From contig NZ_JAFUSK010000030.1 in NCBI RefSeq assembly GCF_017471675.1, positions 1 through 56,146 on the forward strand: a DNA stretch of 56,146 nucleotides, read 5' to 3'. This DNA comes from Pseudobutyrivibrio sp. (lineage in GTDB: Bacteria; Bacillota; Clostridia; Lachnospirales; Lachnospiraceae). This document shows, in pieces, positions 1-56,146 of the stretch. Position 1 is the stretch's first letter; each line of letters begins with the position of its first letter. The position numbers and the translations under genes are program-made. The notes beneath the pieces are model-generated. The model was not told where the DNA came from, ran no database searches, and worked only from the letters and a program-made list of their open reading frames with translations.

Positions 1-78
1 CCAAAAGAAATAATTGAAAAACTTTTGCCATGGTCAAAAGAAATCCCAGACGAAATAAAAGCTCCTTCAAACTGCTAA
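1..78 (+). CDS. IS66-family transposase, C-terminal fragment
   Basis: An open frame enters from the left edge and stops at 76-78. The visible tail reads EKLLPWSKEIPDEIK near its end. A short LLPW(S/N) motif close to the C-terminus is what I recall for the TnpC transposase of IS66 elements in gut Firmicutes. Only about 25 residues are visible, so no catalytic residue can be checked. The IS66-like terminal repeat just downstream supports the call. It is inferred to be the transposase that moved the element now interrupting jetA. Confidence 0.55.
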   Translation, partial: PKEIIEKLLPWSKEIPDEIKAPSNC

Positions 79-138
79 TTTAAGCGGTTCGAGGGAGCTT
101 TTTAATATCCTAACACCGTAAGCTGTAACTACGCTTAC
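1..138 (+). mobile_element. Right end of an IS66-family insertion sequence (partial)
   Basis: The left edge of the window is the tail of an insertion sequence. A C-terminal transposase fragment ends at 78. The element then appears to end at 138, where the reverse complement begins GTAAGCGTAGTTACAGC, which fits the GTAAGCG-type ends I know for the IS66 family. IS66 elements usually make 8-bp target duplications; here the first flanking 8 bases are GAAGTTCA (139-146), but the left copy is outside the window. The frame of the following jetA fragment runs open back to this boundary, so the element seems to sit inside jetA. The family call is from memory and the left end is not visible. Confidence 0.6.
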
Positions 139-875
139 GAAGTTCAATTGTTAATAGCATTAAAGCTTTTGAGAATAATCAAGAATTATTTGAGGTATTG
201 ATAATTGGATGTGCTTTAGAAAATAACATATCTGAAGGAGAAGCTAAAGATAAGGTTTTGGATATGTTACATAAAACAAGACATTTTCTTGAACATGAAT
301 ATGATGCTATCATGGCTGATATTAAGCATAAGATTAATATCTATTTACAAATTGCCGTTGGCCGAGGACGGTTTTTAAGGAATAAGGGGGCTGATGTCCG
401 AGGAAGCGTAGAACAGACAATTAAATATATTGTTGAAGAGATGGATGAATTGGGAATGAAGGATAATATGCCTGAGGAATATATGAACCTCTTTTCTCTT
501 GAAAAAAATGAATTCATAGATTTAAATTCTATTCGCTATCCAGTTAAACAAAAAGCAATAAAAAAGAGTACTAAACAGGAATATGAGATACTGACTGACG
601 AAGATAAGTTAAAAGCAATGCAAGAGCAAAAAAAGAGCGCTTTTAATCCTTATTCTAAGGAACGAATGAAACAATTCTTGGATAAACAATTGGATAGTAA
701 GATATCTGTTTGCGCATCAGAATTACCACTTATATCAAAGGATGACATGCTTGTTAGTCTTTCAGCGGTTGCTTATTCTATGGATAACGGATATACGATA
801 ACATCAAAAGAGGGTTATGTTGAAAGCAATAATATGATTATCAGAGATTTTGAAATCAGAAGGGATAACAAATGA
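139..875 (+). pseudogene. jetA: 5'-truncated Wadjet subunit JetA, interrupted by the IS66 element
   Basis: JetA is the kleisin-like partner of the Wadjet SMC complex, which recognises and cleaves closed circular plasmid DNA. The visible frame holds about 245 codons from the IS junction to 875, while JetA proteins are usually near 450-500 residues, so the N-terminal half should lie beyond the IS outside the window. The longest start is TTG 198, with no convincing ribosome site, and in-frame codons continue upstream to the IS edge at 138. The fragment is highly charged and helical. Its stop overlaps the jetB start (ATGA). Identity rests mainly on position directly before jetB, jetC and jetD. 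Unless the remnant is translated from an outward promoter, the system is probably inactive. Confidence 0.75.
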
Positions 876-1528
876 TAGAAGAACATTGGGATAATTATAC
901 TTCATCAGAAAAGGAGCAATTTCAAAGAGCTGCTAGGCGACTATTAAAAAATACGTTTATTGTCAGGGATAAGGATGATGATAACAGGAAAATTTATTTT
1001 TTTATAGCAAAAAGGCCAGAACCGTTTAGAGAGTATTTCAAATATATTGGATTTGATATTTTAGTGGACAGGGAAAATGGTGTTGTAATGCTTCAAAACG
1101 ATAGGAGTGTTAGTGAAACCAGGAGAATACAGGCAAATAGAATACAGCTTAAGAAATTTGAAAGTATTGTTTTATGCTGTCTGTGGACAATATATGTGGA
1201 TAGGATATCAAAAGGCTCTTTAAAAAAGGATATATTTATTAATATAACAGATTTAAGATTTGAGCTAGAAAAATATGGGCTAAAAGACCAGATTGATAAT
1301 AAAACACTTATGGCAAATACTCTTGATACGTTTAAGAAGTACAATCTGGTGGATGTAATTGGAAAAATAGGAGAAGTTGATTGTAGTATAAGAATTTATC
1401 CATCAATACAGTTTGCTTTAAATGGCGAAGAGTTCAAGCAATTTGTAGAACAGGCAAAAGAGCGATTTAAAGAAGTTGATGAAGATGATGGATTTGATGA
1501 GGAAGAGATAGATGAGTTCGACGAATAA
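872..1528 (+). CDS. jetB: Wadjet protein JetB (DUF4194-like)
   Basis: A 218-residue acidic protein in the JetB position. JetB is the winged-helix KITE-type subunit that pairs with the JetA kleisin and holds the JetC dimer. The N-terminal part is basic and mixed alpha/beta. Residues about 80-170 look like winged-helix repeats, and the tail (after about 195) is almost all Asp and Glu. The start overlaps the jetA stop by four bases, and the end overlaps jetC by 17 bases, typical of a translationally coupled operon. No truncation is seen. The family call comes mainly from size, charge and strict gene order, with DUF4194 named from memory. Confidence 0.8.
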   Translation: MIEEHWDNYTSSEKEQFQRAARRLLKNTFIVRDKDDDNRKIYFFIAKRPEPFREYFKYIGFDILVDRENGVVMLQNDRSVSETRRIQANRIQLKKFESIVLCCLWTIYVDRISKGSLKKDIFINITDLRFELEKYGLKDQIDNKTLMANTLDTFKKYNLVDVIGKIGEVDCSIRIYPSIQFALNGEEFKQFVEQAKERFKEVDEDDGFDEEEIDEFDE

Positions 1529-4500
1529 TAGAAAATCTGCCACAAGATTGCTGCTTATTAATTGGTCTAGGTTTCAATATGAAAATATAAGCTTAGATGG
1601 TTCAACATTGTTTACTGGTGTGAATGGTAGTGGAAAGTCAACAGTTCTTGATGCAATGACATATTTGCTTACTGGTAATACGCAGTTTAATACAGCTGCC
1701 AGAGACAAAGATAGGAATGTCAAGTCTTATGTAAGAGGTGACACAAAAAGCAATGGCACAAGCAGATTTCTTAGAGAGGGAGATGTGGTAAGTTACATAG
1801 CCATGGAATTCTTTTCTCCTGTTGAAGATACATCTATGGTTATAGGGGTAGAGATTGAGTCAGCTAGTGATAATGATGCTAGCTCTAACTGGTTTATTTT
1901 ACGCGATGTTAAAATTGAAGATATTCAGTTTTGTGAAACGAAAGATGGAATAAGGTCTGTATATCCAAGGAATAGACTGATTGTAAAAGGAAAGAAGTTG
2001 ACAAGAACAGATTTTATTGGTCGAGAAAAAGCTAAAGACCAAATAATAAGAGCTCTTGGAATGCGTTGTGATGCAGCCTTGTATAAAAAGAAGTTATTAA
2101 AGATGATGGCCTTTAATCCCGAGAACAATATTAATCAGTTTATTTCTGAGTGCGTGTTGGATGCAAATCCAATAGAATCTCTTAATCAACTACGTGAGCA
2201 AAAGGAATTATTCGAAAAAGTAAAAAATATGTATGATAATCTCCTTGAATCAAAAGGAGTTTTAACTGAGATAGAAGAGCTTGCTTCTGATTATGAAAAG
2301 AAGCAGCATAACTATCTGGTTAGAGACATGATTTTGGATTTGCAGCGTGTGAAAGTATGTGAAGAAGAAATAAAAAAGGTTGATGCTAGATTAATACATC
2401 ATGAGCAGGAACTTAAAGAAAGCAACGTAAAAATAGTTGAGATTGAAAGAGAAAGAAAGCTTGCAGAAGAGCGATACAATGCTGCAATAAATAATACAGA
2501 CTTTCAAAATTTTACTAAATCAATAGAAAATCTTAATAGGCAATTAGAAGAACTAGATAGAGAATTAGGAACGCAGGAAAAAGAAGTAACTAAGCTAAGG
2601 GGATTGCAGGAGCTTATTAATACTGATTTAGAATGGCTTGTACAAGGAAATGAAAATTTAATTAATTCAAATGATGTTTTGTATGATTTTTTATCTGAAA
2701 GTGTTTCTAGTAGCAAGAAAAGCGAGGTATTTATTAAGCTTCTCAATGTACATAAAGATGAATTAGAAAAATATTCTGAACTCAAATATAATAAAAAAAA
2801 TGAACGTGCCAATTTAGAAAATCAGTTAAATGAACAAGAACAGATTATAAAAAAATTGGATGCTAACATTTTGCATTTACCTAAAAAGATTAGAGAAGCT
2901 AAGGTTATTATTGAATCTGAATTAGCAATTCAGGGAATAAAAACGGAAGTGCGGACCTTTGCTGAATTAGTTGCAAAGATAGAGGATGAAAGCTTTAGAG
3001 CATCTATAGAGACTTTTCTAGGTAGAAAAAGATATAACCTTATAGTTGATGCAAAATATTGCAAAAACGTTATTGAAATTGTACATAATAGAAAACTGTA
3101 TGATGTTAATGTTGTTGTGACAGATAAATTGCCAGAATCTGATGTTGTGTTAGGTTCTGCAGCAGCTGCTTTAAGTATACCTAACCTTTTTGCGAGAAGA
3201 TATGCTAATTATTTGCTAAATGGCATTCATCTTTGTGAAAATTTAGATGAACTCCATGAATATCCATTGGGCGGTTTGACTAGAGATGGAATGCTTGCAA
3301 AAAGTTATGCTATTTCCTACATGAATGTTGAGAAAACAGAAATGTGTCTTGGAAGTGATGCTATTAAATTTCAGAAACAGCATGCCGAGCAAGAGCAAAA
3401 AAGACTTATGGGAGAAATTGAAAGCTGTAAGTTAGTTGAAGAGGATTGTAAGATTAAACTTGATTCACTAGATAAGCTGGATACAAATATTGATAATTAT
3501 AGATTTGATGCTCCATCACTTTTAATAAAGAATAAATCAAAAAAGGCTGAGATTGAAGCAGATAAAAAAGAGTATGAGCAGAATCCTGATTTTGCCAAAA
3601 TTCTTATAGAACAGGAAAAATCAAAGCAGTTAAAGGATGAGATCGAAGAAAAATATGCGAAGCTCCTACAAGACATAGGTGGATTGAAAAGTAGCATCAT
3701 TCAGTGTAAAACTGGCAAAGAAAAATTAAAAATCGAGCTTGAAAAATATATTGAGTTGTATGAAGCAAAGAAAAAATCTAATCCAGAAATTGTATTTGAT
3801 GCTGAAAATGAATACGATAAAGCATTTGCTTCAAGAGGCACAATACGTGTTGTTACAGAAAATTATGTTAAGAATATGGCTAGCGATGTAGACAAGGCAG
3901 CCAAGGTGCTTGAGGATAAACAGCTTGAATACTGCAAGATAGCTGAGACTGATAACAGTAGGAGAGGCGTAGCCTATATTCCAATCTATAGAGAAGAATT
4001 GCACAATCTTTCTAATGTTAAACTTGAAGAAGCTAAAAACAAAATGTATGAGCAGGAGAAAAATCTTCAAAGTGCATTTATGCATGATTTTATTGGAGAA
4101 ATAAATGAAGCTATAAGACTAGCTAAGGATGAAATTGGCGCAATAAATAGAGAACTAAAGCAAATACCATTTGGGCAGGATACCTATCAATTTAAAATGA
4201 AAGAAAAACCTGATAGAACAATATTTTTTAGAATCAGTGATAAACTTGCGGAGTATGCTGGTGCTGATTTTTACATAGCAAGTGGTTCTGATGATGAAGA
4301 AATGGAGCATGACATTAAGCAGTTCATGGATACCATTTTGGATGAGGAAGATGAACTTGAATACACAGATTATCGAAGATATTTTACATATGATATGGAG
4401 ATTGCTAGAACAATTGATGACAAGCTTATAACATCTGACTTGTCAAAAAAACAGGGTTCTGCAAGCAATGGAGAAAAGCAAACTCCTTATTTTATTATTT

Positions 4501-4757
4501 TGGCCGCTAGTCTGATGCAGTGCTATCCTAAGAACCAATGTTGTGCTAGGCTAGCATTTATTGATGAGGCATTTGCTGCTTTATCGAGAGAACGTATCGA
4601 GCAAATGGTAAAATATTTTGAGGAGCACGATTTCCAGGTAATATATGCAGCTCCACCTGAAAAGATTGCAAGTATAGGTCAATTCATCACTACAACGGTA
4701 TCATTATATCCTAAAGGAAATTATTCATACGCTATAGAGGGACAATATGCAGGATAA
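1512..4757 (+). CDS. jetC: Wadjet SMC-like ATPase JetC
   Basis: A 1081-residue SMC/MukB-like ATPase, the loop-extruding motor of Wadjet. The Walker A motif GVNGSGKST is at residues 36-44. Long coiled-coil stretches rich in Glu, Lys and Leu run from about 240-460 and 600-900, with a globular hinge-like part between them near 470-600. A signature-like SNGEKQTPYF lies near 985. Walker B, LAFIDEAF, has Asp1018 and the catalytic Glu1019. All ATPase elements are intact, so nothing in this gene explains loss of function. It overlaps jetB upstream and jetD downstream by 11 bases. Base usage is more AT-rich than in the trp genes that follow, consistent with an acquired defence island. Confidence 0.92.
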   Translation: MSSTNNRKSATRLLLINWSRFQYENISLDGSTLFTGVNGSGKSTVLDAMTYLLTGNTQFNTAARDKDRNVKSYVRGDTKSNGTSRFLREGDVVSYIAMEFFSPVEDTSMVIGVEIESASDNDASSNWFILRDVKIEDIQFCETKDGIRSVYPRNRLIVKGKKLTRTDFIGREKAKDQIIRALGMRCDAALYKKKLLKMMAFNPENNINQFISECVLDANPIESLNQLREQKELFEKVKNMYDNLLESKGVLTEIEELASDYEKKQHNYLVRDMILDLQRVKVCEEEIKKVDARLIHHEQELKESNVKIVEIERERKLAEERYNAAINNTDFQNFTKSIENLNRQLEELDRELGTQEKEVTKLRGLQELINTDLEWLVQGNENLINSNDVLYDFLSESVSSSKKSEVFIKLLNVHKDELEKYSELKYNKKNERANLENQLNEQEQIIKKLDANILHLPKKIREAKVIIESELAIQGIKTEVRTFAELVAKIEDESFRASIETFLGRKRYNLIVDAKYCKNVIEIVHNRKLYDVNVVVTDKLPESDVVLGSAAAALSIPNLFARRYANYLLNGIHLCENLDELHEYPLGGLTRDGMLAKSYAISYMNVEKTEMCLGSDAIKFQKQHAEQEQKRLMGEIESCKLVEEDCKIKLDSLDKLDTNIDNYRFDAPSLLIKNKSKKAEIEADKKEYEQNPDFAKILIEQEKSKQLKDEIEEKYAKLLQDIGGLKSSIIQCKTGKEKLKIELEKYIELYEAKKKSNPEIVFDAENEYDKAFASRGTIRVVTENYVKNMASDVDKAAKVLEDKQLEYCKIAETDNSRRGVAYIPIYREELHNLSNVKLEEAKNKMYEQEKNLQSAFMHDFIGEINEAIRLAKDEIGAINRELKQIPFGQDTYQFKMKEKPDRTIFFRISDKLAEYAGADFYIASGSDDEEMEHDIKQFMDTILDEEDELEYTDYRRYFTYDMEIARTIDDKLITSDLSKKQGSASNGEKQTPYFIILAASLMQCYPKNQCCARLAFIDEAFAALSRERIEQMVKYFEEHDFQVIYAAPPEKIASIGQFITTTVSLYPKGNYSYAIEGQYAG

Positions 4758-5991
4758 ATTATCCAAGAATCAAAAGACAGTTTTTAATAAATTAATTGAT
4801 AAATACGAGCGAAGTAAAATGTATGATGGCAATTGCAAGGTTAATCGCCATATATACTTGTTACCTACAGATGTTTTTACTGATTATGACAGTGATTTCG
4901 CAGATGTTGATAAGGTGAATCAGTTTGAAGATGAACTTCGTGAGCTAGAAGAAAAGGAATTAATATCAATTACATATGATAGGGATTCAGTAGTTAAGAA
5001 AATATATGCATTGCCTGAAAAGTGGGATATGTATTATAGTCTTTTGGGTAGAGTTACGAAAACTGATATTCTAGCAGAACAAAAAAAATATCTTGAAGAA
5101 GTACTTCATAACAATAAAGACAATATTCTTTGCCAGTTTTGCGATGAACAATTACAAAGATTACAGCAAGGTAAAAAGCCGTTATATAGTATTATTGAAT
5201 TAAAGAATATTGTTGAGCTGATAGAAACAATAGTAGGAAATAAGAATACATTACTTGAAAGAGAATTATCTATTTTAAAATTTGGAGACAGTAAAGCATT
5301 TGAAAAAAGCTATAAAAGTAAGGTGTGTTCTATTCTTCGTAAATACGGTAATTATGATAATCGACTTGATGGTATTGACGTTAAAAGCGAAGTTGAACAT
5401 ATAATTCTAGAAGAACACTTGATTTTTGCTAACCCATCTTATATTTATTTCAAGGGAAATGGTACTATCAAGTTTAATGATGGACACCAAATTAGCTTGA
5501 ATAATGATATTTCTATAGGACTTACATCAGATGCAATATTTGAAGTAAAAAGTATAGATATTATGGATGATAATATCGTTACAATTGAAAATCTGACTTC
5601 ATTCAATAGGTATTATACGCTTAATACATTTAGTATTTATCTTGCAGGTTATCATAATTCAGCTAAGACTAATTTTCTGAAACTGATTTATCACAATAAC
5701 TCAGACAAAAAATGGTATCATTTTGGGGATATAGATCCTGATGGATTTTATATACTGGAGCATTTGAAAACAGCTACAGGTATTGAGTTTAAGCCTATGT
5801 TTATGGAGAGAGAATATCTTATTAAGTATAAAAAATACACAAAAGAGCTGACTGAAAATGACAAGCTTAAGGCGAGAAGATTAATCGAAAGAGCAAAATA
5901 TGTTGATATATTAGAATATATGCTTGAGTATAACTGTAAGTTAGAACAAGAAATAATAAGCTTGGAAAAAGCATTGTATAGAGAAACGTGA
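4747..5991 (+). CDS. jetD: Wadjet nuclease subunit JetD (Toprim)
   Basis: JetD is the Toprim nuclease of Wadjet that cuts plasmid DNA once the SMC motor has detected a small circle. The protein has 414 residues. The N-terminal two thirds is the DUF3322-like arm region. The C-terminal Toprim fold shows its acidic residues: Glu281 in TIENLTSF, and the Asp pair in HFGDIDPDG (Asp328, Asp330). Those residues fit an active nuclease. It starts inside the end of jetC and is the last gene of the operon, 26 bases before the fic remnant. The gene appears full length. Confidence 0.92.
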   Translation: MQDKLSKNQKTVFNKLIDKYERSKMYDGNCKVNRHIYLLPTDVFTDYDSDFADVDKVNQFEDELRELEEKELISITYDRDSVVKKIYALPEKWDMYYSLLGRVTKTDILAEQKKYLEEVLHNNKDNILCQFCDEQLQRLQQGKKPLYSIIELKNIVELIETIVGNKNTLLERELSILKFGDSKAFEKSYKSKVCSILRKYGNYDNRLDGIDVKSEVEHIILEEHLIFANPSYIYFKGNGTIKFNDGHQISLNNDISIGLTSDAIFEVKSIDIMDDNIVTIENLTSFNRYYTLNTFSIYLAGYHNSAKTNFLKLIYHNNSDKKWYHFGDIDPDGFYILEHLKTATGIEFKPMFMEREYLIKYKKYTKELTENDKLKARRLIERAKYVDILEYMLEYNCKLEQEIISLEKALYRET

Positions 5992-6017
5992 CTAGATAAA
6001 AAAACTTGGAGGTTTCT

Positions 6018-6577
6018 ATGGAACGAGATCCATTTGAAGAATATTACAGGCAGCTAGAGCCTAGCAAAAGAGAGAAAGGCAATGCATGGAATACGGCTAT
6101 CGGACTACAAGCTGTCGATGGTTTGAAAACATCTGACTATTTGAAGGATACTATTCTAATTTGCAAAAAGGCATTCATGAGACAACAGAATATGTTGAGG
6201 TTTTTCTTAGAAATCTTTTGCTAGATGAAAACAATGAGTTGCATAATAGAGAAATGCATATAAGTGGAAAGTATGCTTTTGAGAAAAAACCAAACATTGA
6301 GACCCAAAAACCAAACATTGAGACCCAAAAACCAAACATTGATGGTGTGCAACCGCTGGATAATGTATCTGCAATTTCGAGAAAGCAAATACAAATGATT
6401 TATAATGAATTAGGAAAAAAAGAGTTTTTTGGAAGAACAAATGTAGAACAGTTATTAAATATAAAATCATTTAGAGCAAATGAAATTATCAAGTTAATGA
6501 AAGAATTGGATATTATCACACCAGTCCAAGGTAAGGGTAAAGGAAAATATCGATTTAAGGTAGGAAATAAATTATAA
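6018..6577 (+). pseudogene. Fic-family AMP transferase, broken by deletion of the catalytic core
   Basis: The start at 6018 has a good ribosome site (GGAGGT at 6008). The first 45 codons (MERDPFEEYYRQLEPSKREK and on) match the N-terminus I recall for clostridial Fic proteins. At about 6147-6153 the frame shifts, and the sequence resumes in another frame as YSNLQKGIHETTEYVEVFL, the far C-terminal side of a Fic domain. The part between, including the HPFxxGNGR active-site motif, is absent (roughly 130-150 residues by comparison with the family). The C-terminal part keeps a linker with 21-bp repeats and a winged-helix-like tail ending in GKGKYRF. It follows jetD closely. It may be translated as two short peptides, but no AMP-transfer activity is expected. 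Confidence 0.85.
6285..6342 (+). repeat. 21-bp tandem repeat in the fic remnant, about 2.8 copies
   Basis: The unit AAAAACCAAACATTGAGACCC occurs at 6285-6305 and 6306-6326, with a partial third copy from 6327. It encodes KPNIETQ repeats in the linker between the Fic core remnant and the helix-turn-helix tail. The length is a multiple of three, so copy-number change would not shift the frame. The copies are identical at the base level, which suggests recent expansion. Confidence 0.9.
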
Positions 6578-6589
6578 AAAAAATAATTG

Positions 6590-6618
6590 TTGACAACAGA
6601 TATACCAAATGGTATAGT
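6590..6618 (+). promoter_or_regulatory. Sigma-A promoter of the trp operon
   Basis: TTGACA at 6590-6595, a 17-base spacer, and TATAGT at 6613-6618. Transcription would start near 6625, just before stem I of the T-box leader. The promoter follows the fic remnant directly, so the trp operon is independent of the defence island. Confidence 0.88.
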
Positions 6619-6624
6619 TACTTC

Positions 6625-6917
6625 AACACAATAAAGTATTAAACCGATGAGGGAGAGGAGTACCTCTTTGTGATTCATGATAGAGAGCCGCGATGGTGGG
6701 ATGCGGTATGATAGCAATTAGGGAATGGACTCCTGAGGGCGTGAGGAAATGACAAGGTCAGAGTATTGCACGACGTAAGGCTTACGTTAGTAGCCAGGGG
6801 TATGATGGTATCCTGTAAGAGCATAGGTTTAGCCTATGAATCAAGGTGGCACCGCGGATTAGATTATTCGTCCTTGATAGAAACTAGAAACTGGTTTCTA
6901 TCAAGGACTTTTTTTAT
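6625..6917 (+). promoter_or_regulatory. T-box leader, tryptophan-specific
   Basis: A T-box riboregulator senses uncharged tRNA and prevents termination. The stem I 3' side contains GAATGGACTCCTGAG, placing specifier codon TGG (Trp) at 6726-6728. The T-box sequence AGGTGGCACCGCGG is at 6844-6857; its loop would pair with the free tRNA end. The antiterminator pairs ATCAAGG (6840-6846) with CCTTGAT (6872-6878). That second segment is also the 5' arm of the terminator, so the two folds exclude each other. Uncharged tRNA-Trp is therefore expected to switch on trpD and the genes after it. Confidence 0.95.
6871..6917 (+). terminator. Intrinsic terminator of the trp T-box
   Basis: A near-perfect stem pairs TCCTTGATAGAAAC with GTTTCTATCAAGGA, followed by a run of T from 6910. 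It is the OFF fold of the T-box, competing with the antiterminator. Confidence 0.95.
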
Positions 6918-6934
6918 ACAAAAGTATGATAGAA

Positions 6935-6985
6935 ACCCTCATCAGTCAGCTGCGCTGACAGCTTCCCCCTAAAAGGGGGAAGCCT
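6935..6985 (+). repeat. Short copy of a dispersed palindromic element
   Basis: ACCCTCATCAGTCAGCTGCG and the next 11 bases match the left end of the larger element at 42483-42632. It is followed by a compact hairpin (CCCCCTAAAAGGGGG with flanking CTT/AAG) instead of the long interior. It lies between the trp T-box terminator and the trpD ribosome site, so it is transcribed as part of the trp leader whenever the T-box reads through. The hairpin has no proper T-tract, so it should not terminate strongly. Confidence 0.8.
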
Positions 6986-7000
6986 TTACAGGAGGTAAAC

Positions 7001-8068
7001 ATGATTAAAGAGGCTATTGTAAAAATTGTAAACAAAGAGGACCTTACTTATGATGAGGCCTACACAGTAATGAACGAGATTATGGGAGGCGAGACTTCTC
7101 CAACACAGAATGCCGCATTTCTAGCAGCACTTTCTACTAAAAGTGCCAGGGCAGAAACAACAGATGAAATTGCAGGATGTGCAGCTGCAATGAGAGAGCA
7201 TGCTATCAAGGTAAACACAGGTATGGATGTGTTTGAGATAGTAGGAACTGGTGGAGATAATGCACATAGCTTTAATATTTCTACCACATCGGCACTGGTG
7301 GCTGCAGCTGCAGGAATGAAGGTGGCAAAGCACGGTAACAGAGCTGCATCTTCACTTTGTGGTACAGCAGATTGCTTGGAAGCCCTTGGGGTAAATATAA
7401 ATCAAAGCCCAGAGAAATGTGTAGAGCTATTGAATGAGGTGGGAATGTGCTTTTTCTTTGCACAGAAGTATCACACATCAATGAAATATGTAGGTGCTAT
7501 TAGAAAAGAGCTTGGATTTAGAACAGTATTTAATATATTAGGACCTCTTACAAATCCTGCTACACCTTCAATGCAGCTTCTTGGTGTGTATGATGAATAT
7601 CTGGTTGAGCCACTTGCACAGGTTTTAATTAATCTGGGAGTAAAAAGAGGAATGGTAGTGTACGGCATGGATAAGTTGGATGAGATTTCTCTTTCAGCTG
7701 ATACTAAGATTTGTGAGATTAATGATGGATGGTACAAAACATATACAATCACTCCGGAGGATTTTGGATTTGAGAAATGTTCAAAGGATGATTTAAAGGG
7801 TGGCACACCAGAGGAAAATGCCAAGATTACAAAGGATATCCTAAATGGAGCAAAGGGTCACAAGAGAAATGCTGTGTTACTTAATGCAGGTGCAGCACTT
7901 TATATTGGCGGTAAGGCTGATAGCTTTAAGAACGGTGTAGAGCTTGCTAAAGAGATAATTGATTCTGGCAAGGCGCTTAAGACACTAGAAAAGCTAATTC
8001 TTGTAAGTAACGAGATTTCTGAGGACAAAATAGACGAGATTTCAAATGCTGTAAGTGGAGCTTGCTAA
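7001..8068 (+). CDS. trpD: Anthranilate phosphoribosyltransferase
   Basis: TrpD transfers the phosphoribosyl group from PRPP to anthranilate, the second step from chorismate to tryptophan. The 355-residue protein has the family's [17 protein letters not shown] nucleotide-sugar loop near residues 83-99, the [21 protein letters not shown] segment (given here in outline) and an [12 protein letters not shown] anthranilate-side motif. The start has a clear AGGAGGT site. It is the first gene of the operon, downstream of the Trp T-box, and trpC follows after nine bases. In most bacteria trpE and trpG come first; here they are last. Confidence 0.97.
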
Positions 8069-8077
8069 GGAGAGCCT

Positions 8078-8863
8078 ATGAATATACTTGATCAATTAGC
8101 TGAGCATGCTAAAACAAGGGTCGCTGAGGGAATGAAAAATAAATCACTAGAAGTGATTAAGGAAGAGGCTTTAAGCCTTCCAAAGGGGAATTTTGAATTT
8201 GAAAAAGCACTTCGTAAAGACGATATCGCTTTTATCTGCGAGTGCAAAAAGGCATCTCCATCAAAGGGGATAATTGCAGAGGAATTTGATTACTTAAGTA
8301 TTGCAAAAGAGTACGAAGAAGCAGGAGCAGATTGTATATCAGTTCTAACAGAGCCTAAATGGTTTTTAGGAAGTGATGAGTATTTGAAGGCTATCGCAAA
8401 TACGGTAAATATTCCATGCATCAGAAAAGATTTTACTGTAGATGAATATATGATTTACGAAGCCAAGCTACTTGGTGCAAAGGCAGTGCTGCTTATATGT
8501 GCTATTCTAACTAAAGAGCAGATAGCAAGCTATATTAAGATTTGCGATGAGCTAGGAATCAGTGCTTTAGTCGAAGCCCATGATGAAGAAGAAATCAAGA
8601 TGGCAGTAGCTGCAGGGGCTAGAGTAATTGGTGTAAACAATCGTAACCTGAAGGATTTTTCAGTAGATACATCAAACAGTAAACGCTTACGACAGATGAT
8701 TCCTGAAAACATAATTTTTGTATCAGAAAGCGGAATCAGTACAAGTGATGATGTAAAAGCACTACAAGATGCCAAGGTAAATGCTGTATTAATTGGTGAA
8801 ACATTAATGCGAGCTGATGATAAAAAAATGAAGCTAGCGGAATTAAGGGGGACATTAAGATGA
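8078..8863 (+). CDS. trpC: Indole-3-glycerol phosphate synthase
   Basis: TrpC closes the ring of CdRP to give indole-3-glycerol phosphate. The 261-residue TIM barrel shows [13 protein letters not shown] (catalytic Lys region) near residue 55, [10 protein letters not shown] near 88, IPCIRKDF near 112, IGVNNRNL near 188 and VSESGIS near 212, all family hallmarks. The full length is as expected. Its stop overlaps the next start (ATGA), so it is translationally coupled to the trpF-trpB fusion. Confidence 0.97.
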
Positions 8864-10653
8864 CAAACATAAAGCTATGTGGACTCACAAGAGAAGAAGA
8901 TATTAAAAATGCTAATGAGCTAAAGCCAGAATACATTGGCTTTGTCTTCTACGATAAGAGTAGAAGAAATGTATCTAAGGCTCAGGCGAAGAAACTAAAA
9001 AGCCTTCTTAATCCTGAAATCAAGGCTGTTGGTGTATTTGTGGATGCACCTACAAGCACAGTGGAGGAGCTTTACACAGAAAACATTATTGATGTGGCGC
9101 AGCTTCACGGTCATGAGGATGAGGATTACATCAAAGAGCTTATGGATAACAATATTCCTGTTATCAAGACCTTTAATGCTAATTCTCCAGAAGAATTAAT
9201 TAAGGCAGAAAAGTCAGCAGCAGATATGATTATGATTGATGCAGGAAGTGGTGATGGAGTGCCAATCAAAGATTTGAAGCTTCTTACATATCTTGATAGA
9301 CCATTTATTCTTGCAGGTGGTCTTAATAAAGAAAATGTAGCAGATGCCATCGAGATAACAAAGCCATACGCAGTAGATGTCAGTACAGGTATTGAGACAG
9401 ATAGTCACAAGGATAAGAATAAGATGAAGCAATTTGTAGAAGCAGTTCGAAAAGACGAGGTAGTAGAAAACAGCAATGGAAGATTTGGTGTACATGGTGG
9501 ACAGTATATTCCAGAGACACTTATGAATGCAGTGATTGAGTTGGAGGAAGCCTACAATCATTATAAGAATGATCCAGAGTTTAACAGGGAGCTTACAGAT
9601 CTTCTTAATAATTATGCTGGAAGACCAAGCCTTCTATATTATGCTAAGAAGATGACTGAAGACTTAGGTGGTGCCAAGATTTATCTTAAACGAGAGGATT
9701 TGAACCATACAGGCAGTCACAAGATTAACAATGTATTAGGACAGGCGCTTCTTGCTAAGAAGATGGGAAAGACTAGACTGATTGCAGAAACAGGAGCAGG
9801 TCAGCATGGTGTTGCAACAGCTACAGCTGCAGCACTCCTTGGAATGGAATGTGTTGTTTTTATGGGAAAGGAAGACACTGAAAGACAGGCTCTTAATGTG
9901 TATCGTATGAGACTTCTTGGAGCAGAGGTTATTCCTGTAACATCTGGTACTGCTACACTTAAGGATGCAGTTTCTGAGGCTATGAGGGAATGGACTAGCC
10001 GAATAGATGACACACACTACTGCCTTGGTTCAGTAATGGGACCTCATCCATTTCCAACTATTGTAAGAGATTTCCAGGCTATTATTTCTAAGGAAAGCAG
10101 AAGCCAGATTCTTGAGGCAGAGGGAAAATTGCCTGATGCTGTTATTGCCTGTGTTGGTGGTGGAAGCAATGCTATAGGAAGCTTTTATCACTATATTAAT
10201 GATGAGGGAGTTGAGCTTATCGGCTGTGAAGCTGCAGGCAGAGGCATTGATACATTTGAGACAGCAGCAACAGTAAATACAGGAAAGATTGGTATTTTCC
10301 ATGGAATGAAATCATATTTCTGCCAGGATGAATATGGTCAGATTGCACCTGTCTATTCAATTTCTGCTGGCTTGGATTATCCAGGAGTTGGACCAGAGCA
10401 TGCATATCTTCATGATATCGGCCGAGCAAAATATGTACCAGTTACAGATGAGGAAGCGGTAGAGGCATTTGAGTATATTGCCAAGACAGAAGGAATCATT
10501 GCAGCAATCGAGTCAAGCCACGCTATCGCATATGCGAAGAAGCTTGCTCCAACAATGAAAAAAGACCAGATTATCATAGTTACAGTGTCAGGACGAGGCG
10601 ACAAGGATTGTGCAGCAATAGCACGTTACAGAGGGGAGGACATCCATGAGTAA
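8860..10653 (+). CDS. trpFB: Fused phosphoribosylanthranilate isomerase and tryptophan synthase beta chain
   Basis: One uninterrupted 597-residue frame carries two enzymes. Residues 1 to about 200 are TrpF: KLCGLTR with catalytic Cys7, [11 protein letters not shown], a MIMIDAGSG acidic site near 127, and [11 protein letters not shown]. Residues about 207-597 are Trp[14 protein letters not shown] at its start, the PLP lysine Lys288 in [19 protein letters not shown], and the phosphate-binding GGGSNAIG. The linker (about [13 protein letters not shown]) is only about ten residues, so this is a true fusion. TrpF acts before TrpC and TrpB acts after it. Both parts keep their active-site residues. 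The fusion is uncommon in my experience. Confidence 0.95.
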
Positions 10654-11422
10654 AATAGCAGAAGCATTTAACAATAAGAAGGCATTTATTCCATTTATTA
10701 CATGCGGTGATCCTGATTTGGAGACAACTAAGAAGCTTGTTATAGAGATGGAAGCAAACGGTGCAGATTTAATTGAGCTTGGTATTCCTTTTTCAGACCC
10801 TACAGCTGAAGGACCTGTAATTCAAGGTGCAAATATTAGAGCACTTTCAAATGGAATTACTACAGATGATATTTTTGGTATGGTTGCAGAGCTTAGGGAA
10901 ACAGTAAAAATACCACTTGTATTTATGACCTATGCCAATGTGGTTTTCTCTTATGGCAAGGATAGATTTTTTGCAAATTGTAAGAATGCAGGTATTGATG
11001 GAATAATCCTTCCAGATGTTCCTTTTGAGGAAAAGGCTGAGTTTGAGGCGGTTGCAATGGAATATGATGTTGATTTTATATCTATGATTGCCCCTACATC
11101 AAAGGAGCGAATCGACATGATTGCAAAGGAAGCGAAGGGATTTATCTATGTGGTATCCAGCCTTGGCGTTACAGGAACAAGAGCGGAGATAAATAGCAAT
11201 ATTAAAGATCTGGTAGAGCGTGTTAGAAAGAATACTGATGTACCATGCGCTGTAGGCTTTGGTATTTCAAATCCGAAACAGGCAGCTACTATGGCAGGTA
11301 TTTCTGATGGCGCCATCGTTGGTTCGGCAATTGTAAGAATGGTTGAAAAATATGGTAAGGATTCACCAAAGGAAGTTGGCAGATTTGTTAAGGACATAAA
11401 GGAGGCTTACCATGCATCCTAG
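10646..11422 (+). CDS. trpA: Tryptophan synthase alpha chain
   Basis: TrpA splits indole-3-glycerol phosphate and passes indole through a tunnel to TrpB. The 258-residue barrel has [11 protein letters not shown] near residue 15, the catalytic Glu in [12 protein letters not shown] near 47, [12 protein letters not shown] near 123 and [11 protein letters not shown] near 210. The start overlaps the trpFB stop by eight bases, suggesting coupled synthesis of the two subunits. Length is normal for the family. Confidence 0.97.
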
Positions 11423-12941
11423 TATTGATGAGGTAAGAAATTTATCTAAAAAGGGAGATTACAAAAGAATCCCTGTAATGATTGAAATGCTTTCCGATGG
11501 CTACACCCCAATAGAGGTTATGAGGATTATCAGAAACACAAGTAATCAATGCTATCTATTGGAAAGCGCAAGTCAATCAGAAACATGGGGACGATATACT
11601 TTCTTAGGATTTAATCCTAAGCTGGAGATAACCTGTTCTGATGGCAAGCTGTTAATCAAGGAAAACAATGGAGGAAGCAAGGCTTTAATAGAAGAAAGAA
11701 ATGTAAAGCATCCAAATGAGACCTTGAGGGAAATTCTTGCCAAATACAAGACTCCGAGGGTTGAAGGCTTTCCCACATTTACAGGAGGACTTGTGGGATA
11801 TTTTTCCTATGATTATATTAAGTATGCTGAGCCTAAGCTTGGATTAAAATGCGATAGTGAGGATGATTTCAAAGACATGGATTTAATGCTCTTTGATGAT
11901 GTTATTGCATTTGATAATTTCAGGCAGAAAATCTATTTGATTACAGGTGTAATGGTGGATGAAAAAATACCTTATACCGATGATTTTAATGAAGGATTTG
12001 ACGAGCTTAATATTAAGTACGAAAGGGCTTATAACAAGCTTCTTGAGATTAAGTATCTATTACAAAATGGTGCCAAGAAGCATTTTGAACCAATCAGACT
12101 TAAGACAGAAATCACCCCAAAGTTTACACCAGAAGAATATGGTCAGATGGTAGAAAAAGCTAAGCACTATATTAAGGAAGGGGATATCTTTCAGGTGGTG
12201 CTTTCTAATCCGCTTAGTGCCAAAGCTTCTGGAAGCTTGTTTGATACCTACAGGTTGCTTCGTGCTAGCAACCCATCTCCATATATGTTTTATTTTAACA
12301 GCTCTGATATAGAGATTGCAGGTGCATCTCCTGAAACTCTTGTGAAGGTGGCTGATGGTAAGGTAAGCACATTTCCACTGGCTGGCACCAGACCAAGGGG
12401 CAAGGATGGGATGGAAGATAAAGCATTAGAGGAAGAGCTACTTGCTGATGAAAAGGAAAGAGCAGAGCATAACATGCTTGTAGACCTAGGTAGAAATGAC
12501 ATAGGAAAAATCGCGCGTCTTGGAAGTGTAGCTGTTGATAAATATATGGGAATAGAACGATTCTCTCATGTAATGCACATAGGCTCTACTGTGGTGGGAG
12601 CGCTTTCTGAGGATAAGGATGCTATAGATGCAGTGGACGCTATACTCCCAGCAGGTACTCTTTCTGGTGCACCCAAGTTTAGGGCTTGTCAGATAATAGA
12701 GGAACTAGAGCAAAGCAAACGAGGAATCTATGGTGGAGCTATAGGATACCTGGATTTTTCAGGAAACTTAGATGTATGCATTGCCATAAGGCTTGTGTAT
12801 AAAAAGGATGACAGCATTTATATTCGCTCAGGAGCAGGCATAGTATATGATTCTGTGCCAGAAAAGGAAGCAGTGGAATGTATTAATAAAGCAAAGGCTG
12901 TGGTAAACGCCATCAAGCAGGCTGAGGGAGGAATAGAATGA
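11412..12941 (+). CDS. trpE: Anthranilate synthase component I
   Basis: TrpE makes anthranilate from chorismate and ammonia supplied by TrpG. The 509-residue protein carries the LLESA segment near residue 50 that forms part of the tryptophan feedback site. The chorismate-binding half includes GDIFQVVLS near 255, ASPETLVKV near 304, LAGTRPRG near 323 and LPAGTLSGAPK near 412. Feedback inhibition is therefore expected on top of T-box control. The start overlaps trpA by 11 bases. Its place near the operon end is unusual. Confidence 0.96.
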   Translation: MHPSIDEVRNLSKKGDYKRIPVMIEMLSDGYTPIEVMRIIRNTSNQCYLLESASQSETWGRYTFLGFNPKLEITCSDGKLLIKENNGGSKALIEERNVKHPNETLREILAKYKTPRVEGFPTFTGGLVGYFSYDYIKYAEPKLGLKCDSEDDFKDMDLMLFDDVIAFDNFRQKIYLITGVMVDEKIPYTDDFNEGFDELNIKYERAYNKLLEIKYLLQNGAKKHFEPIRLKTEITPKFTPEEYGQMVEKAKHYIKEGDIFQVVLSNPLSAKASGSLFDTYRLLRASNPSPYMFYFNSSDIEIAGASPETLVKVADGKVSTFPLAGTRPRGKDGMEDKALEEELLADEKERAEHNMLVDLGRNDIGKIARLGSVAVDKYMGIERFSHVMHIGSTVVGALSEDKDAIDAVDAILPAGTLSGAPKFRACQIIEELEQSKRGIYGGAIGYLDFSGNLDVCIAIRLVYKKDDSIYIRSGAGIVYDSVPEKEAVECINKAKAVVNAIKQAEGGIE

Positions 12942-13501
12942 TATTACTAATAGACAATTATGACAGCTTCTCCTATAACCTCTATCAGCTTGTGGGAGAA
13001 ATTAATCCTGATATTAAGGTTGTGAGAAATGATGAACTTCGTATATGCGATATAGAAAAGCTAAATCCTAGCCATATAATCATATCTCCTGGACCAGGCA
13101 GGCCAATTGAGGCAGGTATATGTGAGGATGTGATAGCTCATTTTGCAGGAAAGATACCTATTCTTGGAGTATGCTTAGGTCATCAGGCTATCTGTGAGAC
13201 CTTTGGAGCTAATATCACTTACGCTAAGGAGCTTATGCATGGAAAGCAGTCTGATGTAAAGATAGATACAAGCTCAAAGATTTTTAAAGGCTTGCCAGAT
13301 ACTATAAAAGTGGCAAGATACCATTCACTTGCAGCAGAGGCTAAGAGCTTGCCAACAAATCTTAAGATTTTAGCCACCACAGATGATGGAGAGATAATGG
13401 CCGTAGCACATAAAGAATATGAAGTGTATGGCTTGCAGTTTCACCCAGAGTCTATACTCACACCAGATGGAAAAAAGATGATAGAAAATTTTGTTTCATA
13501 G
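12938..13501 (+). CDS. trpG: Anthranilate synthase component II (glutamine amidotransferase)
   Basis: A 187-residue class I amidotransferase that releases ammonia from glutamine for TrpE. Visible motifs are LLIDNYDSFSYNLYQ at the N-terminus, ISPGPGRP, the nucleophile Cys in ILGVCLGHQAI near residue 79, and the His-Glu pair in LQFHPESIL near 168. ATGA overlap with trpE indicates stoichiometric translation. It might also serve p-aminobenzoate synthesis, as TrpG does in some Firmicutes. It is the last trp gene, and I see no strong terminator before the next gene. Confidence 0.95.
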   Translation: MILLIDNYDSFSYNLYQLVGEINPDIKVVRNDELRICDIEKLNPSHIIISPGPGRPIEAGICEDVIAHFAGKIPILGVCLGHQAICETFGANITYAKELMHGKQSDVKIDTSSKIFKGLPDTIKVARYHSLAAEAKSLPTNLKILATTDDGEIMAVAHKEYEVYGLQFHPESILTPDGKKMIENFVS

Positions 13502-13568
13502 AACTATCACTGTGCAGAAGATAAAATCTGTGTTATCATCAAAATAGATAATTGAAGGAGATAATATA

Positions 13569-13829
13569 ATGCCAGTTATATCTAGATTTTTTGGAATTGA
13601 TATTTTGATGTATTATGATGATCATAACCCGCCCCATTTTCATGCAAAATATGGGGATTATAAAGCTTTGATAGATATTAATAAAGCTAGGGTGCTAGAA
13701 GGAAATTTGCCATCTGCACAGATGAAATTAGTTTTAGCTTGGGCCATTATTCATAAAGAAGAATTGCTTGAAGACTGGAAATTAGCGCAGATGATGGAAA
13801 CATTAACAAAGATTGAGCCATTGAGGTAA
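13569..13829 (+). CDS. DUF4160 protein (first gene of a toxin-antitoxin-like pair)
   Basis: An 86-residue protein with a good GAAGGAG site. The sequence begins MPVISRFFGIDILMYYDDHN and continues PPHFHAKYGDYKA, the hallmark of DUF4160. Members occur almost always next to a DUF2442 protein, as here, and the pair is often suspected to be a toxin-antitoxin module. The biochemical role is not established and I do not assign one. It sits three bases before its partner and after trpG. Confidence 0.85.
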   Translation: MPVISRFFGIDILMYYDDHNPPHFHAKYGDYKALIDINKARVLEGNLPSAQMKLVLAWAIIHKEELLEDWKLAQMMETLTKIEPLR

Positions 13830-13832
13830 GAT

Positions 13833-14102
13833 ATGATTGAAATTGTTCAAGTAGTACCACAAATTAATTATAAAGTTTGGGTATATTTTGCTGATGGGAA
13901 AATAACTGAATATGATATGAATCCTAATTTGGATAAAGGTGTTTTTAAACAATTAAGGGATATTGATATATTTATTAATAGGTGCTGCATTATGAATGAC
14001 ACCCTAGCTTGGGATGTTGGTGAAAATGGAGAAGAAGACTGTATAGATATTGATCCAGTTGTTCTTTATTCAAGCCCAGAATTGATTAATGAATGTGCTT
14101 AG
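13833..14102 (+). CDS. DUF2442 protein (partner of the DUF4160 protein)
   Basis: An 89-residue acidic protein of the DUF2442 type. Features are VWVYFADGKITEYDM in the middle, GVFKQLRDIDIF, and a late AWDVGENGEEDCIDIDP stretch. DUF2442 proteins are small, beta-rich and typically linked to DUF4160 genes. If the pair is a toxin-antitoxin system, the acidic partner would be the more natural antitoxin, but that is a guess. It closes a two-gene unit just before the promoter of the amino-acid transporter. Confidence 0.82.
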   Translation: MIEIVQVVPQINYKVWVYFADGKITEYDMNPNLDKGVFKQLRDIDIFINRCCIMNDTLAWDVGENGEEDCIDIDPVVLYSSPELINECA

Positions 14103-14162
14103 CTTTTAAGCAATTAATCAATACTTTAGTACAGTAGACTAAATAAAAAATGTAAATTAAGG

Positions 14163-14191
14163 TTGACATTTTATAAAGAAAACAGTTATAT
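14163..14191 (+). promoter_or_regulatory. Promoter of the amino-acid ABC transporter operon
   Basis: TTGACA at 14163-14168, a 17-base spacer and TTATAT at 14186-14191. The transcript should begin near 14198, only about seven bases before the hexaloop hairpin of the leader. Confidence 0.85.
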
Positions 14192-14204
14192 TATTTGCAA
14201 TAAG

Positions 14205-14244
14205 GACGAAGGCGTCTGCTACAAGGTAGCAGGCGCCTTTTTTG
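14205..14244 (+). promoter_or_regulatory. Leader 1: hexaloop hairpin overlapping a terminator (putative ANTAR target)
   Basis: GAC-GAAGGC-GTC (14205-14216) can form a small hairpin with a six-base loop. Its second half belongs to the 5' arm of a strong terminator, GGCGTCTGCTA (14211-14221) paired with TAGCAGGCGCC (14227-14237), then a T-tract. The two folds exclude each other. Loop position 4 is G as in ANTAR targets, but position 1 is G rather than A. The same design stands ahead of four other nitrogen genes in the window. Confidence 0.75.
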
Positions 14245-14312
14245 TTTATAGCATTTGTTGCGCAAAAAGCTATATGCATACTTAAAAGGAATTAAAGAGA
14301 GGAGACTTTGAT

Positions 14313-15122
14313 ATGAGAAAAATGATACTTTCATTATTATTGGTGTTTGCGACTACAGCTACAATGGCAGGATGTGGTAGTAATTCTAAACAGTCTAGTG
14401 CTGAAAAAAGCACAGAAGCTACCACTACTACTGCTAGTTCAGAAAAGAAATGGGTAATTGTAACAGATACTGCATTCAAGCCATTTGAATATACAGACGA
14501 TAATGGTGACTTTGTGGGGATTGATGTTGATATTCTTGATGCAATAGCTGCAAATCAAGGATTTGAATACGAGCTAAAGCCCCTAGGTTGGGATGCTTCA
14601 ATTGCAGCATGCCAGGCAGGTCAGGCAGATGGAATGATTGCAGGTGCATCTATTACAGACGAAAGAAAAGCATCTGGATGGGTTTTCTCTGATGGATACT
14701 ATGATGCAAATCAGTCTATGGCTGTAGAGGCATCATCTGATATTACAGGATTTGAGGATTTAAATGGACAGTCAGTTGCAGTTAAGACAGGTACAATGAG
14801 TGCTACTTACGCAGAGAGCCTTTCAAGTGAGTACGGTTTCACTGTTACATACTTTGAGGATTCTCCTACGATGTATCAGGCAGTTGTAGGTGGTCAGGTT
14901 GCTGCTTGCTTCGATGATACTCCAATTATGGCTTCAAATATTAAAGATACTGGTATTTCAATGAAGATTGTTGAGGGTACTGGTAATGAACCTGCTGAAT
15001 ATGGATTTGCGATATTCAACACAGACAACCAAGAGCTTATTGATATGTTTAATGCAGGTCTTGCAAATATCAAGGCAAACGGTACATATGATGAAATTAT
15101 TGCAAAGTACTTAGGCGAATAG
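14313..15122 (+). CDS. Polar amino-acid ABC transporter, substrate-binding lipoprotein
   Basis: A 269-residue extracytoplasmic solute receptor of the family 3 (His/Gln/Arg-type) group. The lipoprotein signal ends in MAGCGSN, with lipidated Cys21, followed by a Ser/Thr/Glu linker. The binding domain starts with KWVIVTDTAFKPFEYTDDNG and contains GFEYELKPLGWD, VKTGTMSATYAES and a late YGFAIFNTDNQEL. The cargo cannot be told from sequence; glutamine or a general polar amino acid is likely from context. Permease and ATPase genes follow. A hairpin after this gene may favour receptor over membrane parts. Confidence 0.93.
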   Translation: MRKMILSLLLVFATTATMAGCGSNSKQSSAEKSTEATTTTASSEKKWVIVTDTAFKPFEYTDDNGDFVGIDVDILDAIAANQGFEYELKPLGWDASIAACQAGQADGMIAGASITDERKASGWVFSDGYYDANQSMAVEASSDITGFEDLNGQSVAVKTGTMSATYAESLSSEYGFTVTYFEDSPTMYQAVVGGQVAACFDDTPIMASNIKDTGISMKIVEGTGNEPAEYGFAIFNTDNQELIDMFNAGLANIKANGTYDEIIAKYLGE

Positions 15123-15136
15123 CATTAGATTAAAAG

Positions 15137-15165
15137 GGGCAGGGGGTTCCTGCCCTAATTGTTTT
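15137..15165 (+). terminator. Intra-operon hairpin after the receptor gene (partial attenuator)
   Basis: GGGCAGG (15137-15143) pairs with CCTGCCC (15149-15155) around a five-base loop, followed by an imperfect T-rich tail. It lies between the receptor and permease genes. The usual meaning is partial termination or 3'-end protection, giving more receptor than permease. Confidence 0.7.
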
Positions 15166-15194
15166 ATAAAACCAGTTAGAAAGGGTTATTTTTT

Positions 15195-15866
15195 ATGTTA
15201 ACTATTATTACAGTTTATGGGTCGATGCTTCTTGTTGCTATGGGAAGAACATTGCTCCTTGCATTACTAGGCTTATTTTTTGCCTGCATCATTGGTATGC
15301 TTTTCGGAATTATGGGTGTAGTAAAAAACAGAGTAAGTAATGTAATTTCACAGATTTTCGTTGATGTAATCAGAGGGGTTCCGATGATTGTATTAGCCTT
15401 CTTTGTGTATTTTGGTATTCCTTATTTATTTAATACCATCATTGGAGGTTTCTCTGTTAGTATGACAGCACTTCAGGCAGGTACAATCTGTCTTGCATTG
15501 AACTGTGGTGCTTATATGGCAGAAATTATTAGAGCAGGTATTCAGTCTGTTGATAAAGGTCAGACGGAAGCTGCCAGATCTCTTGGTCTTACATACGGAC
15601 AGTCTATGCGCAAGGTCGTATTACCTCAGGCTATCAAGACAATGATTCCTACATTCATCAACCAGTTTATTATTACACTCAAGGATACATCCATTCTTTC
15701 AGTTATCGGTTTTCCAGAACTTGTTAACACAGCAAAGAATGTACAGGCAAACACATTCATGTCATTCCAGACATGGGCTATTGTTGGTGTGATGTATCTT
15801 ATAGTTATTACTATCCTTTCACGTAGTGCAAAGGTTCTTGAAAGGGGATTAAACGTTGGCAGATAA
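15195..15866 (+). CDS. Polar amino-acid ABC transporter permease
   Basis: A 223-residue inner-membrane permease of the HisM/GlnP type with about five hydrophobic spans. The cytoplasmic coupling motif is visible as [20 protein letters not shown] near residues 115-135, followed by a conserved [19 protein letters not shown]. These permeases work as homodimers or paired with a sister subunit; only one is encoded here, so a homodimer is likely. The ATPase start overlaps its end. Confidence 0.94.
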
Positions 15867-16596
15867 AGAAATCAAAATCAGTGTTAAAAATCTTAAGAAG
15901 TGTTATGGCGACTTGGAGGTATTAAAGGATATTTCTACAGATGTCACTAAGGGAGAGGTTGTTTGTGTAATCGGTCCTTCAGGTTCTGGAAAGTCCACAT
16001 TTTTACGTTGCCTAAACAGACTTGAAACTGTTACAGCAGGCTCAATTGTTGTTGATGGAAATGATATTACAGACAAGCACATTAATATCAATAAAGTTAG
16101 AGAAAACATTGGAATGGTGTTCCAGCATTTCAATCTTTTCAACAACTTAAACATACTTGATAACCTTACACTTGCACCAGTTCAGCTTAAGAAGTGTTCT
16201 AAGGCTGAGGCAGAGGAGCGTGCTAAAAAGATGCTTGCAAAGGTTGGGCTTGAGGACAAGGCAACTAGCTTCCCTAGTCAACTTTCTGGTGGACAGAAGC
16301 AGCGTGTTGCTATCGCTCGCGCACTTTGCATGGAGCCAGATATCATGCTTTTTGATGAGCCAACATCAGCTCTTGATCCAGAAATGGTAGGAGAAGTTCT
16401 TCAAGTAATGAAGGATTTGGCTGCAGATGGCATGACTATGGTTATTGTTACTCACGAAATGGGATTTGCCAGAGAAGTGGCAGATAGAGTTATTTTTATG
16501 GATGGTGGTTACATTGTCGAGGAAGGCACTCCTTCAGAGGTATTGCTTAATCCAAAGGAACCTAGAACCATCGATTTCTTAAATAAGGTGTTATAA
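15856..16596 (+). CDS. Polar amino-acid ABC transporter ATP-binding protein
   Basis: A 246-residue GlnQ/HisP-type ATPase. Walker A is GPSGSGKST near residue 38, Q-loop [10 protein letters not shown] near 85, signature [15 protein letters not shown] near 138 and Walker [15 protein letters not shown] near 160. The H-loop reads VTHEMGFA. The start is TTG at 15856 with AAGGGGA upstream at usable spacing, and it overlaps the permease stop. It powers the receptor/permease pair encoded just upstream. Confidence 0.95.
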
Positions 16597-16605
16597 GAGG
16601 GGCAT

Positions 16606-17193
16606 ATGAAAAACATAATTACAATCAGCCGTCAGTTTGGTGCTGGCGGAGGTACAATAGGTAAGGAGGTAGCTGAGCGTTTAGGTTACTATTACTGCGA
16701 TAAGGATATGATTGTTAGAGCGTCAATCGAATCTGGCAATCTTAGTCCAGAAGAGGTTCACTACTTTGATGAGAAGGTACCAAGAGAGTTTGGTTTGGGA
16801 CAGAGTCTGTTTGATTTCTATAACAAGCCACTTGATGAGCGTCTTTACAATGCTCAAAAAGAAGCAATACGAAAAGTCGCCGAAAAAGGCAACTGCGTAA
16901 TTGTTGGTAGAAATGCCAATATTATTCTTAAGGAATTTGATCGCTCACTTCATGTATTTGTTTCTGGTACAGAGCATTTTCGCGTTAAACGAATGATGGA
17001 AAGAATGCCAAGCACTACAGAAGAAAAGGTTCGAGAGGAACTTCACAATGTGGACAAGGCAAGAAACAAATACTGTAAGCATTATACAGGAACAGATTTC
17101 GGAAATGCTGTATTTTATGATTTGTGTTTAAAGAGCTCTACACTTGGGCTTGAAAAATGTGTTGATATTATTTGCAATACAGCGAAGATTTAA
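16606..17193 (+). CDS. Cytidylate kinase-like family protein
   Basis: A 195-residue P-loop-type protein beginning MKNIITISRQFGAGGGTIGK, the pattern of the cytidylate-kinase-like family common in Clostridia. Further on it has GNCVIVGRNANIIL and a basic RVKRMMERM lid-like segment. True CMP kinases are a different subgroup, so a nucleoside monophosphate substrate is uncertain. It begins nine bases after the ATPase gene and is probably the last gene of the transporter operon. Why it is linked to amino-acid uptake is not clear. Confidence 0.85.
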   Translation: MKNIITISRQFGAGGGTIGKEVAERLGYYYCDKDMIVRASIESGNLSPEEVHYFDEKVPREFGLGQSLFDFYNKPLDERLYNAQKEAIRKVAEKGNCVIVGRNANIILKEFDRSLHVFVSGTEHFRVKRMMERMPSTTEEKVREELHNVDKARNKYCKHYTGTDFGNAVFYDLCLKSSTLGLEKCVDIICNTAKI

Positions 17194-17213
17194 AATTTGA
17201 TATATTTCTAATG

Positions 17214-17251
17214 GACAAAGGCGTCTGCTAATAAATAGCAGGCGCCTTTTG
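17214..17251 (+). promoter_or_regulatory. Leader 2: hexaloop hairpin overlapping a terminator (putative ANTAR target)
   Basis: GAC-AAAGGC-GTC (17214-17225) gives a six-base loop with A at position 1 and G at position 4, the ANTAR-target pattern. Its 3' half is part of the terminator GGCGTCTGCTA (17220-17230) with TAGCAGGCGCC (17236-17246) and four T. The stem is identical to that of leader 1. No convincing separate promoter is visible here, so it may act both as terminator of the upstream operon and as a read-through control for the hydrolase/NAD synthetase genes. Confidence 0.72.
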
Positions 17252-17271
17252 CAGACTTAGGAGGAAATTTA

Positions 17272-17973
17272 ATGAGACCGGTTATAGGATTAATACCTTT
17301 ATTTGATGATGAGAAGGAAAGCTATTGGATGCTTCCAGGATATATGAAAGCTATAGAGAAGTCAGGGGGAGTTCCTATTATGCTTCCTTTTTCGCAGGAT
17401 GAAAATGAGTTGATAATTGCATATGGATTATGTGATGGAATCCTATTTACAGGAGGACATGATGTATCGCCTAAAATTTATGGTCAGGGTCCAACAGATA
17501 AATGTGGAATAACTTGCGAAACAAGAGATGCAATGGAAGGATTTTTACTAGATTTGTGTATCTCAGATAACAAGCCAATGCTTGGAATTTGTAGAGGCAT
17601 CCAATTTATAAATGCATATTTGGGCGGTACGCTATATCAGGATTTGCCCACAGAGTATAAAAGCAATATAGAACATCATATGACGCCGCCTTATGATAAT
17701 TCGATTCACAATGTTGATGTAAAGGATAAGAGTAAATTGGCGAATATTATTGGCGCAGGTATACATAGCGTCAATAGCTATCATCACCAAGCAATTAAAG
17801 AGTTGGCAGATGGACTTGAAGCTATGGCGATATCAGAGGATGGACTGGTGGAATCTATAGCAATCAAAAATCAGAAATTCGCAATTGCGGTACAGTGGCA
17901 TCCAGAATTTTCATATGGCAGTAGTGAAGACAGTAAGAAGATTATGAAGGCTTTTGTAGATTCATGTATGTAA
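17272..17973 (+). CDS. Gamma-glutamyl-gamma-aminobutyrate hydrolase family protein (class I amidotransferase-like)
   Basis: A 233-residue peptidase C26/PuuD-like hydrolase. The nucleophile Cys is in MLGICRGIQFINAYLGG near residue 107, and the His-Glu pair is in VQWHPEFSYG near 212. An ILFTGGHDVSPKIYG loop near 62 is typical. PuuD-type enzymes split gamma-glutamyl compounds such as gamma-glutamyl-GABA in putrescine use, releasing glutamate. With polyamine genes in the next operon this fits nitrogen salvage, but substrate is inferred. It starts 22 bases after the leader terminator with an AGGAGG site. Confidence 0.92.
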   Translation: MRPVIGLIPLFDDEKESYWMLPGYMKAIEKSGGVPIMLPFSQDENELIIAYGLCDGILFTGGHDVSPKIYGQGPTDKCGITCETRDAMEGFLLDLCISDNKPMLGICRGIQFINAYLGGTLYQDLPTEYKSNIEHHMTPPYDNSIHNVDVKDKSKLANIIGAGIHSVNSYHHQAIKELADGLEAMAISEDGLVESIAIKNQKFAIAVQWHPEFSYGSSEDSKKIMKAFVDSCM

Positions 17974-17984
17974 GAGAACAATTT

Positions 17985-18506
17985 ATGAATAAAACAGCAA
18001 AAATCCCTAAAATTGGGATGAGAATAATTAAATCAGCAGTAGCAGTTTTTATATGCTTTTTGATTGATGATTTGAGGAATGAGGCTGGTATAGTTTTTTA
18101 CTCACAGCTTTCAGCTTTATGGTGCATGCAGGCTAGTAAGAAAAACACTATAAAAAATGCAAAGCAAAGGTTCATAGGCACTATTATTGGTACTATTTTT
18201 GGCTTTATATATATAGTTGTCAAAATAAATCTGCTTAGGAATTTTAATCTTGACTATGATTACATAGCGGCAGCAGTAATTTCAGTAATGATTGTTGTAA
18301 TAATATATACAACAGTTCTGGTGAATAAAAAACAAGCATCATATTTCTCTTGTGTGGTTTTTTTAAGCATTGCTGTAAACCATATAGGAGATATGCACCC
18401 ATATCTATTTGTTTGGAACAGGTTTCTTGATACTGCAATTGGAATATTAGTTGGAGTAGGTGTGAATTTGTTGATTAATATAAAAGGAAGGGAACAATAT
18501 GACTGA
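17985..18506 (+). CDS. Small FUSC/aromatic-acid-exporter-like membrane protein
   Basis: About 173 residues with four hydrophobic spans, read from ATG 17985; an upstream ATG at 17964 in the same frame lies before the previous stop and is less likely. Elements such as RIIKSAVAVFICFLIDD, QRFIGTIIGTIFGF and NRFLDTAIGILVGVGVN resemble the membrane half of FUSC/ArAE exporters of Firmicutes, which are longer. This short version has only the membrane part. Substrate is unknown. It overlaps nadE by eight bases, so it belongs to the same operon. Confidence 0.75.
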   Translation: MNKTAKIPKIGMRIIKSAVAVFICFLIDDLRNEAGIVFYSQLSALWCMQASKKNTIKNAKQRFIGTIIGTIFGFIYIVVKINLLRNFNLDYDYIAAAVISVMIVVIIYTTVLVNKKQASYFSCVVFLSIAVNHIGDMHPYLFVWNRFLDTAIGILVGVGVNLLINIKGREQYD

Positions 18507-20418
18507 TGGATTTATTAAAGTTGCAAGCGCAACATGTGATATAAAAGTAGCGGATACAAAATATAATGCAGATGCGATTGTTGAAAAGATAAAGGATGCT
18601 ACAGATGGAGGTGTAAAAATTATCTGTTTTCCTGAACTTTGTATTACTGGTTATACCTGTGGGGATTTATTTTTGCAGGATACTTTACTTAAAGGAGCTA
18701 TAGAGGCTGTTGAATATATAGCTTATGAAACAAAGAATATAGATATTGTAGCTATTGTTGGTTTGCCTTGTGTTATCAATCAAAAATTGTATAACATTGC
18801 AGTTGTAATTAATCATGGCAAGGTGCTTGGTGGAACAGCAAAACAGAATATACCTAATTATGGTGAATTCTATGAAATGCGGCATTTTACGCCTGCAAGT
18901 TTTGATTTTAATGAAGAGGTAACCTTTGGTAGAGCTAAATCGGCATGTATATGTTGTAATCAAATTTATTCTATGGAAGAAATGCCGAATCTGAAATTTG
19001 GTATAGAAATCTGTGAAGACCTTTGGGTTGCCGATAGTCCATCTATAAGGTTAGCGGAAGGTGGTGCTACAATTGTTTTTAATTTATCAGCTAGTGATGA
19101 AGTTATTGGAAAAAGAGATTATAGAAGAAATATCGTAAATGCGAAATCCGGCAGTTTGATATGTGGATATGTATATGCGGATGCCGGTGTGGGAGAATCT
19201 ACTCAGGATATGGTGTTTGCGGGTCACAATATTATCTCTGAGAATGGAACCATATTAGCTGAATCAAAACTATTTGAAAATGAGGTGATTATTGCAGATA
19301 TAGATGTTGATAAGCTTGCCTACGAAAGAAGGAGAATGAATACTTTTAAGCCTTGCGAAACTATATCAGAAATCAAGTTTTCTTTGACACACAAAACTAC
19401 AGTGCTAGAACACGCACCGGCAAAATATCCATTTGTACCAGCTACGCAAAATAATCTAAACAATAGATGTAAAGACATTCTTACAATGCAAGCTGTTGGG
19501 CTGGCGACAAGAATAAAGCATATTGGATGCAAGAAGGTAGTGTTGGGGTTATCCGGAGGTCTTGATTCAACCCTGGCATTAATAGTAACTATACATGCAT
19601 TTGATAGATTAGACATGGATAAAAGGGGAATTCATGCAATTACAATGCCAGCTTTCGGAACAACTGATAGAACATACAACAATGCTTGCACATTGGCCAA
19701 AAGCTATGGTGTTACTTTAAAAGAAATCGATATAAAGGAAAGCGTTAAATGTCATTTTAAAGATATAGGTCAATCAGAAGAAAATAAAGACGTTACATAC
19801 GAAAATGCGCAGGCTAGAGAACGTACTCAAGTGCTTATGGATAGAGCGAACATGCTAAATGGCATTGTTATTGGAACAGGTGATTTGTCGGAGCTAGCTT
19901 TGGGGTGGGCCACATATAATGGAGATCACATGTCTATGTATGCAGTTAATGCTTCTATACCAAAGACGCTTGTAAGATGGCTTGTGGATTATGAGGCAAG
20001 GAATTCTGAAATCCAATTGAGAACTATTTTGTATGATATTCTTGATACACCGGTGAGTCCTGAACTTTTACCTCCAGACAAAGATGGAACGATAGAGCAA
20101 AAGACAGAGGATTTGGTTGGTCCATACGAGTTACATGACTTTTTCCTGTATTATATGTTTAGATTTGGCTTTTCCCCGGCTAAAATATATCGTTTGGCGA
20201 CACTTAGCTTTAGTATGGATTATGAAAGATCAGAAATATTGAATTGGATGAAGGTGTTTTACCGTAGATTTTTCTTGCAGCAGTTTAAGCGCAGCTGTAT
20301 GCCTGATGCACCAAAGGTTGGAACTGTAACCTTGTCCCCTAGAGGTGATTTTAGAATGCCTAGCGATGCAGTTTATAATTTGTGGCTTCATGAACTAGAG
20401 AATCTTTCTGATGATTAG
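18499..20418 (+). CDS. nadE: Glutamine-dependent NAD+ synthetase
   Basis: A 639-residue two-domain enzyme making NAD+ from deamido-NAD+ with glutamine as the nitrogen donor. The N-terminal nitrilase domain shows the Glu (FPELCITGYTCGDLF near 40), Lys and Cys (FGIEICEDLWV near 175) triad. The C-terminal synthetase has the ATP pyrophosphatase loop GLSGGLDSTLAL near 351 and GTGDLSELALGW near 461. Length suits the long glutamine-using class. It shares a nitrogen-type leader with the hydrolase upstream, consistent with glutamine demand. Confidence 0.97.
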   Translation: MTDGFIKVASATCDIKVADTKYNADAIVEKIKDATDGGVKIICFPELCITGYTCGDLFLQDTLLKGAIEAVEYIAYETKNIDIVAIVGLPCVINQKLYNIAVVINHGKVLGGTAKQNIPNYGEFYEMRHFTPASFDFNEEVTFGRAKSACICCNQIYSMEEMPNLKFGIEICEDLWVADSPSIRLAEGGATIVFNLSASDEVIGKRDYRRNIVNAKSGSLICGYVYADAGVGESTQDMVFAGHNIISENGTILAESKLFENEVIIADIDVDKLAYERRRMNTFKPCETISEIKFSLTHKTTVLEHAPAKYPFVPATQNNLNNRCKDILTMQAVGLATRIKHIGCKKVVLGLSGGLDSTLALIVTIHAFDRLDMDKRGIHAITMPAFGTTDRTYNNACTLAKSYGVTLKEIDIKESVKCHFKDIGQSEENKDVTYENAQARERTQVLMDRANMLNGIVIGTGDLSELALGWATYNGDHMSMYAVNASIPKTLVRWLVDYEARNSEIQLRTILYDILDTPVSPELLPPDKDGTIEQKTEDLVGPYELHDFFLYYMFRFGFSPAKIYRLATLSFSMDYERSEILNWMKVFYRRFFLQQFKRSCMPDAPKVGTVTLSPRGDFRMPSDAVYNLWLHELENLSDD

Positions 20419-20429
20419 GCAGGTGGATT

Positions 20430-21179
20430 ATGAAAAAACTAGAAACCAATGATTGGATAGTACTTAACAATATTATATACAAAATATATACCACAGATAA
20501 TTTGGATGAAATGAGAAGCAATTTATTTGATGAGTTAAAAATGATTATAGACTTTGATAGTGCAGATTTTTACCTGGCATCAAAGGAGCCGGGACATATG
20601 CTATGTAATCCTATCACCTACAATTGCGATTTGGATTTGTCTGAAATGTACGAAGACATAGATTACTCCAGGGGTATAGTTGCAAGTGGTAAAATGCTAA
20701 TTTACAGAGAGACTGATATAATTTCTGATGAATCACGTATAGAATCTGAATATTATAAGAAGGTTTACAAGCCTAATAATTGGCATTTTGCGCTACAAAT
20801 GGTACTTGCTAGACAAAAAAAGTTTTTGGGGGCAGTTACATTTTATCGAACCATTGGAAAAGAAAATTTTCACTATGATGATATTTTTGTATTGGATTTA
20901 TTGAAGGATCATCTTGCTTATAGACTCGAACAATTCGAAAAACATAAAGAAATTGGAATTGAGAAGTATACAGTAAGTGAAGCTAAAGAAAAATTTGAAC
21001 TTACTAGACGTGAGGGAGAAATTCTGAGTTTTTTGATGGAAGGAAAGGATAATGTGCATATTTGTGAGGAATTAGTAATAACTGAGAACACGTTAAAAAA
21101 GCATATACTAAATCTCTACAGAAAACTAGGAATTAATAGCCGCACGCAGTTATTTAAAATGATTAAGGAGTTTGATTAA
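20430..21179 (+). CDS. LuxR-type transcription regulator with a GAF-like N-terminal domain
   Basis: A 249-residue regulator. Residues 1 to about 170 resemble a GAF or PAS-like ligand domain and have no phosphorylation receiver. The C-terminus is a LuxR helix-turn-helix: FELTRREGEILSFLMEGK, then ITENTLKKHILNLYRKLG. It is 11 bases after nadE and stands before the PII/polyamine operon, so that operon or its own are candidate targets. Similar regulators beside amine-use genes are common in Lachnospiraceae as I recall. The ligand is unknown. Confidence 0.88.
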   Translation: MKKLETNDWIVLNNIIYKIYTTDNLDEMRSNLFDELKMIIDFDSADFYLASKEPGHMLCNPITYNCDLDLSEMYEDIDYSRGIVASGKMLIYRETDIISDESRIESEYYKKVYKPNNWHFALQMVLARQKKFLGAVTFYRTIGKENFHYDDIFVLDLLKDHLAYRLEQFEKHKEIGIEKYTVSEAKEKFELTRREGEILSFLMEGKDNVHICEELVITENTLKKHILNLYRKLGINSRTQLFKMIKEFD

Positions 21180-21218
21180 TTACTTATTTTTAAGTAGATA
21201 AATGGTAAAAAGTGTTAA

Positions 21219-21247
21219 TTGAAGAGGGCACTTTATTGGTTTATAGT
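21219..21247 (+). promoter_or_regulatory. Promoter of the PII/polyamine operon
   Basis: TTGAAG at 21219-21224, 17-base spacer, TATAGT at 21242-21247. The start point would be near 21254, about 17 bases before the hexaloop hairpin. Confidence 0.7.
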
Positions 21248-21270
21248 TTAGAAAACGTAAACAAATGAAG

Positions 21271-21313
21271 AGCAAAGGGGCTTATCCAATGTGGATAAGC
21301 CCCTATTTCTTTT
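21271..21313 (+). promoter_or_regulatory. Leader 3: hexaloop hairpin overlapping a terminator (putative ANTAR target)
   Basis: AGC-AAAGGG-GCT (21271-21282) forms a six-base loop with A1 and G4. The bases from G4 on are also the 5' arm of the terminator GGGGCTTATCC (21277-21287) paired with GGATAAGCCCC (21293-21303) and a T-rich tail. The stem differs from the other leaders while the loop rule is kept, which argues for selection on the loop rather than recent copying. Confidence 0.75.
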
Positions 21314-21331
21314 GTAGAAGGAGGAAAGAGC

Positions 21332-21688
21332 ATGAAGGAATTAGAAATTGTTATAAGACCAGAGAAGCTAGAAGACATAAAAAATATATTAGATGAAATA
21401 AATTGTGGTGGAATGACCTTATCCACCGTAATGGGGTGTGGGACACAAAAGGGTATAGCAACTGAGGAAGGGTCTGTAAATGAATTCAAGGGATTCAAAA
21501 CCACCATCAATTTACTACCAAAGGTTAAGGTAGAGGTTGTAGTTGAAGATACTGAGATGGAAAGAATTATTGAAAAGGTTAGAGAAACCTGTGCCACGGA
21601 TCATGTGGGAGATGGAAAAATTTTTATTAAAGATGTTGTTGATGTCGTACGTATCCGTACTGGCGAAAGGGGCTTGAAGGCATTGTAG
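21332..21688 (+). CDS. glnB: PII family nitrogen regulatory protein with altered T-loop
   Basis: A 118-residue PII protein. The core is conserved: MKELEIVIRPEKLEDIK at the start, LLPKVKVEVVV after the T-loop, and the late VGDGKIFIKDV and IRIRTGERG that bind ATP/ADP and 2-oxoglutarate. The T-loop is about six residues longer than in E. coli GlnB and the uridylylation Tyr51 position is Phe (NEFKG), with Thr in place of Arg38. Control by covalent modification is therefore unlikely, and effector binding should dominate. It heads a polyamine ABC operon instead of sitting next to amtB, which suggests it may gate this transporter. Confidence 0.93.
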   Translation: MKELEIVIRPEKLEDIKNILDEINCGGMTLSTVMGCGTQKGIATEEGSVNEFKGFKTTINLLPKVKVEVVVEDTEMERIIEKVRETCATDHVGDGKIFIKDVVDVVRIRTGERGLKAL

Positions 21689-21701
21689 TTGAGGTGATTG
21701 T

Positions 21702-22811
21702 ATGGATAAAATCGTTGAATTAAATGGAGTCAATAAGGTATATGGAACTAATAGAGTAGTCAAGGATTTGAATCTCTTTGTTGAGGAAGGAGAGTTTCTT
21801 ACACTATTAGGCTCATCAGGTTGTGGAAAAACAACAACTCTTAGAATGATTGCCGGGTTTGAAGAACCTACAACTGGAACAATTAAAGTACAGGGGGAAA
21901 ATGTTGAAGCAAAAGAGCCATTTGAAAGAAACGTAAATACGGTATTTCAATCCTATGCGTTATTTCCACATATGACAATTTATGAAAATATTGCATATGG
22001 TCTAAAAGTAAAAAAGGTTTCAAAGGCTGAAATAAAAAAAAGCGTTTTGGAAATGCTTGATTTGGTTCAATTAAATGGTTTTGAGCATAGATACCCATCT
22101 CAGCTTTCAGGTGGTCAAAAACAAAGAGTAGCTATTGCAAGAGCACTTATTAATCATCCGAAGGTGTTGTTATTAGATGAGCCTCTAGGAGCCCTTGATT
22201 TGAAGCTGAGAAAGCAGATGCAGCTAGAATTAAAAAGATTGCAGAAGAAGTTAAATATTACTTTCATCTATGTAACCCATGATCAGGAAGAGGCACTTAC
22301 TATGAGTGACAGGATAGCTGTAATGCACGATGGAGTAATAGATCAGTTGGCAAGTCCTACAGAGATATATGAGCATCCCAAAACAAAATTCGTTGCCACA
22401 TTTATTGGTGAAACAAATATATATGATGGATGTATTACAAGTATAAAAGGAGAAATTGCCAATATTACACTTGAAAACGGGGAAGTTTCAGTAAAATGCC
22501 CAGAAGATTTTTCAATCTTAGAATATGCCTCAGTTTCAGTTCGACCTGAGAAAATGAAATTTTCTACAAAAAAAGTGGATGGATTTGGTTTGGTTGCTCA
22601 GGTGAAAGATTATGTTTATGTAGGCTCAGTTTTAAAATGCATTGTGGCTTTGCCTAATGGGAATGAATTGAAAATTGAAAGGCTAGCAGGACAGGAGCTG
22701 CCTAAAGTTGGTAGCAAATGCTATCCATATTGGAATCCTGAAGATGCAGTTTTAATCCATAATGAAAGTCACTATATCTTTGAAGCTTTGAATAATATAA
22801 AGCTTGCTTAA
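21702..22811 (+). CDS. potA: Spermidine/putrescine-type ABC transporter ATP-binding protein
   Basis: A 369-residue PotA-like ATPase. Walker A GSSGCGKTT near 37, Q-loop VFQSYALFPHM near 81, signature [15 protein letters not shown] near 134, Walker B VLLLDEPLGALD near 154, and a C-terminal TOBE domain (about 270-360) that senses cargo or regulators in this family. It lies 13 bases after glnB. PII contact with the ATPase is an attractive but unproven idea. Confidence 0.93.
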   Translation: MDKIVELNGVNKVYGTNRVVKDLNLFVEEGEFLTLLGSSGCGKTTTLRMIAGFEEPTTGTIKVQGENVEAKEPFERNVNTVFQSYALFPHMTIYENIAYGLKVKKVSKAEIKKSVLEMLDLVQLNGFEHRYPSQLSGGQKQRVAIARALINHPKVLLLDEPLGALDLKLRKQMQLELKRLQKKLNITFIYVTHDQEEALTMSDRIAVMHDGVIDQLASPTEIYEHPKTKFVATFIGETNIYDGCITSIKGEIANITLENGEVSVKCPEDFSILEYASVSVRPEKMKFSTKKVDGFGLVAQVKDYVYVGSVLKCIVALPNGNELKIERLAGQELPKVGSKCYPYWNPEDAVLIHNESHYIFEALNNIKLA

Positions 22812-22825
22812 AGGAGGCAGATAAC

Positions 22826-23698
22826 ATGAGTAAAAGCAGATTAAATTTTAAAGCTAATACTTTACCTGCAATAGTTATGGTTGGACCTGTTGTGGTAATA
22901 ATGGTTCTATTAATCGCAGTTCCTCTAATATACGTAGGAATTATGAGCTCTTGCTCTATAGATGAATTTTATAACGTCACTTATAACTTTACGCTTGAAA
23001 ACTATATTAGGCTTGCAAATCAGGATTATTTAAAAATATATTCTCAATCAATATGTATTGCATTTATTACAACACTGATTTGCATTCTTATCGGATATCC
23101 ATTTTCTTATTTTATTGCAAGGACTAAGAGTAAAAAGAAGAAAATATTATATATGCTTGTAATAATTCCTTTTTGGACAAATTCCTTAATACGTATATAC
23201 GGATGGAGAACTTTTTTGGGTACTAATGGATGGTTAAACATAATATTACAGCTTTTGAATATTACAGATGAGCCAATAGATTTTCTATACAAAACTGGGG
23301 CTACTGTTCTTGGTATGGTATATTGTCTTATTCCATTTATGATATTGCCACTTTACACATCAATTGAAAAGCTGGATGTGACATTGCTTGAAGCATCATC
23401 GGACCTGGGAGCAGGTTCCATGAAAACATTTGTGAATGTTATTTTACCTCTCACATCTGGAGGAATATTTTCTGGAAGTCTGATGGTTTTTATCCCTTGC
23501 CTAGGATATTTCTTTGTTTCAGATATTTTAGGAGGGGGAAACTCGGATGTTATTGGTAATTTAATTGAAAGACAATTCCAAGGTGGTAATAACTGGCCAC
23601 TTGGAGCAGCACTTTCAATTGTGCTTATTGTAGTAACTCTTGCTCTAGTAAAAGTATATCAAAAGCTTGGAGGGGATATGGATGCTTTAGGAGTGTAG
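22826..23698 (+). CDS. potB: Spermidine/putrescine-type ABC transporter permease I
   Basis: A 290-residue permease with about six spans. The coupling segment reads LLEASSDLGAGSMKTFVNVI near residues 187-207, and PFWTNSLIRIYGWR near 113 is characteristic of PotB. It forms the channel with the next gene product. Spacing to neighbours is 14-15 bases. Confidence 0.93.
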   Translation: MSKSRLNFKANTLPAIVMVGPVVVIMVLLIAVPLIYVGIMSSCSIDEFYNVTYNFTLENYIRLANQDYLKIYSQSICIAFITTLICILIGYPFSYFIARTKSKKKKILYMLVIIPFWTNSLIRIYGWRTFLGTNGWLNIILQLLNITDEPIDFLYKTGATVLGMVYCLIPFMILPLYTSIEKLDVTLLEASSDLGAGSMKTFVNVILPLTSGGIFSGSLMVFIPCLGYFFVSDILGGGNSDVIGNLIERQFQGGNNWPLGAALSIVLIVVTLALVKVYQKLGGDMDALGV

Positions 23699-23713
23699 AA
23701 GGAGAAAAAAACT

Positions 23714-24505
23714 ATGAAAAAAAAGAAGCATAGTGGAATATTTAAGATTATTTTTTGTTTATTTGTGTATATTTTCCTATTTTTACCTATTGCAGTTATT
23801 GTGGTCAATTCATTTAATGCTACAAATTCCAAACCATATATGAGCTGGAAGGGATTTACTTTAGATTGGTATTTAAAGCTTTGGAGTAATAGTTCGCTAT
23901 TGGAAGCCTTTGGCAACACAATGATTATAGCGATTATTAGTACATTATGTGCCACAGCAATAGGAACACTGGCGGCAGTGGGCATGTATAAATATAAATT
24001 TAAGGGTAAAGGCCTTATAGACGGGCTTTTGTATATTCCAGTAGTAATACCAGAAATTGTTTTGGGTATATCTCTTCTTACATTATTTTCAAAGGTAAAT
24101 ATACCACGTGGAATGATTACACTAATTCTCGCTCATGTAACATTTTGCGTTCCCTTTGTTATATTCAACGTAAGGGCAAGACTATCTGGATATGATAATT
24201 CTATAGAAGAAGCAAGTCTAGATCTTGGAGCAAATAGAATTATGACTTTTTTTAAAGTCACAATGCCAGTACTTGCACCAGGAATTTTCGGGGGAGCATT
24301 GCTAGCCTTTACCCTTTCTATTGATGATGTTATTATCAGCTATTTTGTTTATGGACAGACGAAAACATATCCGCTGAAGGTTATGGAAAGTGTGAAGAGT
24401 GGTGTTGCTCCAGACGTTAATGCATTATCCACACTTATATTAATTGGAACAATTATATTTGTAATTTTGACCCAAGGAGATTTGATTAAAAGAAAAAGCA
24501 AGTAG
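23714..24505 (+). CDS. potC: Spermidine/putrescine-type ABC transporter permease II
   Basis: A 263-residue permease with about six spans and the coupling segment IEEASLDLGANRIMTFFKVT near residue 165-185. SFNATNSKPYMSWKGFTLDW after the first span and LAFTLSIDDVIISYFV near 200 are typical of PotC. It pairs with PotB. Confidence 0.93.
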   Translation: MKKKKHSGIFKIIFCLFVYIFLFLPIAVIVVNSFNATNSKPYMSWKGFTLDWYLKLWSNSSLLEAFGNTMIIAIISTLCATAIGTLAAVGMYKYKFKGKGLIDGLLYIPVVIPEIVLGISLLTLFSKVNIPRGMITLILAHVTFCVPFVIFNVRARLSGYDNSIEEASLDLGANRIMTFFKVTMPVLAPGIFGGALLAFTLSIDDVIISYFVYGQTKTYPLKVMESVKSGVAPDVNALSTLILIGTIIFVILTQGDLIKRKSK

Positions 24506-24520
24506 AAGGAGGAAATGCTT

Positions 24521-25573
24521 ATGAAGAAATTTATATCAATTGTTACAGGAATGACTGTTGTATGCACATTCTTCATTGGATGTGGAAATACAAGTAAGAC
24601 AGCAGAAAATGGTGAATTAAATATTTTTATTTGGACTGAATATGTATCTGATGCGGCAATAGAAGAATTTGAGGAGACATATGGGATAAAGGTAAATGTG
24701 TCTACATATTCATCAAATGAGGACATGCTTTCAAAATTAAAATCTGAATCAGCTGGAGCTTATGACGTGATTTTGCCAAGTGATTATGCTGTAGAGTATT
24801 TAATTGCTCAAGGAAGTCTGGAAGAGCTAGATAAAGATGCATTACCTAATTTGACTAATATAGCAGATGAGTATTTAGATGAAGCTTATGATCCAGGAAA
24901 TGTATATTCCGTACCATATGAAGGCGGAGTTGCTTGCATTGCAGTGAATACCTCCAAGATTGATAAAGAAATAACTTCTTATGCAGATTTATTTGATGAA
25001 TCATTAGAGGGACAGCTGGTTGTGTTAGATGATTATAGGGCTGTAATAGGAATTACAGAAAGAGCAATGGGACTTTCTATGAATGAAACGGATGCTGATA
25101 CATTGGCTGACGTAGAAGAAAAATTGCTTACACTAAAAAATAATATAAAACTTTACGATTCTGATTCTCCTAAATCTGCACTTATTTCTGGTGATTGTAG
25201 TGTTGGTATGGTTTGGTCGGCAGAGGTGGCTCTTTCCATGGAGGAAAATCCTGATATTGAGATAGTATATCCAACTGAAGGGGCATATGTATTTTTAGAT
25301 AACTGGTGCGTCCCTAAAGGCGCCAAAAATTATGATAATGCAATGGCATTTATTAATTATATGCTTTCAGATACAGCAGCGCAGATGAATCTTGAGGAGT
25401 TTCCATATCTATGTCCAAACACAGAAGCATTGAAACTTATGGGGGATGATTATTATTCAGATGAAGCAAAAAATGTGCCATCAGAGGTTATTGCCAGTGG
25501 AGAGTTTTTAAAATATTTAGATACTGATACACTAGCTATTTATGATGAAATGTGGACTAAGCTTAAAGAATAA
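24521..25573 (+). CDS. potD: Polyamine-type ABC transporter, substrate-binding lipoprotein
   Basis: A 350-residue PotD/PotF-like receptor. I take ATG 24521 because AAGGAGG (24506-24512) is eight bases away; ATG 24515 would be too close. The lipoprotein signal ends FFIGCGN. The mature part starts LNIFIWTEYVSDAAIEEFE, then YDVILPSDYAVEYL and a MVWSAEVALSM segment, all in keeping with polyamine receptors. Acidic and aromatic pocket residues suit a cationic amine. The exact cargo (putrescine, spermidine or another amine) is not certain. Confidence 0.92.
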   Translation: MKKFISIVTGMTVVCTFFIGCGNTSKTAENGELNIFIWTEYVSDAAIEEFEETYGIKVNVSTYSSNEDMLSKLKSESAGAYDVILPSDYAVEYLIAQGSLEELDKDALPNLTNIADEYLDEAYDPGNVYSVPYEGGVACIAVNTSKIDKEITSYADLFDESLEGQLVVLDDYRAVIGITERAMGLSMNETDADTLADVEEKLLTLKNNIKLYDSDSPKSALISGDCSVGMVWSAEVALSMEENPDIEIVYPTEGAYVFLDNWCVPKGAKNYDNAMAFINYMLSDTAAQMNLEEFPYLCPNTEALKLMGDDYYSDEAKNVPSEVIASGEFLKYLDTDTLAIYDEMWTKLKE

Positions 25574-25587
25574 TTGGGAGAATAAAA

Positions 25588-26742
25588 ATGTATCCAGAAA
25601 TTGATTTTTTATATCTAAATGAAGAAGACATGATTAGAGCAGGAGTTCTTGATGCAAAAAGATGTATAGAAACTATGAGAGACACATTGTCTTTGTTTGG
25701 TAAAAAAGATTTTTTGCTGGGAGGTCCAAAAAGTAATGAACATGGTCTACAGATGAACTTCCCACAAAAATCAGATATTGAAGGATTTCCACTTGAGGAT
25801 GGTCCTGATAGGAGATTTATGGCAATGCCCGCCTATTTGGGTGGTAGATTTCATATAGCTGGGCAAAAATACTATGGTTCCAATAGTCACAATAGCAACC
25901 TTGGCTTGCCTAGATCAATTCTTATGGTCACTTTATCTGATGTTGAAACTGGTGCTCCAAAGGCAATTATGTCTGCAAATTTGTTATCGGCAATGAGAAC
26001 TGGTGCAATGCCAGCTATGGCAGCCACATACCTAGCCAATAAAGATTCAAAAGTTTTGAGTCTCATTGGTCCAGGAGTTATAAATAAATGTGCTTTAATT
26101 TGCTATATGGAAGTGTTTCCAAACATTGAAACAATCAAAATTCGAGGCAGTTCAAGGACATCTAAGACCGCTCTAGGGATGAAAGAATTTATTGAAGAGA
26201 ATTATCCGCAGGTAAAGGAAATTGTATTGTGTGATTCCTTGAGGGAGGCTTGCCAAGATGCAGATGTTGTTTCTGAAGCGATGTCTGCCACGAAGGAAAA
26301 ATTAGAAGAATTTAAGCTTGAATGGTTTAAAAAGGGAGCCACTGTATTTAGTATGGGTTCATTTTTATATCGTAAATACGATGATTTCCTTAATACTACT
26401 ATGGTGGTTGATAATTATGGTATGTATGAAAAATACATGAGCAATTTTAAAGCCAGGGGAGAATATGATGAGTTTGGAAATAAACGTGAATGGGTAATCA
26501 TGGGGATTCATTTTGTACATCTTGTGAATACCAATCAAATCCTACGAGAGGGTGTAAAAAATATTTGTGATATTGTAAATGGAAAAGAAAAAGGAAGAAC
26601 ATCAAAGGATGAAATCGTCATGTGTTCTATAGGCGGAATGCCCCTTGAAGATTTGTCATGGGGATATGATTGCTATGAAAAAGCATTGGAGCTTGGAGTA
26701 GGGCAGAAGTTAAAACTATGGGATGAGCCTTATATGAAATAA
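25588..26742 (+). CDS. Ornithine cyclodeaminase/mu-crystallin family oxidoreductase, copy 1 (annotated elsewhere as tyramine oxidase subunit B)
   Basis: A 384-residue NAD(P)-binding protein. MYPEIDFLYLNEEDMIRAGV opens it, with RRFMAMPAYLGG near 84, SANLLSAMRTGAMPAMAATY near 128-147 and a Rossmann turn VLSLIGPGVINKCAL near 154-168 that departs from GxGxxG (GPGVIN). Family members reduce cyclic imines or deaminate amino acids. I recall related clostridial proteins carrying the label tyramine oxidase subunit B, whose basis I cannot verify. The gene is immediately followed by a paralogue of the same family. Confidence 0.83.
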   Translation: MYPEIDFLYLNEEDMIRAGVLDAKRCIETMRDTLSLFGKKDFLLGGPKSNEHGLQMNFPQKSDIEGFPLEDGPDRRFMAMPAYLGGRFHIAGQKYYGSNSHNSNLGLPRSILMVTLSDVETGAPKAIMSANLLSAMRTGAMPAMAATYLANKDSKVLSLIGPGVINKCALICYMEVFPNIETIKIRGSSRTSKTALGMKEFIEENYPQVKEIVLCDSLREACQDADVVSEAMSATKEKLEEFKLEWFKKGATVFSMGSFLYRKYDDFLNTTMVVDNYGMYEKYMSNFKARGEYDEFGNKREWVIMGIHFVHLVNTNQILREGVKNICDIVNGKEKGRTSKDEIVMCSIGGMPLEDLSWGYDCYEKALELGVGQKLKLWDEPYMK

Positions 26743-26763
26743 AAGCAGGAAGGAGTGAAACAT

Positions 26764-27897
26764 ATGAGCTATCCAGAAATTAGCTTTCTTTATCTTAATG
26801 AAGAGGAAATGATAAAAGCTGGTGTAAAGAATATGCATGACTGCATTGATACTATGGAGAATGTGATTAAGTGCTTGAATGCTGGGGATTATGTTATGGG
26901 AGGAGAAAATCATAATTCCCATGGTAGTCAAGTGTCTTTTCCTAAAGAGTCAAAATTTCCTAATATGCCAATTGATGAAGGGGATGATAGAAGATTTATG
27001 GCTATGCCGGCATATATTGGAGGTCCATTTGATATGGCAGGTATGAAATGGTATGGCAGCAATTCTAATAATAAAACTAAGGGACTTCCAAGATCTATTC
27101 TAACGTTAATGCTTAATGACAAGGATACTGGAGCACCAATAGCTTTAATGTCGGCCAATATATTAAGTGCTATGCGAACTGGTGCAATTCCAGGTGTTGG
27201 CGCTAAATATTTAGCAAAAAAGGATGCAAAGGTTTGCGGAATATGTGGACCTGGTGTAATGGGAAAGACTTCTTTAGAAGCAATTATCTCAAGCTGTCCT
27301 AATATCGAAGAGATTAAGGTAAAAGGAAGAGGGCAGAATTCTTTAGACAGGTTTATCTCATATGCGAAGGAGAAATACCCACATATTAAGAATATAAAAT
27401 CTGTAGATACTATTGAGGAATTAGTTAGGAACACGGATGTAATTTCTTTTGCCAATTCTGGAAATACAGATCCTTCAACATATCCGTTTGTGAAGTATGA
27501 ATGGCTAAAAAAGGGAGCACTAATTATAGGATTAAGCTGTTTTGATATGGATAGTACGGAAATGGCTAAATGCAAATTAGTAGTGGATAACACTGCTTTA
27601 TATGAAACCTGGGCAGAGGAATTTCCGTATCCATCATTTGGAGCTAACAATATAATCGGTTCAAAATTCACGGATATGATACATGATGAAATTATAAAAA
27701 GGGAAGAGATGATAGATTTGGGGGACATAATAAATGGAATCAAAAAGGACAGAGATACTCAAAATCAGATAGTCATTTTTTCTGTAGGAGGTATGCCTGT
27801 GGAAGATGTAGCCTGGGGAAAGTATTGTTATGAAAATGCAATAAAGCAGGGGCTTGGAACAACTCTTAAGCTGTGGGATAAACCTGATTTAGCCTAG
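26764..27897 (+). CDS. Ornithine cyclodeaminase/mu-crystallin family oxidoreductase, copy 2
   Basis: A 377-residue paralogue of the gene upstream; I chose ATG 26764, eight bases after GGAAGGAG, over GTG 26755. It starts MSYPEISFLYLNEEEMIKAG, and keeps RRFMAMPAYIGG, SANILSAMRTGAIPGVGAKY and a more regular nucleotide turn VCGICGPGVMGKTS. The two copies are clearly divergent along their length, so they are an old duplication and may form a heteromer or use different substrates. Together with the flavin dehydrogenase genes downstream they suggest an amine to imine to amino-acid route. Confidence 0.83.
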   Translation: MSYPEISFLYLNEEEMIKAGVKNMHDCIDTMENVIKCLNAGDYVMGGENHNSHGSQVSFPKESKFPNMPIDEGDDRRFMAMPAYIGGPFDMAGMKWYGSNSNNKTKGLPRSILTLMLNDKDTGAPIALMSANILSAMRTGAIPGVGAKYLAKKDAKVCGICGPGVMGKTSLEAIISSCPNIEEIKVKGRGQNSLDRFISYAKEKYPHIKNIKSVDTIEELVRNTDVISFANSGNTDPSTYPFVKYEWLKKGALIIGLSCFDMDSTEMAKCKLVVDNTALYETWAEEFPYPSFGANNIIGSKFTDMIHDEIIKREEMIDLGDIINGIKKDRDTQNQIVIFSVGGMPVEDVAWGKYCYENAIKQGLGTTLKLWDKPDLA

Positions 27898-27928
27898 AGA
27901 AAGAGCTTACATAGAAAGGAGTCGCATT

Positions 27929-28258
27929 ATGCCAGTAACACGAATAAAAGAACATCCAATACTTGGAGTACAGGAAAAAGGGAATAGAATTAGATTCACT
28001 TTTGATGGCAAGGAAGTGGAAGGATATGAGGGGGAACCTATAGCAGCAGCTCTTAAGGCCGCAGGTCTTATGGTCCACAGATATACAAAAAAGGAACATA
28101 AGCCAAGGGGAATATTCTGTGCTATTGGTAGATGCACAGACTGTGTAATGGTGGTGGATGGAATACCAAATGTAAGGACTTGTATCACTCCACTTAAATC
28201 GGGAATGGATGTGAGAACTCAGTATGGTGTTAGCGATAAGCCATTTGATAAACAGTAG
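27929..28258 (+). CDS. Small [2Fe-2S] protein, HcnA/SoxD-like dehydrogenase subunit
   Basis: A 109-residue protein with a plant-type ferredoxin fold as found in the small subunits of HcnABC, opine and hydroxyproline dehydrogenases. The fold starts RIRFTFDGKEVEGYEGEPIA, and cluster cysteines are in FCAIGRCTDCVMVVDG and RTCITP. It is the electron carrier of a three- or four-subunit amine dehydrogenase with the next three genes. Confidence 0.85.
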   Translation: MPVTRIKEHPILGVQEKGNRIRFTFDGKEVEGYEGEPIAAALKAAGLMVHRYTKKEHKPRGIFCAIGRCTDCVMVVDGIPNVRTCITPLKSGMDVRTQYGVSDKPFDKQ

Positions 28259-28272
28259 TAGGAGGCATAAGT

Positions 28273-29850
28273 ATGAATAGATACGATTTAATTATTGTTG
28301 GCGCAGGACCTTCTGGACTATCAGCGGCAATTGAAGCAGCTAAAAGAGGAATGAAAGTAGTTGTTTTTGATGAAAATGAAAAGCCAGGTGGACAACTATT
28401 TAAGCAAATTCATAAATTTTTTGGTTCAAAGGAACATAGAGCTAAAGTTAGAGGCTTTGTAATTGGACAGCAGCTACTTGATGAGGCAGATGAAGTTGGG
28501 GTGGAGGTTGTATTAAATGCCACAGTAATTGGACTTTATCAGGATAAGGAAGTAGTTGTAAAAATAGGTGATGAAGTAATCCACTACAAAGGAGATTCCA
28601 TAATCATTGCGACAGGCGCAGCAGAAAACATGGTGACTTTTCCAGGCTGGACATTGCCAGGTGTGATTGGTGCTGGAGCAGCTCAAACTATGATGAATCT
28701 ACATGGAGTAAAACCAGGACAGAGGGTACTGATGCTTGGTTCTGGAAATGTAGGCTTAGTTGTATCTTTTCAGCTTATGCAGTGCGGCTGTGAAGTGGTA
28801 GCTTTAGTAGATGCAGCACCTAGAGTAGGTGGTTATGGGGTTCATGCTGCCAAAGTGGCTCGTACAGGGGTACCTTTTTATTTATCACATACTATTGTTA
28901 AGGCTGAGGGAGATAATAAAGTAACAGGGGTGACCATCGCTCAGGTTGATTCTTCTTTTAAATTTATCCCTGGAACAGAAAAGCACTTTGAGGTGGACAC
29001 AATTTGCCTTGCTGTTGGACTTTCACCTATGTCTCAGTTGCTTAAGATGGCAGGCTGTGAAATGGAGGATAATCCAAAACGGGGAGGTCAGGTACCAATA
29101 TGTGATGAGTACGGACGTACTTCTATTGCTGGTATATTTGTAGCTGGTGATGTAAGTGGTATTGAGGAAGCATCATCTGCAATGATCGAGGGGCGAATGG
29201 CTGGAGTAGTGGCAGCAGAATACTTAGGATACGTAAGAGCAGAAGAGATGGAAGCAGAACTGTCTGTATTAGATAATGCATTAGATGGTCTTAGGCAGGG
29301 GATGTTTGCACCTAAAAATAGGGGAAAAGAAATTGCAAAAACAGAGGAAGGAATAGATATTTCAAAAAATCTACTATTGCATGGCTTCGTGGGTGATGAT
29401 GAAATCGAAAGATTTCCTGGAGTAACACACAAAGTTGGAGTACATCCAGTAATGGAGTGTACTCAAAACATTCCTTGTAATCCATGTCAGGATGCATGCA
29501 AGAAGGGATGTATTTCTATTGGCGCTAATATTACTTCCCTTCCTATTGTTGTAGATAATAGCCAGTGTATTAACTGTGGAATGTGCGTAGCTAGCTGCTC
29601 GGGCCAGGCTATCTTTTTAGTTGATGAGGATTGTGGAGATGGAACTGCAACAGTCACATTGCCATATGAATTTCTACCACTACCTGAAGTGGGAGCTAAA
29701 GGAAAAGGCTTAGGTAGAAATGGCCAGATAGTCTGTGATGCACAGGTGGTTAGCGTTAAAAGTGCAAAAGCCTTTGATAAAACCAATTTGTTAACCATAC
29801 GTGTTCCTAAAGAGTATGCAATGAAGGCTAGATTTTTTAAAGCCGTATAA
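28273..29850 (+). CDS. FAD/NAD-type dehydrogenase subunit with ferredoxin motif (HcnB/OoxA-like)
   Basis: A 525-residue flavoprotein. IIVGAGPSGLSAAIEAAKRG at residue 6 binds FAD, and a second dinucleotide turn MLGSGNVGLVVS is near 155. IAGIFVAGDVSGIEEASSA is near 285. The C-terminal third has Cys-rich parts CNPCQDACKKGC and CINCGMCVASC, a ferredoxin-like [4Fe-4S] insertion, more than in the classic aerobic HcnB. This fits an anaerobe passing electrons to ferredoxin-like carriers. The substrate is probably an imino acid or secondary amine. Confidence 0.85.
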   Translation: MNRYDLIIVGAGPSGLSAAIEAAKRGMKVVVFDENEKPGGQLFKQIHKFFGSKEHRAKVRGFVIGQQLLDEADEVGVEVVLNATVIGLYQDKEVVVKIGDEVIHYKGDSIIIATGAAENMVTFPGWTLPGVIGAGAAQTMMNLHGVKPGQRVLMLGSGNVGLVVSFQLMQCGCEVVALVDAAPRVGGYGVHAAKVARTGVPFYLSHTIVKAEGDNKVTGVTIAQVDSSFKFIPGTEKHFEVDTICLAVGLSPMSQLLKMAGCEMEDNPKRGGQVPICDEYGRTSIAGIFVAGDVSGIEEASSAMIEGRMAGVVAAEYLGYVRAEEMEAELSVLDNALDGLRQGMFAPKNRGKEIAKTEEGIDISKNLLLHGFVGDDEIERFPGVTHKVGVHPVMECTQNIPCNPCQDACKKGCISIGANITSLPIVVDNSQCINCGMCVASCSGQAIFLVDEDCGDGTATVTLPYEFLPLPEVGAKGKGLGRNGQIVCDAQVVSVKSAKAFDKTNLLTIRVPKEYAMKARFFKAV

Positions 29851-29862
29851 AGGAGGAACGTC

Positions 29863-30201
29863 ATGAATAGTATAAATGATAGAAGTAGAGACATAGGCGA
29901 GTTTAAGTCTATGCCAGATGATGATATGTTGATTTGTAGATGTGAGGAAATCACTAAGGGGGAAATCAGAAAGGCTGTACATGATGGAATGTGGACACTG
30001 ACTGAAATTAGAAGATATCTTAGAACTGGTATGGGTTTATGTCAGGGGCAGACCTGCTCAAAGCTTGTTAAGGGAATTGTGGCAAGGGAGCTTGGAATTT
30101 CACCAGCAGAGTTAGAACCTGCTACAAGTAGAGTTCCTATGAGACCGATAGAAATGAAGGTATTCGCCAATGAAGCAGAAAAGTTAAAGGAGGCGAATTA
30201 G
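29863..30201 (+). CDS. BFD-like [2Fe-2S] protein
   Basis: A 112-residue protein with a bacterioferritin-associated-ferredoxin-like cluster: MLICRCEEITKGEIRKAV and later GLCQGQTCSKLV, four Cys in a CxC-x(n)-CxxxxC layout. In HcnB/OoxA enzymes this domain is commonly the C-terminal end of the large subunit; here it is a separate gene, so the subunit has been split, or the anaerobic form was never fused. It lies between the large and catalytic flavin subunits. Confidence 0.84.
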   Translation: MNSINDRSRDIGEFKSMPDDDMLICRCEEITKGEIRKAVHDGMWTLTEIRRYLRTGMGLCQGQTCSKLVKGIVARELGISPAELEPATSRVPMRPIEMKVFANEAEKLKEAN

Positions 30202-30202
30202 T

Positions 30203-31333
30203 ATGAAAAATACAGCTGAGGTAATCATTATAGGAGGCGGAATAATTGGTTGTGCGGTAGCCTACTACCTTGCTAAGCGAGGTGTCACTGATGTAATAGT
30301 GCTTGAGGGTAGTGACCATATAGGAAATGGAGGATCTAGCAGAAATGGTGGGGGTGTAAGACAGTCAGGCAGAGATGTAAGAGAACTTCCACTTGTAATG
30401 TATGGAATAAAAAATCTGTGGCCAAATTTATCAGAAGAGCTTCAGGTGGCTTGCGAATATCATCAGGATGGGAACTTACGATTAGGGAAGACTGAAAAGC
30501 ACAGAGAGATTCTCACTAAGCTGGCTAATAATGCAAAAGGGGTAGGATTAGATGTAAGAATGATAGATGGTGATGAGGTGAGACAAATCAATCCATATCT
30601 GTCAGACGAGGTAATATGTGCCAGCTGGTGTCCTACAGATGGACATGCCAATCCTCTTACAACTACACTTGGCTACTATAAGATGGCAAGAAAGATGGGC
30701 GTGAGATTTATTAGTGGTGAGCCTGTAAAGGAGCTGAGACTGATTAAGGGCCGAATTCGTCAGGTCATTACACCAAACAGTATATATGAAGGGGAGAGTG
30801 TACTTGTAGCTGCAGGTCTGGATTCAAGAGAGATACTTACTACTGTAGGAATTGATATTCCAATGACTAATTCATTATTAGAGTGTCTTGTAACTGAGGC
30901 TCAGCCTCATATGTTTGATCAAATGCTTGGAACAGCTGAAGCAGATTTTTACGGACATCAGACTAAGCATGGTTCTTTTGTATTTGGAGGTTCATCTGGG
31001 CTTGAAAGATATAATAAGGATAATGGAATGGTATCTAATAGCTCAAAGACTGCGCCATGCATTTGCCGAGGTATTATGAAATATTTCCCAAATCTTGCGA
31101 ATGCAAAGATTGTTAGAACGTGGGCAGGTTGGATGGATGCCTCAGCTGATGGAGTTCCCGCCATAGGAAAGGTAGAGGAAATAAACGGACTATATGTGGC
31201 ATGTGCTTTCAATGGACACGGTTTTGGAATTGCTCCTGCTGTGGGAGAGCAGTTGGCTAAGCTAATTACTACAGATACAACAGATATTGATTTATATGAC
31301 CTTAGATATGATAGATATAAGGCTAAAATATAA
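30203..31333 (+). CDS. FAD-dependent amino-acid oxidoreductase (HcnC/OoxB-like DAO family)
   Basis: A 376-residue DAO-fold flavoprotein. The FAD turn is IIIGGGIIGCAVAYYLAKRG at residues 8-27. SSRNGGGVRQSGRD, VRTWAGWMDASADGVPAIG and ACAFNGHGFGIAPAVGEQLA are typical of sarcosine/opine/proline-type oxidase subunits. It should be the substrate-oxidising subunit of a complex with the three preceding genes. With a polyamine importer in the operon, secondary amines, opine-like adducts or a cyclic imino acid are candidate substrates. Confidence 0.87.
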   Translation: MKNTAEVIIIGGGIIGCAVAYYLAKRGVTDVIVLEGSDHIGNGGSSRNGGGVRQSGRDVRELPLVMYGIKNLWPNLSEELQVACEYHQDGNLRLGKTEKHREILTKLANNAKGVGLDVRMIDGDEVRQINPYLSDEVICASWCPTDGHANPLTTTLGYYKMARKMGVRFISGEPVKELRLIKGRIRQVITPNSIYEGESVLVAAGLDSREILTTVGIDIPMTNSLLECLVTEAQPHMFDQMLGTAEADFYGHQTKHGSFVFGGSSGLERYNKDNGMVSNSSKTAPCICRGIMKYFPNLANAKIVRTWAGWMDASADGVPAIGKVEEINGLYVACAFNGHGFGIAPAVGEQLAKLITTDTTDIDLYDLRYDRYKAKI

Positions 31334-31342
31334 AGGTATGCT

Positions 31343-32503
31343 ATGAATAATTTTGATTTTAATATTCCTACGGATATACGATTTGGAAAAGGTAAAATTG
31401 CATGCTTGGCAGCAGAGCTTAGCAAGTATGGTAAAAGAGTGCTTTTAACTTATGGTGGTGGAAGTATTAAGAAAAATGGTATCTATGCTGAGGTGCTTAA
31501 TCAGTTAACTGATTTTCAGGTATTTGAACTTGGAGGGATAACACCTAATCCTAAGCTTAGTATTGTTGAAAAGGGTACAGATATTTGCAAGAAAAATAAT
31601 ATCGATGTAATTCTAGCAGTTGGAGGAGGTAGCACTATAGATGCTTCTAAGCATATTGCAGCAGCTGCTTGCTATGATGGTAATCCATGGGATTTAGTTC
31701 TTGATAGGTCTCTAGTGAAATCAGCTTTGCCAATAGCTGTAGTGCTAACCATATGTGCAACAGGTTCTGAAATGAACTGTGGGGCGGTTATCACCAATGA
31801 TGCTACCTATGAGAAGCTGGAGATAAACACTCCATTTTTATATCCTAGGTTATCTATATGTGATCCTACATATCTATTTACCCTACCTAATAAGCAAACT
31901 GCAGCAGGAGCAGTCGACATTATGTCTCATGTTTTAGAACAGTATTTTCAGCCTAATGATGAAGCATATATCACAGATGCCCTTAGCGAAGCTGTAATGA
32001 AGACTGTAATTAGATATGGAAAGAAAGCTATTGATGAACCAGAGAATTATGAGGCTAGGTCGAATCTTATGTGGGCCAGCACAATTGGTCTTAATCATTT
32101 GCTGACAGTAGGAAAAGGCGGTGCCTGGTCCGTACATCCAATAGAGCATGTGATTAGTGGGTATTATGACGTTACGCATGGTGTGGGACTTGCAATCTTA
32201 ACACCTGCATGGATGGAATATGTATTGAATGACTTCACAAAACATCGATTTGCAAGATTTGCAAGGGTAATTTTTAATGTAAAAAAATTAGATGATATGA
32301 TTGCTGCAAAAGAGGGGATTGAGTGTTTGAAGGAATATTTTAAAAGCATAGGAATGCCTTCAAGATTATCTGAAATTGGAATTGACAGTAGTAAATTTCC
32401 GACTATGGCATCTGAGGCAGTTAGAACAAGTAATATTTCTAAAAATGCTTATGTGAAGTTGGTGGAAGAAGACGTAATTGCAATATTAAATAAATGTGGG
32501 TAA
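31343..32503 (+). CDS. Iron-containing alcohol dehydrogenase (butanol-dehydrogenase-like)
   Basis: A 386-residue family III alcohol dehydrogenase. It starts NNFDFNIPTDIRFGKGKI; the nucleotide site is AVGGGSTIDASKHIAAA near 93. Metal ligands are plausible in VDIMSHVLEQYF, WSVHPIEHVISG and DVTHGVGLAILTP. It would reduce an aldehyde freed by amine breakdown, or balance redox. It is the last gene of the operon, followed by a strong terminator. Confidence 0.9.
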   Translation: MNNFDFNIPTDIRFGKGKIACLAAELSKYGKRVLLTYGGGSIKKNGIYAEVLNQLTDFQVFELGGITPNPKLSIVEKGTDICKKNNIDVILAVGGGSTIDASKHIAAAACYDGNPWDLVLDRSLVKSALPIAVVLTICATGSEMNCGAVITNDATYEKLEINTPFLYPRLSICDPTYLFTLPNKQTAAGAVDIMSHVLEQYFQPNDEAYITDALSEAVMKTVIRYGKKAIDEPENYEARSNLMWASTIGLNHLLTVGKGGAWSVHPIEHVISGYYDVTHGVGLAILTPAWMEYVLNDFTKHRFARFARVIFNVKKLDDMIAAKEGIECLKEYFKSIGMPSRLSEIGIDSSKFPTMASEAVRTSNISKNAYVKLVEEDVIAILNKCG

Positions 32504-32574
32504 GGATAGCGAAGAATAAATTAAAAATGTTCAAAGAGAACTTTTAACTATTATTTAAAAGATTTAACAATAAT

Positions 32575-32612
32575 AAAAGTGCTTGCTATAATATGGCAGG
32601 CACTTTTTAGAG
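32575..32612 (+). terminator. Terminator of the amine operon
   Basis: AAAAGTGCTTGC (32575-32586) pairs with GCAGGCACTTTT (32596-32607) through a nine-base loop. The rest of the roughly 300-base gap before gltB holds the next promoter and leader, and I see no gene in it. Confidence 0.88.
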
Positions 32613-32671
32613 AGCATGCCCGTGAATAGAACGGATAAAGGATACTTTAACACATTAAACTAAAAAAGTGC

Positions 32672-32700
32672 TTGCAATCTTAGCCAAATAGTTGTATAGT
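32672..32700 (+). promoter_or_regulatory. Promoter of the gltBD operon
   Basis: TTGCAA at 32672-32677, 17-base spacer, TATAGT at 32695-32700. The start point would be near 32707, just before the hexaloop hairpin. Confidence 0.8.
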
Positions 32701-32709
32701 TTTGCACAA

Positions 32710-32772
32710 GACAAAGGCGTCTAAGGAAATTCCCTTTAGGGGGAGTTTCTTTAGGCGCCTTTATTTTTATAC
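32710..32772 (+). promoter_or_regulatory. Leader 4: hexaloop hairpin overlapping a terminator (putative ANTAR target)
   Basis: GAC-AAAGGC-GTC (32710-32721) has the A1/G4 six-base loop. The terminator is a long stem from AGGCGTCTAAGGAAA paired, with two G-U or T-G wobbles, to TTTCTTTAGGCGCCT (ending at 32760), then a T-rich tract. The interior differs from leaders 1 and 2, but the hexaloop and its overlap with the 5' arm are the same. Confidence 0.75.
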
Positions 32773-32808
32773 ATATAATGAAACTACGATGTGGAAGGAG
32801 TAGCGGAC

Positions 32809-35800
32809 ATGGACAATCAAAAGAAAGGTTTGTATGACCCTAGTTTTGAGCATGACAATTGTGGTATAGGGGCTGTTGTGTCTATCAAAGGAATCAAGAC
32901 TCATCAGACAGTTTCAGATGCCTTAAAGATTGTTGAGAACTTAGAACATAGAGCTGGCAAGGATGCATCAGGTGAAACTGGTGATGGTGTAGGAATTCTG
33001 CTTCAGATATCACACAAGTTTTTCAAAAAGACATGCAGTGAGCTTAAGATTGAAATAGGCGACGAGCGTGAATACGGTGTGGGAATGTTCTTCTTTCCTA
33101 ATGACGAGCTTAAAAGAAAACAGGCAATGAAGATGTTTGAAATCATTGTTGAAAAGGAAGGCATGGAGTTCTTAGGCTGGAGAGATGTTCCAACAAGGCC
33201 TGAAATCCTAGGAAAGCTTGCAGTGGATTGTATGCCATTTATTGCCCAGGCATTTATCAAAAAGCCTAAGGATGTAGAAAAGGGCCTTCAATTTGATAGA
33301 AAGCTGTATGTTGCAAGACGTGTGTTTGAGCAGACAGCAGAGGATACCTATGTTGCATCCCTTTCAAGTAGAACTATTGTATACAAGGGAATGTTCCTTG
33401 TGGATCAGCTAAGACTGTTCTTTGAGGATTTGTTGGATGAGGATTACGAATCTGCAATAGCAACAGTGCATTCTCGTTTCTCTACTAACACTAATCCATC
33501 ATGGGAGCGTGCTCATCCAAACAGATTTATCGTGCACAATGGTGAGATAAATACCATAAAGGGTAATGCAGACAAGATGTTATCCCGTGAGGAGACAATG
33601 GTTTCCCAGGTGCTAGAGGATGAGATGACAAAGATTACGCCTGTATGCAATCAGGCAGGCTCTGACTCAGCAATGCTTGATAACGCACTGGAGTTTCTTG
33701 TAATGAATGGCATGCCACTTCCTCTTGCGGTAATGATTACTATTCCAGAGCCATGGGTAAAGAACAAGGCTATGGAACAGGCAAGAAGAGATTTCTACCA
33801 ATACTATTCAACAATGATGGAGCCATGGGATGGACCAGCATCAATTCTCTTCTCAGATGGTGATATCATGGGTGCGGTGCTTGATAGAAACGGTCTTAGA
33901 CCATCCCGCTACTATATTACAAACGACGATTATCTTATTCTTTCATCAGAGGTAGGTGTACTTCCTATTGAGGAAAACAGAATAAAGCTTAAGGATAGAT
34001 TAAAGCCAGGTAAGATGCTTCTTGTTGACACTGTAGAAGGACGTTTGATAGATGATAATGAACTGAAGCTTACCTATGCAAATAGACAGCCTTATGGCCA
34101 GTGGCTAGATGCTAATCTTGTTCACTTAGGTGATATCAAGATTCCTAATGAGCCAGTGCCAAAGTATTCTGCTACAGAAAGAGACAGATTGCAAAAGGCC
34201 TTTGGTTATTCCTATGAGGAGATAAAGGATTCAATTCTTCCAATGGCACTTAACGGTGTGGAAAACACCGGAGCCATGGGTATTGATGTTCCACTTGCAG
34301 TACTTTCAAAGAATCATCAGCCACTGTTTAATTACTTCAAGCAGCTGTTTGCCCAGGTAACCAATCCGCCTATTGATTCTATCAGAGAGGAAATTGTTAC
34401 AGCTACAACCATCTATCTTGGAACAGCAGGAAACGTCCTTGAAGAGAAGGAAGAAAACTGTAACATGCTGCAGATTAATAATCCTATCCTTACAACAACA
34501 GATTTGATGAAGATTAAATCCATGAAGGTTCCAGGACTTAAGACTGCCACTGTGCCTATTGTATATTACAAGAATACATCCCTAGAGAAGGCTATTGAGC
34601 ATCTTTTTGTGGAAGTGGATAAGGTAAATCATGAAGGAGCTAATATCATCATCCTTTCAGATAGAGGTGTGGACGAAAACCATGTAGCTATCCCTTCACT
34701 TCTTGCAGTTGCAGCAGTACAGCATCATCTGGTACAGACAAAGAAGCGTACATCACTTTCACTTATCCTAGAATCAGGTGAGCCAAGAGAGGTACATCAT
34801 TTTGCAACCTTGCTTGGATACGGCGCATCTGCAATCAACCCATATCTTGCACAGGAGACTATTGCGGAGCTTATTGAAAAGGGACAGCTAAAAAAGGATG
34901 TACATGCGGCAATTGATTCCTATAATGAAGCTGTAATTAGCGGAATTATAAAGATTGCTTCTAAGATGGGCATTTCTACAGTGCAGTCTTACCAGGGTGC
35001 TAAGATTTTTGAGGCTATTGGAATTAGCAAGGATGTTATAGACAGATATTTCACTGGCACCATTTCAAGAATTGGTGGAATAACTCTAGAGGATATTGAG
35101 TCTGATGTGGAAATGCAGCATTCTAAGGCATTTGATCCACTAGGCCTTGATGTGGATGAGACTCTTGATTCAAGAGGTCAGCACAAGATGCGCTCTGGTG
35201 CAGAGGAGCATCTATATAATCCTGCTACAATTCATCTTTTACAGCTTGCTACTAGGACGGGAGATTACAATACATTTAAGGAGTACACCTCACTTGTAAA
35301 TGAAGAGGAAAATGTTAGAAACCTAAGAGGACTTATAGATTTTAATTATCCTAAGAAGGGTATTAGCATTGATCAGGTAGAATCTGTTGATTCTATTGTA
35401 AAGCGATTTAAGACTGGTGCTATGAGCTACGGTTCTATTTCAAAGGAAGCTCATGAGACTATGGCTATTGCTATGAATCAGCTTCACGGCAAGTCTAACT
35501 CCGGTGAAGGCGGAGAAGAGGATGAGCGTTACGAAATAGGTCCTGATGGACTTAACCGTTGTTCAGCTATTAAGCAGGTGGCATCAGGACGATTTGGTGT
35601 TACCAGCAAATACTTAGTATCTGCCAAGGAAATCCAAATAAAGATGGCTCAAGGCGCAAAGCCTGGTGAAGGAGGCCATCTGCCAGGTAAGAAGGTGTAT
35701 CCATGGATTGCAAAGACACGTCTTTCTACTCCTGGTGTAGCTCTTATTTCCCCACCACCTCATCATGATATTTATTCAATCGAGGATTTGGCAGAGCTTA

Positions 35801-37347
35801 TCTATGATTTAAAGAATGCTAATAAGGATGCACGTATTTCTGTAAAACTTGTATCAGAAGCAGGTGTTGGCACAATTGCATCTGGTGTTGCTAAGGCTGG
35901 TGCTCAGGTTATCCTTATTTCAGGATATGATGGCGGTACAGGTGCAGCACCAAAATCATCAATTCACAATGCAGGCTTGCCATGGGAACTTGGTCTTGCA
36001 GAGGCTCATCAGACACTTATTATGAATGGCCTTAGAAACAAGGTAGTAATTGAGACTGATGGTAAGCTCATGTCAGGACGAGATGTTGCAATAGCATGTG
36101 CACTTGGTGCAGAGGAATTTGGATTTGCTACAGCACCACTTGTAACTATGGGCTGCGTTATGATGCGTGTGTGCAACCTGGATACATGTCCTGTAGGTGT
36201 TGCCACACAAAACCCTGAGCTTAGAAAGCGCTTTAAAGGAAAGCCAGAATATGTAGTTAACTTTATGAGGTTTATTGCAGAGGAGCTTCGTGAATACATG
36301 GCTTCCCTTGGCTGCAAAACAGTGGATGAGCTATGTGGAAGAACAGATTTACTAAAGCTAAAGGAGACTACAAAGAACAGTCCATTTGAAAAGGTGGATT
36401 TGACAGCTGTACTTAGCAATCCATCAGGTGGAGAGAAGATTGAGTACGCTAAGAAGAATGTATATAACTTTGAGCTTGAAAAGACTGTAGATGAAAAGGT
36501 ACTTCTAAAGGAGCTTAAGAGTGCAATTGCAGCAGGAAAGCCAAAGGAAGTGACAGTCGATATCGTAAATACGGATAGAAGCCTTGGAACACTTCTTGGA
36601 GCAGAGCTTACAAGAAGGTATGGTGAAAGCTTAGCTGAGGATACCTATAAGGTAAATTGCCATGGTGCTGGTGGTCAGTCTTTTGGTGCATTTATTCCAA
36701 AGGGACTTACACTTAAGCTGGCTGGTGATTCTAACGATTATTTTGGTAAAGGCCTATCAGGGGGAAAGCTAATAGTATATCCACCAGAGGGTGCTACCTA
36801 CAAGGAGGATGAGAACATCATCATTGGAAATGTAGCACTGTATGGCGCTACCAGCGGCAAGGCATTTATCAACGGTGTTGCTGGTGAGCGTTTTGCTGTA
36901 AGAAACTCTGGCGCCACAGCCGTAGTAGAGGGTGTCGGTGACCATGGCTGTGAATACATGACAGGTGGCCGCGTGGTTGTACTGGGTGAAACAGGCAAGA
37001 ACTTTGCAGCAGGTATGAGCGGTGGAATTGCCTATGTGTTAGATGAGGATGCTACCCTATACAAGAAGCTGAATAAATCTATGGTTAGTCTTGAGACAGT
37101 AACAGATAAGTATGATGTTATGGAGCTTAAAGATATTATCGGCGAGCATGTGAAGGCTACAGGCTCTAAGAAGGGTAAGGAAATCTATGATAACTTTAGC
37201 GATTATCTGCCTAAGTTTAAGAAGATTGTGCCATTTGATTACAAGAAGATGTTAGAGGCCATGGTAAAGATGGAGGCTAAGGGGCTTTCAGCAGAGCAGG
37301 CTCAGATAGAAGCCTTTAATTTGTTAATGAATGGTCAAGGTGCTTAA
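32809..37347 (+). CDS. gltB: Glutamate synthase (NADPH) large subunit
   Basis: GltB makes glutamate from 2-oxoglutarate and glutamine with GltD. The start is ATG 32809, eight bases from GGAAGGAG; GTG 32791 is too early. The 1512-residue protein has a class II amidotransferase domain, with the nucleophile in [11 protein letters not shown] (Cys near 18, so a short propeptide is removed). Then come a central domain, an FMN barrel with [20 protein letters not shown] and [13 protein letters not shown], [3Fe-4S] cysteines in [15 protein letters not shown], and a C-terminal beta-helix with repeats like [17 protein letters not shown]. All parts are intact. Confidence 0.98.
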   Translation: [1512 protein letters not shown]

Positions 37348-37359
37348 GGAGGATTAGTC

Positions 37360-38856
37360 ATGGGAAAATCTACAGGATTTTTAGAATATGAGCGTGTAGA
37401 GGAAGTGGCTTCACATCCTCTGGAGCGTATTAAGAATTTTAATGAATTTCACACACCATTATCTACTGAGGAGCGTCAGCGTCAGGCTGCCAGATGTATG
37501 GATTGCGGTGTGCCATTTTGCCAGTCAGGAATGACTATTAAGGGGATGACATCAGGCTGTCCTCTTAACAATCTGATTCCTGAGTGGAACGATTTAGTTT
37601 ATCAGGGAAACTTGGATATAGCTTATAAGAGACTACACAAAACCAGCAATTTCCCAGAGTTTACCTGCAGAGTGTGTCCAGGGTTATGCGAAAAGGCCTG
37701 TACCTGTAGCTTAAACGGTGAAGCTGTCACCACAAAGGCTAACGAGATGGCAATAATAGAGTATGCCTATGACCATGGCCTTGCGGATGCCAATCCACCA
37801 AAGCAGCGCACAGGAAAAAGAGTTGCTGTGGTAGGCTCAGGACCATCAGGTCTTGCTGTTGCAGACCAGCTTAATAGAAGAGGTCACAGTGTAACAGTTT
37901 ATGAAAGAAACGATAAGGTAGGTGGATTACTTCGCTACGGTATTCCAAACATGAAGCTTGAAAAGCAGATTATTGATAGAAAGATTCATGTGATGGAACA
38001 GGAGGGCATTAGCTTTATCGTAAATGCGAATATTGGTGATAACGTAAAGTCAGCAGAGCTTACATCAAAGTATGATGCAGTGGTACTTTGCTGCGGTTCA
38101 TCTAATCCTAGGGATATTGATGCAATTGGTCGAAAGGAAGCTAAGGGAATATACTTTGCTGTGGATTTTCTTGCCTCTACTACAAAGTGTCTGTGGAACA
38201 ACAATATGCAGCTTGTGGACGGTCAGTATATATCTGCAAAGGATAAGGATGTGGTTATCATTGGCGGTGGCGATACAGGAAACGATTGTGTTGGTACAGC
38301 TATTCGTCATGGCTGCAAATCTGTGACTCAGCTTGAAATGATGCCAAAGGCACCAGATCAGCGAGCAGAGAATAATCCTTGGCCACAGTGGCCTCTTGTT
38401 TGCAAGACTGATTACGGTCAGGAGGAGGCAATTGCAAAATTTGGCCACGACCCACGTATCTATACCACTACTGTAAAGGAATTTAAGACAGACAAATCAG
38501 GTAATCTTAAATCTGTTGTTCTTGTATCACTGGAGTCAAAGGTGGATAAAAAGACAGGCCGCAAGATGATGGTTCCTGTAGAGGGAACTGAAAAAGAAGT
38601 AAAGTGCCAGCTATGCCTGATTGCAGCAGGATTTTTAGGCTCTGAAAAATATGTGGTAGATGCATTTAAGGTGGGATTAGATGCAAGGACTAACGTGGCA
38701 TCTGTAGGTAAAGACAGCTTTGCCACAAATGTAGATAAGGTATTTACAGCCGGCGATATGCACACCGGTCAATCCCTGGTTGTTAAGGCAATTAGAAGCG
38801 GAAGAGACTGTGCAAGACAGGTGGATGAATATCTTATGGGGTATACAAACCTCTAG
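37360..38856 (+). CDS. gltD: Glutamate synthase (NADPH) small subunit
   Basis: A 498-residue GltD, which moves electrons from NADPH via FAD and iron-sulphur clusters to GltB. Cysteine clusters CMDCGVPFCQ and CRVCPGLCEKACTC near 45-115, FAD site VAVVGSGPSGLAVADQLNRR near 150, NAD(P) site VVIIGGGDTGNDCVGTA near 298 and a late VFTAGDMHTGQSLVV. It starts 12 bases after gltB, with AGGAGG. Confidence 0.98.
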   Translation: MGKSTGFLEYERVEEVASHPLERIKNFNEFHTPLSTEERQRQAARCMDCGVPFCQSGMTIKGMTSGCPLNNLIPEWNDLVYQGNLDIAYKRLHKTSNFPEFTCRVCPGLCEKACTCSLNGEAVTTKANEMAIIEYAYDHGLADANPPKQRTGKRVAVVGSGPSGLAVADQLNRRGHSVTVYERNDKVGGLLRYGIPNMKLEKQIIDRKIHVMEQEGISFIVNANIGDNVKSAELTSKYDAVVLCCGSSNPRDIDAIGRKEAKGIYFAVDFLASTTKCLWNNNMQLVDGQYISAKDKDVVIIGGGDTGNDCVGTAIRHGCKSVTQLEMMPKAPDQRAENNPWPQWPLVCKTDYGQEEAIAKFGHDPRIYTTTVKEFKTDKSGNLKSVVLVSLESKVDKKTGRKMMVPVEGTEKEVKCQLCLIAAGFLGSEKYVVDAFKVGLDARTNVASVGKDSFATNVDKVFTAGDMHTGQSLVVKAIRSGRDCARQVDEYLMGYTNL

Positions 38857-38913
38857 AATTTAATACCGTAATTTATTATTATGATATTAAAATAACCCTT
38901 AGGAGGGAAGGAA

Positions 38914-40161
38914 ATGTCACATTTATCAATAGATGATATATTAGAGTTCGTTGAAGAAAACGACGTAAAGTTTATACGTCTTGCCTTTTGCGACCTTTAT
39001 GGAAATCAAAAAAATATTTCTATCATGCCATCAGAGCTTAGAAGCGCATTTGAGGATGGAATTAATTTCGACCCATTTTTAATCCTGGGCTTTGAGGATG
39101 GGATGGGGAAGGATTTATTCTTAAAGCCTGATGCAGATACGCTTCATGTGTTGCCATGGCGCCCATCATCTGGCCGTGTAATCAGGTTTTACTGTGATGT
39201 GGTTTATGCAGATGGTACACCATTTTCAATGGACTACAGGCAGTTTTTAAAGGACACTCTTAAGCAGTGTGAAGACATGGGCTTTACTACCAAGATGGGA
39301 CTGCGTTCAGAATTTTATCTCTTTAAAACAGATGATAATGGTATTCCAACAGATGAGCCATTTGATAATGGCGGATATTTAGATGTTGCACCTAGTGACA
39401 GAGGTGAGAATATCAGGCGAGAAATCTGTCTTAGCTTAGAGGAAATGGGAATTTCACCTCAGTCATCACATCATGAAAGAGGTCCTGGTCAAAACGAAAT
39501 AGATTTTCAATCTGCAGATGCACTGACTACTGCAGATAACTTCGTGACCTACAAAAACGTAGTAGAAAATATTGCAGCAAGAAATGGAGCTTATGCATGC
39601 TTTGAGCCAAAGCCAATAGATGATGCACCAGGTAATGGCTTGCATATTCTCATGTCTACTCATAAGGGAGAGAAGAACCTTATCAGCGATGATAAGGAAT
39701 TTTCTGATAGCTTTATGGCAGGTATTATCAATAGAATGCGCGACATTACAATCTTCTTAAACTGCCGTAGGGATTCCTATGACAGATTAGGTTATCTGGA
39801 GGCTCCTAAATATATTACCTGGTCTATGCAGAATAATTCCAGATTATTTAGAGTGCCAGAGATTAATGGTAGAAGAAAGTATTTTATACTTCGCTCACCA
39901 GATTCATGTCTTAATCCTTATCTTGCTACAGCAATTATTTTGCAGGCAGGAATTGCAGGAGTGAAGGGAAAGGAGCAGCTTCCACCAGCTCTAGAGTTTA
40001 AATCAAGGCTTCTTACTGAGGATGAATACTCTAAGCTTGATACTCTTCCAGCAACTATTGAGGAGGCTATTGAATGTGCTTCAAACAGCAGCTTTTTGAA
40101 GGAATCAACCTTTGCAAAAATCGCAGAAAATTATATTGAGACAATCAAAATGAGCATTTAG
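38914..40161 (+). CDS. Glutamine-synthetase-like protein lacking key metal ligands
   Basis: A 415-residue type I GS-fold protein. The beta-grasp loop Asp (FCDLYGNQKN), HHERGPGQNEIDF (two Glu ligands), GNGLHI (His ligand), SYDRL and YLEAP are kept. But Salmonella/E. coli Glu129, a ligand of the ATP-side metal n2, is Arg (GLRSEFYLF). Glu357, also n2, is Ile (FILRSPDS). Arg339 is Asn (NNSRLFRVP). Three active-site changes in an otherwise aligned frame suggest a weak or inactive enzyme. It lies 57 bases after gltD and 17 before the ANTAR regulator, so I infer a sensory role, perhaps reporting glutamine to that regulator. A true but divergent ligase cannot be excluded. Confidence 0.82.
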   Translation: MSHLSIDDILEFVEENDVKFIRLAFCDLYGNQKNISIMPSELRSAFEDGINFDPFLILGFEDGMGKDLFLKPDADTLHVLPWRPSSGRVIRFYCDVVYADGTPFSMDYRQFLKDTLKQCEDMGFTTKMGLRSEFYLFKTDDNGIPTDEPFDNGGYLDVAPSDRGENIRREICLSLEEMGISPQSSHHERGPGQNEIDFQSADALTTADNFVTYKNVVENIAARNGAYACFEPKPIDDAPGNGLHILMSTHKGEKNLISDDKEFSDSFMAGIINRMRDITIFLNCRRDSYDRLGYLEAPKYITWSMQNNSRLFRVPEINGRRKYFILRSPDSCLNPYLATAIILQAGIAGVKGKEQLPPALEFKSRLLTEDEYSKLDTLPATIEEAIECASNSSFLKESTFAKIAENYIETIKMSI

Positions 40162-40178
40162 CTTTTAAGGAGTGGACT

Positions 40179-40745
40179 ATGGAAAGAGCGTTAATTGTCT
40201 GCGATAACGAAAAGGCTAGCGCATTCTACAAATCCTATCTGAAGGAAAATGGGTATATTGATATGCTTTTAGTGGAAAGTATACCAGCAGCAAAGCGTGC
40301 TATCACTGACTATGATTTTGATATATGCTTTGTGAATCTGCCTCTTGGTGGCTCTAATTCCATCGAACAGGTTATAGATATAGCTGAAAAAAATGTGTGC
40401 CAGATACTGCTGTTTATTAAGGCAGATTTGTATGATGAGATTACAGATAAGGTGGCAGACTACGGCATTATCACTGTATCTAAGCCTATTAGCAAGCAGC
40501 TGCTTTGGCAGGCACTGCGGCATGCACTTGCGGCGCAAAGACGTATTGGAATGGCTCACAAGGAAAGTGCAAAGCTAGAGAAGAAGCTGGAGGAGCTAAA
40601 GACCATTTCAAGGGCCAAGTTACTTCTCATTATCAACGAGGATTTAACTGAGGAAGAGGCTCATAAGAAGATAGAGAAGAATGCCATGGACTTAAGAATA
40701 TCTAGATATCAAATGGCAAAGGATATTATAAAAAAATATGGATAA
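40179..40745 (+). CDS. ANTAR-domain response regulator (RNA antiterminator), with pseudo-receiver
   Basis: A 188-residue protein. Residues 1-115 are a receiver-like domain, but the expected phosphorylation Asp is Asn53 (CFVNLPLGG), so phosphorylation is unlikely. A coiled coil runs to about 140, then the ANTAR RNA-binding domain: SRAKLLLIINEDLTEEEAHK and NAMDLRISRYQMAKDIIKKY. ANTAR proteins bind small hairpins with A1/G4 hexaloops and block terminators. Such hairpins precede five nitrogen genes or operons here, including the gltB operon that encodes this protein. A related glnA-linked ANTAR regulator (NitR) has been described for clostridia, as I recall. How activity is controlled is not visible. 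Confidence 0.93.
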   Translation: MERALIVCDNEKASAFYKSYLKENGYIDMLLVESIPAAKRAITDYDFDICFVNLPLGGSNSIEQVIDIAEKNVCQILLFIKADLYDEITDKVADYGIITVSKPISKQLLWQALRHALAAQRRIGMAHKESAKLEKKLEELKTISRAKLLLIINEDLTEEEAHKKIEKNAMDLRISRYQMAKDIIKKYG

Positions 40746-40760
40746 TTTGAAAAATAGTTA

Positions 40761-40789
40761 TTGACAAATTATTGTCGAACGAATATTAT
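40761..40789 (+). promoter_or_regulatory. Promoter of the asparagine synthetase gene
   Basis: TTGACA at 40761-40766, 17-base spacer, TATTAT at 40784-40789. The start point is near 40796, about 20 bases before the hexaloop hairpin. Confidence 0.87.
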
Positions 40790-40815
40790 ACTAAACAAAT
40801 AAAAATCAATGGAAC

Positions 40816-40866
40816 GACAATGGCGTCGTGATTAGTGTTTATGCACCAGTCACGACGCCTTTTTGT
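40816..40866 (+). promoter_or_regulatory. Leader 5: hexaloop hairpin overlapping a terminator (putative ANTAR target)
   Basis: ACGAC-AATGGC-GTCGT (40814-40829) is the strongest small hairpin of the set, with five base pairs and an A1/G4 six-base loop. Its second half is within the terminator 5' arm GGCGTCGTGATT (40822-40833), which pairs with AGTCACGACGCC (40848-40859), then TTTTTG. The design repeats that of the other four leaders. Confidence 0.8.
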
Positions 40867-40887
40867 TTTTCCTGGGAAGGTGATTTT

Positions 40888-42474
40888 ATGTGTTCAATAA
40901 TGGCTTTAAGTAAATGCCACATCGAGATGAAGGATTTTGAAGAGGCATTTGCAAAAACAGTAACAAGAGGACCTGATATGCAAAAGGTCATCACAGTAAA
41001 CGACAGCGTGTTAGGGTTCCAAAGGCTCTCCATCATGGGTCTGACTGATTCAGGAATGCAGCCCTTTGAGCTTGATGGAAATTACGTAATATGCAACGGC
41101 GAGCTGTACGGATTTAAACAGGTGAGGGAAGAACTTAAGGCAGAGGGCTATCATTTCCTAAGCGATAGTGATTGCGAAATTATTCTTCCAATGTATCGTA
41201 AATACGGATGTCAGATGTTTAATAAGCTTGATGCAGAGTTTGCAATGGTTATCTATGACAAGGAATTAGATGACCTGGTGGCAGCAAGAGATCCAATTGG
41301 AATCAGACCTTTGTTTTACGGATACGACAGTGAAGGTGCAATCATGTTTGCATCAGAGGCAAAGAACCTGGTAGGACTTACCGATGAGGTGAAGCCATTT
41401 CCACCAGGACATTACTATTACAAGGGTGTGTTTACCTGCTATAAAGACCTGGCAAAGCGAATGCCTTACAGTAAGGATTCAATTGAAGAGGTTGCAGCAA
41501 AGATTAAGGAAAAGCTGGTAAGAGGTGTTGAAAAGAGGCTGGATGCAGATGCTCCTGTAGGCTTTCTTTTATCAGGTGGGCTTGATTCTTCTTTGGTATG
41601 TGCCATTGCAACTAAGCTTATGAATAAGCCTATTAAGACCTTTGCAATAGGAATGAATGAGGATGCAATTGATCTTAAATATGCCAAAGAGGTTGCAGAT
41701 TACATAGGCTCAGAGCATCACGAAATCATCATCAATAAGGACATAGTACTAGAAAGCTTAGAAGAGGTAATAGCATCCCTTGGAACCTATGATATAACAA
41801 CAATCAGAGCATCCATGGGAATGTACCTTATCTGCAAAGGAATCAAGAAGCAGTTTCCTGAAATAAGGGTTCTACTTACTGGTGAGATTTCAGATGAGAT
41901 TTTCGGATATAAATATACAGATTTTGCTCCAAACGAAGAGGAGTTTCAAAGGGAAGCAGAAAAGAGACTTAGAGAGCTTTACATGTACGATGTACTTAGA
42001 GCAGACAGATGCATCTCAGTACACTCCATGGAAGCAAGAGTTCCTTTCGGAGATTTGGATTTTGTTGAATATGTAATGAGCATTAATCCAAAGCTTAAGA
42101 TGAATACTTATAACAAGGGAAAGTATTTGCTTAGGCACGCATTTGAAGAAGGTGACTACCTGCCACATGAGATACTGTTTAGGGAGAAAGCAGCATTCTC
42201 AGATGCGGTAGGACATTCCATGGTGGATTATCTAAAGGAATATGCAAACAGCCTCTACACAGATGAGGATGTAAAAAATGCATATCGTAAATACGAATTC
42301 GCTACACCATTTACAAAGGAATCACTTCTCTATAGAGATTTGTTTGAAAAATATTATCCAGGGCAAGCTCACATGGTAGTGGACTTTTGGATGCCTAATA
42401 AAGCTTGGGAAGGCTGTAATGTGGATGACCCGTCAGCGAGAGTGTTAGCAAATTATGGAGATAGTGGCGTATAG
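40888..42474 (+). CDS. asnB: Asparagine synthetase B (glutamine-hydrolysing)
   Basis: AsnB amidates aspartate using glutamine and ATP. I take ATG 40888 because the next codon is the essential nucleophile Cys2 (MCSIMALSK); the open frame begins earlier, within the terminator. 528 residues. The amidotransferase half has VICNGELYGF and DEFAMVIYD-like AEFAMVIYD. The synthetase half has the ATP pyrophosphatase loop LLSGGLDSSLV near 230, LLTGEISDEIFGYKY, HSMEARVPFGDLDFVEY and FREKAAFSDAVG. It is a single-gene unit behind leader 5. Confidence 0.96.
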   Translation: MCSIMALSKCHIEMKDFEEAFAKTVTRGPDMQKVITVNDSVLGFQRLSIMGLTDSGMQPFELDGNYVICNGELYGFKQVREELKAEGYHFLSDSDCEIILPMYRKYGCQMFNKLDAEFAMVIYDKELDDLVAARDPIGIRPLFYGYDSEGAIMFASEAKNLVGLTDEVKPFPPGHYYYKGVFTCYKDLAKRMPYSKDSIEEVAAKIKEKLVRGVEKRLDADAPVGFLLSGGLDSSLVCAIATKLMNKPIKTFAIGMNEDAIDLKYAKEVADYIGSEHHEIIINKDIVLESLEEVIASLGTYDITTIRASMGMYLICKGIKKQFPEIRVLLTGEISDEIFGYKYTDFAPNEEEFQREAEKRLRELYMYDVLRADRCISVHSMEARVPFGDLDFVEYVMSINPKLKMNTYNKGKYLLRHAFEEGDYLPHEILFREKAAFSDAVGHSMVDYLKEYANSLYTDEDVKNAYRKYEFATPFTKESLLYRDLFEKYYPGQAHMVVDFWMPNKAWEGCNVDDPSARVLANYGDSGV

Positions 42475-42482
42475 GAAGTAAG

Positions 42483-42632
42483 ACCCTCATCAGTCAGCTG
42501 CGCTGACAGCTTGTCTCGCCTTCCGGCTCGGTCGGTGCTAAACAGGCTCCACCGGAGCCTAGCACCCCCAAAGGGGAAGCCTTTAAGCCTTCCCCTTGAG
42601 GGGAAGGGGGACCACGAAGTGGTGGATGAGGT
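42483..42632 (+). repeat. MITE-like palindromic element of about 150 bp
   Basis: The ends are inverted: ACCCTCATC at the left and GGATGAGGT at the right. Inside are several nested palindromes: GTCAGCTGCGCTGAC, a stem with AGGCTCC/GGAGCCT, AAGGGGAAG with CTTCCCCTT, and CCACGAAGTGG. No gene is present. The left 30 bases are shared with the short copy at 6935. Such elements are known as dispersed repeats in gut Clostridia; mobility in trans is an inference. It sits just upstream of the GSIII ribosome site. Confidence 0.82.
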
Positions 42633-42652
42633 GTAAGAAAAGGAGGATAAAG

Positions 42653-44746
42653 ATGAGTAAAGTAACAGAAATTTTCGGAAGCAAAGTATTCAACGATGAA
42701 ACTATGAAGGAGCGTCTTCCTAAGGATGCCTACAAAGCCCTTAAAAAGACAGTAGAGGAAGGCCGTCCTCTAGATAGAGAGCTAGCCAACGTAATAGCAC
42801 ATGCCATGAAGGAATGGGCTATAGAGCTTGGTGCAACACATTTTACCCATTGGTTCCAGCCAATGACAGGTGTAACAGCAGAAAAGCACGATTCATTTAT
42901 CCAGCCAGAGGAAGGCGGAAGAGTGATTATGACCTTCTCAGGAAAGGAGCTTATTAAGGGTGAGCCTGATGCATCATCTTTTCCATCAGGTGGACTACGT
43001 GCCACATTTGAGGCCAGAGGCTATACAGCCTGGGATCCAACAAGCTATGTGTTTATAAAGGATGATACACTTTGTATCCCAACAGCATTTTGTTCATATT
43101 CAGGTGAGGCACTTGATAAAAAGACTCCACTTCTTCGTTCTATGGAAGCACTTGATAAATCAGCAGTAAGAGTCCTTAAGCTTTTTGGTCATGATGATGT
43201 AAAGAGAGTTATTACAACAGTGGGTCCAGAGCAGGAGTACTTCCTTATTGATGAGGAGATGTATAACAAGCGCCCTGATTTAATCTATACAGGTAGAACC
43301 TTATTTGGTGCAAAGCCACCTAAGGGTCAGGAATTAGACGACCATTATTTTGGTACAATCAAGCCTCGTGTATCTGCTTTTATGAAGGAGCTTGACGAAG
43401 AGCTTTGGAAGCTTGGAGTTCTTGCAAAGACCAAGCACAACGAGGTTGCTCCAGCTCAGCATGAGCTTGCACCAGTATATTCAACAACAAATATTGCTAC
43501 AGACCACAACCAGCTTACAATGGAAATGATGAAGGTAGTGGCAAAGCGTCATGGCATGACCTGCCTTCTTCATGAAAAGCCATTTGCAGGTGTTAATGGT
43601 TCCGGTAAGCACAATAACTGGTCGATTTCGACTGATACCGGAGTAAACCTGTTAGAACCAGGTGCTACTCCTTCCCATAATGCACAGTTCTTACTATTCC
43701 TTACAGCTGTAATTAAGGCAGTTGACGAATACCAGGAGTTACTCCGAGTATCGGTTGCTTCTGCTGGAAATGATCATAGACTTGGCGCTAACGAGGCACC
43801 ACCAGCAATCATTTCTATGTTCCTTGGAGATGAGCTAGAAGCAATTGTAGAATCTATCATTGATGGAACAGACTACGAGGATATCAAAAAGAAGAAGATG
43901 TCTGTAGGTGCTGCTGTAATCCCAAGCATTTCACAGGATACTACAGATAGAAACAGAACATCACCATTTGCATTTACTGGCAACAAGTTTGAGTTTAGAT
44001 CACTTGGTTCATCAGCATCTATTTCTGGTCCTAATGTAATCTTAAACACAATTGTAGCAGAGGAGCTTGATAAATTCTCAGAAGAGCTTGAAAAGGCAGC
44101 TGATTTTGAAAAGGCATTAGATACTTTATTAAAGAGAGAGCTTACAGCCCACAAGCGCATTATATTTAACGGAAATGGCTATGCAGAGGAATGGGTTAAG
44201 GAGGCTGAAAGAAGAGGACTTAAGAACCTTAAATCTACAGTAGATGCTCTTCCTGCTTTCATTGATAAGAAGGCTATTGATGTATTTACAAAGCATAACG
44301 TATTTACGGAGCAGGAGCTTTACAGCCGTTATGATATCCAGCTGGAGAACTATTATAAGGTAATCGATATTGAGGCTCTTACAATGGATGCCATGGTTAA
44401 GAAAAATATTATGGCAGCAGCAAATGATTATCAGTATTCACTTGCCGAGACTCTTAATGCAAAGGCAGCAACAGGCCTGGCTGTAGATTCATCTGTAGAA
44501 AAGAAGAGACTGGAGCAGGCAGCTAAGCTTACATTTACAATGGATGAGAGATTAGAGAAGCTTGAGGCAGATATTGAAAAGGCTAAGGAACTAGAAGGCT
44601 CTTATGAGCTTGCTAAGTTCCATCATGACGTAATTTTTGCAGATATGAATGAGCTTAGAGAGGTTGTAGATGAATTAGAGACAGTTGTACCTAGTGATAT
44701 CTGGCCTTATCCTACATACGGTGAGATTTTATATTCAGTTAAATAA
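42653..44746 (+). CDS. glnN: Type III glutamine synthetase
   Basis: GSIII makes glutamine from glutamate, ammonia and ATP. I use ATG 42653 ([15 protein letters not shown]), seven bases after AGGAGG; the longer frame runs into the repeat. 697 residues, normal for GSIII and far longer than type I. Motifs include [30 protein letters not shown] with two Glu ligands, [27 protein letters not shown] and the GSIII hallmark [15 protein letters not shown]. This is the convincing active GS in the window, in contrast to the GS-like gene at 38914. Confidence 0.97.
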
Positions 44747-44796
44747 TTTAAGTCAATAAATATTATTAATAATGCGATATAAATAATAATTATATC

Positions 44797-44825
44797 TTGA
44801 CTTTATATGCGGCTAAACATATACT
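44797..44825 (+). promoter_or_regulatory. Promoter within a hairpin, upstream of the protease
   Basis: TTGACT at 44797-44802, 17-base spacer, TATACT at 44820-44825. The 5' arm of the glnN terminator hairpin (44807-44815) is in the spacer. The start point near 44832 gives a leader of about 200 bases for the protease. Confidence 0.7.
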
Positions 44826-44871
44826 TTTACGGAAGAAAAGTGAATGTGCATAGCCGCATTTACATTTTTTT
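44807..44871 (+). terminator. Terminator-like hairpin after glnN
   Basis: ATGCGGCTA (44807-44815) pairs with TAGCCGCAT (44851-44859), with an inner ACTTTT/AAAAGT stem, followed by a T-rich tail that ends in TTTTTTT. It should end glnN transcripts. A transcript that starts at the promoter inside it would lack the 5' arm and so escape termination. Confidence 0.8.
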
Positions 44872-44944
44872 GACTAGAGTACTTTAACAGTGCAAAGCGT
44901 TAATACTTTAAACCAATATATTAAAATGCGCTTTAACTAATTCC

Positions 44945-45007
44945 TGGGAATAAGTCCCGTTTTAATTTCTGAGAAAAACTATCTGGTTTCTCATCTAGGT
45001 AGTTTTT
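44945..45007 (+). promoter_or_regulatory. Protease leader with alternative hairpins
   Basis: Two hairpins share bases. TGAGAAA (44970-44976) can pair with TTTCTCA (44987-44993). Alternatively AAAAACTATCT (44974-44984) can pair with AGGTAGTTTTT (44997-45007), next to a short T-run. A small GGGA/TCCC hairpin lies upstream at 44946-44958. The layout resembles a terminator/antiterminator switch, but I recognise no known riboswitch class. Confidence 0.45.
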
Positions 45008-45034
45008 ATAAATACATTAAAGGGAGGTAATGAC

Positions 45035-48000
45035 ATGAGAAGAAGCTGGATACCAAAAAAGGTATTGTCAGTAATTATGGCGGCATCACTTGCGATGGCA
45101 CCTACAGTTACTGCAGTAGCTAGTCCAGTAGAAGAACAGGTAGATGAAAAAGTTGTGGATGAAACAACTGAAGAAGCTACAGATGAAACATCAGAAGAAA
45201 AAGCTGATGACTCAGAAGAAAAAGCAGATTCAGAAGCGACAGAAGCTACAGAAGATTTACCAGTCTTCGAGGAAGTAGACCCTAAGGAAGAAGGGTTAGA
45301 AGATCCAACAGAAGCTTTAGCTGGTGAAGAGGTTGATGTACAAGCCAAAGAGGTGGATCCAAACGAGCAGACTCGTGTAATCATTGTTATGGAGGGCGAT
45401 AGTGTCCTTGACAAGGGTTACGACACTGAGGATTTAGCAGATAATAAATCTGCTATGAAGGCTGCTGACAAGATTGAAGCAGCTCAGGAAAAGGAAATCA
45501 CAAAGATTTCTAATGAGGCATTAGATGGGGAAGATTTGAATGTAAATTTCAATTTCTCAATTCTTGCAAATGCCATTTCAGCAGATGTTGCATTTAAGGA
45601 CATCGAAGCTATTGAAAAGGTTGATGGAGTTGAAGCTGTATATGTTGCAACTCAGTATGAGCCTTGCGTAGAGGCTGAGCCAAACACTATTACATCTGGT
45701 GATATGGTAGGCTCTTACACTACATGGGCTACAGGCTATACAGGTGCAGGTACACGTATCGCAGTTATTGATACAGGTATCGATATCGACCATCCATCAT
45801 TTGATGCAGATGCATTTGACGCTCATTTAGAGGAGACAGCAGAGGCAGCAAGTAAGAGTGTTTCTGATTATAATCTTCTTAATGCAGAGGAGATTGAAAA
45901 TGTTCTTCCAAATCTTAATGCAGCAAAGAAGTATGAAGGTCTTACAGCTTCAGAACTTTTCAATAATGATAAAGTTCCATTTGCATTTAACTATGTAGAT
46001 AAGAACCTTGATATCACTCATGATAATGATGACGAAGGGGATCATGGTACACACGTATCTGGTATTGCTACAGCAAACTACTATGTTAAGAACGCAGCTT
46101 CTGAAACAGGTTATGCAAGAGAAGCAGCAGGGGTTGTAGGTATCGCACCAGATGCACAGCTTATCTCAATGAAGGTATTTGGTACAAATGGTGGTGCATA
46201 CACAGATGATTACATGGCAGCTATAGAAGATGCACTTCTTCTTAAGGCAGACGCAATCAACTTAAGCCTTGGCTCATCAGCAGCTGGTAACTCATCTGAT
46301 GAAGAAGAGTATGTAAATGAAATTTTCAAAAAGCTTGAGGGAACAAGCACAGTAGTATCAATCTCAGCAGGTAACTCTGGACGCTGGGCAGATGATTCAG
46401 TATACGGAGTAAACCTTTCAAAGGATGTTAATCAGGATACTGTAGGTTCTCCTGGTTCATACACTAACGCATTTACGGTAGCTTCTGCAGTAAATAGCGG
46501 TATGACAGCTAACAACTTTACACTTGCTGATGGAAAGAACATTTTCTATACAGATGCAAATGATACACTTGCTCCTAAGTTCTTAACACTTGACACATCA
46601 GCTGACAAGAGTGGAACAGAATATCCATTTGTTTACCTTGACACAAAGGGTGAGGCAGCTGATTACGAAGGTGTAGATGTAAAGGACAAGATTGTATTTG
46701 TATACAGAGGTGCAATCACATTTGGTGAAAAGCAGATGAATGCTGAAGCAGCTGGTGCAAAGGCTGTTGTAATTGTTAACAACCAGCCAGGCTCAATTAG
46801 CATGACAATGCAGGGAAGCAAAGCTGTTATTCCAGCGGTTTCTATTAAGCAGACAGAAGGTGACGCAGTTAAGGCTACTGCAACTAAGGTTGCCGAAGGT
46901 GTATATGAAGGTACAATTACAGTCAACACAGCTGTTGCAACAGACAGAGACGCTGATGGCGGATATACAATGAGTGACTTCTCATCTTACGGTGTTCCAG
47001 GTTCACTTGATCTTAAGCCAGAAATCACAGGCCCAGGTGGAAACATCTACTCAACAAGAGACAATGGAACATACGGACAGATGTCTGGTACATCAATGTC
47101 AGCTCCATCACTTGCAGGTCAGAGTGCTCTTGTACAGCAGTACATCAAGGAAAATGACCTTGCTGCAAAGAACGACATTTCAATTAGAACACTTGCACAG
47201 TCACTTATTATGAGTACTGCAACACCACTTTATGAGGATAACGATAAGACAGGTCTTGAGTATTCTCCTCGTTCCCAGGGTGCTGGTCTTGCAAATGTTC
47301 AGGACGCTATTTCATCACCAGCTTACATCTTAGTAGGCGACAAGGAAGGCAATGACGGTAAGGTTAAGGCAGTTCTTGGTGATGACCCAACAAAGTCAGG
47401 TAACTACTCATTCTCATTCGATGTTTATAACATGGACGAGGATGCACAGTATTATGTACTTGATTCAACAGTACTTACAGAAGAGCTTTATGACAGAAAC
47501 GGTACAACTTACATTTCAGGAAGCTCACACAAGCTTAACCCAGAAGTAACTCTTACAGCTGATGATACAAAGCTTGTTTACGATCTTAACGATGATGGCA
47601 AGGTAAACAACAAGGATAGAAAGATTCTTCTTCAGGTTGTTAACGGTTCACGTGACGTTGCTATCGTTGAACAGAATCAGGAATACTATGATTTCAACAA
47701 TGACGGACTTGTAGATACAAAGGATGTTTACGCTTTATCTAAGCAGCTTAAGGGCGGTGAGGCAGTAGCTGATCTTGCACTTGAAGTAGTGGAGGTAAAG
47801 GATAGCACAAAGGTTAATGTAGCAATCAACCTTTCAGACAGCGATAGAGAATATTTAGCTGGCTTCGAAAATGGTATGTATGTAGATGGTTTCATCTATG
47901 TAAAGGGTGGCGTTGACATGTCAGTTCCATTCCTTGCATTCTATGGAAGCTGGATGGATTCTCCAATGTTTGAGGACTTTGATTTTGAGGAGTATGTACA

Positions 48001-49258
48001 CAATGCTGACTATGCTGCAAATGCTATGACATATTCAGGTATTTCAAAAACAAACTTCCTTTCAATCTATCCACTTGGAATAGATAACGAGAAGTATTAC
48101 ATTCCAAATTACTTTGCAGATGATGCTAAGTATATTGCAGATAGAAATGCAATCAGCTCTGAAAATGGAACAAAGCTTGGTGCACAGTATTACTCATTAA
48201 TGCGAAATGCTGGTAGATTGATTCTTACAATTACTGATAAGAATACCGGAGAGAAGTATTTCGAGCATATCGAAAAAGACCAGTACGCTGAGTTCTATAG
48301 CGCAAGCAAGGGAAGATGGCTTGAGAACATTGCAGCACAGGATCTTAACTGGGCTGGTACAGATGCTAATGGTAACCCACTTGCAGATGGTACAGAGGTT
48401 GAGATTTCACTTCAGGCAATTCCAAGCTACTACAATGATGTAGAAGATGTTTCTACACTTAATGCTCCTGGTATGTTTATCAAGACACCAATGGCAATTG
48501 ATAACACAGCACCAGTAGTAACAGACGCTGTTAAGACTGAGGATGGTAAGTACTCTATCACAGCTTACGATAACCGCTACACAGCATCAGTTCTTGTAAT
48601 CGCTAGCGATAAGAAGACTGTAATTGGCAAGTACGCTGTAAATCAGGAAGAAGCAGATAAAGATATGGAAATCCTTATCGATGCTCCAGATGATGTATTC
48701 TACGTAGAGGTATATGATTACGCTCTTAACGGAACAGTTTACAGATTCAACAATACAGGACATGCTGATACAAAGTTTGTATCAGATATCACAGTTGATA
48801 AGGATGATGTTGAGCTTAAGGTTGGAGAGCAGGCACAGGTTAAGGCAACAGTTGGTCCTAAGTGGCTTGCAGAAAACTACAATCTTGTTGAATGGTCAAG
48901 CGATGATGAAAGCATTGCTAAGGTTTCAGCAAACGGTGTTATCACAGCAGTTGCAGAAGGCGAGACAGTAGTAAAGGCAACAACACTTGCAACTGATAAG
49001 AAGGGTAAGCACCTTACAGCTGAAGTCAAGGTTACGGTTGTTAAGAAGGATAAAGATAAGTCTGATGAGAAGAAGGATGATGAAAAGACTGAGACAACTG
49101 ATGACCAGGATAAGGAAGAAGCAGAAGAGGTAGTTGAAGATACTACTGAAGAGGTTACTGAAGAAGTTAAAGAGGAAAAGGTTTCCAATGAGACATCAAC
49201 AGAGGGTGATGTTGCTTCTGAAGAAGAAATACAAGAAGGAGAAGAAAGTGATGAATAA
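45035..49258 (+). CDS. Large secreted subtilisin-like protease with PA, dockerin and Ig-like domains
   Basis: A 1407-residue secreted S8 protease. A signal peptide (residues 1-28, ending TAVAS) is followed by a Glu-rich stretch and an inhibitor-like propeptide (about 100-210). The triad is Asp246 (IAVIDTGIDIDHPSFD), His337 (GDHGTHVSG) and Ser687 (GTSMSAPSLAG). A PA insert lies near 540-630. Two dockerin repeats, DLNDDGKVNNKDRKILLQ at 850 and DFNNDGLVDTKDVYALSK at 886, follow. A BIG2-like Ig domain is near 1250-1335. The end is a Lys/Asp/Glu-rich tail without a sortase motif. The dockerin implies docking to a cohesin, and a cohesin-like protein is the next gene. Confidence 0.93.
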   Translation: MRRSWIPKKVLSVIMAASLAMAPTVTAVASPVEEQVDEKVVDETTEEATDETSEEKADDSEEKADSEATEATEDLPVFEEVDPKEEGLEDPTEALAGEEVDVQAKEVDPNEQTRVIIVMEGDSVLDKGYDTEDLADNKSAMKAADKIEAAQEKEITKISNEALDGEDLNVNFNFSILANAISADVAFKDIEAIEKVDGVEAVYVATQYEPCVEAEPNTITSGDMVGSYTTWATGYTGAGTRIAVIDTGIDIDHPSFDADAFDAHLEETAEAASKSVSDYNLLNAEEIENVLPNLNAAKKYEGLTASELFNNDKVPFAFNYVDKNLDITHDNDDEGDHGTHVSGIATANYYVKNAASETGYAREAAGVVGIAPDAQLISMKVFGTNGGAYTDDYMAAIEDALLLKADAINLSLGSSAAGNSSDEEEYVNEIFKKLEGTSTVVSISAGNSGRWADDSVYGVNLSKDVNQDTVGSPGSYTNAFTVASAVNSGMTANNFTLADGKNIFYTDANDTLAPKFLTLDTSADKSGTEYPFVYLDTKGEAADYEGVDVKDKIVFVYRGAITFGEKQMNAEAAGAKAVVIVNNQPGSISMTMQGSKAVIPAVSIKQTEGDAVKATATKVAEGVYEGTITVNTAVATDRDADGGYTMSDFSSYGVPGSLDLKPEITGPGGNIYSTRDNGTYGQMSGTSMSAPSLAGQSALVQQYIKENDLAAKNDISIRTLAQSLIMSTATPLYEDNDKTGLEYSPRSQGAGLANVQDAISSPAYILVGDKEGNDGKVKAVLGDDPTKSGNYSFSFDVYNMDEDAQYYVLDSTVLTEELYDRNGTTYISGSSHKLNPEVTLTADDTKLVYDLNDDGKVNNKDRKILLQVVNGSRDVAIVEQNQEYYDFNNDGLVDTKDVYALSKQLKGGEAVADLALEVVEVKDSTKVNVAINLSDSDREYLAGFENGMYVDGFIYVKGGVDMSVPFLAFYGSWMDSPMFEDFDFEEYVHNADYAANAMTYSGISKTNFLSIYPLGIDNEKYYIPNYFADDAKYIADRNAISSENGTKLGAQYYSLMRNAGRLILTITDKNTGEKYFEHIEKDQYAEFYSASKGRWLENIAAQDLNWAGTDANGNPLADGTEVEISLQAIPSYYNDVEDVSTLNAPGMFIKTPMAIDNTAPVVTDAVKTEDGKYSITAYDNRYTASVLVIASDKKTVIGKYAVNQEEADKDMEILIDAPDDVFYVEVYDYALNGTVYRFNNTGHADTKFVSDITVDKDDVELKVGEQAQVKATVGPKWLAENYNLVEWSSDDESIAKVSANGVITAVAEGETVVKATTLATDKKGKHLTAEVKVTVVKKDKDKSDEKKDDEKTETTDDQDKEEAEEVVEDTTEEVTEEVKEEKVSNETSTEGDVASEEEIQEGEESDE

Positions 49259-50054
49259 ATCAATCAAAAGAGCGGTTGTTCTTACATTGACAGCCCTTAC
49301 AGTATTTACATCTACTCCTTACACAAATGTAGCTAAGGCTGCAAATGTAGCACCAGTACATACAACAGTTAAATCTACTGGCAAGGCAGATAGTCAGAAG
49401 ATTACATACAAGCTTACACTTGATAAGACAACTGTGACAGATGGTAGAGTAGCTGTTGAATATGACCCAAATGTTTTAGTTCTTAAATCAGATTCTGAGG
49501 GAATTAAATTTAGTGATGTTGATGTAAATAAGAATTATGTAAATGAAGAGGCAAAGGGTATTGCTTACGCATTCGTAAATGATGCTCCAAAGACAGCTGC
49601 TGGTACACTTATGACTGTTCAGTTTACAGTTAAGGCTGGCCTTAAGGCACAGGATACTACAATTAAGACTAAGATTCTTGGTCTTAACAACGAGGCTACA
49701 GATGTGGTAGCTGCTACTGATATGGAAGATGCTGTATCAGTTGGTAGACCAATACTTAGCACACCGAAGATTAACGGTATTAGCCAGACAATCCTTGGTG
49801 TATATGTAAAGTGGTCTAAGGATGCTAACGCAGATGGTTATGTTGTTTACAGAAGTACATCTAAGGATGGTAAATATTCAAAGATTGCTACAGTAAGCGG
49901 CTTAAACGGCTTCTGGGATTTTACAGTAGCAAACAACAAGACATATTACTACAAGGTAGTTTCTTACCAGGGTAGTGGAAAGACAAGAGTATACTCTGAG
50001 GAGTCAGCTCCTGTTTCTATCAAAGTTAAAAAATTCTTTGGATGGTTTAGCTAA
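49251..50054 (+). CDS. Secreted cohesin-like protein with a fibronectin-III-like domain
   Basis: A 267-residue secreted protein from ATG 49251, which overlaps the protease stop (ATGAATAA) and has AGAAGGAGAA before it. The signal peptide ends near KAANVAP. Residues about 45-165 resemble a cohesin: VAVEYDPNVLVLKSDS, a VDVNKNYVNEEAKGIAYAFV strand pair and AGTLMTVQFTVKAG. Residues about 175-262 look like fibronectin III (VYVKWSKDANADGYVVYRST, then YYYKVVSYQGSGKTRVYSEE). No anchor motif is seen at the end (KVKKFFGWFS). Overlap with a dockerin gene suggests a binding pair. The cohesin call is from pattern, not alignment. Confidence 0.75.
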   Translation: MNKSIKRAVVLTLTALTVFTSTPYTNVAKAANVAPVHTTVKSTGKADSQKITYKLTLDKTTVTDGRVAVEYDPNVLVLKSDSEGIKFSDVDVNKNYVNEEAKGIAYAFVNDAPKTAAGTLMTVQFTVKAGLKAQDTTIKTKILGLNNEATDVVAATDMEDAVSVGRPILSTPKINGISQTILGVYVKWSKDANADGYVVYRSTSKDGKYSKIATVSGLNGFWDFTVANNKTYYYKVVSYQGSGKTRVYSEESAPVSIKVKKFFGWFS

Positions 50055-51406
50055 GATATAACAGGAAACTTAAGCTCTAAAGTAAACTTATTATTGGAGG
50101 TTCTGGTTAAGCTGGAACCTCCTTGTCTTTTCATAAGACTTGAAATACTAATCAGGCCGATTTTGGCGCTTTCATTTTTTCTTGGTTCATTTCTAATGGT
50201 ATTTGTAAAAGTAACAATGGCTCTTGTTTCATCCTTTACAAAGCTGATTTCAACTGGAGAGGACTCATCAGCATATTTATCTATATTCGTAAATACGTTA
50301 TTAAAGATTCTTAAAATGTCATCTGCATTTACTTTGATAGTGAAGCTTTCAGATGGCTCTTTAACATCAAATCTAAAGCCCTGCTCCATAAGAGGAGGGG
50401 TGAGCTCAGAAATAATCTGCATGAAAAATTCCATTCCATCATATTCCTCAAGAGCATCATCAGCTCTTTTTGGATTAGGCTCAAAGGCTAAGAAGTATTC
50501 AAATAATCTATCAGACATTTCCTTTATCTGATGGCAGGTAGTAAGTGCAGTGTTTAAATACTTATCTAATTCTTCCTGTGAATTGTAGTGATGCTCCTTT
50601 AGGATTTCAAGATATCCCATCTGTGTTGTAAGAGGAGTACGAAGGTCGTGGGACAATGCAGTGACAAGGCTGTTATTGGCCTGCAGCGCTTTCTTTTCAT
50701 TTTCCATCTGCTGAATAACAGCAACACGCATGGAGTTAAGACTGGTTGCCACATTTGCAATTTCGTCATAGCCCTTAACAGGAATGTTGTAGTTCAAATC
50801 GCCACCCTCAAGAATGTTGATACCAGAGGTAACCTCTTTGATGTAGTGAATCTTTTTTCTTACAAGAATAGTGATTATAATGATTACCATTGAAGCACAT
50901 AAGATAAAATTAATATTTTGAATTATGCTCATTAAAGCAAACTGAAAATCTTCAAAGCCTCTTAATGTACAATCTCCATCAGAAAGATGAATTGTGTATT
51001 TAAAAGTGTAAAGGTAATTCAGGTTGGAGTTTTCAAGAAGCTCTCTATCATATTCTGCAATAGTTGTTTCATCATCAGAGGTGTAATCAGCATAGTAGTT
51101 GTATACGATTTTTCCATCCTTTTGCATATAGAAATAGAATAGTGGATGTCTTTTACACCAATAGTAGATTTCTAGAGCATCATCAGATGAAAGATTATTT
51201 TCGTCAATATAGTTCTGTAGGTCTGTAATAGCTTCTTCTGTTTTGGCAGGAACATAATTTGTTTTTACCCATTTGGAATCGATGATTTTGTAATTTAATT
51301 TTTCAAGTAGAGTATATGAAACTACCCCTATTATAAGAGCTGCTAATATACTTGCCCAAAGCTCCAAGTATAGTGACTTCGAAAAAAACTTCTTTATCTT
51401 TCTCAT
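50051..51406 (-). CDS. Two-component sensor histidine kinase
   Basis: A 451-residue membrane kinase. Spans are near residues 12-32 and 158-182, with an extracellular sensor of about 125 residues between. A HAMP-like linker follows, then the H-box ALSHDLRTPLTTQMGYLEI near 250 and an ATPase domain with NNVFTNIDKYADE (N-box). The C-terminal G-box is weak (SAKIGLISISSLMKRQGGSS). It overlaps the response regulator start by four bases and converges with the cohesin gene, overlapping its stop. The neighbouring efflux operon is its likely target. Confidence 0.93.
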   Translation of the reverse strand: MRKIKKFFSKSLYLELWASILAALIIGVVSYTLLEKLNYKIIDSKWVKTNYVPAKTEEAITDLQNYIDENNLSSDDALEIYYWCKRHPLFYFYMQKDGKIVYNYYADYTSDDETTIAEYDRELLENSNLNYLYTFKYTIHLSDGDCTLRGFEDFQFALMSIIQNINFILCASMVIIIITILVRKKIHYIKEVTSGINILEGGDLNYNIPVKGYDEIANVATSLNSMRVAVIQQMENEKKALQANNSLVTALSHDLRTPLTTQMGYLEILKEHHYNSQEELDKYLNTALTTCHQIKEMSDRLFEYFLAFEPNPKRADDALEEYDGMEFFMQIISELTPPLMEQGFRFDVKEPSESFTIKVNADDILRIFNNVFTNIDKYADESSPVEISFVKDETRAIVTFTNTIRNEPRKNESAKIGLISISSLMKRQGGSSLTRTSNNKFTLELKFPVIS

Positions 51407-52113
51407 TGTAATTTATATCCCTTTCCCCATACAGTAAGCAGATGTGTAGGCTTGGATGGATCATCCTCAATTTTAGTGCGTAGGTTTCTAATATGAACCA
51501 TAATAGTTGCATTGGAGCTATAGAAATATGGTTCGTTCCAAATGCTTTCATATATAAGCTGTGCAGGAAATACTCTGCCAGGGCTTTCTATAAGAAGGCG
51601 CAATATTTGGTATTCTAATTCGGATAAATCGATTTCAGTTTGTTCACCGGTAGATGATGTGATAAATACTTCGTTTCTGTCCTTGGCCAATTTAAATATA
51701 TCATAGGTAAAATAGTTGTTATTTGTGGTAGCTTCCTTTCCCTTATATACATAGTAGCGGCGAAGCATGGATTTAACCCTGGCTGTAAGCTCGCTGTGAG
51801 AAAAAGGCTTAGATAGATAATCATCAGCACCTATTAGAAGACCAAGTGATTTATCTGAATCTGTGCCCTTTGCTGTAAGAAACAGGATTGGCATTTGATA
51901 AGTTTCTCGAATCTTCTTACATACATCAAGACCAGATATGCCTGGCATCATAATATCAAGTATGATTAAATCAATGGTATCGTCTACAAGTGTAAGTGCC
52001 GTTTCACCATCTGGAGCTTCTATTATAATGTAGCCTTCGCTTTCTAATAATATATGAAGTATATTTCTGATTTCTTCATTGTCATCTACAACTAATATCT
52101 TTTGATTTCCCAT
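51403..52113 (-). CDS. OmpR/PhoB-family response regulator
   Basis: A 236-residue regulator. The receiver has the acidic pair ILVVDDNEEI at the N-terminus, phospho-Asp in DLIILDIMMPGISG near residue 52, the Thr and Lys in LFLTAKGTDSD and YLSKPFSHSEL. The C-terminal winged helix has LSELEYQILRLLIESPGRVF and VHIRNLRTKIEDDPSKP. The VanR/VanS-like pair is divergent from an HlyD/MacAB operon, which carries phased repeats in its promoter. Confidence 0.95.
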   Translation of the reverse strand: MGNQKILVVDDNEEIRNILHILLESEGYIIIEAPDGETALTLVDDTIDLIILDIMMPGISGLDVCKKIRETYQMPILFLTAKGTDSDKSLGLLIGADDYLSKPFSHSELTARVKSMLRRYYVYKGKEATTNNNYFTYDIFKLAKDRNEVFITSSTGEQTEIDLSELEYQILRLLIESPGRVFPAQLIYESIWNEPYFYSSNATIMVHIRNLRTKIEDDPSKPTHLLTVWGKGYKLQ

Positions 52114-52198
52114 AAAATCCTCTTAAATGATTAGTTTAGTTTATTGTTCTGATTGTATAGTATCACAAAATCTGCAAAGAAATATGAAAATCCTGTTT

Positions 52199-52237
52199 CT
52201 TTAGGTTTCTTTAGATTTACTTTAGGTATTTCTTAAG
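52199..52237 (+). promoter_or_regulatory. Phased direct repeats, putative response-regulator operator
   Basis: CTTTAG occurs at 52199, 52209 and 52220, and a related CTTAAG at 52232, spaced 10, 11 and 12 bases. OmpR-family regulators bind direct repeats one helical turn apart. The repeats lie about 60-95 bases before the HlyD-like gene, in the divergent region next to the regulator gene. Confidence 0.55.
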
Positions 52238-52295
52238 AGTTTTCCTTCATACTTTCTACTGTGGTTGAAAACAAAACCTATGGAGGAAAATATTA

Positions 52296-54032
52296 ATGAA
52301 GTTAAAAAACGTACTTGAAAAGATTAAGTTTTGGAATAAGGAAGAAGAATACTTAGATGATGAAATAGATGAAAGCTTAGAGGAAGAGACATCTGATGCT
52401 GATAAGAGATTCTTTAAGAAGCTTAATAAAAAGATTATTGCAGCTATGGTTGCAGCAGCCTTAATCATAAGTGCCATTGTAGGAGTGACAGGTGTGAAAA
52501 ATGTAATGGCTAAAAGCGATGAGGAGGCAAATAACATTGCTACAGTTTCAGTAGTAAAGCAGGATGTACAAAAGACATTATCTGCAACAGGCACTATAAT
52601 CTCTGCAGAAGAAAGCGGACAGTTTGCAACAGTTACAGGCAGTTATCCTGTTGAAGAGGTGTATGTAAAGGTTGGAGACGTGGTAAAGAAAGGTGACCCT
52701 CTTTATAAACTAGATATGTCTACTATGGAAGAAACACTTAGCTTCCAGCAGCAGGCACTTGATTTACAAAACCAGCAGAATGCCATCTCTCAGCAAAATG
52801 CTGATAAGGCCTTGCAGGATGCTAAGGATGCAGGAGCAGTTCAGGTTAATGATGCCAACAGAAGCTTAGCACAGGCAAAGCAGGATAAGGCAGCAGCAGA
52901 TAGACAGCAATCAAACAGCAACTCACAGCTTGATAGTGCAAGAAACGCAGAAAGTGATGCAAAGCGAGCTTATGATAACGCTAATTCTAATGTATCTTCT
53001 ATACAAAAGAAGGTTAATGATATTCAAAAGCAAATAGATTCAGCAGATGAAAACACTAATGTAGATGAGCTAAAGAAAAGCTTAGATGCTGCAAAGGCTG
53101 ATTTAAATAGTGCTATGTCAGATAGAGATGGTAAGAAATCAGCTTATGATTCTGCTGTAAGCAACAGACAGTCAGCAGAGCAGACACTTCAATCTGCTAA
53201 GGATAGCGCAGCAACTGCAGCACGCTCATTAGATTCTGCATCAGCATCAGCTGCTAATACACAAAACACTGCTAATAACAATATTATCAATCAGTATCAG
53301 ACAGCAAAATCCAATGAGCTTTCCTCTAAGGCTAACACATTATCCAGCCAACAGGAGATAGCAAAATCAAAGGAAGAGCTTTCAAAGGCAGTAGTGCGCG
53401 CCAGCCAGGATGGAACAGTTACTAATGTAAATATTGTAAAGGGACAGACATATTCTGGAACAGATGCCGTGGTAATAGATAATGTAACAAGCCTTAAGGC
53501 CACAGCAGATATAGACGAAGCCCAGATTCCGCAGATTGCCATGGGACAAAAGGTGCAGATAAAGACAGATGCCACAGGAGATGAAATCCTAGAGGGAACA
53601 GTATCCTTCGTATCACCCACAGCGACAAAGAACAGTACTAAGACAACAGAAGGAGAATCATCTACAGCATCAGTTTCTAAAAGCCGTGCTACATATAGAG
53701 TAGATGTGACCCTGGATAACACTCATGAGAACTTAAGACTTGGCATGACAGCTAAGATGACATTTATTACAGCAAATGCCAAGAATGCATTAGTAGTTCC
53801 TACAACTGATTTGCAAACAGATGCAGATGGCAACAAATATGTAGTTGTTCAAAATGCAAATGGCTCTACCAAAAATGTGACAGTAACACCAGGTATATCT
53901 GATGATTTCTACACCGAGATTAAGGATAGCAAGCTTAAGGAAGGTGATGTAATTATCGAAGCAGGATTAGATGGCAGCGCTGATGCAGTACTTGATGACA
54001 TGGGAGCAGATGGAGGTATCTATTTTGAGTAA
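52296..54032 (+). CDS. HlyD/MacA-like membrane-fusion protein of an ABC efflux system
   Basis: A 578-residue adaptor protein. An acidic cytoplasmic N-terminus (about 45 residues) precedes one membrane span (IIAAMVAAALIISAIVGVTG). The biotinyl-lipoyl-like part has VEEVYVKVGDVVKKGDPLYK, then a long coiled coil rich in Ala, Ser, Gln and Lys (about 150-365). A second lipoyl half contains VVRASQDGTVTNVNIVKGQ, followed by beta-barrel and membrane-proximal domains. It starts with a TGGAGG site. It works with the ATPase and permease that follow. Confidence 0.92.
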   Translation: MKLKNVLEKIKFWNKEEEYLDDEIDESLEEETSDADKRFFKKLNKKIIAAMVAAALIISAIVGVTGVKNVMAKSDEEANNIATVSVVKQDVQKTLSATGTIISAEESGQFATVTGSYPVEEVYVKVGDVVKKGDPLYKLDMSTMEETLSFQQQALDLQNQQNAISQQNADKALQDAKDAGAVQVNDANRSLAQAKQDKAAADRQQSNSNSQLDSARNAESDAKRAYDNANSNVSSIQKKVNDIQKQIDSADENTNVDELKKSLDAAKADLNSAMSDRDGKKSAYDSAVSNRQSAEQTLQSAKDSAATAARSLDSASASAANTQNTANNNIINQYQTAKSNELSSKANTLSSQQEIAKSKEELSKAVVRASQDGTVTNVNIVKGQTYSGTDAVVIDNVTSLKATADIDEAQIPQIAMGQKVQIKTDATGDEILEGTVSFVSPTATKNSTKTTEGESSTASVSKSRATYRVDVTLDNTHENLRLGMTAKMTFITANAKNALVVPTTDLQTDADGNKYVVVQNANGSTKNVTVTPGISDDFYTEIKDSKLKEGDVIIEAGLDGSADAVLDDMGADGGIYFE

Positions 54033-54738
54033 TGATATTTTGTTACAGGCCAGAGACATTAAGAAAAGCTACTATGTAGGTACTCCTAATGAACTGGAGA
54101 TTCTTCATGGAATAGACCTTGATATAAAACGTGGTGAGTTTGTTTCTATAGTAGGTCAGTCAGGCTCTGGCAAAAGTACGCTTATGAATATTTTAGGCAT
54201 CCTGGATAGACAAACATCTGGAAAATACATACTTGATGGAGTGGATATATCAAAGGCTCCTAACAAAGCGTTATCGTCTTTACGTAATAAACATATCGGG
54301 TTTGTATTTCAGACCTATAATCTGATAGCAAGAACAGATGCTATTGCAAATGTAGAAATGCCTATGTTATATGCAGGTATTTCTGAAAAGAAGAGAAGAG
54401 CCAGAGCAATAGAGCTTCTTGAAATGGTAGGAATGGGAGAGAGAATGCATCACACACCTGATGAGCTTTCAGGTGGACAAAAGCAGCGTGTAGCCATTGC
54501 TCGTGCTATGGCAAATGACCCAGATATCATTCTTGCGGATGAGCCTACAGGTGCTCTTGATTCTAAAACAGGACGTCTTGTAATGGATATTTTCCACGAG
54601 CTTCACGAAAAGCAGGGTAAGACTATTGTGCTTATCACTCATTCAAACGAGCTTGCAGCAGAGACTCCAAGAATCATAACTATTAGCGATGGAAACATTA
54701 TCGCTGAAAAAATAAACGACAAGGAAGGTGTTGCATAA
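54025..54738 (+). CDS. MacB-type ABC transporter ATP-binding protein
   Basis: A 237-residue ATPase. I use TTG 54025 (TTGAGTAATGAT), eight bases after TGGAGG, which overlaps the adaptor stop; the longer frame reaching 53971 lies within the adaptor gene. Walker [11 protein letters not shown]-loop [14 protein letters not shown], signature [15 protein letters not shown], Walker [15 protein letters not shown] and H-loop LITHSNELA are present. It is a LolD/MacB-class export ATPase. Confidence 0.94.
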
Positions 54739-55992
54739 ATGATTAAAGAAAATTGTAAGCTTGCTATCATAAGCATTAAAGCTAACAAGATGCGTTCCTT
54801 TCTTACAATGCTTGGTATTATCATCGGTGTTTGCGCTGTTATTGCCATTATGACTGTTGGTAATTCCATGACTGCTGATGTTAAAAAGCAGTTAGAAGGT
54901 TACGGTGTGCAAAACATCACAGTATATGTAAATCCAATTGATTGGGAAGCGGATATTACGGAAGCAGACTATCAGAATATGAGGCTTCGCCCTGAGATAC
55001 TTCATAAGCTTTCTGAAAAATTTGGCAAAAAAATTAGTGGAATATCAGTAGAGTCGCAGATGGAAACAGGTACCGTTGTAAAGGAAGGCAAGACTGTAAA
55101 CGTTAATGTGACTGGTACAAGCGCAGGATACTATAAAGCCAACAAAGTAAAGCTTATTAACGGAAACAGCTTTAATGAATTTGATTATTCTATGGGTAAA
55201 AATACCGCTATTATAGCTGACAAATTTATAGAGCAGTTATATGGCAAGGAGTTTAAGCCTGAGAATCTTCTTGGAAAAGAAATTGAAATAAATGTAGGTG
55301 AACAATATCTAAATGTGACAGTTGTAGGAATCTATCATTATGAGCAGGAAGGTAGTGTCAGAGGCGGTAACAAAAATATCACCACTAATGTCTATATTCC
55401 TCTTAAGACTGCATGGAATTTTACTCACATGGAAGAGTTTTTTGAGTGTACTGTGGTTGCAGCAGAAGGCGTAAATGCGGCAGAATTATCGGATCAGATA
55501 AAAGATTATCTTACAGAAGCCATGGCAAATAACCTTGGCGATAAATTTATGGTTGGTGCATATAGCAATCAATCTATGATTGAAGAAAACACAAAAACCA
55601 TGAATCAGATGACTATGGCAATTTCAATGATTGCCGCAATCGCATTAATCGTAGGTGGAATCGGAGTAATGAACATTATGACTGTATCCATCACAGAGCG
55701 TACCAGAGAAATCGGTACCAGAAAAGCCCTTGGTGCACCTGATGGCATGATTATGCTGCAGTTTATCAGCGAGGCAATTATCATCTGTCTGATTGGAGGC
55801 ATCATAGGTATTGTCCTGGGACTAATCCTGGGAAATGTGGCAGTCTATTTTATGGGCTATACACCACATATTTCAATTGCAAGTATCTATTTATCCGTAG
55901 GATTCTCAATGGCTATTGGCGTGTTCTTTGGTTACTCCCCAGCCAAGCACGCGGCCAATATGAACCCAATTGATGCTCTGAGATATGAATAG
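54739..55992 (+). CDS. MacB/FtsX-family ABC transporter permease
   Basis: A 417-residue permease. The first span is in KMRSFLTMLGIIIGVCAVIA near residue 17, followed by a large extracellular domain of about 240 residues. Three C-terminal spans start near 290, and SITERTREIGTRKALGAP marks the FtsX family coupling loop. It ends in PIDALRYE, a common MacB ending. It starts directly after the ATPase stop. The export cargo (antimicrobial peptide, drug or peptide) is not visible. Confidence 0.94.
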   Translation: MIKENCKLAIISIKANKMRSFLTMLGIIIGVCAVIAIMTVGNSMTADVKKQLEGYGVQNITVYVNPIDWEADITEADYQNMRLRPEILHKLSEKFGKKISGISVESQMETGTVVKEGKTVNVNVTGTSAGYYKANKVKLINGNSFNEFDYSMGKNTAIIADKFIEQLYGKEFKPENLLGKEIEINVGEQYLNVTVVGIYHYEQEGSVRGGNKNITTNVYIPLKTAWNFTHMEEFFECTVVAAEGVNAAELSDQIKDYLTEAMANNLGDKFMVGAYSNQSMIEENTKTMNQMTMAISMIAAIALIVGGIGVMNIMTVSITERTREIGTRKALGAPDGMIMLQFISEAIIICLIGGIIGIVLGLILGNVAVYFMGYTPHISIASIYLSVGFSMAIGVFFGYSPAKHAANMNPIDALRYE

Positions 55993-56040
55993 TAAACAAT
56001 TTGCGAAGGGGCTGTTAAAAAACTCCCCTAAAAAAGGACT

Positions 56041-56095
56041 GGATTCAGTGACTATCCTCGGATAGCCCCTGAATCCTCTTTTATTTTGTTTTTGG
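56041..56095 (+). terminator. Terminator after the efflux operon
   Basis: GGATTCAG (56041-56048) pairs with CTGAATCC (56069-56076), with an inner CTATC/GATAG stem, followed by a T-rich stretch (TCTTTTATTTTG). A separate GGGG/CCCC hairpin at 56008-56028 precedes it. The remaining bases to the window end show no gene. Confidence 0.7.
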
Positions 56096-56146
56096 ATTTT
56101 CTTTTGCCCCTATAATTATAAAAAATAGAGTCACTAAGCAAAGCCA

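Follow-up and report, generated by a model that had tools for sequence, protein, structure and literature searches.

The 56,146-nucleotide stretch of Pseudobutyrivibrio sp. DNA analysed here (contig NZ_JAFUSK010000030.1; hereafter the window) raises the question of whether a set of nitrogen genes could be governed at the RNA level by one ANTAR protein, and whether a single hexaloop in each leader could be enough for such control. A preliminary description had pointed to five leaders in which a short hairpin with a six-base loop excludes an intrinsic terminator, and had read them as an ANTAR nitrogen antitermination regulon. Since nitrogen genes behind ANTAR leaders, including those for PII, ammonium transporters, and glutamate and glutamine synthases, are already known in general from the accessible text of Ramesh et al. 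(2012; PMC3369931), any novelty lies in the architecture. In the published model, an ANTAR dimer lands on a first hexaloop and moves to a second, and the accessible parts of two papers hold that EutV antitermination needs both hexaloops (PMC3369931) and that both must be contacted (PMC8934654). Ramesh et al., in the same accessible text, searched for two hairpins, and the available portion of an actinobacterial survey (PMC8164766) has ~400 firmicute and proteobacterial ANTAR targets described as dual.

All five sites lie on the forward strand. The hexaloop hairpins occupy 14204-14217 (leader 1, GGAC-GAAGGC-GTCT, loop 14208-14213), 17213-17226 (leader 2, GGAC-AAAGGC-GTCT, loop 17217-17222), 21270-21283 (leader 3, GAGC-AAAGGG-GCTT, loop 21274-21279), 32709-32722 (leader 4, AGAC-AAAGGC-GTCT, loop 32713-32718), and 40814-40829 (leader 5, ACGAC-AATGGC-GTCGT, loop 40819-40824), with stems of 4-5 bp. 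G stands at loop position 4 in 5/5 loops and is joined by A at position 1 in 4/5, as first reported; the exception is leader 1, where position 1 is G (14208) and a G1-C6 pair appears in the predicted fold. The hairpin and the terminator were said to exclude each other, and the pairing bears this out, as the terminator in all five leaders builds its 5′ arm from the loop end and the 3′ stem of the hairpin (14208-14240, predicted -25.3 kcal/mol; 17217-17249, -22.7; 21276-21304, -23.2; 32713-32762, -36.2; 40822-40859, -26.9; z -5.5 to -8.2). The isolated hexaloop hairpins are weak, at a predicted -3.1 to -4.8 kcal/mol. Upstream, a sigma-70 promoter is predicted for leader 1 (TTGACA, TATATT; 14163-14192; 11/12 consensus matches, start inferred ~7 nt downstream), and promoters are likewise predicted for leader 3 (TTGAAG, TATAGT; 21219-21247; 9/12, a score common by chance), leader 4 (TTGCAA, TATAGT; 32672-32700; 9/12), and leader 5 (TTGACA, TATTAT; 40761-40789; 11/12). 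No leader, in the window or in nine other sources, matched Rfam at gathering score.

Leader 1 stands 5′ of an ABC importer (SBP_bac_3, permease, ATPase) and leader 2 of a putative operon encoding a Peptidase_C26 amidotransferase, an ArAE/FUSC-like protein, and an NAD synthetase with a carbon-nitrogen hydrolase domain. Behind leader 3 comes the PII signal protein gene (21332-21688; PF00543, 7.3e-25), and behind leader 4 a run of gltB, the glutamate synthase large subunit (32791-37347; PF00310, PF01645, PF04898, PF01493), gltD, the small subunit, assigned from its Fer4_20 and Pyr_redox_2 domains and its position behind gltB (37360-38856), glnA, glutamine synthetase (38914-40161; PF00120, 4.3e-76), and the ANTAR gene (40179-40745; PF03861), all on the forward strand. 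Leader 5 precedes asnB, asparagine synthetase (40888-42474, forward; PF00733, 2e-69), which is followed by a type III glutamine synthetase gene (42596-44746). Domain matches support the nitrogen genes named at the outset (importer, amidotransferase/NAD synthetase, PII, gltBD, and asnB); glnA and the type III glutamine synthetase are additions to that list, and the asnB start is amended to the ATG at 40888, which is the most likely one, while a GTG ORF at 40828 runs through the terminator. Composite scans listed no hexaloop unit in the gap between asnB and 42596.

Are these leaders more than terminators with a fortuitous loop? A strict scan (three Watson-Crick stem pairs, G4, an 8-bp terminator arm free of mismatches and with no more than one G-U, and five or more T among the 9 bases of the tail) gave four hits on the forward strand and none on the reverse. 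In 100 dinucleotide shuffles, each strand yielded a mean of 0.16 and a maximum of 2. The remaining leader, at 17214, fails by the T-tail threshold alone. The five leaders are thus real and beyond chance. A looser scan allowing one mismatch (15 on the forward strand versus a shuffled mean of 8.5 and maximum of 13 in 20 shuffles) was uninformative by itself and was dropped. One could still argue that these are ordinary terminators whose hexaloop is a by-product of an A-tract (AAAGG...CCTTT) and chance complementarity: A-tracts facing U-tracts yield AAAGG, a genus terminator directly after a stop codon carries GAC-AAAGGA-GTC, and other loop sizes, too, give more composites than the shuffles do (84-132 vs 39-58). 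We consider this reading exceedingly improbable, as it is contradicted by the specificity for loop size and for A1/G4, by non-circular covariation, and by the co-occurrence with ANTAR proteins taken up below. Of 147 loop-6 composites, 51 carried A1 and G4 while the next letter pair reached 12 (shuffled, 7/55), and the loop letters are mostly AAAGGC or near it. Loop-8 composites are also raised (132), an excess that we ascribe to hexaloops whose closing pair was scored as part of the loop; once these are set aside, terminators with loop 6 numbered 36 and those with loop 8 numbered 13.

Covariation was where the idea of mere terminator pairing could be put to the proof, and the stem of the hexaloop did covary. 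In the five leaders alone, 20/20 stem cells are paired and three of the four pairs change on both sides. A non-circular test took loops of the form AANG[GA]N on terminator arms, left the 5′ stem free of any condition, and used permutation as control. At 74 non-genus loci around ANTAR genes, three Watson-Crick stem pairs occurred in 33% of 73 cases, compared with 5% after permutation (maximum 14% in 500 permutations), with the stem variants AAC/GTT, AGC/GCT, GGC/GCC, CAC/GTG, and GAC/GTC. Within the genus the figure was 74% of 65 versus 58% permuted (maximum 66%), the small excess being due to the use of GAC/GTC by most genus leaders. An alignment of 30 leaders (A4: 23 of 34 distant leaders, short terminators only, with three window and four genus leaders) is partly circular, because its distant rows had been chosen for pairing at the three inner stem positions; its fourth stem pair, free of selection, is paired in 27/30 with nine double changes. 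On these comparative counts, the covariation of the hexaloop stem does not depend on the terminator.

The leaders recur well beyond the window, as judged from pattern and model searches. A 12-base pattern derived from them had 15 matches in the own genome, and the reversed control had 17. Of the 15, three are window leaders, one is a sixth leader, outside the window and 5′ of the ammonium transporter gene (amt), which model R1 also matched, and at the remaining 11 no such leader is visible. Leader model R1 (E<=0.01) matched in 25/25 genus genomes and in 3/16 others, counts that are lower bounds because leader 3 of the own genome, itself a part of the model, went unmatched; ANTAR matches number exactly one in each of the 25 genus genomes and are present in 8 of the 16 others. 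An R1 match directly after a stop codon (C1:19859) was not counted as a leader. Sorted by first downstream gene, in regions fetched for their R1 matches and hence not a random sample, distinct leader sequences stood before gltB (20), asnB (18), amt (8), C26 amidotransferase (7), nadE (5), glnA (4), and importer SBP genes (3, plus one weak match), with single cases before CTP synthase (pyrG), RidA-like, permease, Peripla_BP_6, and ornithine cyclodeaminase family genes. Among the 106 composites in those regions, 22 have other loop letters and resemble chance hits; a further 23 have fitting letters but stand before genes with no reference-protein match, nine of which could be named, with the PII gene, in a separate comparison. 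In other Clostridia, a listing of 63 rows from 74 loci around relatives, chance hits among them, places leaders 5′ of homologues of type III glutamine synthetase, glutamate synthase, glnA, amt, and asnB.

Class-wide, leaders and ANTAR proteins go together. We sampled 147 genomes of at least 90 completeness, 81 with an ANTAR protein (one of them below the Pfam cut-off) and 66 without, and at E<=2e-6 leader model R2 matched in 36/81 of the former and 0/66 of the latter, with no match in the other 45/81 ANTAR genomes. The separation loosens with the threshold (41 vs 3 at 1e-5, 48 vs 5 at 1e-4, and 50 vs 13 at 1e-3), and Fisher values overstate the independence of these counts because the genomes are related. 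Strong leader-model matches follow ANTAR presence. Because the leaders used to build R2 lie close to ANTAR genes, the 35 best matches outside the own genome were inspected: one is a training sequence, three (including that one) agree with a training row in at least 36 of 40 bases, 31 by script and 29 by our reading have a 3-pair hexaloop, and 6 are plain terminators without a hexaloop. Of the 13 ANTAR-free genomes matched at 1e-3, one, G073, carries convincing leaders, an exception that perhaps reflects an assembly gap.

The presumed partner of these leaders is the ANTAR protein first noted at 40179, and its identification stands: the 188-aa product scores 45.5 bits against PF03861 (cut-off 27.3), is the only ANTAR match in the whole genome, and is encoded directly 3′ of glnA, inside the nitrogen cluster. 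NCBIfam gave it no name, and its closest named relative among the best 80 of 514 relatives is a Pseudobutyrivibrio protein of 98% identity. Its AlphaFold model (mean pLDDT 90.2) matches the folds of Rv1626, EutV, and AmiR, with TM of 0.68 to free and 0.76 to RNA-bound EutV (6ww6). RNA contacts of EutV, taken from the accessible text of PMC8934654, were mapped by alignment, the residue offset being our own reading, onto 83 proteins (the window protein, the best 80 of 514 relatives, and two EutV-like controls). Positions Lys149, Glu160, and Met172 are kept in 83/83, the Arg175 position is Arg in 73/83, the Lys143 and Lys147 positions are Lys or Arg in 79/83 each, and the Tyr164 position is His in 81 and Tyr in 2; three contacts are changed in the window protein (Arg142 to Leu, Arg168 to Glu, and Arg177 to Ser). 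A further alignment (A2) joined the window protein to 27 of 30 proteins (L025-L054), leaving out L032 (a fragment) and L041 and L046 (no BLAST match).

The receiver-like domain of the window protein lacks the phosphorylatable Asp of EutV-type response regulators: the site is Asn53, and across 81 proteins, the window protein included, it is Asn in 79, His in 1, and Ser in 1, whereas both EutV-like controls have Asp. Because of this absence, control of the protein probably comes from a bound partner or ligand rather than from a kinase, by analogy with AmiR-AmiC; that glutamine synthetase and PII are the natural candidate partners is our guess. Like the window protein, AmiR couples a pseudo-receiver to an ANTAR output, according to the accessible part of PMC3369936, and in our alignment it shares the His at the EutV Tyr164 position. 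The two differ in that no AmiC-like neighbour was recognised beside the window gene (the neighbours are glnA and asnB) and in the many candidate target operons. The setting also resembles that of NitR of Clostridium acetobutylicum, an antiterminator protein tied to ammonia assimilation, for which a parallel is drawn there to an ANTAR protein encoded in the nitrogen cluster of C. thermocellum (PMC4676874, accessible portion). That account, as far as its available text goes, involves an antisense RNA and describes neither a hexaloop leader nor a multi-operon regulon, and we use "NitR-like" for the window protein as a label, not as a statement of orthology.

With the A1/G4 hexaloop, short stem, terminator overlap, and an ANTAR protein in the genome, the window leaders share what the accessible text of PMC3369931 gives for the eut, nas, and ami leaders of EutV, NasR, and AmiR. 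They differ from these dual leaders in having one hexaloop, which is placed at or close to the predicted 5′ end of the transcript. As candidate ANTAR targets, they agree with the described ones in the A1/G4 hexaloop that excludes a terminator and depart from them in lacking the dual-hexaloop form by which those are defined. We examined 162 tight leaders, chance hits included, and found promoter-like sequence before 106 of them, compared with 139/810 shuffled. Among the 106, the distance from the -10 end to the 3-bp stem clusters at 7-14 nt (56) and 23-27 nt (30); a start ~7 nt after the -10 would leave 0-7 or 16-20 nt before the stem. The leaders among the 35 best R2 matches repeat this pattern, many with TTGACA and TATAAT-like boxes at 10-14 nt. 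An upstream hairpin would thus often have no room, as the inferred transcript start is only a few bases before the hexaloop.

Could a first hairpin (P1) have been overlooked in classical dual-hexaloop leaders, either because the real starts lie further upstream or because P1 is degenerate? Starts were placed from promoter-like sequence, which 56/162 tight leaders lack at the threshold used, and by our sums 18-28 nt separate the -10 from the stem in 38/106 and 33-42 nt in 7 more, room enough for a minimal P1. We nevertheless rate this very unlikely, since the -10 ends at most 16 nt before the stem in 61/106, leaving the dual form little space, and a search for P1 and P2 in tandem with a short linker found no credible P1 among the 162 tight leaders. 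Nominal P1 hairpins occurred in 13/162 versus 36/810 shuffled and none convinces: by our reading, six (at gltB) overlap the promoter -10, five have A-T-only stems, and two are chance-looking composites. The same search did recover its positive control, in one case, a dual-hexaloop eut leader from the same order (8-bp P1, linker 6) that stands before a run of genes on its own strand, eutB and an ANTAR gene among them. In these searches, the leaders present one hexaloop, not two. A single hexaloop is also the minimal site for an ANTAR dimer in the EutV work (PMC8934654, accessible text), which expects single sites where a time limit set by transcription is absent, as in EutX RNA; the single sites of the window, by contrast, sit on attenuators. 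In the openly accessible literature covered, we found no report of single-hexaloop attenuators.

We consider it highly probable that the leaders are transcription attenuators controlled by the 40179 ANTAR protein via one hexaloop, through the binding and read-through that we infer here. By default, the nascent RNA would form the intrinsic terminator, keeping expression of the nitrogen gene low. Under nitrogen limitation, the presumed direction of the signal, an ANTAR dimer, probably controlled through a bound partner or ligand in the way that AmiC controls AmiR, would capture the hexaloop hairpin as it leaves RNA polymerase; as the loop end and 3′ stem are the terminator 5′ arm, the terminator could then not form and transcription would read through. 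With so weak a hairpin set against so strong a terminator, the protein would have to secure the hairpin while the 3′ arm is still to be transcribed. One hexaloop at or near the transcript 5′ end would suffice, with no recruitment hairpin upstream, although it may not suffice for this protein, given that the accessible EutV work says both are needed (PMC3369931, PMC8934654). Lying after gltB-gltD-glnA behind leader 4, the ANTAR gene would feed back positively on itself.

These same energies, with strong terminators and weak hairpins, also suit a protein that binds the hexaloop to another end, such as mRNA stability, translation, or repression, and the accessible text of PMC3369931 mentions targets near or over ribosome-binding sites. 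We think this quite unlikely, as the hexaloop overlaps the terminator arm in 5/5 window leaders and its stem ends 45-95 nt upstream of the start codon, away from the ribosome-binding site; in relatives the overlap is no independent evidence, because it was a selection criterion.

Taken as attenuation, the leaders would represent a variant of ANTAR antitermination. The original observation is confirmed, and its regulon reading finds in silico support in the single ANTAR protein within a nitrogen cluster, the recurrence on nitrogen genes, and the co-occurrence. We further think it likely that they belong to a widespread clostridial class of single-hexaloop ANTAR attenuators, with a 5′-end fold, no recruitment hairpin, a non-phosphorylated ANTAR protein, a genome-wide nitrogen regulon and, in some genomes, units in series with their own terminators. 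Searches requiring two hairpins would miss such a class, and the single-hexaloop question is testable with one purified protein and short RNAs. If true, this goes against the accepted view that two hexaloops are required for ANTAR antitermination; where the first one is absent, either recruitment would be dispensable or it would be solved in some other way, and the protein would be a global RNA-level nitrogen regulator for rumen and gut Clostridia.

Around the window leader of gltB (hexaloop at 32709..32722), an additional terminator-like hairpin (AAAAGTGCTTGC...GCAGGCACTTTTT) lies at 32578-32612, 5' of the gltB promoter, and perhaps marks the end of the preceding operon. A unit with a terminator identical to that of this leader was observed in another Pseudobutyrivibrio genome (locus L058), where it is located 356 nt upstream of a subtilase-family ORF. 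Further along the window, asnB is separated from the type III glutamine synthetase gene by an intergenic stretch (42475-42595) containing G+C-rich palindromic sequence that resembles a small repeat element; in other Clostridia this intergenic position holds a hexaloop leader. Separately, the window carries a T-box leader at 6638-6878 (Rfam RF00230, 117.8 bits), and a Clostridiaceae contig a CRISPR direct-repeat array (L157:18438-19588, Rfam RF01315).

Single-hexaloop/terminator units also occurred in series at loci of two other genomes, with three units spaced ~83 nt in one (L240:503-669, G091:C5) and two units ~59 nt apart in the other (L241:472-531, G160:C7). At L021:1508, a terminator bearing GAC-AAAGGA-GTC immediately follows a stop codon on its 3' side, and near-identical units were found at three further loci of the genus (L088, L092, and L109); these terminators may be coincidental or may control read-through into the sequence that follows.

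Finally, the GAAGGC loop of the window importer leader (14208-14213), with G at position 1, was seen again in genus leaders L055, L057, L059, and L079, and because of this recurrence, hexaloop position 1 may accept a purine instead of a strict A, or else G1 may pair with C6.
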